Shown in pieces: positions 1-64,000 of a stretch of 64,000 bases of DNA. The notes below the pieces were generated by a model that was given only the letters and a program-made list of their open reading frames with translations, did no database searches and was not told the origin of the DNA. The stretch lies in contig NZ_CP032550.1 of assembly GCF_009735645.1 (NCBI RefSeq), positions 2,418,001 through 2,482,000 of the forward strand, written 5' to 3'. The translations under genes were made by a program, and so were the position numbers. The number at the start of each line of letters is the position of its first letter. Position 1 is the stretch's first letter. This stretch comes from Microbacterium oryzae (GTDB taxonomy: Bacteria; Actinomycetota; Actinomycetes; Actinomycetales; Microbacteriaceae).

Positions 1-1
1 G

Positions 2-133
2 GGCCAGCACTCCTACGAGTGGAACCAGATCATGGCGATGAGCATCCTCGGCTCGATCCCCGTGCTCATCCTCTTCCTCGTGCTGCAGCGCTACTTCATC
101 AGCGGCCTCACGGCCGGCTCGGTGAAGAGCTGA
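2..133 (+). CDS. Carbohydrate ABC transporter permease, C-terminal fragment
   Basis: Open from the left window edge to TGA at 131-133, giving about 43 residues. The fragment has one hydrophobic helix (SILGSIPVLILFLVLQRYF) followed by GLTAGSVKS. That ending is typical of the last membrane span of MalG-type inner-membrane permeases of sugar ABC importers. It lies 33 bp upstream of an aldolase gene on the same strand, so it probably brings the sugar used by the following enzymes. The substrate cannot be read from this fragment. Confidence 0.8.
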   Translation, partial: GQHSYEWNQIMAMSILGSIPVLILFLVLQRYFISGLTAGSVKS

Positions 134-166
134 CCGACCTCGACCATCCATCAAAGGAGAACCACA

Positions 167-1030
167 GTGCTGTACACCGGCAAGTCCATCCTCGACGTCG
201 CCAACGAGAACAACTTCGCCATCCCGGCGTTCAACATCAGCGACTGGGCGATGTTCAAGGGGATCATGGACATCAGCGAGGAGAAGGCCGCACCGGTCAT
301 CATCGCCATCCACCCCGACGAGGTCGCCCACATCACCACCGACCTCATCCCCGCGATGCACGCCCGCGCGCACCGCTCGAGCGTGCCCGTGGCCATCCAC
401 TGGGACCACGGCGGCACCTACGAGCAGATGATCATGGCCATCCAGGCCGGGTTCACCTCGGTGATGATCGACGCGTCGCTGCAGCCGTTCGAGGAGAACG
501 TCGCGCTCACGCGCAAGGTCGTCGAGGCCGCGCACGCCGCCGGCGTGCAGGTGGAGGGCGAGCTCGGCACGATCGGCGCGAACGACAGCTACGGCGAGTC
601 GGGGGCGGCGGAGATCATCTACACGAACACCGCGGACGCCGTCCGCTTCGTCGAGGAGACCGGCGTCGACAGCCTCGCCATCGCGATCGGCACCTCGCAC
701 GGCCTCTACCCGGCGAACAAGAACCCCGAGCTGCGCCACGACCTGCTCGAGGAGATCAAGGCGGCCGTCGGCATCCCGCTCGTGCTGCACGGCGGCTCGT
801 CGAATCCGGATGCCGAGCTCGCGCGGGCGGTGTCGCTCGGCGTGAACAAGATCAACATCTCCAGCGACATCAAGGTCTCGTACCACAACCGCATGCGCGA
901 GATCCTCGGCACCGACGAGCGCCTGCGCGAGCCGAACGCCATCCAGCCCGAGCCGCTCGAGGCGATGAAGGTGACGGCCGCGGAGAAGATCGACCTGTTC
1001 GGGGCCGCCGGCAAGGCGTCGCTGTACTGA
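167..1030 (+). CDS. Class II ketose-1,6-bisphosphate aldolase (GatY/KbaY/Fba type)
   Basis: A 287-residue zinc aldolase that cleaves a ketose 1,6-bisphosphate to dihydroxyacetone phosphate and glyceraldehyde 3-phosphate in the cytosol. Visible family features are HWDHGG with Asp80 (catalytic) and His81 (zinc), Glu132 in VEGELG, zinc His178 and His208 (LHGGSS), and the phosphate-binding segment GVNKINISSD. The start is GTG at 167 behind AAAGGAG at 153-159. The gene lies between a sugar permease and a sugar kinase, which suggests an inducible catabolic aldolase rather than the glycolytic one. Fructose- and tagatose-bisphosphate cannot be told apart by eye. Confidence 0.88.
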   Translation: MLYTGKSILDVANENNFAIPAFNISDWAMFKGIMDISEEKAAPVIIAIHPDEVAHITTDLIPAMHARAHRSSVPVAIHWDHGGTYEQMIMAIQAGFTSVMIDASLQPFEENVALTRKVVEAAHAAGVQVEGELGTIGANDSYGESGAAEIIYTNTADAVRFVEETGVDSLAIAIGTSHGLYPANKNPELRHDLLEEIKAAVGIPLVLHGGSSNPDAELARAVSLGVNKINISSDIKVSYHNRMREILGTDERLREPNAIQPEPLEAMKVTAAEKIDLFGAAGKASLY

Positions 1031-1056
1031 GATCGCGACGAGGGAGGGGGTCGGGC

Positions 1057-2241
1057 ATGGGATCGCTCGTTCTGGGGCTCGGCGGAACCGTCGACTACGA
1101 GGTGCGGTGGAACGCGGCGACGCTCGACGCGCTGGCGGACGAGTTCGCCATCCGCCGTGCCGAGCTGACGACATCGGCGCCGATCACGGATGAGCGGTCC
1201 CTCGTCGTCACGATCCTCGCCTTCGTCGCCGCGGGTGGCGGCGGGGAGCGGTTCGTGACGTCGTCAGAGATCCTCGAGCGGTTCGCGGACCGGTTCGAGA
1301 AGGCCGTGACGCTCGGCGGGACCGGGGTGCGGGCGGGGCTCGCCCTCGACCAGCTCGGCATCCCCAGCGTGCAGCACCTCGTGAGCATCGACGACAACGT
1401 GCGGCGCCTGCTGCCGTCGTCGATCCGCTACGTCTGCTCGGCCACCGAGGACTCGCTCGACCCCCACCTCATCGTGCAGTACCCCGCCGGAGCCCGCGTG
1501 CAGCTCGTCGACGCGGAGGTGATCGCACCGGCACCCAACCGACTCATCTTCGCCAACGATGCGCCGAACCGGGAGATGGCGCTCGCTGCGGACCTCGGGA
1601 GGGAGCTCGCCGACGCGGACATCTTCCTCGTTTCCGGCTTCAACACCATGCAGGACGCTGCTCTGCTGGAGCGTCGGCTGGACGCGCTGCTCGCGGCGAT
1701 GCGGTCGCTGCCGGATGGCGCGCTCGTCTACTACGAGGACGCGGGCTTCTACCGTCGGGAGTTCTCCGAGACCATCCGGGCCCGCCTGCTGCCGCGGATC
1801 GACGTGTACGGGATGAACGAGGACGAGCTGCAGGAGTACCTCGGGCGTCCGGTGAACCTGCTCGACGTGGCGGACGTCTCGGCCGCGCTTCAGGACATCC
1901 ACCGGCTCATCCCGGCGCCGGCGCTGGCGGTGCACACGCGGTACTGGGCGCTGGCCATTGGCCCGGAGGCGCACCGGCACGAGGCGGCGCTCGAGAGCGC
2001 GGTGCGGATGGCCGCCACCCGCTTCCGCCTGGGCGACCGCTTCACGTCCGCCGACCTCGACGAGACCGGGGCCTTGCCGCGGCATGCGGGCGGAGCTCGA
2101 GTCGTGGCCTCTCTTCCGGACGTCACCGGCGTCGCGGCGTTCGACATCGACGTCGCGTCGCCGACCACGATCGGGCTCGGCGACACCTTCGTGGGAGGCT
2201 TCGTCGCCGCGTGCGCCTCGCGCGAGGAGGCGGCCGCGTGA
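1057..2241 (+). CDS. ADP-dependent phosphofructokinase/glucokinase family protein
   Basis: A 394-residue protein of the ribokinase-fold ADP-dependent sugar kinase family, best known from archaeal PfkC/GlkA. Supporting features are the N-terminal GLGGTVDYEVRW, the substrate-loop GGTGVRAGLALDQLG, the segment VYGMNEDELQEYLG and the C-terminal catalytic GLGDTFVGG (Asp near residue 376). The ATG at 1057 follows GAGGGAGG at 1040-1047. The reading frame stays open far upstream, but those codons overlap the aldolase gene in another frame. It probably phosphorylates the imported sugar or its phosphate to make the aldolase substrate. Nucleotide specificity is inferred from family only. Confidence 0.75.
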   Translation: MGSLVLGLGGTVDYEVRWNAATLDALADEFAIRRAELTTSAPITDERSLVVTILAFVAAGGGGERFVTSSEILERFADRFEKAVTLGGTGVRAGLALDQLGIPSVQHLVSIDDNVRRLLPSSIRYVCSATEDSLDPHLIVQYPAGARVQLVDAEVIAPAPNRLIFANDAPNREMALAADLGRELADADIFLVSGFNTMQDAALLERRLDALLAAMRSLPDGALVYYEDAGFYRREFSETIRARLLPRIDVYGMNEDELQEYLGRPVNLLDVADVSAALQDIHRLIPAPALAVHTRYWALAIGPEAHRHEAALESAVRMAATRFRLGDRFTSADLDETGALPRHAGGARVVASLPDVTGVAAFDIDVASPTTIGLGDTFVGGFVAACASREEAAA

Positions 2242-3242
2242 TCGTCGAGCTGCCGTCGAACCGCCCACCCGAGCGCTTCTACCGCGGCGGGGAGCGGATT
2301 GCGGCCTTTCGCGGGGAGGACGCGGCGCCGGAGCGCGAGCCGGAGGACTGGGTCGGTTCCGTCACGACGATCTTCGGCGAATCCGAGCTGGGGCTGTCGC
2401 GGCTGCCGCACGGGCCGCTGGTGCGAGACGCGATCGCGGCCGACCCGGAGTTCTGGCTCGGCGCGGAGCACGTCCGCCGCTGGGGTGACGACGCTCGCCT
2501 GCTCGTGAAGCTGCTCGACGCCGGGCAGCGGCTGCCGGTGCACGCCCATCCGCACGACTCGTTCGCCGCGCAGCACCTGGGTCACGCGCACGGCAAGGCC
2601 GAGGCCTGGTACATCCTGCAGGGCGGGTCGGTGCATGTAGGTCTGCGGCGGGATGTGTCGGCTTCGGAGCTCGCGGCGCTGGTGGAGACGCAGGATGTCG
2701 ACGCGCTCCTAGGCCTGTTGCACGAGGTGCAGGTGGAGCCGGGCGATGTCGTCTGGGTGCCGCCGGGGGAGCTGCACGCGATCGGCGCGGGAGTCTTCCT
2801 GCTCGAGCTGCAGCAGCCGGAGGACCTGTCGATCCTCCTGGAGTGGCAGGGCTTTCAGCTTGACGGCGCGAAGGACGGCCACCTCGGCCTCGGGTTCGAC
2901 GTCGCTCTGGAGGCGGTGAACCGACGGGCGCGGTCGCAAGAGGAGCTGGCGTCGCTGGTGCAGACCGCGCCGGAGCGCGGTTCGGTCTTCCCGGCCGCGG
3001 CTGATGAGTACTTTCGGCTCGAGCGGGTGCCGGTGGCGGGCCCATCCGTCGTCGACGCGGGCTACGCCATCCTCGTCGTCGCGCGTGGGTCGGTGACGCT
3101 CGACGGGGACGCGGTCGCGGCCGGGAGCACGCACCTCGTGCCGGCGAACCACGGGCCGATCGCGGTGGACGGCAAGGGCGAGGTGCTCGTCGCGCGGCCG
3201 CCGGCTGAAGTGCGAGCGATTGGGAGTGGTGGCTGCGAGTAA
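2238..3242 (+). CDS. manA: Mannose-6-phosphate isomerase, class I (type I PMI)
   Basis: A 334-residue cupin-type zinc isomerase converting mannose 6-phosphate to fructose 6-phosphate. Zinc ligands are visible in LPVHAHPHDSF (His102, His104) and KAEAWYIL (Glu122). The second cupin part has VWVPPGELHAIG and LELQQPEDLSILLEW. The GTG start at 2238 overlaps the TGA of the preceding kinase gene by 4 nt (GTGA), which implies translational coupling. It closes the sugar operon: isomerase, kinase and aldolase would take mannose-type phosphate into glycolysis. The real substrate may be another aldose phosphate. Confidence 0.85.
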   Translation: MIVELPSNRPPERFYRGGERIAAFRGEDAAPEREPEDWVGSVTTIFGESELGLSRLPHGPLVRDAIAADPEFWLGAEHVRRWGDDARLLVKLLDAGQRLPVHAHPHDSFAAQHLGHAHGKAEAWYILQGGSVHVGLRRDVSASELAALVETQDVDALLGLLHEVQVEPGDVVWVPPGELHAIGAGVFLLELQQPEDLSILLEWQGFQLDGAKDGHLGLGFDVALEAVNRRARSQEELASLVQTAPERGSVFPAAADEYFRLERVPVAGPSVVDAGYAILVVARGSVTLDGDAVAAGSTHLVPANHGPIAVDGKGEVLVARPPAEVRAIGSGGCE

Positions 3243-3282
3243 ATTCGAGCGAATGGGTGACTTGCGTGATGCGCCCGAGAGG

Positions 3283-4338
3283 TTATGCATCTGCCTCTTC
3301 GGCGGGCGCGCGAGATATACCATCGCGAATAGCCAAAGCGGCCAGTCTGTTGAGAGGAATTAAAGCGCCTTGCATGGCGTCATAGCGGAAGGTCGCGATG
3401 GAAGCCGATGAAGCGAAGTCTTGCGCATCGGTGGTCAAGCCGCTGCTCGTGAACAGCAGGGGAAACTTCCCGCAGTGCTTGGCGACTCCAAACAGTTCCC
3501 GCACCTCCTTCACCGAGACGTACTTCTTGCTGTAGTTCTTCACCTGAGCGACGAAGTTAAGTGAATCAACATCGATTCCTCCGTCCCTGCTGAACCTCGT
3601 GACGGCGGCGTCGGCAACACCGAGATGACGCATCCATGCAGCGCAAAGTGCTTCCGCGCCCTCGTGCGCAACCCCGTACGGCTGAGCTGCAGGCGCGGCC
3701 GCGCGTTCCACGTCTGGTTTCGTCGGCTTCCCGATCAACCCGATGTTTCCCCTCTCGAGTAGCCTTTCGTGCCTATCAGCGTCGGCCCGAGCTTTCGCTC
3801 TTATGTCGCCTTCGCGCAGCAGAGCGAGCTTGAGTTCCCGTTCCCCAAACCTCTCGAGAATGCTTTCACGATTACTGAGTGCTTTGTCCTGCGTCTTCTC
3901 TTTAAACTCAAATTCGGTCGCCCTGCGGTGCCGTCGACTCCAATTCATGTATTCTTCGGGAAGGGGCGCACCCCGCTCGAGCCGGAAGCGCAGGCTGACA
4001 GAAAATGCTGCCGAGGCTGCGATGGCAACCGTCTCGAGTAGCCATTGCCAGTAGGTGATTTGATGCGATGGGCCGTTCTCGTTGTCGTCGTGCCCCCAAA
4101 GCGCGATCATTCGTCGAAAGGTGATTTCGTTCAGTGGCACGTTGATCAGTCTGGACGCGGCCTCATTAAGTGCGAGATTGGCGCCTTCGCCCTGCAGTGG
4201 AAGCTGTCGAAGAGTGAAGGCAGCTTGAGCTCCGAGGCGGAATGCGTTGAGCATGTCCTCCTTTTGCAGCGGTAAAGGCTTCAGAAGCGACATGTTCTCA
4301 TTGTGCCACGCTTCGGAGGCGAAGTGTCGCGACACCAA
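3283..4338 (-). CDS. Mrr-type restriction endonuclease-domain protein, copy 2
   Basis: Up to 351 residues. The C-terminal third is a PD-(D/E)XK Mrr_cat domain: Glu229, DGGIDVDS (Asp256) and VAQVKNY (Gln265, Lys267), then VSVKEVRELFGV and LLFTSSGLTTDAQDFA, as in Mrr-like nucleases. The N-terminal part is unlike the upstream copy. It has a hydrophobic helix near residues 98-117 and a charged, probably coiled-coil stretch at 140-195. Start options are TTG 4338, GTG 4335 (best spaced from GAGGAC) and ATG 4293. It begins about 5 nt after the stop of the paralogous gene, so the two are one operon. GC and codon use are lower than in flanking genes, a sign of transfer. Confidence 0.72.
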   Translation of the reverse strand: MVSRHFASEAWHNENMSLLKPLPLQKEDMLNAFRLGAQAAFTLRQLPLQGEGANLALNEAASRLINVPLNEITFRRMIALWGHDDNENGPSHQITYWQWLLETVAIAASAAFSVSLRFRLERGAPLPEEYMNWSRRHRRATEFEFKEKTQDKALSNRESILERFGERELKLALLREGDIRAKARADADRHERLLERGNIGLIGKPTKPDVERAAAPAAQPYGVAHEGAEALCAAWMRHLGVADAAVTRFSRDGGIDVDSLNFVAQVKNYSKKYVSVKEVRELFGVAKHCGKFPLLFTSSGLTTDAQDFASSASIATFRYDAMQGALIPLNRLAALAIRDGISRAPAEEADA

Positions 4339-4342
4339 GTCC

Positions 4343-5398
4343 TCACGTCGTCACTTGTCCGCCGTCTGCCCTGTTGAATGCCGCAACAATGCCGACGTTC
4401 ACCGCTTTTGTGCCGAGTTCGTTCAGGCCTCGTAATTCGCCGCGAACCGCGTCGTACCGGATGAGGGCGATTTTAGCGCGCCTCGCGAAGGAGATTCCTG
4501 CAGCGGTGATGGATCCGCTCGTGAACAGGAGGGCCTGTTTGCCCTCAACCGCTGCCACTCCTTGTAGTGCGCGCAGTTCCTCTACGGGCACGGAGCCAAC
4601 GTAGTTCTTCACCTGTGCGATGAACTTCGCACTATCAACGTCCACTCCTCCGTCTGCTGTGGGTGGCGTCACTGTTGCGTCGTTCACGCCCAAATAGCGC
4701 ATCCAGTCCGCTACAAGAACCTCAGCTCCGACGTGCGATACCCCGTAGGGTTGCGGTGCTGGCGGAGCAATGTTCGCTCGATGAGTCGCCTGCTGAGCTT
4801 GTTTGCGTTCTTCGACTGCTGCAAGTTCGTCGGCCAGGGCTCGCGCCTCCTGCATGAGGCTCCCGACCCTTGTCCGGAAGGCAATTTCTGCCTGCGTAGC
4901 TCGATTTGGTTGCAGTTCGCTCCACACAGCGTCGAGTCTCTGGCGCTCCCTATTGATACGCTTTTCCACTGTTGCCGCTAGTAGACCCTTATGGCGGGAC
5001 AACAAGGTTGAGCGACTCTTTGATATCTCCGCATTAAGTCGCCGGATCAGCTCCCCGCGTGATATCTCCTCGCGGGCAGGGGTCGACGGCGCTCGTGTTG
5101 CGGCAGCTGGTATCGCGGGCCAGGCCCGTTCCTCCGAGGCCATGCGAGCGATCCGGTAGGCACTGATTGCTTCCCGAAGTGCGTCCTCCGGAACGTCAGC
5201 GAGAGTGGGCCGTGACTGAAAAGGCCACCACCGCGGACCCGAAATGCTTTTCATGTATTCGAGCAGGCGAGCGCTATACTTCACCTTCGCCGCGGCTTCG
5301 GACATCCTCAGGTGCGTCTCGCTCGCTCCCAAACCGCGCGCGAAGTCCAGCATGGCTTCGTCACTGGCCCATCGCCCCGGACCTTCTGATGTTGGCAT
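4343..5398 (-). CDS. Mrr-type restriction endonuclease-domain protein, copy 1
   Basis: A 351-residue protein sharing its last 140 residues with the next gene: QPYGVSHVGAE (Glu226), DGGVDVDS (Asp253) and IAQVKNY (Gln262, Lys264), followed by LLFTSGSITAAGISFA. These are the Mrr_cat catalytic residues, so a DNA-cleaving role is likely, by family probably on modified DNA. Residues 110-205 are rich in Arg, Glu and Ala and look coiled-coil. The ATG at 5398 faces away from the mcrB gene, giving a 167-bp divergent promoter region. Together with the McrBC pair this forms a compact modification-dependent restriction cluster. The target is unknown. Confidence 0.75.
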   Translation of the reverse strand: MPTSEGPGRWASDEAMLDFARGLGASETHLRMSEAAAKVKYSARLLEYMKSISGPRWWPFQSRPTLADVPEDALREAISAYRIARMASEERAWPAIPAAATRAPSTPAREEISRGELIRRLNAEISKSRSTLLSRHKGLLAATVEKRINRERQRLDAVWSELQPNRATQAEIAFRTRVGSLMQEARALADELAAVEERKQAQQATHRANIAPPAPQPYGVSHVGAEVLVADWMRYLGVNDATVTPPTADGGVDVDSAKFIAQVKNYVGSVPVEELRALQGVAAVEGKQALLFTSGSITAAGISFARRAKIALIRYDAVRGELRGLNELGTKAVNVGIVAAFNRADGGQVTT

Positions 5399-5565
5399 CA
5401 GTCACCCCCCCTGCGAATGGGCTCGCGGTTTCTCGCTCTGCTTCTGCGCGTCCTACTTTGCGCACCACGATCCGGACGCTCCGCTGCTATCGCATCTTAA
5501 TCCCGAGGGCGACGAGAGCGAGTCTCCTCATAGACTCAGGGCTATTCCCCGAGGAGGAGGTTTTT

Positions 5566-7758
5566 GTGACTTCGGACGCCAAGGTGCAACGTGCTGCACG
5601 CGCGCGAGCGACCCTCGAGATTTTGGCCGACCGCGCAGCCGACGGCTATCTCCCCATCAGCGAGATCTGGGACGAGGCGCAGCGACGGGTTCCGCTGACC
5701 GAGCACGAGCAAGAGCCCGTTTCCAAGCGGCGTTCCCGAGGGGAGTCAGATTGGCGTTGGTCAAGCGCCGACCTCGTCGCGGCCGGTTGGCTGCACAAAC
5801 ACCCCGACGGATCCGGCAGATGGGCGATCACTCCCGAAGGCCAGCAGGCACTCGCCGACCTCGAGGGAGAGGAGCTCTACGCGGAGGCAACCCGTCGCTA
5901 CGCGCTGGGGCGGGTCGAGCTGCAGTCGGCGATCGAAGCTGCCCTGCCCAGCGTCTGGGTATCGTCTGACAGCGCCCAGCGGAAGCTGTTGGAGGCGGCA
6001 CGCGTCTGGGTGGAGCAGTGCCTGCGCGGCTCCGGCTCCATCTTCGCTCCGGGTAGGGCGGTCTGGACCGAGACAACGATCGACGCGCTCCATCACCGCT
6101 GGACAACCGCCGAAAAGATCGATGGAGCCGACTTCATCGAGAACCTGACGTCCCAGCTGGCTGGCGCAGATGACGACGTCAAGCTTCTGATGGCCGAGAT
6201 CGTGGCTCTGCAAGTGCTGCCGATCGCAACCGCCATGGGCCACGCCAAGAAGACGGAGAAGGTGCAGTCCGTGCTGCGCCAGATGGAACATCCTGTCTCG
6301 ATCCCGAACCTCTTCGACGAGGCTTTCGGTGGAGGCGCCTTCAACCCCGGGACAGGAATGATGTCGCGGGTCAACCACGCGGTGACTCTGATCGTGAACC
6401 TCGCGAAGGCGTGGGTGGAGCTCACTAGCGACGAGCAAGAGAGAGTGCTGACGGAGCCGAAAGCCTGGCGGGACTTCATCTGGAGTCTTGAAGGCGACAA
6501 CTTCCCGACGCAGCGCTATTCGCTGATGTATCTCGTGCATCCCGGCTTCTTCGGGCCGATCGTCTCCGCTGACCATCGCAACCGGATCCGCGACGCGTTC
6601 ATCGGGGAGATCGGCGGCCAGCCGAGCGACGACGCCGACGAGGATCTGCGGCGCATCGTCATCGCGCTGCAGATGAAGAACGGCAAGCCGATCGATTTCT
6701 ACAAGCTCCCGCTGCGCGAGCGGTGGCAGGAGCTTGCTCCGCCGGCGGCCGCTGACGAGAGCCTCGCTCCGAAGGCTGAAACCGAGGAAGACGAACTCAC
6801 ACCGAATATCGGCGTCGACCCGCGCGGGTTCGCCCCGGGCGAGGTCGACTACGACGCGCTGAGTGAGGAGCTGACTCTCGACACAAAATGGCTCCGCCGG
6901 GTGGTCGACGCCCTCTATCGGCGCGGACAGATCATCCTCTATGGGCCTCCCGGAACGGGAAAGACCTATGTGGCGAAGGCGCTCACCCGAGCGATCACGC
7001 AACGCTCTGACGCCGCTCGGCGCATCCAGTTCCATCCCTCATACACCTATGAGGACTTCTTCGCCGGCTACCGGCCGCGGGAGAAGAACGGTCAGCTCGT
7101 GTTCGAGCTCACGAAGGGACCGCTCCGGCGGATCGCCGACGACGCGCGGAAAGACCCAGACGTCGCCCACGTGCTCCTCATCGACGAGATCAACCGCGCG
7201 AATCTGTCGAAGGTCTTCGGCGAGCTGTACTACCTGCTCGAGTACCGGGATGAGCCCATCGATCTTCTGTACGCGGGTTCGGGAGACGACGGGGGAGACA
7301 CCTTCGCCCTTCCGCCGAACGTCCTGATCATCGGCACGATGAACACCGCCGACCGCTCGATTGCGCTCCTCGACTCGGCCATGCGACGGAGGTTCGCGTT
7401 CTTCGAGCTCCATCCGGACGTCCCGCCGGTCGCGCGCATCGTCGAGAGGTGGGCCGAGCAGCATCCGCAGGACCTCCCGCTCGCAAAGCTGTTCGCGGAG
7501 CTCAACTCCCGCATTCGCGAACGCGAGGATCGGATCGGCCCGAGCCACCTGTTGCGTCGCGAGAACCTGACCGAAGAGGACCTCGCGGCGATCTGGGCGG
7601 AGAACCTCATGCCCCTCCTCGAGGAGCGCCATCTCGGCACATCCGTTGACGTCGCTTCGGCCTTCTCTCTGCGCACTGTGCTCTCTGCGGTTCGCAATAT
7701 GCCCGACGACACGAGTGAGTTCCGCTCGGAGAGTGCTGACTCGCAGAGCTCCTCCTGA
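5566..7758 (+). CDS. mcrB: McrB-type AAA+ GTPase of a modification-dependent restriction system
   Basis: A 730-residue protein. The N-terminus (about 10-100) resembles the winged-helix Mrr_N domain found on restriction proteins (ISEIWDEAQRRVP, DLVAAGWLHKHPDGSGRWAIT). The middle (about 110-400) is unassigned. The C-terminus is an McrB AAA+ domain: Walker A GPPGTGKT (459-466), Walker B VLLIDEINRAN (535-545), the McrB signature MNTADRSI (591-598) and LDSAMRRRFAFFEL. Start GTG 5566 is chosen for the GAGGAGGAGG at 5551-5560; earlier in-frame codons would overlap the divergent Mrr gene. mcrC follows after 1 nt. It should form the DNA-recognising, translocating ring that recruits McrC. Confidence 0.87.
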   Translation: MTSDAKVQRAARARATLEILADRAADGYLPISEIWDEAQRRVPLTEHEQEPVSKRRSRGESDWRWSSADLVAAGWLHKHPDGSGRWAITPEGQQALADLEGEELYAEATRRYALGRVELQSAIEAALPSVWVSSDSAQRKLLEAARVWVEQCLRGSGSIFAPGRAVWTETTIDALHHRWTTAEKIDGADFIENLTSQLAGADDDVKLLMAEIVALQVLPIATAMGHAKKTEKVQSVLRQMEHPVSIPNLFDEAFGGGAFNPGTGMMSRVNHAVTLIVNLAKAWVELTSDEQERVLTEPKAWRDFIWSLEGDNFPTQRYSLMYLVHPGFFGPIVSADHRNRIRDAFIGEIGGQPSDDADEDLRRIVIALQMKNGKPIDFYKLPLRERWQELAPPAAADESLAPKAETEEDELTPNIGVDPRGFAPGEVDYDALSEELTLDTKWLRRVVDALYRRGQIILYGPPGTGKTYVAKALTRAITQRSDAARRIQFHPSYTYEDFFAGYRPREKNGQLVFELTKGPLRRIADDARKDPDVAHVLLIDEINRANLSKVFGELYYLLEYRDEPIDLLYAGSGDDGGDTFALPPNVLIIGTMNTADRSIALLDSAMRRRFAFFELHPDVPPVARIVERWAEQHPQDLPLAKLFAELNSRIREREDRIGPSHLLRRENLTEEDLAAIWAENLMPLLEERHLGTSVDVASAFSLRTVLSAVRNMPDDTSEFRSESADSQSSS

Positions 7759-7759
7759 C

Positions 7760-8935
7760 ATGCCTCGCATCGTCACGGTGCGCGAGGTCGGCGAGACGCT
7801 GATCGACGTCACCAGCGAGGAAGCGATCGCGCTCGCCGAAGTGGGCTTCTGCCGAGTGACGCCCACTTCGGCGCCCGGGAGGTGGCGGGCGACGGACGTC
7901 AAGCAGGTGGGAGCGGTCGCGCTCCGAGACCTCACTGTCCGTGTCGTGCCGAAAACGCCGATCGAGAGCATTGTCTACATGGCCTCGCTCGGGCGGGTGC
8001 AGCTTTCGATCGACCCTCGCACGATCGATGCAGGATTTGATCGCTCGCTGCCGTCCGCGCTCGCTCAGGCTCTCATCGCTGAAGTAGCGACGGCGACCCG
8101 CCGAGGACTCGTAAAGGGCTATCAGCAGACATCCGAGTCCTCCTCGGTAGTGCGTGGGCGGTGGGATGTTGCTCGGCAGCTCAGCGTGCGACCGGGCCTG
8201 CCGCTCCCCGTCGAGATCGACTACGACGACTACACCGAGGACATCCCCGCGAACCGACTGCTGCACGCAGCGCTGCGGGTGCTCAAGCAACTGGAAGGGC
8301 TGCCTCGAGCCGTAGAGCGGGCACTGAACCGCGTGCTTCCTCTGTTCGCGGAGGTCGGAGTGGTGCGTCGCGGGGCACCGCTGCCGACGGTCACCGTGAC
8401 GCGGCTCAACTCCCACTACGCGCCCGCGCTTCAGCTCGCGCGGGTGATCCTCGAGGCTGTCGCGTGGACCCGAACGGAAGGAGCGCACCACGGCGGCACA
8501 TTCCTTCTCAACATGGCGAACGTCTTCGAGCGTTTCGTCGCGCATGTCCTCGATGACGAGGTCGGGAAGCGCGGAGGTCGACTCCTCGCGCAGGACCAGA
8601 GCTGGTGGCTCGATGCGGACAAGGTCGTGACGCTACGCCCAGACGTCGTGATCTACGACGGAAGCGGACCGCGCACCGTCGCGGACACGAAGTACAAGGC
8701 GATCGAGTCGGTCTCGTCTGTCGCTAACGGAGATGTGTACCAGGCGACGGCCTACGCGTTAGCCCTCGGCGTACCGACAGCGCACCTCATCTACGTCGCC
8801 GAGGATCAGCCGCGGCGAACTCTTCGCATCCCTACGGCCGGAGTAACCGTCGTCGTCCATGCCGTCGGCCTGGGCGGCACCCCTGAGCAGCTCCGGCGCG
8901 AAGTCACGCAACTCGCGCACGAGCTGTGCCCCTGA
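7760..8935 (+). CDS. mcrC: McrC-type nuclease subunit
   Basis: A 391-residue McrBC partner. Family features are the conserved NMANVFERFV helix (Glu256) and the PD-(D/E)XK active site LRPDVVIYDG (Asp295) with VADTKYKA (Asp309, Lys311). The N-terminal region should contact McrB and stimulate its GTPase. ATG 7760 lies 1 nt after the mcrB stop, so the pair is coupled. Its stop at 8935 is only 33 bp from the IS481-type insertion, which left the gene intact. The predicted role is cleavage of foreign DNA carrying modified bases. Confidence 0.87.
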   Translation: MPRIVTVREVGETLIDVTSEEAIALAEVGFCRVTPTSAPGRWRATDVKQVGAVALRDLTVRVVPKTPIESIVYMASLGRVQLSIDPRTIDAGFDRSLPSALAQALIAEVATATRRGLVKGYQQTSESSSVVRGRWDVARQLSVRPGLPLPVEIDYDDYTEDIPANRLLHAALRVLKQLEGLPRAVERALNRVLPLFAEVGVVRRGAPLPTVTVTRLNSHYAPALQLARVILEAVAWTRTEGAHHGGTFLLNMANVFERFVAHVLDDEVGKRGGRLLAQDQSWWLDADKVVTLRPDVVIYDGSGPRTVADTKYKAIESVSSVANGDVYQATAYALALGVPTAHLIYVAEDQPRRTLRIPTAGVTVVVHAVGLGGTPEQLRREVTQLAHELCP

Positions 8936-8968
8936 TCACCGTTCCAACACTGAGTGGACTTCGTGGGC

Positions 8969-9940
8969 CTAGATGTACTGACCCCGACCGTTGTTGATTC
9001 GGTCGATGGGGGTCTTGCCTCCGATGCCGAGGTGGCGCCTGTCTAGGTTGTAGTAGTCGAGCCAGGCGGGCAAGGCCGCAGCGCGATCGGCGTTGGAGGT
9101 GAACGCGTGGGCGTAGGCCCATTCGGTGGCGAGGGTGCGGTTCAGCCTTTCGACCTTGCCGTTGGTCCACGGGCAGTGGGGGTTGATGAACTTGTGCGTG
9201 ATGCCGTGCTCGTTGATCACGTTGCGGAATGCCGCGGAACGGCGGTAGGCGAGGGCGTTGTCGCTGATGACGCGTTCGACCCTCACCCCGAGGGCCTCGT
9301 AGAACGCGATCGCGCGTTCCAGGACCTCGGCGGCTGTGGTGCCCTTCTCGTCGTCGTGGATCTCCGCGTAGGCGACGCGGGAGTGATCGTCGATGACGGT
9401 ATGGACGTAGTCGTACCCGATCCCGCGGCCGCGGACCTTCTCGCTGCGGCCGTGCACCCGCCACCCGCCGCCGTCGGGGATCCGGCCGAGCTTCTTCACA
9501 TCGACGTGGATCAGCGACCCGGGATGGTCGTGCTCGTAGCGCTGCGCGGAGCGGCGGGTGGCGCGGATCACCGCCCCGGTGACCGGGTCCAGCTCCCGCA
9601 GCAGCGGCGCGCGGTGACGGCGCAGCACTCGGCCGACGGTCGAGGCGTGCATGCCCAGTCGATCCGCGATGGACGCCGGGCCACGGCGGGTGAGGTGACG
9701 CATGATCCGCACTCGCGCCTCCACGCACGACGTCGTCCGGTGCGGATGGGAATGGGCGACGCTGGAACGGTCGACCAGACCCGCCGGGCCATGCTCGCGG
9801 AACCGTTGCCACCACCGCCACGCGGTCGTGCGGGAGATGCCCATCTCCGCTGCCACGTGCGCGACCGCACGGCCGGACTGGATGCGCTAAACCAGGATCA
9901 ACCTGCCCGCCGGAGTCAGCCGGGCATTAGCGTGGGACAC
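8969..9940 (-). pseudogene. IS481-family transposase with a premature stop at codon 18
   Basis: Read from GTG 9940 (behind CGGAGG), the frame encodes a typical IS481 N-terminus, VSHANARLTPAGRLILV, then TAG at 9887-9889, then RIQSGRAVAHVAAEMG and the rest of a 323-codon protein. The distal part is complete: helix-turn-helix MGISRTTAWRWWQRF, then the DDE residues in LIHVDVKKLG, VISDNALAY and NGKVERLNRT. A CAG-to-TAG change would explain the stop. Restart at ATG 9856 or a nearby codon would give a 295-residue protein that keeps the HTH and all DDE residues, so activity cannot be excluded. The terminal TAG lies in the left CTAG. Confidence 0.8.
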
Positions 9941-10035
9941 GAGAGGCCTCCGTGGACTCGAGGGAACCTAGACAGCTCCAACTCGACCCCGGAGGCCTCT
10001 CCTATGTCAACAACGCTCCGGGTCAGTACACCTAG
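8969..10035 (-). mobile_element. IS481-family insertion sequence flanked by CTAG
   Basis: An element of about 1.06 kb. Near-identical inverted ends lie at 8969-8997 and 10007-10035 (26 of 29 match; reading CTAG, A or G, then TGTACTGACCC inward). CTAG stands at both extreme ends (8969-8972 and 10032-10035). The Bordetella IS481 prototype is known to insert into NCTAGN and duplicate CTAG, so these are best read as the target duplication, leaving the element as 8973-10031. It carries one transposase gene with an internal stop. It inserted between the convergent mcrC and head-domain genes without breaking either. Confidence 0.88.
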
Positions 10036-10103
10036 AGACACGCTCAGCGGCGCCACTGTGCGACGCGTGGGAACTGACTGCTTGGCACCACCATCGATCC
10101 TTG

Positions 10104-10406
10104 CTACTCGCCTCGATCGAAATCATTGATGCCGGTGATGACGAAGCCGAGCTCGGCCAGACGGCCTGCAGCCCCCCGACGTCCCCCGTGGAACTCGTTG
10201 GAAGTGAGTTGCTCCCCGTGCTGATACCCGTACGCGACGCCGAAGATCGCCTTCGAGTCGAAGCTGCCGCGATCTGTGACGAGGAAATACTCGCGTGCCT
10301 TTCCGAAGTCGTGCTCATGAAGAAAGGAGTCTCGACCGAGTCGTTCGAACTCGCCGATAGCGCGTTCCACAGCGCCGCGGTCAGTGAGGCGCGAATACGA
10401 GACCAT
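10104..10406 (-). CDS. Orphan ScoMcrA-type N-terminal head-domain protein
   Basis: A 100-residue protein starting at ATG 10406. Its pattern (AIGEFERLGRDSFL, YFLVTDRGSFDSKAIFGV, FHGGRRGAAGRLAELGF) matches what I recall of the N-terminal head domain of ScoMcrA, a type IV enzyme that reads methylated or phosphorothioated DNA. In such enzymes the domain is followed by SRA-like and HNH domains. Here the frame stops 69 bp before the IS and no further domain follows. It lies 50 bp downstream of the hydrolase-caspase gene on the same strand, so it may be the third gene of that operon. It could be a stand-alone sensor or a remnant. Confidence 0.6.
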   Translation of the reverse strand: MVSYSRLTDRGAVERAIGEFERLGRDSFLHEHDFGKAREYFLVTDRGSFDSKAIFGVAYGYQHGEQLTSNEFHGGRRGAAGRLAELGFVITGINDFDRGE

Positions 10407-10455
10407 TTGCAGAATCTAGCGGTTAGCGCTCTCGCGCAACTGCTCGGCGCGCGCC

Positions 10456-12603
10456 TCAGCCCTCGATGAGATCCGCGAGGCCGCGAAGGATCTGCGCGAC
10501 AGCCGCGTCCTTCCGGGAGCCGCTCGCTGCCACGGCTCCGCCGACAGCCAGAACCGCGCCATCCGAGCCCGCTTCACTCACCCCGCCGTCGTCCGTGCGC
10601 TCGACAGCGTTCCCGCCGTGCGAGAGCAGCAGCGCCTCCGAGTGCTCATCGAGCGCCGTGAAAGACGGCGTCTGGCGGTGCGCGTCGAAGGTCGCGACGA
10701 TCTTCTCGAAGAACGCGCGGTTCGAGATCCTCCCGATGTGCTCCGCGAGCAGGGGCGCCACCGTGCGCGTGAAGTCGCCCTGGCCGTTCGTCTCCCAGGC
10801 CAGTTGCTGCGACTCGCAGGCGGCGAACAGCACCTCCCGCTGTCGAGACGTCTCGCCCGCGGCCTCCGGCGTGGTGTCCGTCTCGGAATCCTTGACCCGC
10901 TCAAGCGCCTTGGTTCTGCCCCGCGGCGCCGCCATCCCGCGAGCCGCGCGGAACTCGTACTCGTCCTGCTCGGTGAGCTCGACGCCGCGGGGGAGGGACA
11001 CCTCGCTCTCGGAGACCCTCCGGCTTCCGTTGCCGGAGTGGCACGAGTCGAAGAAGATCGTCAGCGAGACGCGGTCGGGGAGGAGATCCCAGATCCTGGC
11101 GAGGTCGTCATCGAGGATCAGCTGCCCCTCGCGGAAGTCGACGGGGCAGATGGCCTCATCCTTGCCGTCCTTCTCGTCGCCGCCCTGCTCATCCGTGACG
11201 AAGGTGCCGTGGCCCGCGTACTGGAACACGAGGACGTCGTCGGGTGCGGCGGTCGTGACCATCCGGAACAGCGCCCCGAGGATGTTCGCCCGCGTGGCAT
11301 CGCTGTTCGTGAGCGTCGTGACGGTGAAGCCAGCGCCCCGCAGCACCTCGCCCCACGACTGCGTGTCTTCGACGGCCCCCTTCAGACGATCGGATGGCTG
11401 CTTGTAGTCGTCGATGCCGACGCAGAGGGCGGTCTGGCCGGTGATTCCACGTGGCGAATCCGGCATGGCGATGTCGTCGAGCGGGTCGGCGGAGCGCGCG
11501 CCTTCGGGGAAGGAGACGATGGGCTTCCGGAGCCCGGTCACCCGCAGCAACACGCTCTCCATGGTGGGGCCGTCGTTGTCGAAGCCGCCGTGGCTGTCGG
11601 CGCCGCTCGCGCGATCACCCGAGTTCTTGTTCGGCGTCAGCACCAGCTCACCACCGGGGCCCTCGAGCAGGTCGCGCACCGCGCCATCCGCCTGGATGTC
11701 CTTATGCAGTCCCAGGATGCGCGTGCCGGGATTCGGCTCGAACGCGGCGGACACCAGACAGAGCAGCGACTTTCCGTAATGAGTGAAGCAGTTGTCATCG
11801 AGCTCTGCCTTCTCGGTCATCGTGAAGATCGTCAGCTTTCCGATCTTGTCGGTGTGCGGCAGCAGCAGCGTCCGGAACGTGTCCATGCGCACGGCGGGCG
11901 CCAGGAACGTGACCGTCTCGAACCGCGGGATGCCGGCCTCCAGCGCGACGGGCACCAGGTGCGAGTGGAAGATCGACCCGGCGCTGTGCCCGAGCGCATG
12001 AATGCTCGCGCGATCGGGGTTGTCCTTCATCCACTCGCGGAGCTTCGTCACGAAGACCCGCGCGCCGCCGGCCTTGTCGCTCGATGCCGCGGCGTCGAGT
12101 TTCATGTCGCGCCAGACGGGCTCGCCACCGATCGCGCGCGCCCCCTTCTCGATGAGGAAGTCCTTCGCGTCGCCGAGCGGCCCGCGAGAGCCGCCGGTGA
12201 CCCACCTGCCGATGGCATCCCAGATGGCGGTCATCGCGCCCGACTTCCACACGAAGTGAATGGGATAGACGCCGTTGTCCTTCCACCACTGCACCTGCTG
12301 ATGAGCGGTCGCGAAGCCGGCCTCGACGCCCACGAGCCCGCCGTGCGCGTAGAGGACGATGGGCACCGTTCCGAGCCCCTTCTCCTCGATGAACGCGGGA
12401 AGGTGCGTGCGGAAGATCGCGTCGATGTCGGCCTCGACGGTCGTGAACCGCTGCGCGGTCTGCGGATGCGGAGTCGCCTCCCGCCCGAGGCGGCCGTCGT
12501 CGAGCGCGATGACGTGGGGTTTGAGGGCTTCGAGTTGATCGGGGGTGAGCTGCACGCCGCGTGTGCTCGACGGCGCGGTCTCGGTTCCGGTGCTCGCGTT
12601 CAT
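10456..12603 (-). CDS. Alpha/beta hydrolase fused to a caspase-like (peptidase C14) domain
   Basis: A 715-residue two-enzyme fusion. Residues about 78-345 are an alpha/beta hydrolase: oxyanion region VLYAHGGL, nucleophile elbow GHSAGS (Ser207), and a likely catalytic His338 in SHGGFDND. Residues about 386-660 are a caspase-like domain: ALCVGIDDY, YAGHGT (catalytic His465) and FFDSCHSG (catalytic Cys521). The last 60 residues are Gly/Ala-rich with a short helix. There is no signal peptide, so it should be cytosolic. It starts 49 bp after the CHAT protease gene on the same strand. The pairing suggests a protease-gated effector in antiviral or stress-induced death; that role is inference. Confidence 0.78.
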   Translation of the reverse strand: MNASTGTETAPSSTRGVQLTPDQLEALKPHVIALDDGRLGREATPHPQTAQRFTTVEADIDAIFRTHLPAFIEEKGLGTVPIVLYAHGGLVGVEAGFATAHQQVQWWKDNGVYPIHFVWKSGAMTAIWDAIGRWVTGGSRGPLGDAKDFLIEKGARAIGGEPVWRDMKLDAAASSDKAGGARVFVTKLREWMKDNPDRASIHALGHSAGSIFHSHLVPVALEAGIPRFETVTFLAPAVRMDTFRTLLLPHTDKIGKLTIFTMTEKAELDDNCFTHYGKSLLCLVSAAFEPNPGTRILGLHKDIQADGAVRDLLEGPGGELVLTPNKNSGDRASGADSHGGFDNDGPTMESVLLRVTGLRKPIVSFPEGARSADPLDDIAMPDSPRGITGQTALCVGIDDYKQPSDRLKGAVEDTQSWGEVLRGAGFTVTTLTNSDATRANILGALFRMVTTAAPDDVLVFQYAGHGTFVTDEQGGDEKDGKDEAICPVDFREGQLILDDDLARIWDLLPDRVSLTIFFDSCHSGNGSRRVSESEVSLPRGVELTEQDEYEFRAARGMAAPRGRTKALERVKDSETDTTPEAAGETSRQREVLFAACESQQLAWETNGQGDFTRTVAPLLAEHIGRISNRAFFEKIVATFDAHRQTPSFTALDEHSEALLLSHGGNAVERTDDGGVSEAGSDGAVLAVGGAVAASGSRKDAAVAQILRGLADLIEG

Positions 12604-12652
12604 GGCTGCCTCTCCTCGTCGAGGGTGATGCCGCTTCGGTGCGTCGGCGGCG

Positions 12653-14857
12653 TCAGGTGATGGTGACTCGGGCGTGCGGATGGGCGTACGCCACGTATGC
12701 GAGCGCCGACAGGTCGTCGTCGACGAGGGCCTGGCTCCGCGCCGTTTTCATAGCGGTGCCGATGTCGGAGCTCTCGAGGGCCTCGTAGAAGTGCCGTGAG
12801 AACGCGCCGGCGATCTCGTCGTCGACGGCCCACGAGCATCCGATCAAGACGCCCACCCCTCCTCGGAGGAAGGCCTCCGGAAAGCCCCCGAGCCCGACGA
12901 CCGAGGTGTCGATGCGACCGACGTCGCAGGCGTTAAGGAACACCATGCGCGGGGCGGACGGTCTCGGTGACGCGAGCGCGTCGGGCAGATCCTGGCGGAG
13001 GATCGACGCCGCATAGGACGTGTCGGGGGCGGTGGGATGGTCCCTCCGATACCGCGCAAGCAGGAGGCGCTGGTCGGGTGGTGCGTCCGACCACACCCCG
13101 TGCCCGGCGAAGTGGAGCAGATCGAATCCGCTCGCCATCAGCTTCGACATCGCCGCCGCCGTTCCCGGCCGAACCACGCGCGCGTGCAGCCTGCTCTTGA
13201 TAAGCGCAGCCTCCTCGCGCGTGAAGGACAGGGCGAGCCCGGGGCCCTTGTAGTCGGGGCAGAGGTACTTCGCGCGGCCGCGGCGCACCACCACCTCCCG
13301 AGGCAGTGCGGTGTTGTACACCCAGCGGGTGGCGCCGCGCATCCCGAGGAAGTGGTCGACGAACACCTCGGGCTCGTCGGCGACCGACCGGGTCGGGTCG
13401 CTGACGTAGACGATCTCCCACGGGATGTCGAACTCGCCGGTGGTCTGGATGACGAGCTCGTCCAACTCGTCGACGCGGTCCCAGAGGAACTGCCGCACCT
13501 CGGGAGTGAAGAGCCGGAGCGAGAGGTCCACGCCGATCGCGCGGAGCGCGATGAGCGCGCGCATCCGCTTGGTCTCGGCATCCTCCCCCTCAGGAAAGCG
13601 GTGGCGCTCGGCGCGCAGGGCGGCGATCCGTCCGTACACATTCGCGATAAGCCCGGCTTTATCCACCGTCCGCACCCGCCCCTCGACGTGAGACGAGCCG
13701 ACCTGCACGCCGACGTCCAAATACGACCTGCCGTCCGCGACGGTCTCATCGATGCGGAGTGTGGGCAGCTCGCGCAGGGCAGCCTCCGGCTTCACCGCCG
13801 CGGCCTGCGCACGCACACGCTCGTCCTGCGCCTCGTGCTGCGTGATCAGCGACACCAGTCGCAGGGTGGCGAGCGGGAACTCGTCCCGTTGCCGGAACAC
13901 GAGGGTCACTTCTGCGGTACCCGGATCGACGGCCTCCATCGGGAAACGCACGGTGTCTATGGTGCTGTCTGTGTCTATGGCGCTGCCCGCGCTCATGCTG
14001 AGCTGCTGCACGCGCGGGACGCCTTCCACGAGGCGGTAGCCGCGGGCGGCGATGCTCACCCATACGGGACCGTCCCGATCCACCTGGATGGCCGCGGTTG
14101 CGGACGCCCTCCCCGGCGCGGGGGTGAGCTCGGTTCTGCTGAGGCGCGCTTCGACGACCGTGATGCCGCCCTTCTGCGTCGTCGCCGGCATCTCGCCCGA
14201 GACGTGCGCGAGCGCGTCGGATGGCGGCTCGGTCGGTGCGGGGCGCATGCTCGTCTCGGCGCTCGGTTCGTCGTCTGCTTGCGGCGGCGGCGGGGCACTT
14301 TGCGTCGGCTCGCTCGGCACCTCGCCGTCGAGCTCGGACTCGGGAGGCGAAGCGGCGGGGACGAACGCATCTGGAAGCCCCTCGGCCTCGAAGGCGACGT
14401 CGCCGCGAGCGATATCGCTCCGGTGCCCTACGTCGGCGCTCGTCGAGATGGTGTCGGAGATCTCCAGGAGGCCAGAGCCCTGCATCCACGAGAGCAGAGC
14501 ATCGGCCGTGGGAAAGTCCACGACCTGAACGAGGGAACCCGGCGGCACGCCCCAGACGACGAAGACCGACTCCTTCGCCGATTCCGACTGCGGCCGCGCG
14601 ACAGACGCCTGCCCTTTGAATTTCACGAGGACGGCGACTCGGTGGCGATCGCCCTTCACGCGAATGCTGACACGTGCGACTGTCTGAGCGTCAGGGAAGC
14701 GGGATTCGATGCGCCACGCGGCGACGAGTTCGGCGAATGGCTCGCCGACGAACCGCCCCTGCGCGGGGTCCGCGGCTTCCAGGTAGAGGCCTTCGTCGCC
14801 GTCCAGCGTGACGAGGGCGCGACCGAATGCGCCCTCTCCCCGTCGGGTTGCGCTCAT
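12653..14857 (-). CDS. CHAT-domain cysteine protease
   Basis: A 734-residue protein. Residues 1-135 and about 225-340 are beta-rich and unrecognised. They are separated by a Pro/Ser/Glu-rich linker (165-215). Residues about 430-734 form a CHAT (caspase-HetF-associated) domain with LLHFAGHGVWS (catalytic His586), MVFLNACDVG (catalytic Cys644) and GFPEAFLRGGVGVLIGCSW, a hallmark of the family. No transmembrane segment or TPR repeat is visible. It is first of a minus-strand operon with the hydrolase-caspase gene and diverges from two small membrane-protein genes. The N-terminal half would be the sensor and the CHAT domain the activating protease; its target is unknown. Confidence 0.8.
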   Translation of the reverse strand: MSATRRGEGAFGRALVTLDGDEGLYLEAADPAQGRFVGEPFAELVAAWRIESRFPDAQTVARVSIRVKGDRHRVAVLVKFKGQASVARPQSESAKESVFVVWGVPPGSLVQVVDFPTADALLSWMQGSGLLEISDTISTSADVGHRSDIARGDVAFEAEGLPDAFVPAASPPESELDGEVPSEPTQSAPPPPQADDEPSAETSMRPAPTEPPSDALAHVSGEMPATTQKGGITVVEARLSRTELTPAPGRASATAAIQVDRDGPVWVSIAARGYRLVEGVPRVQQLSMSAGSAIDTDSTIDTVRFPMEAVDPGTAEVTLVFRQRDEFPLATLRLVSLITQHEAQDERVRAQAAAVKPEAALRELPTLRIDETVADGRSYLDVGVQVGSSHVEGRVRTVDKAGLIANVYGRIAALRAERHRFPEGEDAETKRMRALIALRAIGVDLSLRLFTPEVRQFLWDRVDELDELVIQTTGEFDIPWEIVYVSDPTRSVADEPEVFVDHFLGMRGATRWVYNTALPREVVVRRGRAKYLCPDYKGPGLALSFTREEAALIKSRLHARVVRPGTAAAMSKLMASGFDLLHFAGHGVWSDAPPDQRLLLARYRRDHPTAPDTSYAASILRQDLPDALASPRPSAPRMVFLNACDVGRIDTSVVGLGGFPEAFLRGGVGVLIGCSWAVDDEIAGAFSRHFYEALESSDIGTAMKTARSQALVDDDLSALAYVAYAHPHARVTIT

Positions 14858-15118
14858 AGCCGTCCCCAGTCGACCCGTCGATCACAGCGCTGTGTCGACG
14901 CCCGGCTCGACATCGAGTCGCGCGTCGGTGAGCGCAGTATAGGAGCGTCGCGCAACCGGCACCAGAGGGGGATGGCGCACTTGAGGTCGGGCCGCATCTC
15001 CAATCCGGGAGGAGATACAGCCAAGAAGGGGAATTGGACCGACCGGCGGGGGCTTGAGAACTGCGATCGGAGAAACGGCGCATTGCGCATCACGGGTGAC
15101 GCTCCTACGATCACGCGC

Positions 15119-15583
15119 ATGATCATAAAACCGTCGGGCGACACGAACAGCTCGGGCTTCACTAGGGATGAGCTCACCTCCCTGGAGGAACAAGAAAAGA
15201 TGAGCGACCTCGCTGACGAGGAGCTTCAGATGTTCCGCCGTGAGCGTATGTGGATTACTAGTGGTACCGTCGCCGTCGTCTCGATTTTCGCCGTTATCGC
15301 CTGCATGTGGGGAGTTCTTGAAGTTCTGCTCGAGACTGCCCTCCCAGTTTCCTCGACGGAGGCTTTGGTTGCTCTCCTCCTTGGATTAGTTCTCGGCGGG
15401 ATCTTTCGCTCTATGTTGCTGGCCAACCTTGCGAGGCGAGAAGACCGTCTTGCAGACCAGCTGGAGCGCCAAATGCGCGAGCTGAGGCGTATTCGACTTA
15501 CTCGCTCTCACGAGCATTCCATGCCGGAGGGCCAGCCCGATGGGCGAGCAGAAGACGGGCGGTGGGGCGATGACACGCCGTGA
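15119..15583 (+). CDS. Small two-pass membrane protein, unknown function
   Basis: A 154-residue protein from ATG 15119. It has an acidic N-terminus (residues 18-40), a hydrophobic helix at about 45-71, a second at about 80-102, then a strongly basic, amphipathic tail (ARREDRLADQLERQMRELRR). I do not recognise a family. It diverges from the CHAT gene (261-bp spacer) and overlaps the next small membrane gene. The two-gene unit could be the membrane part of the same island, or unrelated. An upstream continuation of the frame is antisense to the CHAT gene and was not used. Confidence 0.55.
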   Translation: MIIKPSGDTNSSGFTRDELTSLEEQEKMSDLADEELQMFRRERMWITSGTVAVVSIFAVIACMWGVLEVLLETALPVSSTEALVALLLGLVLGGIFRSMLLANLARREDRLADQLERQMRELRRIRLTRSHEHSMPEGQPDGRAEDGRWGDDTP

Positions 15584-15935
15584 GGAAGTCGCCCGTTTGC
15601 AAGAGGCGGCAGCTGCTCGACGCGCGGCAGAATTGGCTGAGGTGCGAGCGGAAGCGCGCGCCAACCGAAGGTCCGCTTCGGTGACGGCGATCGTGGTCGC
15701 CGCCATCGGCGCAGTGCCCCTGCTGGTAGGCGTGATCCCGCAACTTGTCACTCCGTCGCTCACCACGACTTACGACTGTATGGAGACGTACGAAGACGTG
15801 ATCGAAATTTACGAGAAGCACAGGATGATAGTGACCCTGCCCGAATCGCATCCGGAAGAACAGTCGTGCGATACCAGTGGTCGTTTTGAGGAGCTTCCTC
15901 AGCTCGAGCCTCTTGCACCCGATTCGACTGACTGA
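15570..15935 (+). CDS. Small single-pass membrane protein, unknown function
   Basis: A 121-residue protein if translated from ATG 15570 (MTRREEVARLQ); ATG 15540 would add ten residues. The first 35 residues are a charged Ala/Arg/Glu helix. A hydrophobic span follows at about 37-60, then an acidic C-terminal part with two cysteines (TTYDCMETYEDV and EEQSCDTSG) that could form a disulfide outside the membrane. It overlaps the end of the previous gene by 14 nt, so the two are co-translated. No family is recognised. It ends the accessory island; the next 247 bp hold no gene I can support. Confidence 0.5.
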   Translation: MTRREEVARLQEAAAARRAAELAEVRAEARANRRSASVTAIVVAAIGAVPLLVGVIPQLVTPSLTTTYDCMETYEDVIEIYEKHRMIVTLPESHPEEQSCDTSGRFEELPQLEPLAPDSTD

Positions 15936-16182
15936 GCAGGCACGACTGCTACTCCTTGATCCCCCTGACTCATCACGCCGACGCGGTGCTAGCTCGTCGC
16001 GGATTATGAGTCTCGGCGGAGCGTTATTCTCGGCGATTGAGTGGGGAAAAACGAGCACGCTGGCGTGATCTACGCGAAGGACGGGGAACAAATCTGCGTT
16101 CCCTTCGAAGGAACTGCGGCCGAGCCCAGTGTTGTGAAGCGGCCTCCAAAGGGGGATTGATCCCCATCGGATGACGGCTGCC

Positions 16183-17847
16183 TCAGTGCACGGCGAAGGC
16201 CTCCTGCAGCCACCAGGATCCGCCATCCGAGATGATCTTCGCGTCGATGACGAGCGGCGCCGACGGCCCTGACGCGACCCACTCGGCGACCGCGTCGAGG
16301 TCGTCGACCGTCTGCACGGTCAAGCCCGTCGCTCCGTACCCGCGGGCGATGGCGGCGAAGTCCGTGTCGGGGAACTCGACCGTCGCGAGGTCCGCATCGG
16401 CGCCGAAGTGGTGGATCTCCGCGCCGTATGCGGCGTCGTTGTAGACGATGACGACGAGCGGCAGCCCGAGCCGGCAGGCGGTCTCGAACTCGCTCATCGC
16501 CATCAGCAGGCCGCCGTCGCCGGTGCCGAGCACGGCCATCCGGTCGGGTCGGGCGAGCGCGGCGCCGATCGCGGTCGAGAGCCCGAGCCCGATGGACTGG
16601 AACGCCTGCGTCATGCAGTACCCGAACTCGTCGGGCACCTCGAGGTACTGGCTCGGGTAGCCCATGAAGTTGCCCGAGTCGATCGACACGATCCGCTCGC
16701 GCGGCAGCAGGTCATCCAGCCGTGCGGTGAGCACGCGCGGGTCGATGCGAGCGGATGTCGACAGATCGTCGATCGGAACGTCGCGCCACCGCGACGCGGT
16801 CGCGATCCGTGCGGCGACCTCCTCGGTGCGGTAGCCGGTGCGGCGGGCGGTGCCGCGGGCGCGCAGCTCGGCGGTGAGCGCGCGGCCGGTCGCCGTCGAG
16901 TCGCCCAGCACTCCGAGCGTGATCGGGCGGATGGCCCCGAGCGCGCCGGGCTCGACGTCGACCTGCACGAGAGCGGCGGATGGCCCGATGAGGGTTCCGC
17001 GGCGAGTGGTCCAGTTGTTGAGGGCGGAGCCGAATGCGATCACGAGGTCGGCGTCCTGCAGCAGCTCGGCGGTGAGGGGCGAGGAGAATCCGCCGGAGAT
17101 GCCGAGGTCGAACGGGTCGCCCGCGAAGAGGCCCTTCGCGACCGCGCCGACGGCGAGGAGCGCACCGGCCTCGAGCCCGAGCTCGCGCAGCTCGGCGCCG
17201 GCGGAGCGTCCGCCGCGTCCGGCGAGGATGACCGGGCGCTCCGACCGCTCGACGAGATCCGCGAGCACCGACACCGCGGTGGCATCGGGCGCGACGGGCA
17301 GGGGAGCGTCCGCGTGCAGCGGCGCCTCGAGCAGCTCGGCCGGAACCCGCCGCGCCTGGATGTCGATGGGCAGGCTGAGGACGACCGTGCGCCGCTCGTC
17401 ACGGGCCGTCCGGAACGCACGGACGACATCCCGGAGCGCCGTCTCGGCCGAGTGGACGCGCTCGGCGACCGCTCCTACGCTGCGGGCGAGTCCATCCTGA
17501 TCCATCGCGAAGTTGTTCGTGACGTCGCCCGTGCTGGCCTCCGCCGCGAGCACGAGGAGTGGCGTGCGGCTCTTCGCCGCCTCGGCGATGCCGGTCGTCG
17601 CGTTCGTCAGCCCGCACCCCTGATGCACGGTGACGGCGGCGACCGTCGACGACATCCGCGCGAAGGCGTCGGCGGCGGTCGCGGCGGCCATCTCGTGGCG
17701 CATCGCGGTGAACGGAACGCCCGCGTCGCGGAGTGCGTTCGTCACGTGGAAGTTGCCGCTGCCCACGACGCCGAACACGCGGCCGACGCCGAGCCGGGCG
17801 AGCGTGCGCCCGACGAGCTCGGCGACCGTGACGTCGCCGGCTGTCAC
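16183..17847 (-). CDS. Thiamine-pyrophosphate enzyme of the acetolactate synthase/benzoylformate decarboxylase family
   Basis: A 554-residue protein with the usual three parts: an N-terminal pyrimidine-binding domain with the conserved Glu in AMRHEMAAATAADAFAR, a central domain, and a C-terminal PP-binding domain with GTGDGGLLMAMSEFETACR and YNDAAYG (the GDG...N motif). The GTG start at 17847 overlaps the stop of the upstream cyclase gene by 4 nt. Co-translation with a metal-dependent cyclase/hydrolase suggests sequential steps, for instance ring or lactone opening followed by 2-oxo acid decarboxylation or carboligation. The substrate cannot be read; acetolactate synthase proper is unlikely, as no small subunit is present. 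Confidence 0.75.
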   Translation of the reverse strand: MTAGDVTVAELVGRTLARLGVGRVFGVVGSGNFHVTNALRDAGVPFTAMRHEMAAATAADAFARMSSTVAAVTVHQGCGLTNATTGIAEAAKSRTPLLVLAAEASTGDVTNNFAMDQDGLARSVGAVAERVHSAETALRDVVRAFRTARDERRTVVLSLPIDIQARRVPAELLEAPLHADAPLPVAPDATAVSVLADLVERSERPVILAGRGGRSAGAELRELGLEAGALLAVGAVAKGLFAGDPFDLGISGGFSSPLTAELLQDADLVIAFGSALNNWTTRRGTLIGPSAALVQVDVEPGALGAIRPITLGVLGDSTATGRALTAELRARGTARRTGYRTEEVAARIATASRWRDVPIDDLSTSARIDPRVLTARLDDLLPRERIVSIDSGNFMGYPSQYLEVPDEFGYCMTQAFQSIGLGLSTAIGAALARPDRMAVLGTGDGGLLMAMSEFETACRLGLPLVVIVYNDAAYGAEIHHFGADADLATVEFPDTDFAAIARGYGATGLTVQTVDDLDAVAEWVASGPSAPLVIDAKIISDGGSWWLQEAFAVH

Positions 17848-18641
17848 CGGGCGGCCGCGGCCGCGGCGGCGTCCTCGACGAGAGCCCACACGCGGGCCGG
17901 GCTGCCGGTGCCGCCGACGATCGGCAGCGGCGAGACGATGAGCACCGCGCCGGTCGGCGGCAGCTCGGCGAGGTTCTGCAGCGACGTGATGCCGTACTTG
18001 TCGTTGCCGAGCAGGTGGTAGTGGGCGGGGAAGGGCGGGTCGAGCTCCGCGCCGCGGCCCGCGTCGATGCCGACGGTCTCCACGCCGAAGCCCGAGATCG
18101 GGCGCTCGGTCGCGAGCCACTCCGCCGCCCGCGCGGTGATGCCCGGCGTGTGCGAGCCGGTGTCGTCCGCGTTCAGGAACGCCTCCTGCGAATCGGCGTA
18201 CTGATCCCATCCGGTGCGGAACAGCAGCCATCCGTTCTCGGGCAGGCGACCGTGCTCGGCCTCCCACGCCTCGATGTCGGCGATGTCGAGGAGGTAGTCC
18301 GGGTCGGCCTCGGCCTCGGCGCGCTTGTCGATCACGACGGCGGGCCCGATGAGCCGCGCGGGCGGGATCTGCGACACGTCGTGCCCCTCGCGGCCTGAGA
18401 TCCAGTGCACGGGAGCGTCGATGTGCGTGCCGATGTGCTCGCCGGTGGTGACGTTGTGGTGCTTCCAGAACGGGCCCGGCTCGTCGTACGCGCTCACCTG
18501 CTCGAGGCGGAAGTCGACGAGGTTCGCGAACGGCTCCGGCAGGCGCAGGGTCGGCGTCTCGGCCGAGAGCGGGTTCGTGAGGTCGATGAAGCGGATGGCG
18601 CCGCCCGCGAGAGCGGACGTCAGCGAGTCGAGCAGGGACAA
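17844..18641 (-). CDS. Cyclase family protein (kynurenine formamidase-like metal hydrolase)
   Basis: A 265-residue protein from ATG 18641 with the family metal-binding motif HIGTHIDAPVHW (His69, His73, Asp75, His79) and an N-terminal FIDLTNPLSAETPTLRLP typical of the cyclase superfamily. Members hydrolyse amides or lactones with zinc or manganese; kynurenine formamidase and isatin hydrolase are known examples. It is the first gene of a two-gene operon with the TPP enzyme. The Ala/Arg-rich C-terminal tail (AAAAAAR) runs into the overlap. The substrate is unknown. Confidence 0.75.
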   Translation of the reverse strand: MSLLDSLTSALAGGAIRFIDLTNPLSAETPTLRLPEPFANLVDFRLEQVSAYDEPGPFWKHHNVTTGEHIGTHIDAPVHWISGREGHDVSQIPPARLIGPAVVIDKRAEAEADPDYLLDIADIEAWEAEHGRLPENGWLLFRTGWDQYADSQEAFLNADDTGSHTPGITARAAEWLATERPISGFGVETVGIDAGRGAELDPPFPAHYHLLGNDKYGITSLQNLAELPPTGAVLIVSPLPIVGGTGSPARVWALVEDAAAAAAAR

Positions 18642-18747
18642 GGGATGCTCCTTCCGGGCCGCGTCGTCGCGGCGATGCAGCAGTGCTGCGTCCAGTGAAG
18701 CGCATCCGCGCGGGGGAGCGGAAACCGGGGCGTCGCCTGGCGCGCGT

Positions 18748-19212
18748 TCAGCTCGACGGCAGGCGCTCGAGGATGTGCTCGGGCTCGCGCAGCATCGCGC
18801 GCGCGGCGGCGGTGCGGTGGAGGTACTCGACCGTGCGCTTCATGAGGTCGGCGCTCCGGCGGCTGTAGCCGACGACGTGGTGCGAGCCGACCTCCCACTC
18901 GTGCTCGACGCCCGGCACGCGGACCGTGACGTAGAAGGGGCGCACCTCGGGCGGATCGATGATGCTCACGAAGACGCCGGAGAGCAGCGGCATCACGACA
19001 TCCCCAACAGCCGGCACACGCCATCCGGTCGTCGGGATGTCGAGCTCGATGCTGCGCACGTCATGCCAGGCGGCCGACGCGCTCTCGCGGCCGTCCTTCA
19101 TGTAGCTGAGGCGATCGGGGCGCAGCAGCACGTGGGTGCCGCCGACATCCCCGAGAGCGAGGCCCTGGCCGTCCACCGGGGTCATGCCGGCGCGGTGTCG
19201 TCGCTTGGTCAT
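18748..19212 (-). CDS. Hypothetical protein, 154 aa
   Basis: A 154-residue soluble protein read from 19212, with a basic start (MTKRRHRAGMTPV; ATG 19185 is an alternative). The body is alternating beta strands (GGTHVLLRPDRLSYM, WHDVRSIELDIPTTGW, RPFYVTVRVPG, HEWEVGSHHVVGY) followed by a C-terminal helix (ADLMKRTVEYLHRTAAARAML). The order resembles PH-like folds seen in small actinobacterial proteins, but I do not recognise a family. It stands alone on the minus strand between the cyclase operon and a small acidic gene. Confidence 0.55.
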   Translation of the reverse strand: MTKRRHRAGMTPVDGQGLALGDVGGTHVLLRPDRLSYMKDGRESASAAWHDVRSIELDIPTTGWRVPAVGDVVMPLLSGVFVSIIDPPEVRPFYVTVRVPGVEHEWEVGSHHVVGYSRRSADLMKRTVEYLHRTAAARAMLREPEHILERLPSS

Positions 19213-19233
19213 CCCCCGATTGTCGCGGATGGC

Positions 19234-19404
19234 TCAGGCCGGCTCGTCGGGAGCGATGCCCATCCCGTCGAGGTGCGCCTGGCTGTCGTCGACGGACTCG
19301 GCGGAGGCCTCGTTCGTGCCGTTCGACGCCTCCTCCAGGTCGCTCGGCTGTCCGTCGTGGCTTGTGAGGGACTTGCTGTGCTCGTCTTTGTCGTCGTGGC
19401 TCAT
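19234..19404 (-). CDS. Small acidic hypothetical protein, 56 aa
   Basis: From ATG 19404: MSHDDKDEHSKSLTSH, then about 40 more residues rich in Asp, Glu, Ser and Asn, with no hydrophobic segment; probably disordered. An upstream in-frame ATG (19494) would add 30 residues overlapping a repeat element and is less likely. A similar-sized acidic gene lies at 39911-40084 on the same strand, at the other side of the 20-kb catabolic locus. Their sequences are not clearly homologous. Function unknown. Confidence 0.45.
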   Translation of the reverse strand: MSHDDKDEHSKSLTSHDGQPSDLEEASNGTNEASAESVDDSQAHLDGMGIAPDEPA

Positions 19405-19485
19405 GGCACCATCCGATCGCGGCTGGGCCCTGGTGTCACCGCCCTTGACAGGGTCGTGCGGCGTGGCGCTGGGCACTCGGGAGGA

Positions 19486-19539
19486 GAAGTGCACGGCGAA
19501 GGAGGAACTGCGCGGAATTCATCCTCCCGAGCGCACATC
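19486..19539 (+). repeat. Intergenic palindromic repeat, copy A
   Basis: Contains a 36-nt block (19501-19536) identical to the block at 39843-39878, in the same orientation. The element is an imperfect palindrome: outer arms GAAGTGCAC and GCGCACATC, inner arms GGAGGA and CATCCTCC, around the core GGAACTGCGCGGAATT. It lies 220 bp before the first gene of the peptide/hydroxyproline locus. Confidence 0.85.
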
Positions 19540-19681
19540 CCCTCCCGGATGCCGGCCGTCGGCTCCCAGGCGTCGGCCGTCAGCCCGCGCCCGCCCATGT
19601 TGCGCGCGCGTTACATCTGGGGCGCGGCTCGTGACGTTCTCGTTTCCCTGCTTCCGACGCGCCAAGAGGTCCGCTAGAAAG

Positions 19682-19702
19682 AGTGCAGTTGTACATTGCA
19701 CT
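19682..19702 (+). promoter_or_regulatory. Predicted operator: AGTGCA-N9-TGCACT palindrome with TTGTAC core
   Basis: AGTGCA at 19682-19687 and TGCACT at 19697-19702 are inverted, with GTTGTACAT between them. It overlaps the predicted -35 box of the operon promoter, so a bound repressor would block polymerase. The words TTGTAC and ATTGCA recur at 30691-30703, upstream of the hydroxyproline genes. The GntR/FCD regulator encoded at 33659 is the natural candidate ligand-responsive repressor. This assignment is inference. Confidence 0.5.
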
Positions 19703-19725
19703 CGCGTATTGCTCGCTGTAGTCTC
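19697..19725 (+). promoter_or_regulatory. Predicted sigma-70-type promoter of the peptide/hydroxyproline locus
   Basis: TTGCAC at 19697-19702 and TAGTCT at 19720-19725 are separated by 17 nt, about 42 bp before the GTG start of the substrate-binding protein. Such spacing suits a housekeeping promoter. It overlaps the palindrome at 19682-19702. Confidence 0.45.
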
Positions 19726-19766
19726 CCCATCATGCGATGGGGCACAAGGAAGGTAGGACCGACGCT

Positions 19767-21464
19767 GTGACTACGAAGATGAGGAAGGGCGCGCTCGCGC
19801 TGGGCGTGATCGGCGCTCTGCTTCTCACCGGCTGCGCCGGTGGCGGCGGTGGCGAAGAGCCGGCCGCCAACCAGGAGACGACGGGGCCCCAGTCCGGCGG
19901 CACCGTGCACATGCTGCAGAACGCGGACTTCTCGTACCTCGACCCCGCGCGGGGCTGGGACGGCGGCGTCAACGCGTTCTACCGCCTGCTCTACCGCGGG
20001 CTCACGATGCAGACCTCGGGTGACGCCGAAGACCCGAACGCGATCGTCCCCGACATGGCGACGGGGCTGGGCGAGGCGTCCGATGACGGCCTGACCTGGA
20101 CCTACACGCTGAAGGACGGACTCAAGTTCGACAACGGCGACCCGATCACCTCGGCCGAGGTGAAGTTCGGCATCTCGCGTGCCTGGGACCCCGACATCGG
20201 CATCGGCTCGCCGTACCTGAAGATGGTCATCGACGCTCCGGAGGACTACCAGGGCCCGTACGTCTCCGGTGACCTCCCGACGATCGAGACGCCGGACGAG
20301 AAGACCATCGTCTTCCACCTGAAGGCGCCGTTCCCCGAGTTCGACAACGTGCTCTCGCAGGCCAACGCCGTGCCGTTCCCGGAGGGCACCGGCGCGGGCG
20401 ACGAGTTCATCAGCGACGTGATCGCCTCGGGCCCGTACACGCTCGACAGCTACACGCCGGGCAGCTCGATCCGCCTCGTGCGCAACGAGAACTGGGACCC
20501 CGAGACCGACGAGGTGCGCAAGGCGTACCCCGACGCGTGGGAGTTCGAGATCGGCATCGACCCCGCCACGATCGACGAGCGGATGATCGCCGGCCAGGGC
20601 AGCGACGCCAGCGCGATCGCCTCCAAGATCAGCGGCTCGTCGCTCCCGCGTCTGCAGACGCCGGAGCTGCAGGAGCGCACCATCTCGGCGGACGCGTACT
20701 GCACGACCTACATGTCGATGAACACGTCGAAGGCGCCGTTCGACGACGTGAAGGTCCGCCAGGCCGTGAACTGGGCGATCGACCGGGCCACCGTGCAGAA
20801 CGCCTCGGGCGGTAACCAGCTGGCGGATGTCGCGACCGCGATCATCCCGCCGGCCGTCACCGGCCACAAGGAGTTCGACCTCTACCCGAGCGAAGGCCAC
20901 GCGGGCGACCCCGAGAAGGCCAAGGAGCTGCTCGCCGAGGCCGGCATGCCGGATGGGTTCGAGTTCACCCTCGACATCCGCTCGCAGCCGACCGCGCAGG
21001 CGCAGGCCGAGGCCATCCAGCAGTCGCTCGAGAAGATCGGCGTGACGGCGAACCTCAACGTCATCGACACCTCGATCTACTACGAGACGATCGCGACGCC
21101 GGCGAAGCAGAACGACGCCGCCATCACCGGCTGGTGCCCGGACTGGGCGTCCAGCGCGAGCACGTTCATCCCGCCGCTCTTCGACGGTCGCAACATCGTC
21201 GACCGCGGCAACCAGAACCTCGCTCAGCTGAACGACCCCGAGATCAACCAGCGCATCGACGAGATCCGCGCCATGGAGGACCCGCAGGAGGCTGCGACCG
21301 CCTGGGGCGAGCTCGACGAGCAGATCATGGAGCTCTCGCCGATCGCACCGCTCGTGCTCGAGAAGGGCATCTTCCTCCCGGGCGAGAACATCACGAACTA
21401 CTACCCCAGCACGAACATGACCGATCTCACGATCGTCGGGCTCAAGGACCCCGCGAAGAGCTGA
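19767..21464 (+). CDS. Peptide ABC transporter substrate-binding lipoprotein (SBP family 5)
   Basis: A 565-residue lipoprotein. It has a basic start, a hydrophobic signal (GALALGVIGALLL) and lipobox LLLTGCAG (lipidated Cys23), then a Gly/Glu-rich tether. The mature part is DppA/OppA-like: VHMLQNADFSYLDPARGWDG, TYTLKDGLKFDNGDPITS and KVRQAVNWAIDR. The start is GTG 19767 behind AAGGTAGGA at 19748-19756. It is the first gene of the 20-kb unit, so it should capture the (glyco)peptide outside the membrane for the permease pair that follows. Family 5 also includes sugar and nickel binders; the peptide assignment rests on downstream peptidases. Confidence 0.85.
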   Translation: MTTKMRKGALALGVIGALLLTGCAGGGGGEEPAANQETTGPQSGGTVHMLQNADFSYLDPARGWDGGVNAFYRLLYRGLTMQTSGDAEDPNAIVPDMATGLGEASDDGLTWTYTLKDGLKFDNGDPITSAEVKFGISRAWDPDIGIGSPYLKMVIDAPEDYQGPYVSGDLPTIETPDEKTIVFHLKAPFPEFDNVLSQANAVPFPEGTGAGDEFISDVIASGPYTLDSYTPGSSIRLVRNENWDPETDEVRKAYPDAWEFEIGIDPATIDERMIAGQGSDASAIASKISGSSLPRLQTPELQERTISADAYCTTYMSMNTSKAPFDDVKVRQAVNWAIDRATVQNASGGNQLADVATAIIPPAVTGHKEFDLYPSEGHAGDPEKAKELLAEAGMPDGFEFTLDIRSQPTAQAQAEAIQQSLEKIGVTANLNVIDTSIYYETIATPAKQNDAAITGWCPDWASSASTFIPPLFDGRNIVDRGNQNLAQLNDPEINQRIDEIRAMEDPQEAATAWGELDEQIMELSPIAPLVLEKGIFLPGENITNYYPSTNMTDLTIVGLKDPAKS

Positions 21465-21465
21465 G

Positions 21466-22437
21466 ATGACCGTCACCTCGACTGGAATCGAGGCTGAGAC
21501 CCCGGCCGTCGGCGACCCCGCGCACATGCGCACGGAGTCGCCGACGGCCCCGGGCCGTCGCCTGCTCCGCGCCTTCGCCACCGATGTGCCCGCCGTGCTC
21601 TCCACGGGCTACATCGTCGTCATGGTCCTCGCGGCCATCTTCGCTCCGCTCATCGTCGCCGTCAGCGGCTGGGGACCGTACGAGTTCGACCAGACCGCCA
21701 TCGACCCGAACCTCGGCGCCATCCCGGTCGGCCCGCTCGGCGGCATCAGCGCACAGCACTGGTTCGGGGTGGAGCCCGGCAGCGGACGCGACATCTTCGC
21801 GCGCATCGTCTACGGCGCGCGCGTCTCCCTCACCGTCGCACTCAGCGCGACGGTCCTCACGACCATCCTCGGCGTGGTCTTCGGACTGCTCGCCGGCTAC
21901 CTCGGCGGCTTCGTCGACACCGTCATCTCACGCGTCATGGAGTTCCTCATGGCGTTCCCCGCGCTGATCTTCATGATCGCCATCCTCTCCGCGCTCCCCG
22001 CGGACAACCGCGTGCTGCTGCTGGTGCTCGTCATCTCGCTGTTCGGATGGCCGTACCTCGCGCGCATCGTGCGCTCGCAGACGCTCTCCCTCAAGGAGCG
22101 CGAGTTCGTCGAGTCCGCCAAGGCCTCCGGAGCGACGCACGTGCAGATCATCTTCCGGGAGATCCTCCCGAACCTGCAGTCGACCATCATCGTCATGGCG
22201 ACCCTGGCCGTGCCCGGCTACGTCGGAACGGAGGCGGGCCTGTCGTTCCTCGGCGTCGGCGTCGTGCCGCCCACCCCGAGCTGGGGCCAGATGATCGCGT
22301 CGGCCGCCCCCTGGTACGCGGTCGACCCGATGTACTTCGTCATCCCCGGCGCCTTCCTGTTCCTGCTCGTGATGTCGTTCACGACGCTCGGAGACCGGGT
22401 GCGCGTCATCGTCGGCAGCGGAGAGGTGCGCGCGTGA
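21466..22437 (+). CDS. Peptide ABC transporter permease (DppC type)
   Basis: A 323-residue inner-membrane permease. It begins 1 nt after the binding-protein stop. It has a cytoplasmic N-tail, a first span near residue 45, then FGVEPGSGRDIFARIVYGARVSL and the EAA loop FVESAKASGATHVQIIFREILPN, which docks on the ATPases. About six spans are visible, ending FLLVMSFTTLGDRVRVI. In most dpp operons the B-type permease comes first; here the C-type precedes it. Confidence 0.87.
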   Translation: MTVTSTGIEAETPAVGDPAHMRTESPTAPGRRLLRAFATDVPAVLSTGYIVVMVLAAIFAPLIVAVSGWGPYEFDQTAIDPNLGAIPVGPLGGISAQHWFGVEPGSGRDIFARIVYGARVSLTVALSATVLTTILGVVFGLLAGYLGGFVDTVISRVMEFLMAFPALIFMIAILSALPADNRVLLLVLVISLFGWPYLARIVRSQTLSLKEREFVESAKASGATHVQIIFREILPNLQSTIIVMATLAVPGYVGTEAGLSFLGVGVVPPTPSWGQMIASAAPWYAVDPMYFVIPGAFLFLLVMSFTTLGDRVRVIVGSGEVRA

Positions 22438-23432
22438 CCCGTCTGATCATCTCGCGTCTGCTCGGGATGGCCCTGGTGCTGTTCCTGGTGACGCTGTTCA
22501 CCTACGTCATCTTCTTCGTGCTGTCGCCGGACCCGGCCGTGCAGATCTGCGGCAAGAACTGCACACCCGACCGCATCGACCAGATCCGGACGAGCCTCGG
22601 ACTCGACGAGCCGTTCTGGACGCAGTTCTTCACGTACGTCGGCGGGCTCTTCGCGGGCCGCACGTTCGTCGTCGCCGGCGCGGACGTCGCCTGCTCCGCG
22701 CCGTGCCTCGGCTACTCGTTCCAGACCAGTCAGCTCGTCGGCGACATGATCGTGCAGCGCCTCCCGATCTCCGCGACGATCGCCATCGGCGCCGCGGTGC
22801 TGTGGGTGCTCGGCGGCGTGACCTCGGGCGTGCTGAGCGCCGTGAAGGAGGGGCGCTTCCTCGACCGCTTCTTCGCCGGCCTCACCCTCGGCTCGATGTC
22901 CATCCCGAACTACGTCCTCGCGCTCGCGCTGCAGTTCGTCCTCGTCGTCGCGCTGGGATGGCTGCCGTTTCCGCAGGCCGTGCGCTTCGGCGACGACCCG
23001 GGGCGCTGGTTCTTGAACTTCATCATGCCGTGGATCGTGCTCGCGATCGGATACGCCGCGGTCTACACGCGGCTCACCCGCGCCAACGTCATCGAGACGA
23101 TGCAGGAGAACTTCGTGCGCACCGCGCGGGCGAAGGGCCTGGCGCCGAGCCTCGTCTGGCGGCGCCACGCGCTGCGCCCCGCCCTCACCCCGATCGTCAC
23201 GATCTTCGGCATGGACATCGCAGGCCTCCTCGGCGGTGCGGTCATCACCGAGACCGTGTTCGGCCTCAACGGCGTGGGCAAGCTCACCGCCGACTCGATC
23301 TCGAGCAACGACCAGCCCGTCATCATGGCGGTCACGCTGCTGTCGGCCTTCTTCGTGATCGTCGGCAACCTCGTCGTCGATCTGCTCTACTCCGCGATCG
23401 ACCCGCGCGTCCGGACAGGAGCGAAGGCATGA
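22434..23432 (+). CDS. Peptide ABC transporter permease (DppB type)
   Basis: A 332-residue permease with a GTG start at 22434 overlapping the previous stop by 4 nt. The N-terminus LIISRLLGMALVLFLVTLFTYVIFF is the typical first span of DppB. The segment RIDQIRTSLGLDEPFWTQFFTYV is also characteristic. The EAA loop is FVRTARAKGLAPSLVWRRHALRPALTP. The periplasmic loop carries four cysteines (QICGKNCTPD and ADVACSAPCLGY), more than usual, perhaps forming disulfides. Confidence 0.87.
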   Translation: MTRLIISRLLGMALVLFLVTLFTYVIFFVLSPDPAVQICGKNCTPDRIDQIRTSLGLDEPFWTQFFTYVGGLFAGRTFVVAGADVACSAPCLGYSFQTSQLVGDMIVQRLPISATIAIGAAVLWVLGGVTSGVLSAVKEGRFLDRFFAGLTLGSMSIPNYVLALALQFVLVVALGWLPFPQAVRFGDDPGRWFLNFIMPWIVLAIGYAAVYTRLTRANVIETMQENFVRTARAKGLAPSLVWRRHALRPALTPIVTIFGMDIAGLLGGAVITETVFGLNGVGKLTADSISSNDQPVIMAVTLLSAFFVIVGNLVVDLLYSAIDPRVRTGAKA

Positions 23433-24295
23433 ACGCCGCGACCACGAACCAGGGCCCACTCCTCACGGTCGACGACCTCACCGTCTCGTTCACCACGGCC
23501 AAGGGGCGCGCCGACGTCGTGAAGAACCTGAGCTTCTCGGTGCCCCGCGGTGGCGCCCTCGGCATCGTGGGGGAGTCGGGGTCGGGCAAGTCGATGACGA
23601 GCCTCGCGGTGATGGGCCTGCTGCCGAAGGGCGGCAGCGCCACCGGCCGCATCTCCTTCGACGGCCGTGAGCTGACCTCGCTCCCCGAGCGCGAGATGCG
23701 CGGCGTGCGCGGCGACCGGATCGCGATGATCTTCCAGGACCCGCTGTCGTCGCTCAACCCGTACTACAAGGTCGGCACGCAGATCGTCGAGGCGTACCTC
23801 TCCCACCGCAGCGGGGTGTCCCGGCGGGAGGCGCGGCGCGTGGCGATCGAGGCGCTCGAGCGCGTGCACATCCGCGACGCCGCCCAGCGCATCGACCACT
23901 ACCCGCACCAGTTCTCCGGCGGCATGCGCCAGCGCATCATGATCGCCATGGCGCTGAGCATGGAGCCCGACCTCATCATCGCCGACGAGCCCACGACCGC
24001 ACTCGACGTCACGGTGCAGGCGCAGATCCTCGACCTCCTGTCGGAGATCCGGAAGGACACCGGCGCGAGCCTCATCCTCATCACCCACGACCTCGCGGTC
24101 GTGAGCGAGGTCACCGACGACATCGTCGTCATGCGCGAGGGCGCGGTGGTCGAGCAGGGGACGACCGAGCAGGTGTTCAGCGATCCGCAGGCCGACTACA
24201 CCCGCCGGCTGCTCGATGCCGTGCCGCGCATCGACGACGAGATCGGGACGCTGCGGACCACGGCCATCCCGACCGTGACAGGAGGAACCCGATGA
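23429..24295 (+). CDS. Peptide ABC transporter ATPase (DppD/OppD type)
   Basis: A 288-residue ATPase with an ATGA overlap to the permease gene. Motifs are Walker [10 protein letters not shown]-loop [12 protein letters not shown], signature FSGGMRQR, Walker [13 protein letters not shown] and the switch His in ITHDLAVV. The C-terminal [11 protein letters not shown] is typical of the Opp/Dpp subfamily. The usual iron-sulfur cysteines after this motif in some DppD proteins are absent. It pairs with the next gene as a heterodimer. Confidence 0.88.
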
Positions 24296-25191
24296 GCGCC
24301 GCTCCGCTGTCGACCGAGACCCCGCTGTGCCGCGCCACGGGGCTCGTGAAGGACTTCGCCACCGGCCGGGCAACCGTGCTCGGCACGAAGAAGTCGTTCC
24401 GCGCCGTCGATGACGTGTCGCTGGAGATCCGCCGCGGCGAGACGATGGCGCTCGTGGGGGAGTCCGGGTCGGGCAAGTCGACGACGGCCCGCCTGGTCGC
24501 GCGCCTCATGGAGGTCGACGGCGGCACGATCGAGTTCGAGGGGCAGGATGTGACGGCGCTCCGCGGACGCGAGCTGCACGACTTCCGCGGGAAGGTGCAG
24601 GTCATCTTCCAGGACCCGTTCTCGTCGCTGAACCCGCGGCACTCGGTCGAGCGCCTCGTGACCGCGCCCCTTGTCTACCAGGGGCGGAAGATCCCCGGCG
24701 GCGCGCGGGCGTTCACGCGCTCGCTCATGGAGCGCGTGGGGCTCAACCCCGACTTCTCCGACCGCCTCCCCTCGCAGTTCTCCGGCGGTCAGGCGCAGCG
24801 CATCGGCATCGCCCGCGCGCTGGCCGTCGGCCCGAAGCTCGTCATCTGCGATGAGGCCGTCTCCGCGCTCGACGTGTCGGTGCAGGCGCAGGTCATCAAC
24901 CTGCTGCGCGATCTGCAGGCCGACGAGGGCTTCGGCTACCTCTTCATCGCGCATGACCTCGCCGTCGTCCGGCAGATCGCCACGCGCGTCGCCGTGATGA
25001 GCCAGGGCCGGATCGTCGAGACCGGCGAGCGCGACGCGATCTTCGAGTCGCCGCAGCACGAGTACACGCGCACGCTGCTGAGCGCTGTGCCGCGGATCAA
25101 CCCCGAGTGGGACCGCCGACGCCGCGAGGCGGAGCGGCGGCGCGAGGAGAGCGCGGCGCACGGCGTGCCCGCGGCGGAGGGAGCCCGATGA
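24292..25191 (+). CDS. Peptide ABC transporter ATPase (DppF/OppF type)
   Basis: A 299-residue second ATPase with an ATGA overlap to the previous gene. Motifs are Walker [10 protein letters not shown]-loop VIFQDPFSSLNPRHSV, signature FSGGQAQRIG, Walker B LVICDEAVSALD and IAHDLAVV. The last 25 residues are unusually Arg/Glu-rich. With the binding protein, two permeases and the first ATPase it completes a five-part importer. The order (A-C-B-D-F) and overlaps show a single operon. Confidence 0.88.
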   Translation: MSAAPLSTETPLCRATGLVKDFATGRATVLGTKKSFRAVDDVSLEIRRGETMALVGESGSGKSTTARLVARLMEVDGGTIEFEGQDVTALRGRELHDFRGKVQVIFQDPFSSLNPRHSVERLVTAPLVYQGRKIPGGARAFTRSLMERVGLNPDFSDRLPSQFSGGQAQRIGIARALAVGPKLVICDEAVSALDVSVQAQVINLLRDLQADEGFGYLFIAHDLAVVRQIATRVAVMSQGRIVETGERDAIFESPQHEYTRTLLSAVPRINPEWDRRRREAERRREESAAHGVPAAEGAR

Positions 25192-26474
25192 CCACCTCTT
25201 ACCTGCTGCGCGGGATGCGCGCGCGCGAGCAGCGTGTGACGGTGCCCCTCGACTGGACCCAGCCCGACGGCGAGAGCATCGAGCTGCTCGTCCGCGAGCT
25301 CGTCGACCCCGAGCGCGACCATCCCGAGACGCCGTTGCTCACCTACCTGCAGGGCGGCCCGGGCGGCGCGAACCCGCGCCCGCTCGCGCGCGACGGCTGG
25401 ATCGCCGAGGCGCTCGACACCTACCGCGTCGTGCTCGTCGACCAGCGGGGCACCGGCGGATCCACTCCGCTCGACGCCCGCGTCGTGGCCGAGCGGGGGG
25501 ATGGCCGCGCCGGCGCGGACTTCCTCGCCCACTTCCGCGCGGACTCCATCGTGCGGGACCTCGAGCACGTGCGGCAGGAGCTGTACGAGGGCCGGCGCTG
25601 GGCGACGCTCGCGCAGAGCTACGGCGGCTGGATCACGCTGACGTACCTGTCGTTCGCTCCGGAGGGCCTGGCCGCGAGCTACATCTGCGGGGGCGTCCCC
25701 GGCACGCCGCCGCGGGCGAGCGAGGTCTACCGGCGCACGTTCGACCGCGTCGCGACGAAGACGGCGGAGCTCTACCGGCGCTACCCCGACGACGTCGGGC
25801 GGGTGGCGGAGATCGCCGACGCGCTCGCCGCGGGCGACGTGCTGCTGCCCGACGGCGACGTCCTCACCGTCCGCCGCTTCCAGGCGCTCGGCATCGACAT
25901 GGGGATGAAGCCCGGTCACGAGCGTCTGCACTGGCTCATCGAGAAGGCGTTCGTGCGCCCTGGCCGGTTCTCCGACGCGTTCCTGCAGGATGTCATGGCG
26001 CTCAGCTCGACCGCGGGCAACCCGCTGTTCTGGACGCTGCAGGAGACGCTCTACGGCGATCCCTCGAGCGGTGCCACCGGCTGGGCCGCTCAGGCCGAGC
26101 GCGACCGCCGCCCCGCCTTCGACGAGGATCGGCGGCCGCTGCTGTTCACGGGCGAGATGGCCTTCCCGTGGATGTTCGACGAGATCCGCGTGCTGCGCGG
26201 CTTCGCACCGGCCGTGCACGAGCTCGCCGCGCGCACGGACTGGGGTCCTCTGTACGACCTCGACCGGCTCGCGGCCAACGAGGTGCCGGTCGCCGCCGCC
26301 GTGTACTTCGACGACATGTACGTCGATGCGGGGCTGCAGCTCGACACCCTCGGCCGGCTCGGCAACGCCGGCTGGTGGGTCACCAACGAATACGAACACG
26401 ACGGCATCGGCTCGGGGCGCACCTTCACGCACCTCCGGGAGATCGTCCGCGACCGCGGAGGAGAGACAGCATGA
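25188..26474 (+). CDS. Alpha/beta hydrolase, proline iminopeptidase-like (S33)
   Basis: A 428-residue cytosolic enzyme from ATG 25188 (4-nt overlap). S33 features are the oxyanion loop LQGGPGGANPRPL (56-60), VLVDQRGTGGS (84-92) and the nucleophile in AQSYGGW (Ser144). Family members remove N-terminal proline (and often hydroxyproline) from peptides. The catalytic His is probably in NEYEHDGIG near the C-terminus. Immediately after a peptide importer and before an Xaa-Pro peptidase, it is expected to free Pro or Hyp from imported peptides. No signal peptide is present. Confidence 0.82.
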   Translation: MTTSYLLRGMRAREQRVTVPLDWTQPDGESIELLVRELVDPERDHPETPLLTYLQGGPGGANPRPLARDGWIAEALDTYRVVLVDQRGTGGSTPLDARVVAERGDGRAGADFLAHFRADSIVRDLEHVRQELYEGRRWATLAQSYGGWITLTYLSFAPEGLAASYICGGVPGTPPRASEVYRRTFDRVATKTAELYRRYPDDVGRVAEIADALAAGDVLLPDGDVLTVRRFQALGIDMGMKPGHERLHWLIEKAFVRPGRFSDAFLQDVMALSSTAGNPLFWTLQETLYGDPSSGATGWAAQAERDRRPAFDEDRRPLLFTGEMAFPWMFDEIRVLRGFAPAVHELAARTDWGPLYDLDRLAANEVPVAAAVYFDDMYVDAGLQLDTLGRLGNAGWWVTNEYEHDGIGSGRTFTHLREIVRDRGGETA

Positions 26475-27901
26475 CCGAGACGACCTCGCGCCCGCCCTAT
26501 GCGGGCACGCGCTACCCGCGCCTGGCCGACATCCCCGCCTTCACCGAGTGGATCGGCGGCGGATGGGCCGACGTCCAGACCCGTCCCGACCTGCCCGTCG
26601 GCGCGGCCGCCGCGAGCGCCGCTCACCGCGACCGGCTGAGCGCCGCGCTGCCGGGGCAGACGCTCGTCGTCGCCGCGGGAACCGCGCCCATCCGCAACGA
26701 CGACGCGGCATACGGCTTCCGCGCCGACAGCAGCTTCGTGTGGCTCACCTCCTGTCAGGTCGAGGACGCCGTGCTCGTGATGTGGGCTCGCGACGGCGGA
26801 CACGACGCGGTCCTCTACATGCCACCGCCCTTCCGGCCGGGCGACGCCGGGTTCTTCTCGAACGCCCTGCACGGCGAGCTCTGGGTCGGCCCGTCGGCCG
26901 GACTCCCGGAATGGGCGGACGCCCTCGGCGTCGAGGTGCGCCCGCTCGCCGACCTCGGCACCGCGACCGCGCGCCTGGGAGGCGCTCTCACCGCGCGGTC
27001 GGCCGTCGCCGTCGTCCCCGGTGCAGAGGCGTCGACCGAGCTCGAGCGCACGCTGTCGAACCTGCGGATGGTCAAGGACGCCTGGGAGATCGGGCAGCTC
27101 CGCGAGGCCATCGACGCCACCGTCAGCGGCTTCGGGGCCACCGTCGCCGAGATCCCCCGCGCGATCGCCGAGGGCCTCGGCGAGCGCTGGCTGCAGGGCA
27201 CGTTCGACCGTCATGCCCGCACCCTCGGCAACGGACCCGGCTACTCCACGATCGTCGGGTCCGGTGCGCACGCGCCGATCCTCCACTGGGTGCGCTGCGA
27301 CGGGCCGGTGCACGACGACGCGCTCCTCCTGCTCGACATGGGCGTCGAGGCGCGCTCGCTCTACACGGCGGACGTCACCCGCACCTTCCCCGCGAGCGGC
27401 TCCTTCGACGCCACGCAGCGCGAGGTGCACGATCTCGTCGAGAAGGCCCACCGCGCGGGGCTCGCCCAGATCCGCCCCGGCACGCCCTACCTCGACTTCC
27501 ATTTCGCGGCGATGGAGGTCATCGCGACGGGGCTGCACGACTGGGGTCTGCTGCCGGTCTCCGTCGACGAGGCGCTGTCCCCGCAGGGTCAGCAGCACCG
27601 CCGGTACCTCGCGTGCGGCATCGGGCACCACCTTGGTCTCGACGTGCACGACTGCAGCCAGGCGCACTACGAGGACTACATGGGCGCGGATCTCGTTCCC
27701 GGCGTCGTCATGACGGTGGAGCCCGGCCTCTACTTCCACGCGCACGACCTCACCCTGCCGCCCGAGCTGCGCGGCATCGGCGTGCGCCTGGAGGACGACA
27801 TCCTCGTCACCGAGACGGGGTCGGAGGTCCTCTCCGACGCCCTCCCCATCGACGCCGCGGGCATCGAGCTCTGGGTCGGCGAGCGGATGGCCGGACGGTG
27901 A
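26471..27901 (+). CDS. M24 metallopeptidase, Xaa-Pro aminopeptidase (PepP type)
   Basis: A 476-residue enzyme from ATG 26471. The N-terminal half is the AMP_N-type creatinase domain (IRNDDAAYGFRADSSFVWLT). The C-terminal pita-bread fold shows all five metal ligands: Asp pair in LLLLDMGVEARSLYTADVTR, His in CGIGHHLGLDVHD, Glu in MTVEPGLYF and Glu in VRLEDDILVT. It removes the residue before a proline. Paired with the S33 enzyme it could dismantle Pro/Hyp-rich peptides inside the cell. Confidence 0.87.
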   Translation: MTETTSRPPYAGTRYPRLADIPAFTEWIGGGWADVQTRPDLPVGAAAASAAHRDRLSAALPGQTLVVAAGTAPIRNDDAAYGFRADSSFVWLTSCQVEDAVLVMWARDGGHDAVLYMPPPFRPGDAGFFSNALHGELWVGPSAGLPEWADALGVEVRPLADLGTATARLGGALTARSAVAVVPGAEASTELERTLSNLRMVKDAWEIGQLREAIDATVSGFGATVAEIPRAIAEGLGERWLQGTFDRHARTLGNGPGYSTIVGSGAHAPILHWVRCDGPVHDDALLLLDMGVEARSLYTADVTRTFPASGSFDATQREVHDLVEKAHRAGLAQIRPGTPYLDFHFAAMEVIATGLHDWGLLPVSVDEALSPQGQQHRRYLACGIGHHLGLDVHDCSQAHYEDYMGADLVPGVVMTVEPGLYFHAHDLTLPPELRGIGVRLEDDILVTETGSEVLSDALPIDAAGIELWVGERMAGR

Positions 27902-30654
27902 CGGATATCGCGCCGCGCCTCGAGCCGTTCCCGCTCGGCGACGTCGCCCTCGGCGGGGGCAGCGTCTACCTCCGTGCGCGCGACGCCATGCTGGAGCTCG
28001 CTCGCGCCTACCCGGTCGACCGCCTGCTCGCGGTGTTCCGCGCGAATGCCGGAATCGACACGCGCAGGGCCGAGCCGCCCGGCGCCTGGGAGGGCTTCGG
28101 CCATCCGAGCGAGCAGGCGTGGGGCGAGGACGACTACCCCGGGAAGGACCGTGCGCAGACGGCGAATCTGCTGCGCGGGCACTACGCCGGGCACTTCCTG
28201 TCGATGCTGGCGCTGGCCGCCGCGAGCGAGCGCGACGAGACGCTGCGCGCCAAGGTCGAGGAGATGGTCGACGGTCTCGGCGAGGTGCAGGAGGCGCTCG
28301 CCGCGACGGGCCGCTTCTCCCACCCCGGCTTCCTCGCCGCCTACGGCGAATGGCAGTTCGCGCGCCTGGAGCACTTCGCCCCGTACGGCGAGATCTGGGC
28401 GCCGTACTACACGTGCCACAAGATCATGGCCGGCCTGCTCGACGCCTATGAGCTCGTCGGCAGCGAGCGCGCGCTGGAGATCGTCGTCGCGATGGGCCGG
28501 TGGGTCGCGCAGCGACTCGGGCGGCTCGACCACGACCGCATCCAGCGGATGTGGTCGCTCTACATCGCGGGCGAGTACGGCGGCATGAACGAGACGCTCG
28601 CGCGGCTCAGCCGCGTCGCCGGCATCCCCGAGTTCCTCGACACCGCGCGGCTGTTCGACATGGACCGGCTCATCGACGCCGGGGTGGACGGCGTCGACGT
28701 CCTCACCGGGATGCACGCCAACCAGCACCTGCCGCAGCTCATCGGATACGTGCACGAGTACGAGATCACCGGCGAGCGCCGGTATCTCGATGCCGTGATC
28801 GGTCTGTGGGAGCAGATCGTGCCCGGCCGGGTCTTCGCGCACGGCGGCACCGGCGAGAGCGAGCTCTGGGGCCCGCCGCAGACGGTCGCCGGCCACATCG
28901 GGCGCCGGAACGCCGAGACCTGCGCGACGTACAACCTCCTGAAGATCGCGCGGCTGCTCTTCCTGCACACCGAGGACCCGCGGTACATGGCGTACTACGA
29001 GCGGGCGTCGCTCAACCACGTGCTCGCTTCACGGCGTGCGGCTCGCTCGACGACGAGCCCCGAGGTCGCGTACATGTTCCCGGTCGACCCCGGCGCGCTG
29101 CCCGAGTTCGACAACATCGGCACGTGCTGCGGCGGCACCGGCCTGGAGAACCACGTCAAGCACCAGGACACCGTCTTCTTCCGCGCGGCCGACGGCGGCC
29201 CCGAGCTGTGGGTCAATCTGCTCGTGCCCGCCCGGCTCTCCTGGTGGGAGCAGGCCGTCGACGTCGTGCTCGACAGCGGCCATCCCTGGAGCGGGCGCAC
29301 CACGCTGCGCGTCGAGCCGGAGGCGGACGCCGTCGAGCTCACGCTTCACGTGCGCATCCCCGCCTGGGCGTCCGGGCCCGCCACGCTGCGGGTGGGTGAG
29401 GAGGTGCTCGTCGGCGAGCCGGGAACGTACGTCGCCCTCACCCGTGGGTGGCGCCGCGGCGAGGTCCTCGACATCGACGTGCCGATGACCCTGCAGGCGC
29501 AGGGCGCCATCGACGACCCCGCGCTCCGCAGCGTGCACCTCGGGCCGAGCGTGCTCGTCGCGCGGGACGACGCGACGACGACGCGCGAGCTGCCGCTCGA
29601 CGGCCTGCGCCGGCTCGACGGCACCCTCCTCGACGACCGCGGCGTCGAGAGCAGTTCCGCCGCGGACGCGGGCGTGCGGCTGCAGGCGGATGGCCATCTC
29701 GCGATCTCGGGGATGCGCTTCGAGCCGGTCTGGACCGGGTCCGACGCGCGCTATCACATGTATGTGCGCGCGCGAGCGACGGAGGTCGCCTTCGCCAGCA
29801 CCCCGACGGGTGTCCCCGCTCGCGTGCGTGCCGACGGGCGGACGCTTCTCGACGACGTCTGGGCCGAGCCCCTTCCGCGCACCCGCGACGAGTTCCTCGA
29901 GCGCGTGCAGGAGAGCGCGCTCGCCGCTCGACGCGACGGCCTGCTCACGCGCGCCGAACTCGAGCGCGTGCTCGTGGGTGCCGGCGCCGCGGACATCGAC
30001 GGCTCCGGCGTGACCCGCCGTGCGCGCATCGCCGCCGCCGGCGACGCGGGAGTGGGCTGGGAGCTCCGCGAGACCGGCGATGTCGTCTGGACGCTGCCGG
30101 GCGGCCTCGACGACGCGCCGCTTCCCCCGCACGTCACCATCGAGACCGACGCACCTCCCGCCGGGTCGGGCTGGTTCACGGCGACGCCGGTCGTCACGAT
30201 CACGGCCGTGGACGTGTCGGAGGGCGAGCATGATCCGCTCGTCGTGGAGGTGCGGACCGGCGAGGAGCCGTGGCGCAGCTACGACGGCCCCGTGCCGGTC
30301 GAGGCCGAGGGCGTCGTCCGGGTCGAGGCGCGCGCCACGAGCGCAGCCGGACTCACCGGGTACACCGCCCGCGAGCTGGCGGTGGACACCGCAGCTCCCG
30401 CCGTCGAGGCGCGCGTGCGGTTCCTCGGCGCGAGCGTCGAGATCACCCTCATCGCGCAGGACGAGACGTCCGGGGTCGAGCGGATCCAGTGGGGTGGCGA
30501 GGGCACGTTCTGGGCGACGTTCCAGGAGGCGTTCGTCCGCACGCTGACCGATCGGGAGCAGGTGATCGAGTTCTCCGCCACCGACCGTGCGGGGAACGAG
30601 GGCGTCCGCCAGCGGCTCGTGCTCCCGGCGCTCGAACCCGCGGGATCCGCGTGA
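27898..30654 (+). CDS. GH127-type beta-L-arabinofuranosidase (DUF1680) with C-terminal beta-sandwich
   Basis: A 918-residue glycosidase with a GTG start at 27898 overlapping the peptidase stop. Residues 1-430 form the (alpha/alpha)6 domain. HGGTGESE (Glu320/Glu322) holds the likely acid/base, and RNAETCATYNLLK (Glu340, Cys342) with IGTCCGGTGLENH (Cys410, Cys411) gives the Glu-Cys-Cys-Cys zinc site known from HypBA1. Residues 640-918 look like Ig/OmpL47-type modules (ITAVDVSEGEH, IEFSATDRAGNEG). No signal peptide is present, so it acts after import. In the family, substrates are beta-L-arabinofuranosides linked to hydroxyproline in plant extensins, which fits the surrounding genes. GH146 is an alternative. 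Confidence 0.8.
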   Translation: MTDIAPRLEPFPLGDVALGGGSVYLRARDAMLELARAYPVDRLLAVFRANAGIDTRRAEPPGAWEGFGHPSEQAWGEDDYPGKDRAQTANLLRGHYAGHFLSMLALAAASERDETLRAKVEEMVDGLGEVQEALAATGRFSHPGFLAAYGEWQFARLEHFAPYGEIWAPYYTCHKIMAGLLDAYELVGSERALEIVVAMGRWVAQRLGRLDHDRIQRMWSLYIAGEYGGMNETLARLSRVAGIPEFLDTARLFDMDRLIDAGVDGVDVLTGMHANQHLPQLIGYVHEYEITGERRYLDAVIGLWEQIVPGRVFAHGGTGESELWGPPQTVAGHIGRRNAETCATYNLLKIARLLFLHTEDPRYMAYYERASLNHVLASRRAARSTTSPEVAYMFPVDPGALPEFDNIGTCCGGTGLENHVKHQDTVFFRAADGGPELWVNLLVPARLSWWEQAVDVVLDSGHPWSGRTTLRVEPEADAVELTLHVRIPAWASGPATLRVGEEVLVGEPGTYVALTRGWRRGEVLDIDVPMTLQAQGAIDDPALRSVHLGPSVLVARDDATTTRELPLDGLRRLDGTLLDDRGVESSSAADAGVRLQADGHLAISGMRFEPVWTGSDARYHMYVRARATEVAFASTPTGVPARVRADGRTLLDDVWAEPLPRTRDEFLERVQESALAARRDGLLTRAELERVLVGAGAADIDGSGVTRRARIAAAGDAGVGWELRETGDVVWTLPGGLDDAPLPPHVTIETDAPPAGSGWFTATPVVTITAVDVSEGEHDPLVVEVRTGEEPWRSYDGPVPVEAEGVVRVEARATSAAGLTGYTARELAVDTAAPAVEARVRFLGASVEITLIAQDETSGVERIQWGGEGTFWATFQEAFVRTLTDREQVIEFSATDRAGNEGVRQRLVLPALEPAGSA

Positions 30655-30690
30655 TCTCGCCATAGACACGGACGTATCCCGCCGACTAGC

Positions 30691-30703
30691 ATTGCAATTG
30701 TAC
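30691..30703 (+). promoter_or_regulatory. Predicted second operator upstream of the hydroxyproline genes
   Basis: ATTGCAATTGTAC contains the same words, ATTGCA and TTGTAC, as the palindrome at 19682-19702. It lies in the only real gap (91 bp) within the locus, 43 bp before the DapA-family gene. It may mark an internal promoter controlled by the same GntR regulator. A TAGCAT just before it (30687-30692) could be a -10 box. Confidence 0.42.
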
Positions 30704-30745
30704 TCATCCGATGACGCGCGTTGAGCGTCCGCCAGAAAGACGACT

Positions 30746-31654
30746 ATGACTGAGAAGAAGCCCTGGCACGGCGTCAACCTCGCCACCACCCTCCCCTTCC
30801 ACGAAGACCTCTCCGTGGCCTACGACGCGTACGCCGAGCACGTGCGCTTCACGACCGCGAACGGCGTCACGGGGATCATCCCCAACGGCTCGCTCGGCGA
30901 GTACCAGACCCTCACCGAGGACGAGCGCAAGCAGGTGTTCCTGACCGCCGTCGAGGCGGCCCCGGAAGGCGTCGCGGTCATCCCCGGCGTCGGCGCGTAC
31001 GGCGCCCTCGAGAGCGTGCGCCTCACCGAGCACGCCGCGGAGAACGGCGCTCCCGCCGTCATGCTCCTGCCCCCGAACGCGTACCGCGCGAGTGACGACG
31101 AGGTCGTCGAGCACTTCCGCCGCGTCGCCGCCGTCGGCCTGCCGGTGCTGGCATACAACAACCCGATCGACACCAAGGTCGACCTCCGCCCCGACCTGCT
31201 CGCGCGCATGTTCGACGAGGGCCTCATCGTCTCGGTCAAGGAGTTCTCGGGCGACGTCCGCCACGCGTACGAGATCCGCGAGCTCGCTCCGGGCCTCGAC
31301 ATCTCCATCGGCTCCGACGACGTCGTGCTCGAGCTCGGCATCAACGGCGCCGTCGGCTGGGTCGCCGGCTACCCGAACGCGATCCCGGCCGCCACCGTCG
31401 AGCTGTACGACCTCTCGACCTCGAACGACCCCGAGAAGTGGGCGCGCGCTCGCGAGATCTACCGCGACCTGCACCCGCTGCTCCGCTGGGACTCGAAGAC
31501 CTGGTTCGTCCAGGCCATCAAGCTCTCGCAGCAGGTCGCGGGCGTCGCGCCCGTCGGCATCACGACGCGCCCGCCGCGCCTGCCGCTTCCCGAGGCCATC
31601 CGCGACCAGATCATCGCCGACACCGAGGCCGTCCTGGCCAAGGGATACCGTTGA
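30746..31654 (+). CDS. DapA-family lyase, probable 1-pyrroline-4-hydroxy-2-carboxylate deaminase
   Basis: A 302-residue N-acetylneuraminate lyase/DHDPS-family enzyme. Schiff-base Lys165 is in IVSVKEFSGD and Tyr137 is in LAYNNP; the phosphate/carboxylate loop is NGSLGEYQTLT. In hydroxyproline pathways this family member converts 1-pyrroline-4-hydroxy-2-carboxylate to 2-oxoglutarate semialdehyde and ammonia. The adjacent epimerase, dehydrogenase and semialdehyde dehydrogenase genes support that choice over lysine synthesis. ATG 30746 follows AGAAAGAC. Confidence 0.82.
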   Translation: MTEKKPWHGVNLATTLPFHEDLSVAYDAYAEHVRFTTANGVTGIIPNGSLGEYQTLTEDERKQVFLTAVEAAPEGVAVIPGVGAYGALESVRLTEHAAENGAPAVMLLPPNAYRASDDEVVEHFRRVAAVGLPVLAYNNPIDTKVDLRPDLLARMFDEGLIVSVKEFSGDVRHAYEIRELAPGLDISIGSDDVVLELGINGAVGWVAGYPNAIPAATVELYDLSTSNDPEKWARAREIYRDLHPLLRWDSKTWFVQAIKLSQQVAGVAPVGITTRPPRLPLPEAIRDQIIADTEAVLAKGYR

Positions 31655-31680
31655 TCCGCTGACCGGAGAGGGGGAAGACC

Positions 31681-32682
31681 GTGCGAACGAGGCATCTGTA
31701 CCACGCCGTGGACTCGCACACGGAGGGCATGCCCACCCGTGTGATCGTCGGGGGAGTCGGCACCCTTCCCGGCGCGACCATGGAGGAGCGCCGGCTGTGG
31801 TTCATGGCGAACCGGGATGACCTCCGCACGCTCCTCATGACCGAGCCGCGCGGGCACAGCGCGATGAGCGGTGCGATCCTGCAGCCGCCCACGCGCCCCG
31901 ACGCGGATTACGGCGTGCTCTACATCGAGGTGTCCGGCTGCCTGCCGATGTGCGGGCACGGGACGATCGGCGTCGCGACCGTGCTCGTCGAGACGGGCAT
32001 GGTCGCCGTCGAGGAGCCGATCACGACCATCCGCCTCGACACCCCGGCGGGGCTCGTCATCGCCGAGGTGGCCGTCACGGACGGGCACGCCGACAGCGTG
32101 ACCATCCGCAACGTGCCGTCGTTCGTGGTGGGGCTCGACCGCTCGGTCGAGGTGCCCGGCTACGGCACGGTCGGATACGACCTCGCCTTCGGCGGCAACT
32201 TCTATGCGATCGTCAAGCTCGACTCCCTCGGGCTCCCGTTCGACCGCGCGCACAAGGACGAGCTGCTGCAGGCAGGGCTCGCGATCATGGCGGCCGTCGA
32301 GGCCGCCGACGCGCCCGTGCACCCGGTCGACCCCTCCATCCGCGGGTGCCATCACGTGTACCTGGAGGCACCGGGTTCGACCGCGCAGCACTCGCGGCAC
32401 GCCATGGCGATCTACCCGGGCTGGTTCGATCGCTCCCCCTGCGGGACGGGGACGAGCGCGCGGATGGCGCAGCTGCATGCGCGAGGGGAGCTCGCGCTGG
32501 GTGCGGACTTCGTCAACGAGTCGTTCATCGGCACGTCGTTCACGGGCCGGCTCGTCGAGGAGACGACGGTGGCCGGAGTCCCGGCGGTCGTGCCCACGGT
32601 CACCGGCCGCGCCTGGGTGACCGGCACGGCGCAGTACATGCTCGATCCGAGCGACCCGTTCCCGCACGGTTTCGTGCTGTGA
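31681..32682 (+). CDS. 4-hydroxyproline 2-epimerase (proline racemase family)
   Basis: A 333-residue enzyme with both catalytic cysteines of the two-base mechanism: Cys91 in LPMCGHGTIG and Cys254 in RSPCGTGTSARMA. Cys at both positions marks racemase/epimerase; a Thr at the first site would indicate trans-3-hydroxyproline dehydratase. It should convert trans-4-hydroxy-L-proline to cis-4-hydroxy-D-proline. GTG 31681 follows GAGAGGGGGAAG. True proline racemase activity is less likely because D-Hyp dehydrogenase genes follow. Confidence 0.87.
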   Translation: MRTRHLYHAVDSHTEGMPTRVIVGGVGTLPGATMEERRLWFMANRDDLRTLLMTEPRGHSAMSGAILQPPTRPDADYGVLYIEVSGCLPMCGHGTIGVATVLVETGMVAVEEPITTIRLDTPAGLVIAEVAVTDGHADSVTIRNVPSFVVGLDRSVEVPGYGTVGYDLAFGGNFYAIVKLDSLGLPFDRAHKDELLQAGLAIMAAVEAADAPVHPVDPSIRGCHHVYLEAPGSTAQHSRHAMAIYPGWFDRSPCGTGTSARMAQLHARGELALGADFVNESFIGTSFTGRLVEETTVAGVPAVVPTVTGRAWVTGTAQYMLDPSDPFPHGFVL

Positions 32683-33662
32683 GCGTTCCGGTCATCGACG
32701 CCGCGGCGATCGCGTCCGCCCTCACCCGGGCGGACGCGGTGGCCGCGATCGAGGAGGCGCTGCGCGCGGGGCAGGACGTCGAGGCCGACACCCCGCGCCT
32801 GTTCCGCCAGCTGGAGGCGGGGGAGTTCCTCCTCATGCCCGCCGAGTCGCCCGCGCACGCCGGCGTGAAGGTGGCCACCGTCGCGCCCGGCAATCCCGCG
32901 CGCGGGCTGCCGAAGATCCATGCCTGGTACCTCCTCTTCGACGCGCAGACGCTGCAGCCGGCCGCGCTCCTGGAGGGGACGTTCCTCACCATCCTCCGCA
33001 CCCCCGCGGTGACCGCCGCCGCCATCCGCGCTCTGCTGCGCGCGCACCCCTCGAGCGCGCGCGAGCGCATCGACCGTCTGCTCGTGATGGGGACCGGGCC
33101 GCAGGCCGAGGCGCACGTGCGTACGCTCGCCGACATCCTCCCCGTCGGCCGCGTCGACGTGGTCGGGCGGAACGCCGAGCGCGCGGCGGCGCTGGCCGAC
33201 CGGCTCGCGGCCGACGGCATCGCGGCCCGCCCGAGTTCGCGTGAGGCCACGCGGGAAGCGGACGTCGTCGTGACGGCGACGTCGTCCTCCGAGCCGGTCC
33301 TCGACCTCGCCGACGTGTCGCCGGACGCCGTCGTCGCCGCGATCGGCGCCCATGGCCCCGGCCACCGTGAGCTGGGGGCCGACCTCGTGCGTGCCGCCGA
33401 TCTCGTCGTGGAGGCCCGCTCATCGGCCTTCCGTGAGAGCGGCAACCTCCTGCAGGCGCGCTCGGTCGACGGCTGGAAGGCGGGACTGCAGCCGGTGGCG
33501 AACCTGCGCGAGCTCGTCGGCGCGGGCATCGAGCGCCGAGCGGGACGCCCCGCCGTGTACGCGGGGGTGGGCATGTCCTGGGAGGATCTCGCCATCGCCG
33601 AGAAGATCATGAGGAGGCTCGCACCGCACCGGTCGGGCCACTCGGAGGAGGGGGCATCGTGA
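32679..33662 (+). CDS. Ornithine cyclodeaminase/mu-crystallin family protein
   Basis: A 327-residue NAD(P)-dependent enzyme with a GTG start at 32679 overlapping the epimerase stop. Family marks are FLLMPAESPAHAGVKVATVAPGN (shorter than the classic GGK-containing motif), the Rossmann loop LLVMGTGPQAEAHVR, and VVAAIGAHGPGHRELG. In hydroxyproline clusters such proteins are often 1-pyrroline-2-carboxylate reductases, which would salvage the product of D-proline oxidation. Ornithine cyclodeaminase itself has little sense here. Confidence 0.75.
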   Translation: MSVPVIDAAAIASALTRADAVAAIEEALRAGQDVEADTPRLFRQLEAGEFLLMPAESPAHAGVKVATVAPGNPARGLPKIHAWYLLFDAQTLQPAALLEGTFLTILRTPAVTAAAIRALLRAHPSSARERIDRLLVMGTGPQAEAHVRTLADILPVGRVDVVGRNAERAAALADRLAADGIAARPSSREATREADVVVTATSSSEPVLDLADVSPDAVVAAIGAHGPGHRELGADLVRAADLVVEARSSAFRESGNLLQARSVDGWKAGLQPVANLRELVGAGIERRAGRPAVYAGVGMSWEDLAIAEKIMRRLAPHRSGHSEEGAS

Positions 33663-34366
33663 CCACACCCGCGACGCGCAATGTCGTCCGGCTGCAGAAG
33701 CAGCCGAGCATTCGGGAGACGGTGAAGAAGGCGCTCCGCTCCGCCATCATCAGCGGCGAGATGCAGCCGGGGCAGGTGTACTCGGGCCCGAGCCTCGCCG
33801 AGCAGTTCGGCGTCTCGGCGACGCCCATCCGCGAGGCCATGCTCGACCTCGTGCGGGAGGGTCTCGTGGTGGCGATGCCCAACCGCGGCTTCCAGGTGAC
33901 GGAGGTCGCGGAGAAGGACCTCGTCGAGGTCACGCAGATCCGCCTGCTTCTGGAGCCCCCCGCGGTCGAGATCGCCACGCCGCTCGTCCCTGCGGACGCG
34001 CTCCCCGGATTGCGCGCGCAGTGCGACCTCATCGTCCGGCATGCCGAGGAGGGCGACCTCGTCAGCTACCTCTCCGCCGACAGCGACTTCCATCTGGCGC
34101 TGCTGCAGCATGCGGGCAACGACCGGCTGACCGAGCTCGTGGCATCGCTGCGCTCGCAGACGCGCCTGTTCGGCCTCGCCGCCCTCTTCCGGCAGGGGCG
34201 CCTCGCGGCGTCCGCACGGGAGCATCACGCCATGGTGGATGCGATCGAGCAGGGCGACGCGGCCCTCGCGCGCGAGCTCGTGCACGCGCACATCGAGCAC
34301 GTGCTCACGGATTGGTCCGACCCCGCCGCGGGCGAAGCCGCCGGCGAGGCCGTGGGCGCTTCGTGA
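33659..34366 (+). CDS. GntR-family regulator (FCD/FadR type) of the hydroxyproline locus
   Basis: A 235-residue regulator with a GTG start overlapping the previous gene by 4 nt. The winged helix is at about 15-80 (VKKALRSAIISGEMQPGQ, SLAEQFGVSATPIREAMLDLV). The FCD effector domain follows with DFHLALLQHAGN and the metal-type His in AREHHAMVDAIEQGDAALA. Being inside the operon, it is probably autoregulated. Likely sites are the TTGTAC/ATTGCA elements at 19682 and 30691, and the likely inducer is hydroxyproline or an intermediate. Activator or repressor mode cannot be read. Confidence 0.83.
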   Translation: MTTPATRNVVRLQKQPSIRETVKKALRSAIISGEMQPGQVYSGPSLAEQFGVSATPIREAMLDLVREGLVVAMPNRGFQVTEVAEKDLVEVTQIRLLLEPPAVEIATPLVPADALPGLRAQCDLIVRHAEEGDLVSYLSADSDFHLALLQHAGNDRLTELVASLRSQTRLFGLAALFRQGRLAASAREHHAMVDAIEQGDAALARELVHAHIEHVLTDWSDPAAGEAAGEAVGAS

Positions 34367-35529
34367 TCCGCGCCGCCGAGCCCGCGGATCTCGTCATCAT
34401 CGGCGCGGGCATCATGGGCGCGGCCACCGCTTGCTTCGCGGCGGCAGCAGGACTCAGCGTCGTCGTCGTGGAGCGCGGATCCATCGCGTCGGGAACCAGC
34501 AGCCGCTGCGAGGGCAATCTCCTCGTCTCCGACAAGGAGCTCGGCCCCGAGCTCGAGCTCGCCCGCTACGCGCAGAACGTCTGGCGGCAGGACCTCGCCG
34601 AGCACGCGGGGGTGTGGGAGTTCGAGTCCAAGGGCGGCATCATCGTCGCGGAGAACGAGGCCAGCGCCACCGCCCTCACCGCGCTCGCGGAGCACCAGCG
34701 CGGCCTCGGCATCGAGGTCGAGCTGCTGCCGGACATCGCCGACGTGCGGCGGCTCGAGCCGTACATCAACCCCGCGCTCGCGGGCGGCGCGTTCTACCCC
34801 GAGGACGCCCAGGTGCAGCCGGTGCTCGCCACCCATCACCTCCTGAAGCTCGCACGCGAGAACGGCGCGCGAGTGCTCACCCGCACCCCCGTGCTCGCGA
34901 TCGAGACCGCCGGCGGTCGTGTCTCCGGGGTGCGGACGCCCGACGGCGTCATCGGTGCGGGCGCCGTGATCAACTGCGCGGGCGCCTGGGCGAGCGACGT
35001 CGCCGCACTGGCGGACCTCGATCTCCCCGTGCTCCCGCGCCGGGGCTTCGTGCTCGTCACCGAGCCCGTGCCCGTGACGATCCACCACAAGGTGTACTCC
35101 GCCGGTTACGTCGGCGACGTGGCGAGCTCGGATGCCGGCCTGCAGGTCTCGCCGGTCGTCGAGGGCACCCCGAGCGGGACCATCCTGCTCGGCGCGAGCC
35201 GCGAGCGGGTCGGCTTCGACGAGCGGTTCTCGATGGAGGCCGTCTCGCGCATCGCGCGGGCGGGGATCGGCCTCTTCCCCGCGCTCGCCGACCTCCGCCT
35301 GCTGCGCACCTACTCGGGCTTCCGCCCCTACTGCCCCGACCACCTGCCCGTCATCGGCCCCGACGCACGCCTCCCCGGTCTGTGGCATTCGGCCGGCCAG
35401 GAGGGCGCCGGGATCGGGCTGTCCGTCGGGATCGCGAAGCTCCTCACGCAGGCGCTCCAGGGTGAGGAGACCGACCTCGATCTCGCGCCGTTCCGACCCG
35501 AACGATTCGAAGGGAAGCTCGCCGCATGA
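34363..35529 (+). CDS. D-hydroxyproline dehydrogenase, FAD subunit (DAO/HcnC-like beta)
   Basis: A 388-residue DAO-family flavoprotein with a GTG start overlapping the GntR stop. The N-terminal FAD fingerprint is LVIIGAGIMGAATACFAAAAG with VVVVERG. The C-terminal RTYSGFRPYCPDHLPVIGP and HSAGQEGAGIGLS are typical of glycine/D-amino-acid oxidases. It oxidises cis-4-hydroxy-D-proline to 1-pyrroline-4-hydroxy-2-carboxylate. Electrons should pass to the two next subunits. The three-gene order (beta, small Fe-S, alpha) matches the heteromeric D-Hyp dehydrogenase of other bacteria. Confidence 0.83.
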   Translation: MIRAAEPADLVIIGAGIMGAATACFAAAAGLSVVVVERGSIASGTSSRCEGNLLVSDKELGPELELARYAQNVWRQDLAEHAGVWEFESKGGIIVAENEASATALTALAEHQRGLGIEVELLPDIADVRRLEPYINPALAGGAFYPEDAQVQPVLATHHLLKLARENGARVLTRTPVLAIETAGGRVSGVRTPDGVIGAGAVINCAGAWASDVAALADLDLPVLPRRGFVLVTEPVPVTIHHKVYSAGYVGDVASSDAGLQVSPVVEGTPSGTILLGASRERVGFDERFSMEAVSRIARAGIGLFPALADLRLLRTYSGFRPYCPDHLPVIGPDARLPGLWHSAGQEGAGIGLSVGIAKLLTQALQGEETDLDLAPFRPERFEGKLAA

Positions 35530-35825
35530 CCGAAGACGCGCCTGCCGGAGCGACCCTGACGTTCGACGGCCGCCCCATCCCGTTCCGCCCCGGACAGACC
35601 GTCGGCGCCGCCCTCACGGCGCAGGGCATCGTGTCGTGGCGGACGACCCGTCGCGAGCACACCGAGCGCGGGCTGTTCTGCGGCATCGGCGTGTGCTTCG
35701 ACTGCCTCGTCACCGTCGACGGCCAGCGTGTGCAGCGAGCGTGCATCACTCCCGCCTGCGACGGGCAGGATGTGCGCAGCGAGCACCCGGACACCGCACT
35801 GCCGATCCCGGGGGAGCAGGCATGA
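35526..35825 (+). CDS. Dehydrogenase small [2Fe-2S] subunit (gamma)
   Basis: A 99-residue plant-type ferredoxin domain. The four cluster ligands are Cys52, Cys57 and Cys60 in FCGIGVCFDC and Cys73 in RACITPAC. The N-terminal part (TLTFDGRPIPFRPGQTVGAAL) is the beta-grasp strand pair. ATG 35526 overlaps the previous stop. It carries electrons between the two flavin subunits of the D-hydroxyproline dehydrogenase and has no independent role in known systems. Confidence 0.85.
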   Translation: MTEDAPAGATLTFDGRPIPFRPGQTVGAALTAQGIVSWRTTRREHTERGLFCGIGVCFDCLVTVDGQRVQRACITPACDGQDVRSEHPDTALPIPGEQA

Positions 35826-37303
35826 CCGCCACGACGACCGCCGACCTCGTCGTCGTCGGCGCCGGGCCCGCCGGACTGTCGGCGGCTGTGGCGGCCGCCG
35901 ACCTCGGCCTGCAGGTCACGCTCGTCGACGCGGGAGCGCAGACCGGCGGCCAGTACTGGCGCCATCCCGACGAGCGGCACCGCGACGGCTTCGACCGGCC
36001 GGAATCCACGGGACACCACCACTGGGACCGCTTCACCGACCTGCGCGCGCGGCTCGCCGCCGCGGTCCGGGATGGCCGCATCCGGCACGTCGCGGAGCGT
36101 CAGGTGTGGCGCGTGGACGCGTCGCCGGACGAGGATCTCGTGCTGCACACCACGGCCGCGGTCGGCGCAGACGCGTGGCGCCCCGCGGAGCGGTCGGTGC
36201 GCGGTCGCCGGCTGCTCATCGCCACCGGCGCCTACGACCGGCAGCTCCCCGTTCCGGGATGGACGCTGCCCGGCGTGATGGCGGCCGGCGGCGTGCAGGC
36301 CCTCCTCAAGGCGCATCAGGTCACCGCCGGACGCCGCGCGGTCGTCGCCGGCACCGGGCCGTTCCTGCTCTCCGTGGCCGCCGGCCTCGCCGAAGCCGGT
36401 GTGGAGGTGGTCGCCGTGTGCGATGCGAACGCCCTCTCCCGGTGGGCCGCGACGCCGCTGCGCGCGGTGCAGGAGCCCGGGAAGCTGCTCGAGGGCGTCG
36501 GCTACGCCGCCACCTTCCTGCGCCACCGCATCCCGCTCCGCACGCGGACGGTCGTGAGCGAGGTGCGCGGTGCATCGCGCGTCTCGGAGGTCGTGCTGCA
36601 GCGCGTGGACGCCCGGGGCCGAGCGATCGCGGGCAGCGAGCGCTCTGTCGACGTGGACCTCGTCGCCTTCGGCTGGGGCTTCACGCCGCAGCTCGAGCTC
36701 GCCGTCGGGCTGGGGCTCCGCACGCGCGTCGACGTGGACGAATCGCTGATCGTCGACGTGGACGACGACCTGCGCACCTCCGACCCCCGCGTCTTCGCCG
36801 CCGGCGAGGCCACCGGCATCGGCGGGGCCATCCAGTCGTGTGCCGAGGGAGAGCTCGCCGCGCGGGCGATCGCCGCGGACCTGGGCCGTCCCGCCTCCCC
36901 GCGGGAGATGACGCGCCTGCGACGCCGGATCGGCCGTGGGCGCCGGTTCGCGGTCGGGATGCATCGCGCGAGCCCGGTGCCGGCGGAGTGGTCCGGATGG
37001 CTGCGGCCGGAGACCCTGGTCTGCCGCTGCGAGGAGGTGACGGCCGCCGAGGTGGGCGACACCGTCTCGTGCCTCGGCGCCGACGACTCCCGGGACGTGC
37101 GCGTGACCGCGCGGCCCGGCATGGGCTGGTGCCAGGGACGCGTGTGCGGCTTCGCGGTGTCGAAGCTCGTGAGCGAGCGCACCGGCATCCCCTCGACCGA
37201 ACGCGACCTGGAGCCCCTGGCCAAGCGCCCGGTGGGCGTGCCGATCCGCCTCGGCGAGATCGCCGATCTGATGAACACCCCGCACAAGGAGGACGCCCGA
37301 TGA
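35822..37303 (+). CDS. D-hydroxyproline dehydrogenase, FAD/NAD-type alpha subunit with BFD-like Fe-S domain
   Basis: A 493-residue protein. It has an FAD-binding start LVVVGAGPAGLSAAVAAADLG, QTGGQYWR, a second nucleotide site VVAGTGPFLLSVAAGLAEAG, and FAAGEATGIGGA near residue 325. The last 100 residues hold the BFD-like cluster motif LVCRCEEV...MGWCQGRVCG, as in the HcnA/OoxA family. ATG 35822 overlaps the ferredoxin stop. It completes the three-subunit dehydrogenase and is probably the exit for electrons. Confidence 0.82.
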   Translation: MTATTTADLVVVGAGPAGLSAAVAAADLGLQVTLVDAGAQTGGQYWRHPDERHRDGFDRPESTGHHHWDRFTDLRARLAAAVRDGRIRHVAERQVWRVDASPDEDLVLHTTAAVGADAWRPAERSVRGRRLLIATGAYDRQLPVPGWTLPGVMAAGGVQALLKAHQVTAGRRAVVAGTGPFLLSVAAGLAEAGVEVVAVCDANALSRWAATPLRAVQEPGKLLEGVGYAATFLRHRIPLRTRTVVSEVRGASRVSEVVLQRVDARGRAIAGSERSVDVDLVAFGWGFTPQLELAVGLGLRTRVDVDESLIVDVDDDLRTSDPRVFAAGEATGIGGAIQSCAEGELAARAIAADLGRPASPREMTRLRRRIGRGRRFAVGMHRASPVPAEWSGWLRPETLVCRCEEVTAAEVGDTVSCLGADDSRDVRVTARPGMGWCQGRVCGFAVSKLVSERTGIPSTERDLEPLAKRPVGVPIRLGEIADLMNTPHKEDAR

Positions 37304-38751
37304 GCACCGACAGCACCCCGGCCGAGGAGGTCGATGCGATCGTCGCACGGGCGGCCGAGGCTTCCGCGACGTGGAAGCACGCGTCGATCGCGGACCGCGT
37401 CCGGGCCCTGGCCGCGGCCGCCGACGCCCTGGACGCGCACGCGGATGAGCTGGTGGCACTCGCGCAGCGGGAGACCCACCTGGCCGAGGGGCGCCTCCGC
37501 GGCGAGCTCGCGCGCACGACGTTCCAGCTGCGGCTGTTCGGCGAGGTGCTGGAGGAGGGCAGCTGGGTCGATGCCCGCATCGACCACGCCGACCCGGAGT
37601 GGCCGATGGGCGCACCGCGCCCCGACCTGCGCCGCCAGCTCGAGCCGATCGGCCCCGTGCTGGTCTTCGCCGCGAGCAACTTCCCGTTCGCGTTCTCGGT
37701 CGCCGGGGGCGACACCGCGAGTGCGCTCGCCGCGGGATGCGCGGTCGTGCTCAAGGCCCACCCCGGCCATCCCGAGCTCTCCGCCGCCACCACGCGGGTG
37801 CTGGTCGACGCTCTCAGCGCGGCAGGCGCTCCCGAGGGCCTCTTCCAGACGATCTACGGATCGGATGCGGGCGTGCGCGCGCTGCGTGCGCCCGCCATCA
37901 AGGCCGCGTCCTTCACGGGATCGATCGCCGGTGGCCGGGCGCTGTTCGACATCGCCAACCAGCGCGACGAGCCCATCCCGTTCTACGGCGAGCTCGGCAG
38001 CGTGAATCCCGCCTTCGTCACTCGCCATGCGGCCGACGCCGACGCGGAGTCGATCGCCGACGGCTTCCTCGCCTCGGTCATGGGCAGCGCCGGCCAGCTC
38101 TGCACGAAGCCCGGAGTCCTGCTGGCGCCCCGGGGCTCGGCCGTGGTGGAGCGTCTCACGCAGGTCTCGGTGCCCGACGGCTCGCCGCTGCTCAACGACG
38201 CCATCGCCTCCGGCTTCGCGTCGTCGTTCGCCGACATCAGCGGGCGCGACGGCGTGACGCCCCTCGTGTCCGGTGCCGGCGACCCGGCGCCGACGCTGCT
38301 GCAGACCACCGCGGCCACCGTCCTCGCCGATGCCGACGGGCTGGTGTCGGAGATGTTCGGGCCGGCCGCGCTCGTGGTGACCTACGAGGACGAGAGCGAG
38401 ATGCTGGAGATCGCCCGATGCCTCGACGGCCAGCTGACCGCGACGATCGTCGCCCAGGAGGACGACGAGACGGCGCGGGAGCTGATTCCGCTCCTCGCGG
38501 AGAAGGCCGGGCGCGTGCTGTGGAACCAGTGGCCCACCGGTGTCTCGGTGACCTGGGCCCAGCAGCACGGCGGTCCGTATCCTGCCACGACGGCGGTCGG
38601 CACGACCTCGGTCGGCACGGCGGCGATGAGCCGGTTCCTGCGACCGGTCGCGTACCAGAACGTGCCCGACGCGCTGCTCCCCCCGGCGCTGCAGGAGGCG
38701 AACCCGCTCGGTCTGCCACGCCGCGTCGACGGGGTCGCGCAGCTCCGATGA
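37300..38751 (+). CDS. 2-oxoglutarate semialdehyde dehydrogenase (NADP-type ALDH)
   Basis: A 483-residue aldehyde dehydrogenase of the KGSADH type. The catalytic Cys268 is in SAGQLCTKPG and the general base Glu231 in YGELGSVNP. The substrate-side segment FAASNFPFAFSVAGGD is characteristic of the fatty-aldehyde/KGSA branch, and the cofactor Lys is in VLKAHPGHP. The product 2-oxoglutarate enters the TCA cycle, so this is the last pathway step. ATG 37300 overlaps the previous stop and follows AAGGAGG. Confidence 0.87.
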   Translation: MSTDSTPAEEVDAIVARAAEASATWKHASIADRVRALAAAADALDAHADELVALAQRETHLAEGRLRGELARTTFQLRLFGEVLEEGSWVDARIDHADPEWPMGAPRPDLRRQLEPIGPVLVFAASNFPFAFSVAGGDTASALAAGCAVVLKAHPGHPELSAATTRVLVDALSAAGAPEGLFQTIYGSDAGVRALRAPAIKAASFTGSIAGGRALFDIANQRDEPIPFYGELGSVNPAFVTRHAADADAESIADGFLASVMGSAGQLCTKPGVLLAPRGSAVVERLTQVSVPDGSPLLNDAIASGFASSFADISGRDGVTPLVSGAGDPAPTLLQTTAATVLADADGLVSEMFGPAALVVTYEDESEMLEIARCLDGQLTATIVAQEDDETARELIPLLAEKAGRVLWNQWPTGVSVTWAQQHGGPYPATTAVGTTSVGTAAMSRFLRPVAYQNVPDALLPPALQEANPLGLPRRVDGVAQLR

Positions 38752-39806
38752 CGGAGCGGTACCTCAACTTCGCGAGCTTCGGTCCGCCGACACGAGCGGT
38801 GCTCGACGCCGCGCATCGGGTCGACGAGCGCGCGGCGGCGGGCGTGCCGGCGGCCGAGCTGCACCGGGAGGACGAGCGGGCGATCGCCGCCGTCTCGCGC
38901 GTCACCGGCTTCGCAGCCGAGGGCATCGCGCTGATGCCGAACACCTCCACCGGGCTGCTGCACGCCGCCTTCGCCGTGCCGTCGGGACGCGTCCTCGTCT
39001 CGCGGGCGGAGTTCCCGGCGAACCTCTACCCCTGGTGGCGCGCGGCCGAGGCGGGCCGGCTCGAGGTGGAGGTGGTGGAACCGGCGCTGCCCGAGCGGCC
39101 CATGTCGCCGGACGACGTCGCCGCCGCCCTCACCGCCGACACCGTCGCGGTGGCGGTGAGCGCGGTGAGCTTCCGGACGGGATACCGGGTGGATCTCGAT
39201 GCGGTGAGGGACGTCATCGGCGATCGCCTGCTCGTCGTGGACGCCATCCAGGCGATGGGCGTCGTGCAGCAGGACTGGCGCGTCGCCGACGTCGTCGCCG
39301 TCGGCGGCCAGAAGTGGCTGCGCGCGGGGTGGGGGACGGGCTTCCTCGCGCTCTCGCCGCGCGCGCTCGACCGGCTCCGGCCGCTCCTCACCGGATGGGC
39401 CGGGGTGGAGGATGCGGGGATCTACTCCGGCGACGAGCACCCTCGCCGCGCTGACGCCCGGCGGTTCACGGTGACCAACGGCGCACCCTCCGCGGCCGCG
39501 GCGCTGACCGCCGCGCTCGAGGGGATCGAGAGCGCGGGCGCGGTGGCCGAGCAGGTGTCCGACCGCGCGAGCCACCTTACGGAGGGACTCGCGGAACAGG
39601 GGGTCTCGGTCGTCTCGCCCACCTCGGCCGCCGACCGCGCGGGGATCGTGGTCGCACGGTTCTCGGATGCGCCGCGCCGGCACGCGGAGCTCGCCCGCGC
39701 CGGCGTGCAGACCACGCTCATCGGGGATGACCTCATCCGGTTCTCCCCGCACACGACGACCCCGTTCGAGGTCCTCGACGAGGTCATGGCGCTGCTCGCG
39801 GCCTGA
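38748..39806 (+). CDS. Class V aminotransferase-fold PLP enzyme, unknown substrate
   Basis: A 352-residue PLP enzyme of the isopenicillin-N-epimerase/cysteine-desulfurase fold. Phosphate loop MPNTSTGLLHAAF, cofactor Asp165 in VVDAIQAMG and Schiff-base Lys189 in GGQKWLRAGWG are present. The desulfurase active-site Cys loop is absent, so sulfur transfer is unlikely. It is the last gene of the locus, overlapping the dehydrogenase by 4 nt. No known hydroxyproline route needs it; it may be an alternative epimerase or a lyase for another residue of the imported peptide. Confidence 0.7.
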   Translation: MTERYLNFASFGPPTRAVLDAAHRVDERAAAGVPAAELHREDERAIAAVSRVTGFAAEGIALMPNTSTGLLHAAFAVPSGRVLVSRAEFPANLYPWWRAAEAGRLEVEVVEPALPERPMSPDDVAAALTADTVAVAVSAVSFRTGYRVDLDAVRDVIGDRLLVVDAIQAMGVVQQDWRVADVVAVGGQKWLRAGWGTGFLALSPRALDRLRPLLTGWAGVEDAGIYSGDEHPRRADARRFTVTNGAPSAAAALTAALEGIESAGAVAEQVSDRASHLTEGLAEQGVSVVSPTSAADRAGIVVARFSDAPRRHAELARAGVQTTLIGDDLIRFSPHTTTPFEVLDEVMALLAA

Positions 39807-39827
39807 GAGCGCGCGCATTCGGGATGG

Positions 39828-39881
39828 GAAGTGCGCAGTGGAGGAGGAACTGCGCGGAATTCATCCTCCCGAGCGCACTTC
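39828..39881 (+). repeat. Intergenic palindromic repeat, copy B
   Basis: The 36-nt block 39843-39878 is identical to 19501-19536 in the same orientation. Outer arms GAAGTGCGC (39828-39836) and GCGCACTTC (39873-39881) are perfectly inverted. It starts 21 bp after the last gene of the hydroxyproline locus, so the two copies bracket that locus. It may also act as a bidirectional transcription stop. Confidence 0.87.
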
Positions 39882-39910
39882 TCCTCTCGAACTGCGCGCG
39901 TGACCGCGGC

Positions 39911-40084
39911 TCAGACGCGGTCGGGGAGGTCGCTGTCGTCGTCGACGCCCGCGATGCGCTTCTCCTCCTCCTCGACGGGGTCCGCGCCGAGGTCGGGGAC
40001 GACCGAGGTGTCCTCGCGGTCGGTCTGCTGCGTCGCGGGGTCGGGGATCGAGTAGTGCTCGCTGTTGCTGTTCGTGTCGCTCAT
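39911..40084 (-). CDS. Small acidic hypothetical protein, 57 aa
   Basis: ATG 40084 to TGA 39911: MSDTNSNSEHYSIPDPATQQ, then an acidic stretch with EEEE and DDDSD. No hydrophobic segment; probably disordered. Codon third positions are GC-rich as in real genes here. A comparable small acidic gene lies at 19234-19404. Function unknown. Confidence 0.45.
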   Translation of the reverse strand: MSDTNSNSEHYSIPDPATQQTDREDTSVVPDLGADPVEEEEKRIAGVDDDSDLPDRV

Positions 40085-40141
40085 GCCGCCATCCCAACAG
40101 AAGGCCTTCTCGACAGCCCAGCCCTTGACATCCGCTGGCGC

Positions 40142-40645
40142 TCAGCCCAGCAGGGTCACCGTGCGCGTGCCCGCATCCCAGCGCCGCATGCCGACGGCCT
40201 GCCCGTGCAGCTCCGCTCCGAGGATGGCCGTCGCCGCGTCGAGATCGGCCAGACGGAGGCGACGCGCGAGCGTCACATGCGGCGTCCACTCGCCCGGTCG
40301 CGTGTGCGGCTTGTCGTCGCCGGGCCCGGCCTCGCGATGCACCTCGCGGTGCAGGTCGGCGAGCTCAGGGGTGACGACGACGCGCCGGACCAGCACGCCG
40401 CGGTCGCCGTGCGCGAACACCGACGGCGGTTCGAGCGTGAGGGGGAGCGGAAGGTGCGCCACGGGCGCGGCGAACGTGCGCTGCGCCACCTCCTCGCGCA
40501 CGAGCAGCGTCACGTGCGGGCGGTTGCTCGCGGACGTGTGCGCGGCGAGGCTGGAGAGGCGCGCGTCGGCGAGCACCTGCCACTCGCTTCGCACCGCCGC
40601 CTCGAGGCTCGCGTCGAGCAGCAGCTCGATGCTCGTGATCCGCAT
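40142..40645 (-). CDS. 2H phosphoesterase, 2'-5' RNA ligase (LigT/ThpR) family
   Basis: A 167-residue protein from ATG 40645 carrying the two catalytic HxT motifs of the 2H superfamily: PHVTLLV (His44) and TPHVTLAR (His123), about 79 residues apart as expected. Members act on 2'-5' linkages or cyclic phosphates of RNA or nucleotides; bacterial roles are poorly known. The gene lies 20 bp upstream (in transcription terms, downstream) of a small membrane gene on the same strand. Confidence 0.78.
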   Translation of the reverse strand: MRITSIELLLDASLEAAVRSEWQVLADARLSSLAAHTSASNRPHVTLLVREEVAQRTFAAPVAHLPLPLTLEPPSVFAHGDRGVLVRRVVVTPELADLHREVHREAGPGDDKPHTRPGEWTPHVTLARRLRLADLDAATAILGAELHGQAVGMRRWDAGTRTVTLLG

Positions 40646-40665
40646 GACGGCACCCTACGTCGAGC

Positions 40666-40896
40666 TCAGCTGCGCCGTCGACGCACGAGCCACCCGGCGA
40701 CGGCGAGGATCACGACGCTCAGAGCGAGCCAGGCCCAGAGGCTCGTCGACAGTCCGATGAGGGACGTCGTGGTGATGTCGCAGAAGGACGCACCCGACAG
40801 GGGCGAGTCCGCACAGTAGCCGGCCGTGCGCACGGGGGCGAGGGCGACCGCGGCGAGGATCAGCGCCGCGACGGTTCCGAGGGCGATGCGGCGCAT
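40666..40896 (-). CDS. Small two-pass membrane protein, 76 aa
   Basis: From ATG 40896: a first hydrophobic helix (IALGTVAALILAAVALAPV), an outer loop with two cysteines (GYCADSPLSGASFCDITT) that could form a disulfide, a second helix (LWAWLALSVVILAVAGWLV) and a basic RRRRS tail inside. No family is recognised. It may be co-transcribed with the 2H phosphoesterase gene that follows. Confidence 0.55.
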   Translation of the reverse strand: MRRIALGTVAALILAAVALAPVRTAGYCADSPLSGASFCDITTTSLIGLSTSLWAWLALSVVILAVAGWLVRRRRS

Positions 40897-40929
40897 GCCT
40901 CCACCCTGCCAGCTGCGCGGCGATCCATG

Positions 40930-40978
40930 CTCTGCGCCTGGCGAGGAAGCCCCCAGAACTCCACCGCCAGGCGCAGAG
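40930..40978. repeat. Perfect 14-bp inverted repeat
   Basis: CTCTGCGCCTGGCG (40930-40943) is inverted at 40965-40978 with a 21-nt loop. It lies between divergent genes, so it is not a simple terminator. The loop contains GGAAGCCCCCAGAACT, loosely like the core of the copies at 19486 and 39828. Confidence 0.75.
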
Positions 40979-41118
40979 TCGGGCGGCGCTCGCGCGTCGC
41001 CCGATGCTTGAAGCTATCTCGATTCGATGCGCGGGAATGGGCAGTTCCGCCTTCCCGGACGGAACCCGAACAGCCGCGTGACGTCCGGGGGCGTCGCTAC
41101 AGTGATCGGAGGGAGGCG

Positions 41119-42156
41119 ATGGTGGGGGAAGACAGCGGGCCGAGCGGCCGCACCGAGACGTTCGACGACATCGCGGATGGCCTGCGCCGGCTTCGCGAGG
41201 AAGCGGGCGCCATCTCGTATGCCGAGATCGCGCGGCGCATCGCCGAGCGCCGGCTCGCCGCAGGGGTGCCGGAAGCCGCCGCGCAACCCGCGCGCACCAC
41301 GATCTACGACGCCTTCGCGCGGGGCCGGTCACGGCTGTCTCCGCAGCTCGTCCGGGAGATCGTCCTCGCTCTCGAGGTGAGCGATGAGGAAGCCGACCGG
41401 TGGCAGGAGCGATGCCGTCGAGCGCGCAAGATCGCGCCGATGGCCGCGTCGGCGGGCGACGAGGCGCCGCCGTCGGCTGATGCGTCGTCGGCCGTCCCCC
41501 TCTCGGCTCCGACCACCGCATCATCGAGCCTCTCGCCCGCCTTCCGACGCCGGCTGACCTGGCAGCAGCTCACGGTGCTGATGCTCGTATGCCTGATCGG
41601 GAATCTTCTCGGTCACGGGGTCGTGCACTGGTTCGGACTGCCGCTCTACCTCGACATGGTCGGCACCGCGGTCGTCTCCCTCGTGGCCGGTCCCTGGTGG
41701 GGAGCGGCCGTCGCAATCGCCTCCCAGGGCGCCGCGGTGGGCGTCAACAGCGCCGCGGCCATCCCGTTCGTCCTCGTCACGATCGCGGGCGCTCTCATCT
41801 GGGGTTTCGGTGCACGGCGGGTGCGTTCGCTGCCGCAGTTCTTCCTGCTCAACGTCGTCGCCGGGTGCGTCTGCACGGCGGTGGCCGTGCCGATCCTCGT
41901 CGTCCTCTTCGACGGGCTGACCGGACATTCCGCAGACAGCATGACCCTGAACTTCATGAGAGCGGGTGAGAACCCCCTCGCGGCCGTGCTGACGTCGAAC
42001 CTCATCACCTCGCTCGCCGACAAGGTGATCACCGGCTTCATCGCGCTCACGGTGATCGGCTCGCTGCGCCCGTGGATGCCGGTGCCGAACATGCCGATCT
42101 TCGACGGCGCGTCGTCGGACGCCGAGTTCCTGCCCGCGTCGCCCGCGCGCCGGTAG
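41119..42156 (+). CDS. Helix-turn-helix protein with a C-terminal multi-span membrane domain
   Basis: A 345-residue protein. Residues 12-95 look like a DNA-binding domain (YAEIARRIAERR, TTIYDAFARGRSRLSPQLV). A Ser/Ala-rich linker (110-140) leads to about six membrane spans (LMLVCLIGNLLGHGVVHWFG, MVGTAVVSLVAGPWWGAAVAIA, FVLVTIAGALIWGFGA). The membrane part, with NPLAAVLTSNLITSLADKVITG, resembles the substrate-specific S component of ECF vitamin transporters. A membrane-tethered regulator that senses a ligand directly is one reading. GGGAGG precedes ATG 41119; GTG 41122 is possible. Confidence 0.6.
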   Translation: MVGEDSGPSGRTETFDDIADGLRRLREEAGAISYAEIARRIAERRLAAGVPEAAAQPARTTIYDAFARGRSRLSPQLVREIVLALEVSDEEADRWQERCRRARKIAPMAASAGDEAPPSADASSAVPLSAPTTASSSLSPAFRRRLTWQQLTVLMLVCLIGNLLGHGVVHWFGLPLYLDMVGTAVVSLVAGPWWGAAVAIASQGAAVGVNSAAAIPFVLVTIAGALIWGFGARRVRSLPQFFLLNVVAGCVCTAVAVPILVVLFDGLTGHSADSMTLNFMRAGENPLAAVLTSNLITSLADKVITGFIALTVIGSLRPWMPVPNMPIFDGASSDAEFLPASPARR

Positions 42157-42177
42157 CGCTCAGCCGCGGCCATCCCT

Positions 42178-43551
42178 CTATCGCAGCGCCTCGCGCGCGA
42201 ACAGCTCGCGGTCCCCGCTCGTCTCCTCGTCGTCGCCCGCACGGCGATCGAAGAGGACCGATAGCAGTCCGTCGGTCTCCGCCGTGGCCATCCGCATGTC
42301 GATCCCGGTGAAGGCGCCGGTCGGCTGCTCCCAGCCGACCATCCGCATGCCGAAGGCGACCGCGCGCCAGCGCTCGGGGGCCGGCGTGCCGTCCGCGATC
42401 GCGAGGAGGAGCAGCACCGCCGCGTCGACCTCCGCGTCTCGCAGCCTGCGGTAGAGGCCGCGCGCGACGAGCCGCAGCAGTGCGCGGCTGTCACCGCGTG
42501 CCTTCTTCGCGGCGGCGCCGAGCAGGAGGCGCCCCTTCTGCACGCGCACGAGGCCCATCCGCTGCGCCGCCTCGCGGAGGTTCGCGATGGGCGGGGTGAG
42601 GTCCTCCCGGTTGCCCTTGCCGAACCATCCGTCGAGCCATCCGAGCCGGGTCATCCCGTCGAGGACGACGTCGGGCGGCAGCCATCCCGCGGGCGTCAGA
42701 TCGAGGCCGTCGGCGCCGACCGCGTCGACGAGCCACGCGAACGGGCGGACGATGCGCGCCGCCGTCTCCTCATCGATCTCGGTGGGCGCCAGCACGCCGG
42801 TGCGATAGAGGTGCTGTCGCAGCTCCGATCGGATGGCCGGGGGCAGGTTCGACGCGAACATCACGATCGGGGAGGCCTCGTCCACATCGCCCGCCGGACG
42901 CAGCTCCTCCACCTTCACGAGGCCCGACAGGTCGCCCTGCTCGATGCCGGATCCCCGCGGATTGAAGAGGAGGTTCAGCTCGGCCTGGATCGAGGCCGCA
43001 TCGAACGCCGTGGGATCGATCGGCGCCCACGGCCCGACGGTCTCGTCGAGCCACTGCTTCACCGCGCGGTGCTCGGGATGGTTCGGATCGGCGAGCGCCT
43101 CGCGCTTGCGGGCGTACCCCTCCGGGCCGCCCGAGTCCTCCCACGGCGCCCGGTTCCTCCCCCGGACGATCCGCACGGGCGGCGTCGTCGTGTCCGGCTC
43201 CCTCTCCGGATGGACCTGGACGATGTGACGCCAGCCGTCGCCGAAGTCGTACGCGTACTCCAGCGCGAACTCCTCGAGCGCGCCCGTGATCGTCCACTCG
43301 GTCTCATCGAGCAGATCCGGATCGTCGGGCGACGGACTGCCCCAGCGCAGCTGCTTCTGCGTGGCCTTCAGGGCGGGTGGGATGTCCTCGCGCAGCTCGT
43401 GCAAATGCATCTCGCGCCAGCCCATGATCACCTGCAGGGCCATGTGCAGCTGCCGCACGCTGAGACCGCCGTCGATCTCGAACTCCCGCCACACCTCCGG
43501 CCGCACGTCACGCAGCGTGACGAGGAGGGAGAGGCGCTCGCCCGGTTCCAT
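42178..43551 (-). CDS. Plasmid pRiA4b ORF-3 family protein
   Basis: A 457-residue protein. The first 190 residues match the pRiA4b ORF-3 domain: LRDVRPEVWREFEI, LHMALQVIMGW, EYAYDFGDGWRHIVQV and GRNRAPWEDSGGPEGY. The C-terminal 270 residues are a helical extension I cannot assign. ATG 43551 is directly preceded by GGAGG. The domain is widespread but its biochemical role is not established. The gene is transcribed toward the HTH-membrane gene. Confidence 0.78.
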   Translation of the reverse strand: MEPGERLSLLVTLRDVRPEVWREFEIDGGLSVRQLHMALQVIMGWREMHLHELREDIPPALKATQKQLRWGSPSPDDPDLLDETEWTITGALEEFALEYAYDFGDGWRHIVQVHPEREPDTTTPPVRIVRGRNRAPWEDSGGPEGYARKREALADPNHPEHRAVKQWLDETVGPWAPIDPTAFDAASIQAELNLLFNPRGSGIEQGDLSGLVKVEELRPAGDVDEASPIVMFASNLPPAIRSELRQHLYRTGVLAPTEIDEETAARIVRPFAWLVDAVGADGLDLTPAGWLPPDVVLDGMTRLGWLDGWFGKGNREDLTPPIANLREAAQRMGLVRVQKGRLLLGAAAKKARGDSRALLRLVARGLYRRLRDAEVDAAVLLLLAIADGTPAPERWRAVAFGMRMVGWEQPTGAFTGIDMRMATAETDGLLSVLFDRRAGDDEETSGDRELFAREALR

Positions 43552-43578
43552 CCTCCGATGGTACGGATGGCGGGGGCA

Positions 43579-43640
43579 CTCCCGGACGTTGAGCGAGGGA
43601 GCGCAGCGACTGAGACGAAACACGGTGAGTCGTCCGGGAG
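43579..43640. repeat. Inverted repeat in the divergent spacer
   Basis: CTCCCGGACG (43579-43588) is inverted at 43631-43640; GGGCA/TGCCC pieces extend the arms outside. Between them is a GAGCGAGGGAGCGCAGCGAC-type sequence like short dispersed repeats I know from Microbacteriaceae. It fills most of the spacer between the pRiA4b gene and the GNAT gene. Confidence 0.6.
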
Positions 43641-43707
43641 GGAATGCCCGTTCGACGTCGGCTGTTGGAGAACCGAGTCGCCCCCACCGCACGACCGAAA
43701 GGCGCTC

Positions 43708-44427
43708 ATGACCACGGCCATCCCGCTCGAACCCGACACCGCTCTTGACGAGGCGATCCTCGACAACCCGGCCTGGTCATCCCTCACCGGCGCGCACGCG
43801 CACTTCGCGATCGGCAACGAGCTCGTGAAGCGCTACCCCGACGACGTGTCGCCGTTCACCGGCGTGCGCTCGTGGAGCGACCCGGACGTGTGGGACGCGG
43901 TGATCGACGTGTTCGGCACCGGTGCGGTCGTCAGCGTCTCGAACGCCGACCCCGAGCTCCCCGAGGGATGGGTCGAGGTCAGTCGCGGCGCGGGCGTGCA
44001 GCTCATCGAGACGGATCGGCTGCAGCCGGCGCCGCTCGACGAGGCCGTCGAGCTGGGCGCCGACGACGTCGAGGAGATGCTCGCGATCGTCGCGCGCAAT
44101 CAGCCGGGGCCGTTCCGTCCGCGCACGCATGAGCTCGGGCGCTACATCGGCATCCGGCGGGATGGCCGACTGGTCGCGATGGCGGGGGAGCGGCTGCACC
44201 CGGACGGCTGGACGGAGATCAGCGCGGTGTCGGTCGACGCAGAGCACCGGCGGCAGGGGCTCGCGTCGCGCCTCGTGCTCGACGTGGCGTTCCACATCCG
44301 CGAGCGGGGTTCGCGGGCGATGATGCACGCGTCGGCATCGAACGTGAACGCGATCGTCGGCTACGAGAAGCTCGGGTTCCACCTGCGCAAGCGGACGGCG
44401 TTCCTCGGGGTGCGCACCCCGCAGTAG
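43708..44427 (+). CDS. GNAT-family N-acetyltransferase
   Basis: A 239-residue protein. The acetyl-CoA-binding core lies in the C-terminal half: ISAVSVDAEHRRQGLASRLV (motif A with the R/QxxGxG/A pattern) and NVNAIVGYEKLGFHLRKRTAF (motif B). The N-terminal half is probably a degenerate second GNAT-like domain. The FR47-type C-terminus suggests a small-molecule acceptor. Acceptor unknown. ATG 43708 follows GAAAGG. Confidence 0.78.
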   Translation: MTTAIPLEPDTALDEAILDNPAWSSLTGAHAHFAIGNELVKRYPDDVSPFTGVRSWSDPDVWDAVIDVFGTGAVVSVSNADPELPEGWVEVSRGAGVQLIETDRLQPAPLDEAVELGADDVEEMLAIVARNQPGPFRPRTHELGRYIGIRRDGRLVAMAGERLHPDGWTEISAVSVDAEHRRQGLASRLVLDVAFHIRERGSRAMMHASASNVNAIVGYEKLGFHLRKRTAFLGVRTPQ

Positions 44428-44487
44428 CGGGCGCGCCGCGGCGCTCTACACTGGTCGCATCCGCTCCCTCGACGAGGAAGGAGCGAC

Positions 44488-45819
44488 ATGTCGTCGCCGT
44501 GGCTCACGAGCGAGGCCGCACCGGCCCCGCGCCTGATCGTCGAGCGCGCGCACGACGAGCTGCTCGCGGGCAATGCGTCCGATCCGCGGCTCGCGCAGGT
44601 GCGCTCGATCGTCCGCGACTCGTGGGGGCGCTCGGTCGTCAGCGCGGTGGGCGCCGAGGCGCTGCCGGTGCTCGAGCTGCAGGGCGACGACCTCGAGACG
44701 TACCGGCGCGGCCATCCGCTCGCCGGAGCGCTCGAGCTCATCCGCGGTCTGCTGCTGCCGGGGCACGCGGAGGAGGCCGGGGTGGCCGTCGCGGTCGGCG
44801 ATGCCGCGGGGCGCCTGCTCTGGGTCGAGGGCGACCGCCATGTGCGGAACCTCACCGGGGACATGGGCTTCGTTGCCGGGGCGAACTGGGCGGAGGACCG
44901 CGTCGGCACGGCGGCGCCTGGCACCGCGCTCGCGCTCGGGCGCTCGGTGCAGGTGCGCGGGGCCGAGCACTTCAACCGCTTCGTGCAGGCGTGGTCGTGC
45001 ACGGCGGCGCCGGTGCGGGACCCGGAGACGGGGCGGCTGCTCGGCGTCATCGACGTCACCGGTCGCGACGAGGCGGCGAGCCCGCAGGCGCAGCTGCTCG
45101 TCGACGCGACGGCGCGCGCGGTCGAGGGCGAGCTGATGGTGGCCCGGCTGCGGGCTGCGGGGCAGTCGGCGGCGGGGCGGTCTGCGGGGCGGTCGATCGA
45201 GCCGCGGCCGGGGCGCATCGCCTCGCGCGCGACGCTCACCGTGCTCGGGCGGGACCGCGCGCTGCTCACGCTGTCGGGCGAGGGGATGGAGCGGGTCGTC
45301 GAACTCGGAACGCGTCACGCCGAGATCGTGCTCATGCTCGCGACGCACCGCCAGGGCGTCACCGCCGAGCGGCTCGCGGAGCTCGTGTACGGGGATCCCG
45401 CGGCGACCGGGACGCTGCGGCCGGAGATGGTGCGGCTGCGGAAGCTCCTCGAGCAGACCGCGCCCGCGCTGGTGCCGGAGTCGCGTCCGTATCGGATGGC
45501 GGGCGAGGTCGAGACCGATGCGCAGCAGGTGCTGTCGCTCCTCGGACGCGGCGCCCACCGCGTCGCGCTCGCCGCGTATCGCGGGGACGTGCTCCCCGCC
45601 TCGACCGCACCCGGTGTCGAGGAGCTGCGCGAGACCATCCGCACGTCTCTGCGGGAGGCGCTGCTGGCGGAGGCCCGCGTCGACGTGCTGCTGTCGTACG
45701 TGGACACCGACGCCGGCGCGGACGACGACGAGGCGCTGCGCCAGGTGCTGCGGATGCTCCCGCCCCGCTCGCCGCGGCGCGCGGGCATCGTCGCGCGGCT
45801 GGAGCTGCTCGAGCGCTGA
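44488..45819 (+). CDS. GAF-domain transcriptional regulator (actinobacterial AcoR-like)
   Basis: A 443-residue regulator. Residues about 60-205 form a GAF sensor (VGDAAGRLLWVEGD, NRFVQAWSCTAAPVRDPETGRLLGVIDVTG). Residues about 250-350 carry a winged-helix DNA-binding part (ELGTRHAEIVLMLATHRQGVTAERLAELVYG). No AAA+ sigma-54 domain is present, unlike proteobacterial AcoR. In actinobacteria this type of gene is commonly next to an aldehyde dehydrogenase and DUF779 gene, exactly as here, so it probably controls acetaldehyde or alcohol metabolism. ATG 44488 follows GGAAGGAG. Confidence 0.78.
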   Translation: MSSPWLTSEAAPAPRLIVERAHDELLAGNASDPRLAQVRSIVRDSWGRSVVSAVGAEALPVLELQGDDLETYRRGHPLAGALELIRGLLLPGHAEEAGVAVAVGDAAGRLLWVEGDRHVRNLTGDMGFVAGANWAEDRVGTAAPGTALALGRSVQVRGAEHFNRFVQAWSCTAAPVRDPETGRLLGVIDVTGRDEAASPQAQLLVDATARAVEGELMVARLRAAGQSAAGRSAGRSIEPRPGRIASRATLTVLGRDRALLTLSGEGMERVVELGTRHAEIVLMLATHRQGVTAERLAELVYGDPAATGTLRPEMVRLRKLLEQTAPALVPESRPYRMAGEVETDAQQVLSLLGRGAHRVALAAYRGDVLPASTAPGVEELRETIRTSLREALLAEARVDVLLSYVDTDAGADDDEALRQVLRMLPPRSPRRAGIVARLELLER

Positions 45820-45836
45820 GGCGGCCCTCCACCCGT

Positions 45837-45912
45837 CAGACGATGTCGTCTCACCCGCGCGACATGGAAAACCGCGGAATACCGTGTCCCGGCGGTGAGA
45901 CGACATCGTCTG
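45837..45912. repeat. Perfect 19-bp inverted repeat upstream of the aldehyde dehydrogenase
   Basis: CAGACGATGTCGTCTCACC (45837-45855) is perfectly inverted at 45894-45912 around a 38-nt loop. The loop holds its own GACATGG/CCGTGTC stem and the core GGAAAACCGCGGAATA, similar to the core of the repeats at 19486 and 39828. The arm itself contains a GACGATGTCGTC palindrome. It lies 18 bp after the regulator gene and 164 bp before the aldehyde dehydrogenase start. Confidence 0.85.
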
Positions 45913-46076
45913 GCGCGCCCGGCGTCTGACGCGCCCACGCACCCCCGCGCGCCCGCGCGCACCCGGCCCCCGCCATCCGCCCCCCGTGCAACCCGATGCA
46001 ACCTGCCCCGACGTAGCGTGGCGGCACACCCGCGCGGGGGAGACCCCGCAACGTCACGCAGTCGAAGGAGACAGCA

Positions 46077-47624
<1,548 letters not shown>

Positions 47625-47690
47625 TCCGGATCGGATCCGCTCGGGCGGGGCGCACCCAGGCCCCCGCCCGAGCGTCGGTCCCTCTTTTCC

Positions 47691-47759
47691 GCGAGACCTC
47701 ATCCCCGCCGCGAGACCGCGTGCGGTGACCGAGGTCTCGCGACGAGGATGAGGTCTCAC
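47691..47759. repeat. 27-bp inverted repeat before the DUF779 gene
   Basis: Arms at 47691-47717 and 47733-47759 match at 24 of 27 positions (GAGACCTCATCC and CGCGAGACC blocks) around a 15-nt loop. The right arm ends 13 bp before the ATG of the next gene, so an RNA hairpin here would sit beside its ribosome-binding region. It may attenuate translation of that gene or act as an operator. Confidence 0.82.
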
Positions 47760-47772
47760 GAAAGGCGAGCGG

Positions 47773-48165
47773 ATGGCCGAGAACTTCACCCGGGTGGCGG
47801 TCACGGATGACGCCGCCGGGCTTCTGCGCACGCTGACGGCGCAGCACGGGCGACTGATGTTCCACCAGTCCGGGGGGTGCTGCGATGGGTCGTCGCCCAT
47901 GTGCTATCCCGTCGGGATGTTCCTCACCGGGCCGGGCGACGTGCTGCTCGGCGCCATCGACGCGGGACTCGACGACCCGATCGAGGTCTACATGTCGGAG
48001 TCGCAGTTCGAGTACTGGAAGTACACGCACCTCACGATCGACGTCGTGCCCGGCCGTGGCGCCGGGTTCAGCGTCGAGAGCCCGACCGGCATGCGGTTCC
48101 TCATCCGCTCGCGGATGCTCACTGAGGAGGAGCTCCAGCACTTCGGGCTGACGCGCGCGTCGTAG
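47773..48165 (+). CDS. DUF779 family protein
   Basis: A 130-residue protein with the conserved DUF779 pattern: LMFHQSGGCCDGSSPMCYP (three cysteines), DVLLGAI and YWKYTHLTIDVVPGRGAGFSVESP, ending RFLIRSRML. The family is almost always next to an exaC-like aldehyde dehydrogenase, as here, and may help it as a metal-binding or redox partner; its biochemical role is not known to me. ATG 47773 follows GAAAGGCGAGCGG. Confidence 0.83.
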   Translation: MAENFTRVAVTDDAAGLLRTLTAQHGRLMFHQSGGCCDGSSPMCYPVGMFLTGPGDVLLGAIDAGLDDPIEVYMSESQFEYWKYTHLTIDVVPGRGAGFSVESPTGMRFLIRSRMLTEEELQHFGLTRAS

Positions 48166-48249
48166 CAATGGGGGGCCGCGCGTCAGCCCGAGGGCCGGGC
48201 GGTGCGGTCGCCGCGGCCGGTGCCGACGCGCGTGCTCGCAGCCGTGAGG

Positions 48250-48368
48250 CTAGCGTTCGTCGTCGAGACTAGCGCTCCCGGCGCTAGCCTCGACGCCGGG
48301 CGCTAGCACTAGCGTTCGGAGCGCTAGCCATCGTGCGGCGCGCGCTCGTCGACCGCCCCCGGCGCTAG
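48250..48368. repeat. Cluster of seven CTAG-centred short palindromes in a 343-bp gap
   Basis: The gap 48166-48508 has no gene I can support. It holds seven CTAG words (48250, 48269, 48284, 48303, 48309, 48323, 48365), most within CGCTAG or CTAGCG. Several pair as short stems such as ACTAGCGC and GCGCTAGC. The right part (48400-48460) is simple CCGCGCCCC-rich sequence. The cluster may be an operator array or folded RNA; no ORF explains it. Confidence 0.7.
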
Positions 48369-48508
48369 TCTCGCGGTCGGCAAGAGCTGCTCGCGCCGGT
48401 CCGTATGAGCCGCGCGCCCGCCCTCCGCGTCCCGCGCCCCGCCCCCCGCCCCCCGCGCACGAGCAGGGGCCGAGCCCGGAGGCCCGGCCCCGCTTCACCC
48501 CATGGGCG

Positions 48509-49045
48509 TCAGCGCTTGCTGCCGCCGAACACCTTCCCGAGCACCTTCACGGACAGGACCGCGGTCAGCACCCACGGCCCCACGATGAGGATCGGGTCGA
48601 GCCAGGCGTGCTTGTGGTCGATCCGTCCGCGCCCGACGCGCGAGCCGATCGGATGGCGGCTGAACTCGCCCAGCACACCCGTCTGCGTGATCGGGTTGTC
48701 GGGTCGCAGCGTGAAGAGCGACCGGGCATGTGCGCCGAACGACTCCACGCGGTCGCCCGCGACCAGCAGCAGCCAGTGCCGCAGCGTGTTCTCGCTGTAG
48801 CGCCCGTAGGCGTACCGGCGGATGGCGCCGGAGACTCCCTGCAGCGGCTGCGCCGAGCCGTAGACCGGGGTCACATCCGGGTACTCGATCGAGCGCTCGC
48901 GGCCGCGGCCATCCATCCGGTCCTCCAGCGCCCAGGGCGCGGCGAACTCGCTCGGGTCGGGCGTATGCGCCTCGAGCCATCCCTCTTCCCGCTCGATGCC
49001 CCGGCCGGGGATGCGGGGTCGGAGTGCGTCGACGTGTGCGGACAT
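48509..49045 (-). CDS. Hypothetical protein with one C-terminal hydrophobic segment
   Basis: A 178-residue protein from ATG 49045, chosen because GGAGG lies 6 nt upstream (49051 is an alternative ATG). The N-terminal 120 residues are polar (EEGWLEAHTPDPSEFAAPWA, RRYAYGRYSENTLRHWLLLV). A hydrophobic span WLDPILIVGPWVLTAVLSVKV lies near the end. It starts 11 bp after the alcohol dehydrogenase stop on the same strand, so they are one operon. No family is recognised. Confidence 0.6.
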   Translation of the reverse strand: MSAHVDALRPRIPGRGIEREEGWLEAHTPDPSEFAAPWALEDRMDGRGRERSIEYPDVTPVYGSAQPLQGVSGAIRRYAYGRYSENTLRHWLLLVAGDRVESFGAHARSLFTLRPDNPITQTGVLGEFSRHPIGSRVGRGRIDHKHAWLDPILIVGPWVLTAVLSVKVLGKVFGGSKR

Positions 49046-49056
49046 GTGCATCCTCC

Positions 49057-50205
49057 TCAGCTGTCCGAGACTTCGATGACCGTCTTCACACAGTCGTCGA
49101 GCTTCGCCGAGACCATGTGATAGCCCTCGACGATGTCGTCGAGGGGGATCCGGTGCGTGATCATCTCGCGCGGCGAGATCCGCCCGGCGCGGATGTGATC
49201 CAGGATGGCCGGCCACATCATGCGGATCGGCGTCTGGTTCGCGCGGATCGTCAGGCCCTTGTTCATCGCGTCGCCGAAGCGCACCGCGCTGTGGATGGGC
49301 CCGTACGCACCGACGACCGAGACGTTGCCGCCCTTGCGGACGGAGTCGATCGCCCAGTTCAGCGCGACGGGCGAGCCGCCCTGCAGCTTCAGCTTCGCGG
49401 CGGTGACGTGCTGCATGACCGTGCCGTCGGCCTCCGCGCCCACCGCGTCGATGACGACGTCGGCGCCGAGGTGGTCGGTCTCGCGCTTCATATGCAGCAC
49501 GGGGTCGCCGATCTCGGACAGTGCATGCGTCTCGGCGTATGCGAACGAGCGCGCCTTCTCGAGCCGGTAGTCGAGGTGGTCGAGAACCATCACGCGGCCG
49601 GCGCCCATCAGCCACGCCGAGCGGGCGGCCGCCAGTCCCACCGGCCCTGCACCGAAGACGGCGACCGTGTCGCCCTCCTTGATGTGCCCGAGCCGGGCGC
49701 CGAAGTACCCGGTCGAGAAGGCGTCGGTGATCATCAGCGCATCCTCGTCGTGCAGCCATTCCGGGATGATCATGGGTCCGACATCCGCGAACGGCACGCG
49801 CACGCGCTCGGCCTGGCCGCCGTCGTAGCCGCCCGCGGTGTGCGAGTAGCCGTAGATGCCGCCGACCGCCGTTGCGTTCGCGTTCACGTTGTGGCAGTTC
49901 GAGAACAGCCCCTGCTGGCAGAACACGCACGAGCCGCAGAAGATGTTGAACGGCACCATGACCTTGTCGCCCACGGAGAGCCGCTGCACCGACGGGCCGA
50001 CCTTCTCCACGATGCCGATGAACTCGTGCCCGAATGTGTGCCCGATGCGGGTGTCGGGGAGCATGCCGTGCAGCAGGTGCAGGTCCGAACCGCAGATCGC
50101 GGCGCGCGTCACGCGCACGATCGCGTCGTTCGGATGCTCGATGCGCGGATCGGGCTTCTCCTCGACGCGGATCTTGTACGGGCCTCGATACGTCAACGCC
50201 TTCAT
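49057..50205 (-). CDS. Zinc-dependent alcohol dehydrogenase (MDR, formaldehyde dehydrogenase-like)
   Basis: A 382-residue medium-chain dehydrogenase. Catalytic zinc: Cys and Asp in AAICGSDLHLLHG and His/Glu in GHTFGHEFIGIV. Structural zinc lobe: FCGSCVFCQQGLFSNCHN with four cysteines. NAD fold: VAVFGAGPVGLAAARSAWLMGA with Asp in VLDHLDYR. The long form resembles the glutathione-independent formaldehyde dehydrogenase branch. The ATG is at 50205 with AGGAGGAC upstream. The substrate is probably a primary alcohol or aldehyde adduct. Confidence 0.86.
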   Translation of the reverse strand: MKALTYRGPYKIRVEEKPDPRIEHPNDAIVRVTRAAICGSDLHLLHGMLPDTRIGHTFGHEFIGIVEKVGPSVQRLSVGDKVMVPFNIFCGSCVFCQQGLFSNCHNVNANATAVGGIYGYSHTAGGYDGGQAERVRVPFADVGPMIIPEWLHDEDALMITDAFSTGYFGARLGHIKEGDTVAVFGAGPVGLAAARSAWLMGAGRVMVLDHLDYRLEKARSFAYAETHALSEIGDPVLHMKRETDHLGADVVIDAVGAEADGTVMQHVTAAKLKLQGGSPVALNWAIDSVRKGGNVSVVGAYGPIHSAVRFGDAMNKGLTIRANQTPIRMMWPAILDHIRAGRISPREMITHRIPLDDIVEGYHMVSAKLDDCVKTVIEVSDS

Positions 50206-50359
50206 ATGTCCTCCTCGTCCCCTGCGAGTTTGCGAAGCGCCGCCGGAAGTCGGGAGGGGGTTGCGGATGGCCGGGGGCTGTGTCAGACGCGAGCTAGCAG
50301 GGGCGGGGTGGGATGTCCACGCTCTTCACCTGGGCGACGGATCGCGCCAGGGTGGACCC

Positions 50360-50827
50360 ATGGTCGACGACACCCGTGACATCCGCAGCGCGCAGAACGC
50401 GTGGTCGGGCGTGCTGTTCGGCATCGGCCTCGTCGCGTTCGTCGACGAGGCCGTGTTCCACCAGCTGCTGCACTGGCACCACTTCTACGACCGCGGCACG
50501 CCCGCCGCGGGTCTCGTGTCGGATGGCCTCTTCCATGCCGTGAGCTGGTTCGGCACGGTCGCGGGGCTGTTCCTCCTCGCCGACCTGCGGCGCCGGAACG
50601 CCCTGCGGTGGCCGCGCTGGTGGGGCGGCGTGCTCCTCGGCGCGGGCGCGTTCCAGCTCTACGACGGCCTCGTGCAGCACAAGGTCCTTCGGCTGCACCA
50701 GGTCCGCTACGTCGAGAACCTGCTGCCCTATGACATCGCGTGGAACGCGCCGGCCGTCGTGCTCCTCGCCGCGGGCATCCTGCTCATCGTGAAGACGCGC
50801 GACGCCCGCGCCGGGCGGGTCGCATGA
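50360..50827 (+). CDS. DUF2243 membrane protein
   Basis: A 155-residue protein with four hydrophobic spans. The DUF2243 pattern is visible: FGIGLVAFVDEAVFHQLLHWHHFYD, GLFHAVSWFGTVAGLFLLADL and GAFQLYDGLVQHKVLRLHQVR. It has many conserved histidines near the membrane (HQLLHWHHFYD), which could bind metal or heme. It overlaps the CtaG-like gene by 4 nt, suggesting a common role in cytochrome oxidase or copper biology. ATG 50360. Confidence 0.78.
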   Translation: MVDDTRDIRSAQNAWSGVLFGIGLVAFVDEAVFHQLLHWHHFYDRGTPAAGLVSDGLFHAVSWFGTVAGLFLLADLRRRNALRWPRWWGGVLLGAGAFQLYDGLVQHKVLRLHQVRYVENLLPYDIAWNAPAVVLLAAGILLIVKTRDARAGRVA

Positions 50828-51657
50828 CCGCCGCAACGGCCGCGGCCGACACGCTTGCCGCAACGGCCGGCGCGCACGAGCACGGCGCGGCCGCCGGCCT
50901 CGACACGATCATCCTCATCCCCGCGACGCTCCTTCTCGTGGTCTACATCGGCGGCGCGCTGTCCTCGCGCCGCAACGGACGCCCCTGGCCCTGGCACCGG
51001 GTCGCGCTCTGGTGCGCGGGCGTGGTCGCGGCGGCCGCCCCGATCCTCGGGCCGTTCGCGGCCGCGGCGCATGAGAGCTTCGTCGCCCACGCGCTGGGAC
51101 ATGTCGTCGGCGGCATGCTCGCCCCGCTCCTCCTCGTGCTCGCGGCTCCCGTCACCCTCGCGCTGCGGACGCTCGACACCACGCCCGCCCGGCGTCTCTC
51201 CCGCCTTCTCGGAAGCCTTCCCGTGCGGCTGCTCGTCCATCCCGTGACGATGGGCATCGTGTCGACCGCGAGCCTCTGGCTCGTCTACGCGACCTGGATC
51301 TACGACGCCGCGCACGGGAGCGCGCTCGTGCACGTCTTCGTCCACGTGCACACCGTGATCGTCGGCTACCTCTTCACGGCCGCGATCGTCGGCGTCGACC
51401 CCGATCCGCATCCGACCAGCCGCATCCTGCGCGCCGTGGTGCTCGTGCTGACGATGGCCGCCCATGCGGTGCTCGCGAAGCACCTCTTCGCCAATCCGCC
51501 CGCGTCCGCGGGGCTGGCGGATGGCCAGCTCGGCGCGCAGACGATGTACTACGTCGGCGGGGTGGTCGAGCTGGCGATCGTCATCGTGTTCTGTGCCCAG
51601 TGGTACCGGGCCTCGGGCCGACGGCTCGAGCGCGACGCCGCCCGCGCGACGGCCTGA
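50824..51657 (+). CDS. Cytochrome c oxidase assembly protein, CtaG/CtaG-like (caa3 type)
   Basis: A 277-residue, seven-span membrane protein from ATG 50824. Features of the caa3_CtaG family are VAHALGHVVGGMLAPLLLVLAAPVTLALR, VHVFVHVHTVIVGYLFTAAIVGVDPDPHPTS and AKHLFANPP. It probably helps copper insertion into the oxidase. The short His-containing N-tail (GAHEHG) could bind metal. It is coupled to the DUF2243 gene. Confidence 0.82.
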   Translation: MTAATAAADTLAATAGAHEHGAAAGLDTIILIPATLLLVVYIGGALSSRRNGRPWPWHRVALWCAGVVAAAAPILGPFAAAAHESFVAHALGHVVGGMLAPLLLVLAAPVTLALRTLDTTPARRLSRLLGSLPVRLLVHPVTMGIVSTASLWLVYATWIYDAAHGSALVHVFVHVHTVIVGYLFTAAIVGVDPDPHPTSRILRAVVLVLTMAAHAVLAKHLFANPPASAGLADGQLGAQTMYYVGGVVELAIVIVFCAQWYRASGRRLERDAARATA

Positions 51658-51665
51658 GCTGCGCG

Positions 51666-52766
51666 TCAGTCGACGTTGCCCATCACCTCGAGCAGGAAGA
51701 CGACCACGGCGATCCCGATGCCGACGACCCCGGCCCAGGAGAAGCGGCGCTTCAGACGACGCCCGGGAGCGGCCACGCCCTGCTCCGGCGGCGCGACCGC
51801 GGCGGACGCGGTGAAGGCGCGGGCGACACCGCCCGCCACGGGGCGCGGGCCGACGGCCATCCGGTCGTCGCGCCAGCGCCCCCACTGGTCGAGCTTGCCG
51901 ATGAGCGCGCCGACGACGGAGAACAGCCACGCCCACGTGGCCGGGTCGAGCGTGCTGATTCGGCGGCGCGTGTAGAGGAACATCCAGTCGTCGACGATCT
52001 CGACGTCGAGCTGCCCGGCGTTGTCGAGGAAGCGCGCCATGATGTCGGGCGTGAAGAGGTAGAGCGCATCGGCCTCGTAGCCCTCGGGGCAGTACAGCGC
52101 GAAGTGCCGGTCGAAGTCGCCCTCGAGGGAGAGCCGCTGATCGGCGTCGAAGCCGACCGGCAGGTTGGATCCGAAGATGCTGTTGTTGCCGAGCGCGTCG
52201 AGCACGATGTGCGGCAGCGGCGCGTCGAGGCGGATGGCGACGTACGCCCAGGTGTGGGTCGTCTTGTGCTTGCCGGATCCGGTCGTGTACTGGTAGTTCG
52301 CGAACTCCACGAACCGCGGCGCATCCCCGCGGACGAGGTCCCACGCGCGGCGCTCCCGGCCGACGCCGAAGATCATCCCGGGGAGCGGCGGCGCTTTCAC
52401 GACGGGGACGTAGCTCATGCCGTTCGCCCGCGCGAAGCGGTCCAGGCGGTACTGGCGCTCGCGCTGTCTGCGCCGGTGGGTGCGGAATGCCCAGAGGATG
52501 ACGCCGGCGATCGCCGCCGCGACGACGAGGGCGAGCAGGTTGGCACCGTTCGGTTCACCGCCGCCGAATGCCGCGGCGAAGGCGAAGGTGATGATGGCGC
52601 CGGTGACGGCGAGCCCGAGCATGATCACGATGATCACGAAGGCCCCCGCGTTCATCCGCGGATACCGCTTCGCGAGCTCGCGGGCGAACCGCTCGCTGTC
52701 GGCCGGGTCGACGGGCTCGGTGAGAGCTCGCGCGTCGAACGGCACCCCCTGTGTCGTGTCGGACAT
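51666..52766 (-). CDS. Hypothetical three-span membrane protein, 366 aa
   Basis: From ATG 52766. Two adjacent spans near residues 40-95 (FVIIVIMLGLAVTGAIITFAF, LLALVVAAAIAGVILWAF), a soluble beta-rich middle (residues 110-300; TTHTWAYVAIRLDAPLPHIVLDA, FDRHFALYCPEGYEADALYLF) and one C-terminal span (GVVGIGIAVVVFLLEVMG). The middle resembles the DUF3137-type domain found in bacterial membrane proteins. Function unknown. Confidence 0.6.
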   Translation of the reverse strand: MSDTTQGVPFDARALTEPVDPADSERFARELAKRYPRMNAGAFVIIVIMLGLAVTGAIITFAFAAAFGGGEPNGANLLALVVAAAIAGVILWAFRTHRRRQRERQYRLDRFARANGMSYVPVVKAPPLPGMIFGVGRERRAWDLVRGDAPRFVEFANYQYTTGSGKHKTTHTWAYVAIRLDAPLPHIVLDALGNNSIFGSNLPVGFDADQRLSLEGDFDRHFALYCPEGYEADALYLFTPDIMARFLDNAGQLDVEIVDDWMFLYTRRRISTLDPATWAWLFSVVGALIGKLDQWGRWRDDRMAVGPRPVAGGVARAFTASAAVAPPEQGVAAPGRRLKRRFSWAGVVGIGIAVVVFLLEVMGNVD

Positions 52767-52843
52767 GCGCTCAACGCTACGTGAGCGCGCGGGGCTACCG
52801 TGGTCGCAGGCGCCGCTCCCGCCGGCCCCGGGAAGGAGGACCG

Positions 52844-53563
52844 ATGAACGCGATCCCCTCGGGGCTGGCCAACCTGCGCGACGTGGCCGAGGCCATCCCG
52901 CAGCTGCGCTCGGGCGCCCTGCTGCGCAGCGACGCCCCGCACTCGGGGGATGCCGCGCCCGACATCGCGCCGTGGCCGCCGCCGGTGGTCGTCGATCTGC
53001 GCGACGAGGCGGAGAAGAGCGAGCGGCATCCGTTCCTCGGGCGCAGCCGCGTCGTCGACCTACCGCTCCTCGGCGGGCGGGCCTCCGTCGAAGCCGAGGC
53101 GAGCGACCGGAACGGCCTGCTGCGCGCGGGGCTCGCCGGCATGTACGCCTCGATGCTCGAGGGCGAGGCGGCGGCGCTCCTCGTGCGGGCGATCGAGGAG
53201 ATCGCCGAGGCGGATGGCGCGGTGCTCGTCCACTGCACGGCCGGGAAGGATCGCACGGGCGTCACGGTCGCGGTCGCCCTCGCGCTCGTCGGAGTCGCGC
53301 GGGAGGACATCGTCGCCGACTACGTGCGGACGGGGGCGAACATGCCCCGGGTGCTCGCGCGCGCTCGCCGCACGGTGGCGGCGTGGACCGTCGGCGCGAA
53401 GCTCGCGCTCGACATCCCGCGGGAGATCTTCGCGGCGCCCGCCCCCGCGATGGAGGGCTTCCTCGATCGGCTGGACGCCCGCGGCGGCGCGGAGGCGTGG
53501 TTCCTGGGAGTCGGCGGCAGTCCGGAGACGGTGGCGGCGCTGCAGCAGCGGCTGCGCGCCTGA
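52844..53563 (+). CDS. Tyrosine-protein phosphatase (PtpB-like, Y_phosphatase3)
   Basis: A 239-residue enzyme with the P-loop HCTAGKDRTG (nucleophile Cys131, Arg137) of the actinobacterial PtpB type, where the Lys and Asp in the loop allow phosphoinositide or dual activity. The N-terminus GLANLRDVAEAIPQLRSGALLRSD is the family start. The gene has no signal peptide. Candidate roles are dephosphorylating Tyr kinase targets or inositol phosphates. ATG 52844 follows GGAAGGAGG. Confidence 0.83.
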   Translation: MNAIPSGLANLRDVAEAIPQLRSGALLRSDAPHSGDAAPDIAPWPPPVVVDLRDEAEKSERHPFLGRSRVVDLPLLGGRASVEAEASDRNGLLRAGLAGMYASMLEGEAAALLVRAIEEIAEADGAVLVHCTAGKDRTGVTVAVALALVGVAREDIVADYVRTGANMPRVLARARRTVAAWTVGAKLALDIPREIFAAPAPAMEGFLDRLDARGGAEAWFLGVGGSPETVAALQQRLRA

Positions 53564-53587
53564 CGCGGCGCCCCCTCCTTCCTGCGA

Positions 53588-53645
53588 TTCGCCCGTGCGG
53601 GGGAGCCGGTTCTCGGCCGCGAAGCGTGTCGCCCGCACTGGCGAA
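53588..53645. repeat. 14-bp inverted repeat before the CDF gene
   Basis: TTCGCCCGTGCGGG (53588-53601) is inverted at 53632-53645 with 13 of 14 matches; the loop is 30 nt. It fills the gap between the phosphatase and the cation transporter genes and could end transcription of the first, although no T-run follows. Confidence 0.7.
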
Positions 53646-53676
53646 CCGGGTGTCGGGGCGGGGGTAGCCTGACCGG

Positions 53677-54585
53677 GTGACGGTGCTCATCGCTTTCCTG
53701 GCCAACGTGCTCGTCGCCATCGCGAAGACCGTGGCCGCCGTCATGACCTCCTCGGCGTCGATGGTGGCCGAGGCCGCGCACTCCTGGGCCGACGCGGGCA
53801 ACGAGGTGTTCCTGCTGATCGCCGACCGCCGCGGCTCCCGCAAGAAGGACGCCCGGCATCCGCTGGGCTACGGGCGGAGCGCCTTCGTGTGGTCGCTCAT
53901 CGCGGCGTTCGGCATCTTCACCGCCGGCTCGATCGTGTCGATCATGCACGGCATCCAGGAGCTCGCGGCGAACGAGCCGGTCGAGAGCCCCGTCGTCGCC
54001 TACGTCGTGCTCGCGATCGCCTTCGTCCTGGAGGGCGCCTCATTCGTGCAGGCCCTCGTGCGGTCGCGTCGGCTGGCGCGGGAGCGCGGGTCGTCGACCT
54101 GGGACTTCGTGATCGACACGAGCGACACCACCCTGCGCGCGGTGTTCTTCGAGGATGCCGCCGCGCTCGTCGGCCTCGTGATCGCCGGCGGCTCGATCGC
54201 CCTGCATCAGATCACCGGCGTGGCCGCCTGGGACGCGATCGGCTCGATCCTCGTCGGCGTGCTGCTCGGGATCGTCGCGATCATCCTCATCGGACGGAAC
54301 ATGGCGTTCCTCGTGGGGACGAACGTCTCCGCGCAGCTGCGGGCCCGAGTGGGGCGCGCGCTGCTGGAGTCGCCCGACATCGAGCGCGTCACCTACCTGC
54401 ACATCGAGTACGTCGGACCCAACCGCCTGTTCCTCGTGGCCGAGGTCGACCTCGCCGGCGACGCCCGCGAGCACGACGCCGCGCGGCGCCTGCGCGAGGT
54501 CGAGCGGCGGATCGAAGCGCACGACATCGTGGAGACGGTGGTGCTCTCGCTCTCCGTCGACGACGAGGCGTCACTGGCCTTCTGA
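53677..54585 (+). CDS. Cation diffusion facilitator (CDF) metal exporter
   Basis: A 302-residue inner-membrane protein. The CDF signature is SSASMVAEAAHSWADAGNEVFLLIADR, with a second metal site in VIDTSDTTLRAVFFEDAAALVGL. Six spans are followed by a cytosolic domain (LHIEYVGPNRLFLVAEVDL). The second-helix SWADAGNE has Asn-Glu rather than the HxxxD of zinc exporters, so manganese or iron is possible. GTG 53677 is chosen because the first span starts directly after it. Confidence 0.82.
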   Translation: MTVLIAFLANVLVAIAKTVAAVMTSSASMVAEAAHSWADAGNEVFLLIADRRGSRKKDARHPLGYGRSAFVWSLIAAFGIFTAGSIVSIMHGIQELAANEPVESPVVAYVVLAIAFVLEGASFVQALVRSRRLARERGSSTWDFVIDTSDTTLRAVFFEDAAALVGLVIAGGSIALHQITGVAAWDAIGSILVGVLLGIVAIILIGRNMAFLVGTNVSAQLRARVGRALLESPDIERVTYLHIEYVGPNRLFLVAEVDLAGDAREHDAARRLREVERRIEAHDIVETVVLSLSVDDEASLAF

Positions 54586-54616
54586 CCCGGCCTCGGCCAT
54601 CCGTCTTCGTCTCGGC

Positions 54617-54646
54617 TTGGGTCAAGCGCCCCTCATCGGGTACGCT
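54617..54646 (+). promoter_or_regulatory. Predicted promoter of the rpsF operon
   Basis: TTGGGT (54617-54622) and TACGCT (54641-54646) are 18 nt apart, 114 bp before rpsF. This fits a housekeeping promoter and leaves a structured leader. Confidence 0.5.
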
Positions 54647-54710
54647 ATGAAGGTTGTGCGGCCGCAGCAGCCCTGTCTGCAGCAAGCCGCCGACATGCAC
54701 ACACCCTCCT

Positions 54711-54733
54711 GATGCCGGGAAATGCCCGGCATC
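54711..54733 (+). promoter_or_regulatory. Leader hairpin of the rpsF operon
   Basis: GATGCCGGG (54711-54719) pairs perfectly with CCCGGCATC (54725-54733) around AAATG. It stands 9 nt before the AAGGAGG of rpsF. Many bacteria carry an S6:S18-binding autoregulatory RNA in this leader; this stem could be that site. No U-run follows, so it is not a plain terminator. Confidence 0.5.
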
Positions 54734-54759
54734 CGTTCAAGTCCGAAGGAGGTGGGTAA

Positions 54760-55122
54760 GTGACGCACCAGTACGAACTCATGGTCATCATCCAGCCAGA
54801 GGTCGACGAGCGCCAGGTTCCCGCACACCTCGACAAGTTCCTGTCGGTCATCACCACCAGCGGTGGATCGATCGAGAACGTCGACATCTGGGGCAAGCGC
54901 CGTCTGGCATACGAGATCCAGAAGAAGAACGAGGGCATCTACGCCGTCGTCAACTTCACCGCGACGAGCGAGGCGACGGTCGAGCTCGACCGCCAGCTCA
55001 AGCTCAACGAGCTGATCATGCGCACCAAGGTGCTGCGTGCCGAGGAGGCCATCGCTCTGGTGGCGGCCGAGGCCAAGCGCGCCGAGGACAAGGCAGCTCG
55101 CAAGACGGCGGCGAAGGCCTAA
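54760..55122 (+). CDS. rpsF: 30S ribosomal protein S6
   Basis: A 120-residue protein with the S6 fold: [49 protein letters not shown] and [14 protein letters not shown]. The C-terminal tail is Lys/Ala-rich. GTG 54760 follows a strong AAGGAGGTG. It heads the conserved rpsF-ssb-rpsR-rplI operon; S6 binds S18 on the small subunit platform and may regulate its own leader. Confidence 0.96.
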
Positions 55123-55128
55123 CGCACC

Positions 55129-55695
55129 ATGGCAGGCGAAACCGTCATCACCGTCGTGGGGAACCTCACGGCTGACCCCGAGCTGCGTTACACGCAGAAC
55201 GGCCTGCCGGTGGCGAACTTCACGATCGCTTCGACGCCGCGCAACTTCGATCGCGCGTCCGGCGAGTGGAAGGACGGCGAAGCCCTGTTCCTCCGTGCCA
55301 GCGTGTGGCGCGAGTTCGCCGAGCACGTCGCCGGATCGCTGACCAAGGGCATGCGCGTCATCGCGCAGGGCCGTCTGCGTCAGCGCTCCTACGAGACGAA
55401 GGAGGGCGAACGTCGCACCTCCATCGAGCTCGAGATCGACGAGATCGGCCCCTCGCTGCGCTACGCGACGGCACAGGTGACCCGCGCTGCCGGTGGCGGC
55501 GGCGGGAACAACTACGGCGGCGGCAACGCCGGCGGCGGGAACTACGGCGGCGGCAACGCGGGTGGTGGTGGCTACGGCCAGCAGCAGCAGCGTCCGCAGC
55601 AGCAGGTCTCGGAGGAGCCTTGGGCGACACCCGGCCAGTCCGGCGCCGACGCATGGAGCACCCCGGGGTCGTTCTCGGACGACACCCCGTTCTGA
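55129..55695 (+). CDS. ssb: Single-stranded DNA-binding protein
   Basis: A 188-residue SSB. The OB fold (residues 1-110) shows [26 protein letters not shown] and [22 protein letters not shown] Gly/Asn/Tyr-rich and then Gln-rich linker (120-160) follows, with a [13 protein letters not shown] repeat. The acidic tip SFSDDTPF binds partner proteins such as polymerase and helicase factors. It begins 6 bp after rpsF. This is the main replicative SSB because of its operon position. Confidence 0.95.
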
Positions 55696-55726
55696 TTCAG
55701 GACTCAATCTCTCTAAAGGACCCAAC

Positions 55727-55981
55727 ATGGCTGGAAAGTCGAGCGGCGACCGCCGCAAGCCGCGGAAGGGCGCGAAGAACGCCGCTCCCGCGAAGTCGAT
55801 CCGGGTCGGCGTCATTGACTACAAGGACGTCGCGACCCTTCGCAAGTTCATCTCGGAGCGTGGGAAGATCCGCGCCCGTCGTATCACCGGTGTCTCGGTG
55901 CAGGAGCAGCGCCTGATCGCCCGTGCGATCAAGAACGCGCGCGAGATGGCGCTCCTGCCCTACGCAGGCGCTGGCCGCTAA
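55727..55981 (+). CDS. rpsR: 30S ribosomal protein S18
   Basis: An 84-residue protein with core [50 protein letters not shown] (shown here only as a span, residues about 30-79). The N-terminus is Lys/Arg-rich. It lacks the CXXC zinc pair found in the alternative, zinc-binding S18 of some actinobacteria, so this is the C-minus form. ATG 55727 follows AAAGGA. Confidence 0.95.
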
Positions 55982-55990
55982 GGAGCACCC

Positions 55991-56446
55991 ATGTCGAAGC
56001 TGATTCTCACGAACGAGGTCGACGGCCTGGGCAGCGCCGGAGACGTGATCGAGGTCAAGGACGGCTACGCCCGTAACTACCTCATCCCCCAGGGCTTCGC
56101 CGTGGCGTGGAGCCGCGGTGGCGAGAAGCAGGTCGCGGACATCCGCGCATCCCGCGAAGCTCGCGCCATCGCGTCGCACGACGACGCGGTCGCCCTGAAG
56201 AACACCCTCGAGAACGCCCGCGTGCGTCTGGCCGTCAAGGCCGGCGCCGAGGGCCGTCTGTTCGGCTCGGTCAAGCCGGCCGACATCGCCGCTGCGGTGG
56301 CGGACGCCGGCCTCGGCCAGCTGGACAAGCGCACCATCACGGTGCCGTCGCCCATCAAGGTCGTCGGCGACCACGAGGCGCTCGTGCGTCTGCACGACGA
56401 GGTGACCGCGGTCATCCCGCTGCAGGTCATCGCGCTCAAGAAGTAA
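55991..56446 (+). CDS. rplI: 50S ribosomal protein L9
   Basis: A 151-residue protein with the L9 N-domain signature [20 protein letters not shown], a long connecting helix (residues 45-75) and the C-domain [18 protein letters not shown]. It starts 9 bp after rpsR and ends the operon, with a strong terminator 17 bp downstream. Confidence 0.96.
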
Positions 56447-56462
56447 GTTCTCGCGAACGCCG

Positions 56463-56497
56463 GAAGCGGCGCGGATCCCTCGGATCCGCGCCGCTTC
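56463..56497 (+). terminator. Strong intrinsic terminator of the rpsF-rplI operon
   Basis: GAAGCGGCGCGGATCC (56463-56478) pairs perfectly with GGATCCGCGCCGCTTC (56482-56497) around a 3-nt loop. The following tract is TCCGTGTCT, only mildly U-rich, as is common in high-GC actinobacteria. Confidence 0.88.
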
Positions 56498-56552
56498 TCC
56501 GTGTCTGGGGGAGCGCTCCCAGGAGCGGGATATCAGAGTGCTGGCGAGGTTG

Positions 56553-56752
56553 TTGTACACAGTCTCGGTGGACTACCACAAACCTTCAAGTACACGTTTA
56601 ACCACACATCTCTCCACAGGCTGTGCGAAAAGAAAAGCCCTGGTGCCACGGAGTTTCGCTGGCGTGGATCGCCGGGCGAGTCCTTTCTGTCCACAGGTTG
56701 ATTCCACACGTATCACGGCGTTTTGCAGAACTCCTCCACAGAGATATCCACA
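56553..56752. promoter_or_regulatory. DnaA-box-like cluster upstream of dnaB
   Basis: The 367-bp gap before dnaB (56498-56864) holds no gene I can support. It is AT-richer than its surroundings and carries TTGTACACA (56553-56561), CTGTCCACA (56687-56695) and ATATCCACA (56744-56752), each one base from TTGTCCACA or TTATCCACA, plus further TCCACA words near 56612, 56703 and 56735. DnaA could control dnaB here. The dnaB promoter should also lie within this span. A replication origin is not claimed, since dnaA and dnaN are absent. Confidence 0.5.
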
Positions 56753-56864
56753 GGCGGCTTTGGTGGGGGAGAAGCAGGCCCTTACTCTCGTCCAGGCGGG
56801 TGTCGGTGGTCGCTGCTGTCATGGAGATGATCACCCCCGCGAGGGGCCGAGAGAAGGAGCGCGC

Positions 56865-58247
56865 GTGTCGATCGCTGAAATCGGGGAAGACCGTCTCGCA
56901 GGGCCTCGCGAGCGGGATCGAACGCCCCCGCACGACGTGATCGCCGAGCAGAGCACGCTGGGCGGCATGCTCCTGTCGAAGGACGCGGTGGCCGACGTCA
57001 TCGAGACCCTCCGCGGGCCCGACTTCTACGTGCCCAAGCACGAGGTCATCTTCGAGGCCATCCTGTCGCTGTACTCGCACGGCGAGCCGACCGACGTCGT
57101 CGCCGTCACCGACGAGCTCATCAAGACCGGCGACCTGCAGCGCGCGGGCGGCGCGGACTACCTCCACTCGCTGACGTCGATCGTGCCGACGGCCGCCAAC
57201 GCCGGGTACTACGCGAGCATCGTCGCCGAGCGCGCGCTGCTGCGTCGCCTGGTCGACGCCGGCACGAAGATCGCGCAGATGGGCTACCAGGGCCAGGGCG
57301 AGGCCGTGGAGCTCGTCAACGCCGCACAGGCGGAGATCTACAACGTCACCGGCACCGAGCAGACCGAGGACTACGTCCCGCTGACCGTGGCCGTGGATGC
57401 GGCCGTGGACGAGATCGAGGCCGCGCGCGGCCGCGACGGGCAGATGACGGGCATCCCCACCGGGTTCACCGAGCTCGACCAGCTCACGAACGGCCTGCAC
57501 GGCGGGCAGATGATCATCATCGCCGCCCGTCCCGCGATGGGAAAGTCCACGCTCGCGCTCGATTTCGCCCGCGCCGCGGCGATCAAGAACGACATGCCGA
57601 CGATCTTCTTCTCCCTCGAGATGGGGCGCAGCGAGATCGCGATGCGCCTGCTCAGCGCGGAAGGGGCGATCCCGCTGCAGTCGATGCGCAAGGGGACGCT
57701 GGACTCCCGGGACTGGACGACGGTCGCATCCACCCGAGGCCGCATCAACGACGCGCCGCTCTACATCGACGACAGCCCGAACATGACCCTCGTCGAGATC
57801 CGCGCGAAGTGCCGTCGCCTCAAGCAGCGCGTGGGGCTGAAGATGGTCATCATCGACTACCTCCAGCTGATGACGAGCGGCAAGAAGGTCGAGTCGCGTC
57901 AGCAGGAGGTCTCGGAGTTCTCGCGTGCGCTGAAGCTGCTCGCGAAGGAGATCCAGGTTCCGGTCATCGCGCTGTCGCAGCTGAACCGTGGCCCCGAGCA
58001 GCGTCAGGACAAGCGCCCCCAGGTGAGCGACCTGCGCGAGTCGGGATCGATCGAGCAGGACGCCGACATGGTCATGCTGCTGCACCGCCCGTCGGTGTAC
58101 GACAAGAACGACAACCCCGGCGGCGCCGAGATCATCGTCGCCAAGCACCGCAACGGCCCGACCGCGAACCTCGAGGTCGCGTTCCAGGGTCACTACTCCC
58201 GGTTCGCCGACATGGCGCCGGTGAGCGAGTTCGGCGGGGGCGACTGA
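56865..58247 (+). CDS. dnaB: Replicative DNA helicase DnaB
   Basis: A 460-residue hexameric helicase without an intein. The N-terminal domain is PPHDVIAEQSTLGGMLLSKD. The RecA-like domain has GIPTGFTELDQLTNG, Walker A ARPAMGKST (Lys227), KMVIIDYLQLM (Walker B) and the arginine-containing QVSDLRESGSIEQDADMVM. GTG 56865 follows GAAGGAG. Its place after rpsF-rplI is conserved among actinobacteria. Confidence 0.95.
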   Translation: MSIAEIGEDRLAGPRERDRTPPHDVIAEQSTLGGMLLSKDAVADVIETLRGPDFYVPKHEVIFEAILSLYSHGEPTDVVAVTDELIKTGDLQRAGGADYLHSLTSIVPTAANAGYYASIVAERALLRRLVDAGTKIAQMGYQGQGEAVELVNAAQAEIYNVTGTEQTEDYVPLTVAVDAAVDEIEAARGRDGQMTGIPTGFTELDQLTNGLHGGQMIIIAARPAMGKSTLALDFARAAAIKNDMPTIFFSLEMGRSEIAMRLLSAEGAIPLQSMRKGTLDSRDWTTVASTRGRINDAPLYIDDSPNMTLVEIRAKCRRLKQRVGLKMVIIDYLQLMTSGKKVESRQQEVSEFSRALKLLAKEIQVPVIALSQLNRGPEQRQDKRPQVSDLRESGSIEQDADMVMLLHRPSVYDKNDNPGGAEIIVAKHRNGPTANLEVAFQGHYSRFADMAPVSEFGGGD

Positions 58248-58350
58248 GGCCGAGGCAGGGGCTCGACCGCTTCTGACGATACAGCGGCTCTTCGGATGGC
58301 AGTGGGTCGATGCTGTCGCCGGTCTCGTCATCGCCGGCTTCGCCATCCGC

Positions 58351-58587
58351 GAGTTCCGCACCACCGAAACCAGCGCCATCCGCTTCGGTGGTGCCCTCCT
58401 CGCGGTATGAGCGCGCATTCAGCCGGATCCGCACCACCGGAACCGGTGGCATCCGCTTCGGTGGTGCCGTTCTGCTGCTTTGAGCGCGCATTCCGCGAGT
58501 TCCGCACCACCGACGCCATCGCCATCCGACTCGGTGGTGCCCTCCTCGCGGTATGAGCGCGCATTCCGCGAGTTCCGCACCACCGAA
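58351..58587. repeat. Three and a half imperfect tandem repeats of about 72 bp
   Basis: Unit starts are near 58351, 58425, 58497 and 58569. Each unit has GTTCCGCACCACCG, a CGCCATCCG-like middle, TCGGTGGTGCC and TGAGCGCGCATTC. CACCACCGA and TCGGTGGTG pair, so every unit is a hairpin. The array lies between dnaB and the riboswitch and could act as a strong transcription barrier. It is too short in unit number and too long in unit size for CRISPR. Confidence 0.82.
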
Positions 58588-58646
58588 GCCACGCACCGCC
58601 TCCGCTCACAGCCCACGCATAACCGGCGGCCCTAATCTCGCAACCA

Positions 58647-58733
58647 CAAGGGGAGTACTCCGACACGGTCGGCTCGTCATTACGGATGCATCGCATCCCG
58701 GGCCACCGGTCCTTCGGGATGGAGAAGACCTTG
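58647..58733 (+). promoter_or_regulatory. yybP-ykoY (Mn2+) riboswitch
   Basis: CAAGG (58647-58651) followed by GGAGTA, and CCTTG (58729-58733) preceded by GGAGAAGA, reproduce the P1 stem and the two conserved flanks of this riboswitch class. CGTCATTACGGATG and CATCCCGGGCCACCGG lie between as inner stems. The class binds Mn2+ and typically switches on TerC-family manganese exporters, and a TerC gene follows 36 nt later. The mechanism (antitermination or translation) cannot be decided. Confidence 0.78.
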
Positions 58734-58769
58734 ACGCAGAATCCGTTCGCGCCAGGTCTGGAGCCGCTC

Positions 58770-59783
58770 ATGAACATCACCCCCCTCGTCTGGATCATCA
58801 CGATCGCGGTCACCATCGCGTTCTTCGTCTACGAGTTCTTCGCGCACGTGCGGAAGCCGCACGAGCCGTCGATCGGCGAGTCCGCTCGCTGGTCGGCCTT
58901 CTACATCGGACTCGCGCTGCTGTTCGGCGTCGGCATCGGCGTCGTCTCGGGATGGACCTATGGCGGCGAGTACTTCGCCGGGTACCTCACGGAGAAGGCG
59001 CTGTCGATCGACAACCTCTTCGTCTTCCTCATCGTGATGACCGGCTTCGCGGTGCCGAAGAAGTACCAGCAGAAGGTGCTGATGATCGGCATCGTCATCG
59101 CGCTCATCCTGCGCGGCGCGTTCATCGCGGTGGGGGCTGCGCTCATCGAGAACTTCTCGTGGGTGTTCTACATCTTCGGCGCGCTGCTGCTGGTCCTCGC
59201 CTGGAAGCAGGCGTTCGGAGACCACGAGTCGGACCCCGCGAACGGGCGGTTCATGCGGTTCGTGCGCCGGGTCCTCCCCGTCGTGAACGAGTACCACGGC
59301 GACCGCCTCACCGTGAAGCAGGATGGCCGTCGCTACTTCACGCCGATGTTCCTGACGATCGTGGCGATCGGCTTCATCGACCTGATCTTCGCGGTCGACT
59401 CGATCCCGGCGATCTACGGCCTGACGAACGAGGCGTACATCGTCTTCACCGCGAACGCCTTCGCGCTCATGGGCCTGCGTCAGCTGTTCTTCCTCATCGG
59501 CGGACTGCTCGAGCGCCTCGTGTACCTCGCGCAGGGGCTCGCCGTCATCCTCGCCTTCATCGGCGTGAAGCTCGTGTTCCACGCGCTGCACGTGAACGAG
59601 CTGCCGTTCATCAACGGCGGCCAGCACATCGACTGGGCGCCCGAGATCCCGATCTGGTTCTCGCTGCTCTTCATCGGCGCGACGATCGCGGTGGCCACCG
59701 TCGCCAGCCTCGCGAAGACCCGGGCCGACCGCCGCACCCCCGACACCCACCCCGCCGACCACACCGAGAAGGAACTCTCTTGA
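58770..59783 (+). CDS. TerC-family membrane protein, probable Mn2+ exporter
   Basis: A 337-residue protein from ATG 58770 with about nine spans. TerC marks are FAGYLTEKALSIDNLFVFLIVM (conserved Asp) and FIDLIFAVDSIPAIYGLTNEAYIVFTAN (second Asp). The charged loop HGDRLTVKQDGRRYFTP is also usual. ATG at 58719 lies inside the riboswitch aptamer, so the later start is preferred. Riboswitch control points to manganese detoxification; tellurium resistance, the historical name, is less likely. Confidence 0.82.
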   Translation: MNITPLVWIITIAVTIAFFVYEFFAHVRKPHEPSIGESARWSAFYIGLALLFGVGIGVVSGWTYGGEYFAGYLTEKALSIDNLFVFLIVMTGFAVPKKYQQKVLMIGIVIALILRGAFIAVGAALIENFSWVFYIFGALLLVLAWKQAFGDHESDPANGRFMRFVRRVLPVVNEYHGDRLTVKQDGRRYFTPMFLTIVAIGFIDLIFAVDSIPAIYGLTNEAYIVFTANAFALMGLRQLFFLIGGLLERLVYLAQGLAVILAFIGVKLVFHALHVNELPFINGGQHIDWAPEIPIWFSLLFIGATIAVATVASLAKTRADRRTPDTHPADHTEKELS

Positions 59784-59880
59784 GACGCGCGCACTGTCCT
59801 GAACCGTCCTCCGACTCCGACAGTCCCCGCGCCCGGGTGACCCCGGGCGCACCCCGCACGCGAGGGGAGGGACGGACGCG

Positions 59881-61176
59881 ATGAACGACCTCCTCGTGAA
59901 CATCGGCCTCGTCATCGCCTTCGTCCTCATCGGCGGCGTCTTCGCCGCCACCGAGATGGCGCTCGTCACCCTGCGCGAGAGCCAGCTCAACGGCCTCGCC
60001 GCTCGTGGCCGACGCGGCGCCAAGGTCGCCGCGCTCGCACGCAATCCCAACACGTTCCTCTCGGCGGTGCAGATCGGCGTGACCGTCGCCGGATTCGCCT
60101 CGGCGGCCTACGGCGCCACCTCGATCGCCCCGTCTGTCGCACCGCTGCTGGGCTTCCTCGGCGTCTCCGAGCAGGTGGCGCTCACCATCGCCACGGTGCT
60201 GCTGACCCTCGTCATCGCGTACCTGTCGCTCGTGCTGGGCGAGCTCGCGCCCAAGCGGCTGGCCATCCAGCGCAACGCGCAGTTCGCCTATGCGGTGGCG
60301 CCGGTGCTCGACGGCTTCGCGAAGGTCATGCGCCCGGTGATCTGGCTGCTGTCGGTCTCGACGAACGCGCTGGTCCGGCTGCTGGGTGGCGATCCGCACA
60401 AGACCGCCGACGAGATCAGCGACGAGGAGATCCGCGACATCGTCGCCACGCACCAGGGCCTGCCCGAGGACGAGCGCCGCATCCTCGACGACGTGCTCTC
60501 CCTGCGCGGACGCCAGATCAGCGAGGTGATGCGGCCGCGCCCCGAGGTCGTCGCCCTCGACGACACCGCGACGATCGGGGCGGCGGCCGCGCAGGTGCGC
60601 GACTTGCCGTTCTCGCGCTACCCGGTCGCCGACACCTCGATCGACGACATCACCGGCTTCGTGCACGTCCGCGACGTGTTCGAGGCGGCGGCGGAGGACC
60701 CCGAGCGGCCGCTGCGCCTCCTCGTCCGGCCGATTCCGTACATCCCGTCGACGGCCCGCCTGCTGCCGACCCTCACCCGCCTGCGGGCGGAGAGCCACCA
60801 CATCGCGGTCGTGGTGGACGAGTACGGCGGCACCGACGGAATCGTCACGCTGGAGGACCTGGTGGAGGAGGTCGTCGGCGAGATCTTCGACGAGTACGAC
60901 ACCGCGACGGACCCGACGACCGCGGGCGGCGTGCTCGACGGCCGGCTCAACCTCCAGGAGTTCGAGGAGGCCACAGGTCTGGAGCTGCCGCGCGGGTCGT
61001 CCGACACGATCGCGGGCTTCGTAATGGAGCAGCTCGGCCGCCTGGCCGAGGTCGGCGACGCGGTGGACGTGCCCGGCGCGACCCTGCAGGTCGCGGGCGT
61101 CGACCGTCGGCGCATCTCCGCCATCCGAGTCGTGCCGCGGATGGCCGAGGAGGGCGAGCCGGTCATGTCCGGCTGA
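59881..61176 (+). CDS. CNNM/CorC-type transporter protein (hemolysin C family)
   Basis: A 431-residue protein. DUF21/CNNM membrane domain: [45 protein letters not shown] and [16 protein letters not shown]. Paired CBS domains follow ([61 protein letters not shown]), then a CorC_HlyC C-terminal domain. The family is linked to Mg2+/Co2+ efflux. It follows the TerC gene by 97 bp and may share its transcript. ATG 59881. Confidence 0.87.
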
Positions 61177-61213
61177 CATGTCCGGCTGAGCGGCCGCTGC
61201 GTAGGCTGAACCC

Positions 61214-62053
61214 GTGGCCTGGCGAACGATCGAACTCCGCCTCGATCGCGACAGCGTGGCGATGGGCGACGACATGTCGTCGCACGCCCGGGTGACGACC
61301 GTCGCGCGCGGCACGCGGCTGAGCACGGCGATCGAGCAGAACACGCCCGAGATCAGATCGCGCGGATGGTCGTGGGTCGTCGTCGTGGACGGCCAGGTCT
61401 CGGCGGTGTGGTCGGTCGACGAGGGGGTCCGGCTGCTGGTCCCCGACCGGGCCCTGAGACGCGGCCCGGTCGAGATCCACTTCCGCTACTTCCTCCAGAT
61501 GGATCCGGCCTGGCTCTTCGATCGCCTCGCGGGCGGAGCTCGGGCGGATCGGGAGCAGCTCCACCGCGAGTACGCGCCGATCGCCCGCGAGAGGTACGTC
61601 GCGGAGCTCCGACGCCGCGAGCGCGAGATCGATGCACGCCTGCTCAGCGCGGAGTGCGTCGAGGCCCTCCGACAGCTCGGGGCCGACATCACACTGCATG
61701 CGGACATCGCGTGCGACTTCACTCACCGGGGCGAGGCGTGGGCGGTCCGGCGCGCCGACACCATGTTCCAGGTGTTCGTCGGGGGAGGGGCGCCGACCGC
61801 CTCCATCCGGCCGCATGCCCTCGGGGAGGCGTGGCTCGTCGGGATGCTCGGTGCTTCTCAGCGTGCCGCGGCGGGGCTCCCCGATCTGCCCGCGTTCGAC
61901 CCTCAGCCCGGGCTGGAGCTCACCCGACGCGGAGGACGGTGGATGTCGCAGGGAGCGACCGTCGTGCAGGTGTCGTCCGAGACCGCGGCCCTTGTCGCGA
62001 CCCTCGCCTTCGGGCGCTCGATCGCCCAGGTGCGGGCGCTGCTCGAGGTCTGA
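61214..62053 (+). CDS. Hypothetical protein, 279 aa
   Basis: From GTG 61214 ([21 protein letters not shown]). It is a soluble protein with a beta-rich first 95 residues ([27 protein letters not shown]), a charged helix ([20 protein letters not shown]) and a second mixed part. An initial segment [21 protein letters not shown] could be a nucleotide or ligand loop. No family is recognised. It follows the CNNM gene by 37 bp on the same strand. Confidence 0.6.
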
Positions 62054-62073
62054 CCGCTGTCGGCGCGCCCGGT

Positions 62074-62598
62074 TCAGCGGCGCAGTGCGGCCGGGCGCGG
62101 CAGGCCCAGGTCCTCGAGGAGGTCACCGAGCGCGCGATCGAGCTCGGCGCCGGCCTGGGTGACCTTGTTGATGCCGAAGCCCGCGAGCTGGGTGCTCGGC
62201 ACCTCGAAGCTCAGCGTCGTGCCGGGCTCGCGCGAGGTGTGCGCCTCGACGCGCAGCGGCGAGTAGAGCATGGTGCCGGGGTCGTGGCGGAACAGGCGCG
62301 CGGCGATCCCGTGATGCGCGATGAGCCACACGACGCTTAGCGCGGTGCTCCCCGCCTGCTGCAGGAGGTCGCTCGGCCGGGCGGTCGCGACGCGGACGAA
62401 GCCGCTGGGCGACTCCCACTGCAGGCCGCGGATGAAGCCCGCCCAGTCGCCCGACACCTGCGCGAGCGCCTCGGCGTCGGACAGGGTGGGAACGGCTTCC
62501 TCGAACGCCGACACGAGCGCCGCGAAGTGCGCGTTCGTGTGCAGCCGCACCCGTCGTGCCGGGTGCTCGGACGTCGTCTCCTCCACCTGGTAGCTCAC
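62074..62598 (-). CDS. DUF302-like hypothetical protein
   Basis: 174 residues from GTG 62598 (MSYQVEETTSEHP). ATG 62634 lacks a ribosome site and overlaps a hairpin. Elements VRLHTNAHFAALVSAFEEAVP, GTMLYSPLRVEAHTSREPGTTLSFEVPSTQLAGFG and ELDRALGDLLEDLGLP follow the DUF302 order (strand, helix, strand, short helix). The similarity is only by pattern. It is convergent with the preceding unknown gene. Confidence 0.55.
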   Translation of the reverse strand: MSYQVEETTSEHPARRVRLHTNAHFAALVSAFEEAVPTLSDAEALAQVSGDWAGFIRGLQWESPSGFVRVATARPSDLLQQAGSTALSVVWLIAHHGIAARLFRHDPGTMLYSPLRVEAHTSREPGTTLSFEVPSTQLAGFGINKVTQAGAELDRALGDLLEDLGLPRPAALRR

Positions 62599-62639
62599 CC
62601 CACCATCCTGCCCCGGCCGAGCGGACCCGGACATGAGGG

Positions 62640-62671
62640 AGGGGCGGCCGGGCTCATGCCCGACCGCCCCT
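62640..62671 (-). terminator. Terminator-like hairpin after the fasciclin gene
   Basis: AGGGGCGGCCGGGC (62640-62653) pairs with GCCCGACCGCCCCT (62658-62671), one mismatch, TCAT loop. It lies 16 bp past the stop of the leftward fasciclin gene. No T-run is present. Confidence 0.7.
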
Positions 62672-62687
62672 CATCCATCCGCGCGGG

Positions 62688-63386
62688 TCACTCCGCGGGC
62701 ATGAGCACCGTGTCGACGAGGTACACGGTGGCGTTGGCGGTCTGGACGCCGCCGCAAATCACGTTGGCGCCGTTGACCATGAGCTCATCGCCGGAGCCGG
62801 TGACCTCGAGGTCGGTGCCCTGCACGGTGGTGTGCATGCCGTCGATGTCATCCGGCGCGATCTGGCCGGGCACGACGTGGTACGTGAGGATCGACGTGAG
62901 CATGTCGGCGTCGGTGCTGAGCGTGTCGATCGTGGCCTGGTCGATCTTCGCGAACGCGTCGTCGACGGGCGCGAAGACCGTGAACTCGTCGCCGTTGAGC
63001 GTGTCGACGAGGTTCACGTCGGGGTTCAACTCGCCCGAGACAGCCGAGACGAGCGTGGTGAGCAGCGGGTTGTTCGAGGCGGCGACCGCGACGGGGTCGG
63101 CGGACATCCCCTCGACCGAGCCCGGGCCATCCGGAACCATCTCGGCGTAGTCGGCGCAGCCGGGGCCGACGAGGTTCGCGGCGGGGTCGGCCATCATGCC
63201 GTCCTCGGTCTCCGCGGGCGTCTCCTCGGGAGCGGTCGACTCCTCGGTCATGGTGCTGGAGTCGCTGGACGAGCTCGAGGGCTCCTCCTCCGACATGGTC
63301 GAGCCGCCGCTGCAGGCGGTGAGGCCGAAGACGGCGACGAGCGACAGGACAGCGGCGCCGGTGAACGTGGACTTCTTCGTGGACAT
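62688..63386 (-). CDS. Fasciclin-domain (FAS1) lipoprotein, MPT83-like
   Basis: A 232-residue secreted lipoprotein from ATG 63386 behind AAGAGGAGAAGG. Signal [18 protein letters not shown] with lipobox LTAC (Cys25), then a Ser/Glu/Thr-rich tether. The FAS1 domain (residues 90-232) shows [38 protein letters not shown] and [14 protein letters not shown]. Two cysteines (GCADYAEM and VICGGV) may pair. In mycobacteria such proteins (MPT70/MPT83) are controlled by SigK, and a SigK-like gene is divergent here. The FAS1 domain suggests cell-surface adhesion. Confidence 0.88.
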
Positions 63387-63451
63387 TGCCTTCTCCTCTT
63401 GAACGGTGATCGCCCCGGTGACGGGACGTTGCCTCTCGGCTTTCAGGACGT

Positions 63452-63478
63452 ATTCGGGCTCCTCCGCGAACCGGATTG
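63452..63478 (-). promoter_or_regulatory. Predicted SigK-type promoter of the fasciclin gene
   Basis: Reading leftward, CAATCC (63478-63473) and CCGAAT (63457-63452) are 15 nt apart, 65 bp before the fasciclin ATG. They match the mycobacterial SigK consensus CCATCC and CCGAAT as I recall it. The same arrangement and spacing precede the sigma gene. Confidence 0.6.
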
Positions 63479-63493
63479 GAAGATTCTCGAAAT

Positions 63494-63520
63494 CCATCCG
63501 GAAGCCGCCGCACACCGAAG
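63494..63520 (+). promoter_or_regulatory. Predicted autoregulated SigK-type promoter
   Basis: CCATCC (63494-63499) and CCGAAG (63515-63520) with a 15-nt spacer, 28 bp before the sigma-factor ATG. The perfect -35 and near-perfect -10 match, plus the identical spacing in the divergent promoter, suggest control by the sigma factor itself. Confidence 0.6.
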
Positions 63521-63548
63521 AGGAGACAGAGGAGGAGGTGCGTGCGGC

Positions 63549-64000
63549 ATGCTTGAGGACATGGTGATCGACGGCGTCGAGGTGGATGAGTTCGCCGACG
63601 ACCCCGCCGACCATGTCGGCGACCTCCTCGAGCGCATCGCCGCGGGCGACCAGGGCGCCTTCGCGCAGCTCTACGACATGATCTCCGGCCGCGTGTTCGG
63701 CCTCATCCTGCGGGTGCTCGTCGACCGCGCGCAGAGCGAGGAGGTGCTGCAGGAGGTGTTCCTCGAGATCTGGCAATCCGCCGCGCGGTTCGCTCCGAAG
63801 AGAGGGCAGGGGAGGACATGGGTCCTCACCATCGCGCACCGGCGGGCCGTCGACCGGGTGCGATCCGCGCAGGCGAGCACCGACCGGGATGTCCGGGTGG
63901 GCTTCCGCGATCTGGGTGTGCCCTTCGACGGGGTCGCCGAGGACGTGGAGCTGCGGTGGGAGGGGAGGCGCGTCGTGGAGGCGCTCCGCACCCTTCCCGA
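63549..64000 (+). CDS. sigK: ECF RNA polymerase sigma factor, SigK-like (partial)
   Basis: At least 150 residues, cut by the window edge. From ATG 63549 ([12 protein letters not shown] 63561 is an alternative) the sigma-2 region is visible: [22 protein letters not shown] and [42 protein letters not shown], which are regions 2.1 to 2.4 in spans 25-110. A region 4 start ([16 protein letters not shown]) follows at the edge. The FAS1 lipoprotein next door is the known type of SigK target. An anti-sigma (RskA-like) gene would be expected just outside. Confidence 0.83.

Follow-up and report, generated by a model that had tools for sequence, protein, structure and literature searches.

A cluster of 17 genes in Microbacterium oryzae is likely to constitute one regulon for the consumption of O-arabinosylated, hydroxyproline (Hyp)-rich plant peptides, either of the extensin type or from another HRGP. 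The cluster lies on the forward strand at positions 19767-39806 of the window, the 64,000-nucleotide stretch of contig NZ_CP032550.1 that was analyzed, and its open reading frames overlap by 4 nt at 13 of the 16 gene junctions. The other three junctions are gaps of 1 nt (between the solute-binding protein and permease genes), 91 nt (between the glycosidase and DHDPS genes) and 26 nt (between the DHDPS and Pro_racemase genes). The original prediction had described a one-strand, 20-kb glycopeptide-type operon with mostly 4-nt overlaps, and this observation is confirmed apart from the family to which the glycosidase belongs. Rfam and tRNA scans gave no matches.

The first five genes encode a complete Opp/Dpp importer set, as had been proposed: a family-5 solute-binding lipoprotein (SBP; SBP_bac_5, 19767..21464) with a lipobox recognized by eye, two BPD_transp_1 permeases similar to OppC/DppC (21466..22437) and OppB/DppB (22434..23432), and two ATPases with ABC_tran and oligo_HPY domains similar to OppD/DppD (23429..24295) and OppF/DppF (24292..25191), the permeases and ATPases being assigned by both Pfam and NCBIfam. 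The closest solved relative of the SBP is OppA2 (2wok), and the importer is predicted to be of the peptide type. Membership of family 5 does not guarantee a peptide ligand, since not all of these binding proteins are peptide-specific and some bind oligosaccharides. The next two genes encode an alpha/beta hydrolase (Abhydrolase_1) resembling proline iminopeptidase (PIP; 25188..26474) and an aminopeptidase P-type M24 peptidase (AMP_N and Peptidase_M24; 26471..27901), which would be the two proline-directed peptidases of the original prediction. Their predicted functional residues are conserved: S144, D376 and H404, the likely triad of PIP, are present in 48 of 48 sequences, while D289, D301, H386/H387, E417 and E441 of M24 are invariant in 52 of 52.

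The eighth gene (27898..30654) encodes a 918-residue enzyme that had been described as a DUF1680/GH127-type beta-L-arabinofuranosidase with zinc cysteines. The broad enzyme family and the cysteines hold, but the GH127/HypBA1 label does not, and the protein is best described as GH146-like, GH146 being its nearest family by sequence and modeled fold. The glycosidase profile (A2) matched BT0349 (5opj) with 255 bits (1.1e-74) and the GH146 enzyme Bll3HypBA1 (8k7y) with 176 bits, versus 58 bits for GH127 4qjy, and the top six Foldseek matches of the AlphaFold model (pLDDT 86.9) were all BT0349 or Bll3HypBA1 entries. On these profile scores and Foldseek ranks, GH127 of the HypBA1 type was rejected as the reference family. 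Pfam assigns it PF07944 and PF20736 alone; the GH127 C-terminal domain PF20737 is missing. A HypBA1-type relative in locus L063 has PF20737 and matches 4qjy (488 bits) and 3wkw (353 bits). The Cys3-Glu zinc set with its predicted Cys nucleophile (E340, C342, C410 and C411) and the acid/base E322 are identical in all 80 aligned sequences, comprising the window enzyme and those of 79 of the 80 related loci described below (L094 was too short and was dropped). The reassignment is still compatible with activity on Hyp-arabinosides because two published GH146 enzymes, Bll4HypBA1 and XeHypBA1, cleave Araf-beta1-Hyp (PMC10850190). The operon enzyme shares their family, as judged via other GH146 structures, but differs from them in sitting beside a peptide importer. 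GH146 enzymes also act on non-Hyp linkages, however; Bll3HypBA1 is described as acting specifically on the Araf-beta1,3-Araf linkage of AGP and arabinan (PMC10850190).

The glycosidase is probably cytosolic. In line with the earlier claim that it lacks a signal, no signal peptide is visible by eye: the GTG start codon shares bases with the stop codon of the M24 gene, and only 21 residues precede the family domain. A counterpoint to this placement is the C-terminal OmpL47-type domain of the enzyme, a kind of domain that is commoner in surface proteins.

By their domains, the remaining nine genes supply a two-cysteine epimerase, a three-subunit D-Hyp dehydrogenase, a DapA-type deaminase and a GntR-FCD regulator. 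The DHDPS-family protein (30746..31654) is a proposed pyrroline-4-hydroxy-2-carboxylate deaminase, a role suggested by its gene context and by the analogous SCO6292 protein (PMC6608401). The Pro_racemase protein (31681..32682), a proposed 4-hydroxyproline 2-epimerase, scores 358.5 bits against the NCBIfam 4-Hyp epimerase model, slightly below the cut-off of 376, and its C91 and C254 are kept in 26 of 26 sequences. It is followed by an OCD_Mu_crystall protein (32679..33662; Pfam, NCBIfam), an LhpI-like candidate imine reductase, and by a HypR-like GntR regulator with an FCD domain (33659..34366). The proposed dehydrogenase subunits are a DAO-type FAD protein (34363..35529), a Fer2_4-type 2Fe-2S protein (35526..35825) and a Pyr_redox_2 protein (35822..37303) whose Fer2_BFD match is slightly below the Pfam cut-off; their domains are those of SCO6289, SCO6290 and SCO6291, respectively. 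An aldehyde dehydrogenase (Aldedh; 37300..38751) and a class V aminotransferase-family protein (Aminotran_5; 38748..39806; Pfam, NCBIfam) complete the operon. Of the four steps from L-Hyp to 2-oxoglutarate originally claimed, the epimerase, dehydrogenase and deaminase families are borne out, while the alpha-ketoglutaric semialdehyde dehydrogenase is proposed from context alone: the Aldedh protein scored 78.4 bits against model NF042993, whose cut-off is 770, and none of the best 25 NCBIfam models listed for it reached its cut-off. The pathway itself is established in other organisms, with the same gene set as seen here. In Streptomyces coelicolor, these genes are reported to be induced by L-Hyp, and a mutant deleted for the epimerase gene no longer grows on it (PMC6608401).

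Adjacency in the M. oryzae genome alone is not evidence of a functional link: with nine SBP_bac_5 loci and four PF07944 loci in a genome of 3.04 Mb, about 0.24 pairs no more than 10 kb apart would be expected. The linkage recurs in dozens of genomes, however, which argues against chance. Of 80 related glycosidase loci compared, 52 carry cassette genes (importer, PIP and M24, counted at >50% identity) and 28, the control loci, carry none; among the 52, 46 have SBP, 47 have PIP and 51 have M24. A tree of the 80 aligned glycosidases (79 loci plus the window enzyme) separates cassette and control sets exactly, with support of 1.0. At least 41 of the 52 cassette glycosidases have a start codon that forms a 4-nt overlap with the M24 stop, leaving no room for a signal peptide, and a signal-like N-terminus is recognizable by eye in 26 of the 28 control enzymes. 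An ortholog of the 4-Hyp epimerase lies in 25/52 cassette flanks versus 0/28 control flanks. Longer stretches of the same contigs add 13 links, so that an epimerase is linked to 38 of the 52 cassette loci, in about five arrangements; a search for such a neighborhood had been suggested in the original prediction. Of the other 14 cassette loci, the extended search covered 11 (L063, L064, L065, L070, L072, L076, L089, L092, L097, L099 and L119), whose genomes have an epimerase that could not be tied to the locus; the other three are L081, L094 and L096. Two epimerase stretches, L175 from the genome of L076 and L176 from that of L119, were rejected as links because each is on a different contig from the locus and shares no sequence overlap with it. 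GH36 genes occur in 6/52 cassette flanks versus 0/28 controls (Pfam-checked in L063, L066 and L070), four of the six at the far flank edge and on the opposite strand. Neither adjacency of araA (2/52 cassette versus 2/28 control flanks) nor a second HypBA1-type GH127 nearby (10/52 versus 3/28 by clustering, 8/52 versus 5/28 by tblastn) proved specific. One cassette with araA alongside is that of M. arabinogalactanolyticum, which also has an FGGY kinase gene there.

The constancy of the peptidases bears on an improbable alternative, that the importer brings in beta-arabino-oligosaccharides or Ara-Hyp monomers freed outside, with the peptide moiety staying out and the peptidases serving housekeeping. 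Besides the occasional oligosaccharide ligands of family-5 SBPs, its precedent is the HypBA2/HypBA1/BauABC system of Bifidobacterium longum, in which a surface GH121 enzyme releases a disaccharide that a sugar ABC importer takes in and a cytoplasmic GH127 enzyme hydrolyzes (PMC7263609, PMC5928203). That system and its Xanthomonas counterpart likewise target beta-L-Araf on Hyp of plant HRGPs (PMC7263609, PMC5928203, PMC10850190); the accounts consulted describe no consumption of the peptide or of Hyp. By contrast, Pfam places no GH121 among the 17 operon genes, which instead encode an importer of the Opp type together with a pair of proline-type peptidases and the Hyp gene set. Proline-type peptidases travel with the cassette, the closest solved SBP binds oligopeptides, and it is the genome's other GH127/146 locus, that of a Tat-signal paralogue, which adjoins a sugar-type importer (assigned by eye). 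These features favor uptake of peptides.

In a sample of 299 Microbacteriaceae genomes, the importer protein was found in 26. The epimerase is present in every one of these, versus 68/299 overall, and in 23 it lies within 15 kb. With the exception of G000, G021 and G188, the importer genomes (23 of 26) encode a HypBA1-type GH127 enzyme (ETC and CC motifs) immediately upstream of the importer, and Hyp genes lie alongside the importer in 21 of these 23 GH127-type genomes. The two operon halves can separate, as indicated by the 14 of 52 cassettes lacking a shown epimerase link and by G003 and G079, whose Hyp genes are not adjacent to the importer. Across the phylum the importer is uncommon: 2 of 396 genomes have it, M. 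oryzae included.

All 26 family genomes with the importer pair it with an enzyme of the GH146 or GH127 type, the two families occupying different gene positions, which makes it very unlikely that the operon serves unglycosylated Pro/Hyp peptides such as collagen fragments and that the glycosidase is incidental. Collagen is not known to carry arabinose. Gene sets of the collagen kind do exist: HypR regulons of proteobacteria combine genes for Hyp breakdown with those for Pro peptidases, for a Pro di/tripeptide permease and, in some cases, for COG2423 (OCD), but have collagenases as the upstream step, and the description consulted mentions no glycosidase (PMC5343134). The S. coelicolor hypR/SCO6289-SCO6294 genes likewise share DAO, Fer2_4, SoxA-like/BFD, DapA, Pro_racemase and FCD-type GntR proteins with the operon, but that regulon includes a collagenase, and neither a peptide importer nor a Pro peptidase nor an arabinofuranosidase, all three predicted for the operon, appears in its published table (PMC6608401).

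Two operator-like sites on the forward strand are consistent with joint control of glycopeptide uptake and Hyp catabolism. Site 1, GTGCAGTTGTACATTGCAC (19683..19701), ends 65 nt before the importer gene and is unique in the genome with up to three mismatches allowed. It lies 59-67 nt upstream of the SBP start in 11/52 cassette loci, all Microbacterium, and in 0/28 control loci; exceptions are L059 (1.5 kb away), L072 (one opposite-strand match) and L065 (none). Site 1 is not a universal operator: apart from one weak opposite-strand match, it was not found in non-Microbacterium cassettes, including those of Glycomyces, Streptomyces and Promicromonospora, or in GH127-type operons. Site 2, TTGCAATTGTAC (30692..30703), falls within the 91-nt stretch that separates the glycosidase gene from the Hyp genes and is found once in the genome. 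Of 12 Microbacterium loci inspected, 11 have the pattern TGCARTTGYAC upstream of DHDPS; this 11-mer is not evidence by itself, with three occurrences in the genome versus nine for the reversed control pattern. The two sites are related, and one precedes each operon half. The reverse complement of site 1 has TGCAATGT in common with the HypR motif TGCAATGTCAC of S. coelicolor (PMC6608401). The operon's GntR protein probably controls both halves through these candidate sites. A 75-nt palindromic repeat flanks the operon, its left copy at 19473..19547 (36-nt perfect core at 19501-19536) and its right copy, a strong predicted hairpin (folding z -5.6 for 39800-39900), at 39815..39889; the core occurs exactly twice in the 3.04-Mb genome (≤3 mismatches).

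Taken together, the rearranged linkage in distant genera, the swap of glycosidase family, the related upstream sites and a sister group with signal-like N-termini and none of the cassette partners support the earlier interpretation that these genes function together. In the mechanism that we propose, the lipoprotein/ABC importer would take in short glycopeptides with arabinose still attached, and the GH146-like enzyme, whose catalytic residues are in place, would strip Araf from Hyp in the cytosol. Judging from their families and conserved residues, aminopeptidase P would cleave X-|-Pro/Hyp bonds and the PIP-like hydrolase would remove N-terminal Pro/Hyp. Free L-Hyp would then pass through the epimerase, the three-subunit D-Hyp dehydrogenase, the DapA-type deaminase and the aldehyde dehydrogenase to 2-oxoglutarate, and arabinose would join the usual pathway via araA, which is present elsewhere in the genome. 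Both extensin as the substrate and intact uptake of the glycopeptide are what we infer from these gene sets. There is a slim chance that the same machinery serves another arabinosylated source, such as AGP peptides, CLE-type signaling peptides or solanaceous lectins. Gene content does not tell these sources apart, although full catabolism to 2-oxoglutarate would suit an abundant polymer, and the GH36 genes in six cassette flanks would fit extensin, whose Ser bears alpha-Gal. Arabinose is also carried by signaling peptides such as CLAVATA3 (PMC5897480), and if whole glycopeptides are used inside the cell, plant-associated carriers of the operon could scavenge such peptides as well.

With somewhat less confidence, we extend the consumption of O-arabinosylated peptides to a strategy common to many actinobacterial genera, in which whole O-glycosylated peptides would be imported and then subjected to intracellular deglycosylation, exo-proteolysis and Hyp catabolism under one regulator, with GH146 and GH127 enzymes interchangeable and sometimes joined by a GH36 alpha-galactosidase. 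The parts are individually known; their combination appears to be new, our literature search having found no description of a peptide importer, proline peptidases, an arabinofuranosidase and Hyp catabolism coupled to one another. In B. longum, the sugar is cut off outside and imported alone (PMC7263609, PMC5928203), whereas the gene sets described here point to glycopeptide uptake in which arabinose and Hyp would both be consumed. If this reading is correct, it would give soil and plant actinobacteria a route to the nitrogen and carbon of extensin, provide candidate enzymes for trimming Hyp-arabinosides, and assign a predicted function to dozens of importer-plus-DUF1680 loci.

The window covers positions 2418001-2482000 of a 3.04-Mb genome assembled as one contig. 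Within it, 17 plus-strand genes lie nearly gaplessly at 19767-39806, and 13 of the 16 junctions overlap by 4 nt, bearing out the original prediction of a single-strand locus with mostly 4-nt overlaps. The first half of this operon encodes an SBP lipoprotein, two permeases, two ATPases, a proline-iminopeptidase-like alpha/beta hydrolase (PIP) and an M24 peptidase (together the cassette), then a PF07944 glycosidase; the second half encodes DHDPS, Pro_racemase, OCD, GntR-FCD, DAO, Fer2_4, Pyr_redox_2, Aldedh and Aminotran_5 proteins, in this order. By context, the aldehyde dehydrogenase would be KGSADH and the DHDPS protein the deaminase of hydroxyproline (Hyp) catabolism; the roles of the OCD and aminotransferase genes are likewise read from gene context.

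The glycosidase had been described as a GH127-type enzyme with zinc cysteines, of which the zinc site stands and the family does not. A profile built from three orthologs retrieved GH146 structures first (5opj, 255 bits; 8k7y, 176 bits), with the GH127 entry 4qjy far lower (58 bits). For a model predicted with a 40-row alignment of cassette-type sequences (mean pLDDT 86.9), the first six Foldseek matches were all GH146 entries and GH127 came next. All 80 sequences compared (79 loci plus the window, the too-short L094 being left out) share the zinc ligands E340, C342, C410 and C411 and the acid/base E322, and NCBIfam places an OmpL47-type domain at the C-terminus. In the available text of PMC10850190, the GH146 enzymes XeHypBA1 and Bll4HypBA1 cut Araf-beta1-Hyp, and the specificity of Bll3HypBA1 is Araf-beta1,3-Araf. 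Given that GH146 members differ in the linkage cut, a place in the family allows for Hyp-linked activity of the operon enzyme but falls short of proving it. Two more PF07944 genes sit together elsewhere in the same genome (G000:C1:1626236-1636002); one of them, a paralogue sharing 48% identity with the operon enzyme, carries a Tat signal and lies near a sugar-type ABC importer (signal and importer judged by eye). This second locus probably serves extracellular arabinan or oligosaccharide use.

We collected related loci from a one-genome-per-species collection, kept the best 80 of 178, and split them by cassette genes present at >50% identity. Such genes occur in 52 loci, whereas the flanks of the other 28, our controls, hold no importer, PIP or M24 gene at that identity. 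A FastTree tree of 80 glycosidase sequences (79 loci plus the window) parted the two sets exactly, with support 1.0. The 52 include Microbacterium, Glycomyces, Streptomyces, Kineosporia, Actinoplanes, Promicromonospora, Pseudoclavibacter, Brachybacterium, Kineococcus and Actinosynnema; the nearest named locus among the best 80 of 178 is that of Microbacterium oryzae ZSM5 (GH146 protein 89% identical). SBP was found in 46/52, each permease in 45/52, PIP in 47/52 and M24 in 51/52; contig ends truncate several of these loci. At least 41 of the 52 have a 4-nt overlap between the M24 stop and a glycosidase start codon, and 26 of 28 control glycosidases have a signal-like N-terminus (L128 is unclear and L130 cut by a contig end; signal peptides were judged by eye throughout). 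Thus, the glycosidase without a signal travels with the peptide cassette.

The Hyp genes often travel with it too. An epimerase ortholog lies in 25 of 52 cassette flanks versus none of 28 control flanks. Whole-genome searches, covering 27 genomes whose cassette loci show at most one flanking Hyp gene (L081, L094 and L096 were left out; L077, L078 and L083 are already among the 25), found an ortholog in all 27, the best match being 69-77% identical. Nineteen epimerase stretches were fetched, and in 13 (L161-L173, from contigs of the same length as those carrying the loci) the epimerase lies beside the cassette, so that the neighborhood of glycosidase, proline racemase-family and importer genes recurs in 38 of 52 cassette loci. 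Two further stretches were left out of the 38 because they lie on other contigs and do not overlap their loci. One, from Kineosporia mesophila (L175), has importer genes that reach the contig end and adjoin Hyp genes, and may represent the half that L076 lacks; in the other, from Promicromonospora kroppenstedtii (L176, genome of L119), permeases, ATPases and a GH146 gene end adjoin the epimerase. Both are either loci split in draft assemblies or second copies. Microbacterium and Glycomyces both carry the Hyp genes downstream of the cassette, Glycomyces in a different order. In Streptomyces, Kineosporia, Catenuloplanes, Actinosynnema and Kineococcus they lie upstream of it and share its strand, and in Promicromonospora they are divergent. 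Brachybacterium phenoliresistens has them on the opposite strand, with M24 and GH146 the sole cassette genes seen.

At family level, the expected two proline-directed peptidases were recovered. M24 is closest to aminopeptidase P, and its metal-ligand positions, as we take them to be for this family, are invariant in 52/52 sequences. The alpha/beta hydrolase is closest to the Arabidopsis protein 8jgn (and 8jgm), matches proline iminopeptidase 5yhp weakly, and retains its likely triad in 48/48 sequences. SBP is closest to the oligopeptide-binding protein OppA2. Together, the two peptidases could in principle dismantle Ser-Hyp-Hyp-Hyp-Hyp once the sugar is removed.

Each half of the operon is preceded by an operator-like sequence. 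Site 1 (19683-19701, GTGCAGTTGTACATTGCAC) has no second copy in the genome when up to three mismatches are allowed. Of the 52 cassette loci, 11, all from Microbacterium, have it 59-67 nt ahead of the SBP start; it lies 1.5 kb upstream in L059, has a three-mismatch match on the other strand in L072, and was found neither in L065 nor in the 28 controls. Its reverse complement shares TGCAATGT with the S. coelicolor HypR motif TGCAATGTCAC, as given in the available text of PMC6608401. Site 2 (TTGCAATTGTAC), in the 91-nt gap before DHDPS, is also unique in the genome. Of 12 Microbacterium loci examined, 11 have TGCARTTGYAC before DHDPS and L059 has a one-base variant; the 11-mer occurs three times in the genome, twice at the operon, versus nine times for the reversed control pattern, and is therefore notable for position and conservation, not rarity.

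A 75-nt palindromic repeat lies on both sides of the operon (19473-19547 and 39815-39889; 87% identical), and its perfect 36-nt core has exactly two genome copies. DNA similarity to the M. oryzae locus L055 starts immediately inward of the left copy, at 19598. A duplicated terminator hairpin, or a scar left when a gene block moved, might account for the repeat. Elsewhere, the window carries two neighboring minus-strand genes of 351 aa each with Mrr-type restriction endonuclease domains (3283-5398), an IS481-like integrase-core transposase gene (8969-9856), adjacent minus-strand genes for a caspase-like Peptidase_C14 and a CHAT-domain protein that look like a conflict/defence-type pair (10456-14857), and a 104-nt unit present in three tandem copies with a spacing of 73 nt (58341-58590).

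Parts of this arrangement have precedents in the portions of the literature available. L-Hyp induces the same Hyp gene set in S. coelicolor, where growth on L-Hyp is lost when the epimerase gene is deleted (PMC6608401). B. longum frees beta-Ara2 outside the cell and then imports the sugar (PMC7263609; PMC5928203). In Proteobacteria, HypR regulons bring together Pro peptidases, a permease and Hyp genes (PMC5343134), and HRGP degradation via GH127 with arabinose import was proposed for Latescibacteria (PMC4454575). Our searches of open-licence papers turned up none that, as far as seen, describes glycosidase, peptide importer and Hyp catabolism being coupled.

The importer is rare at phylum scale (2/396 genomes, the window's included). 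Among 299 Microbacteriaceae genomes, SBP (E <=1e-120) occurs in 26 and the epimerase (E <=1e-60) in 68, the latter in 26/26 SBP genomes versus 42/273 without SBP, and within 15 kb of SBP in 23/26; these counts are not independent because the genomes are related, and more weight falls on the distinct arrangements. GH36 genes lie between M24 and GH146 in Pseudoclavibacter (L063, 7673-9904) and Leucobacter (L070, 2719-5070), with removal of Ser-linked alpha-galactose a possible role. In G021 the operon lacks OCD and aminotransferase genes; in G188, GH36 and a second GH127 accompany the cassette, and the Hyp genes are on a different contig; in G003, araA adjoins the cassette in place of Hyp genes. 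In 23 of the 26 SBP genomes (all but G000, the window's own, G021 and G188), a HypBA1-type GH127, assigned by tblastn with the L063 enzyme that Pfam and PDB searches had placed in GH127, lies directly upstream of SBP. All 23 genes keep the ETC and CC motifs, and the importer follows them, then PIP (22/23) and M24 (23/23), with Hyp genes nearby in 21/23. Judged from sequence, this swap of GH127 for GH146 is a non-orthologous replacement of the glycosidase within the family.
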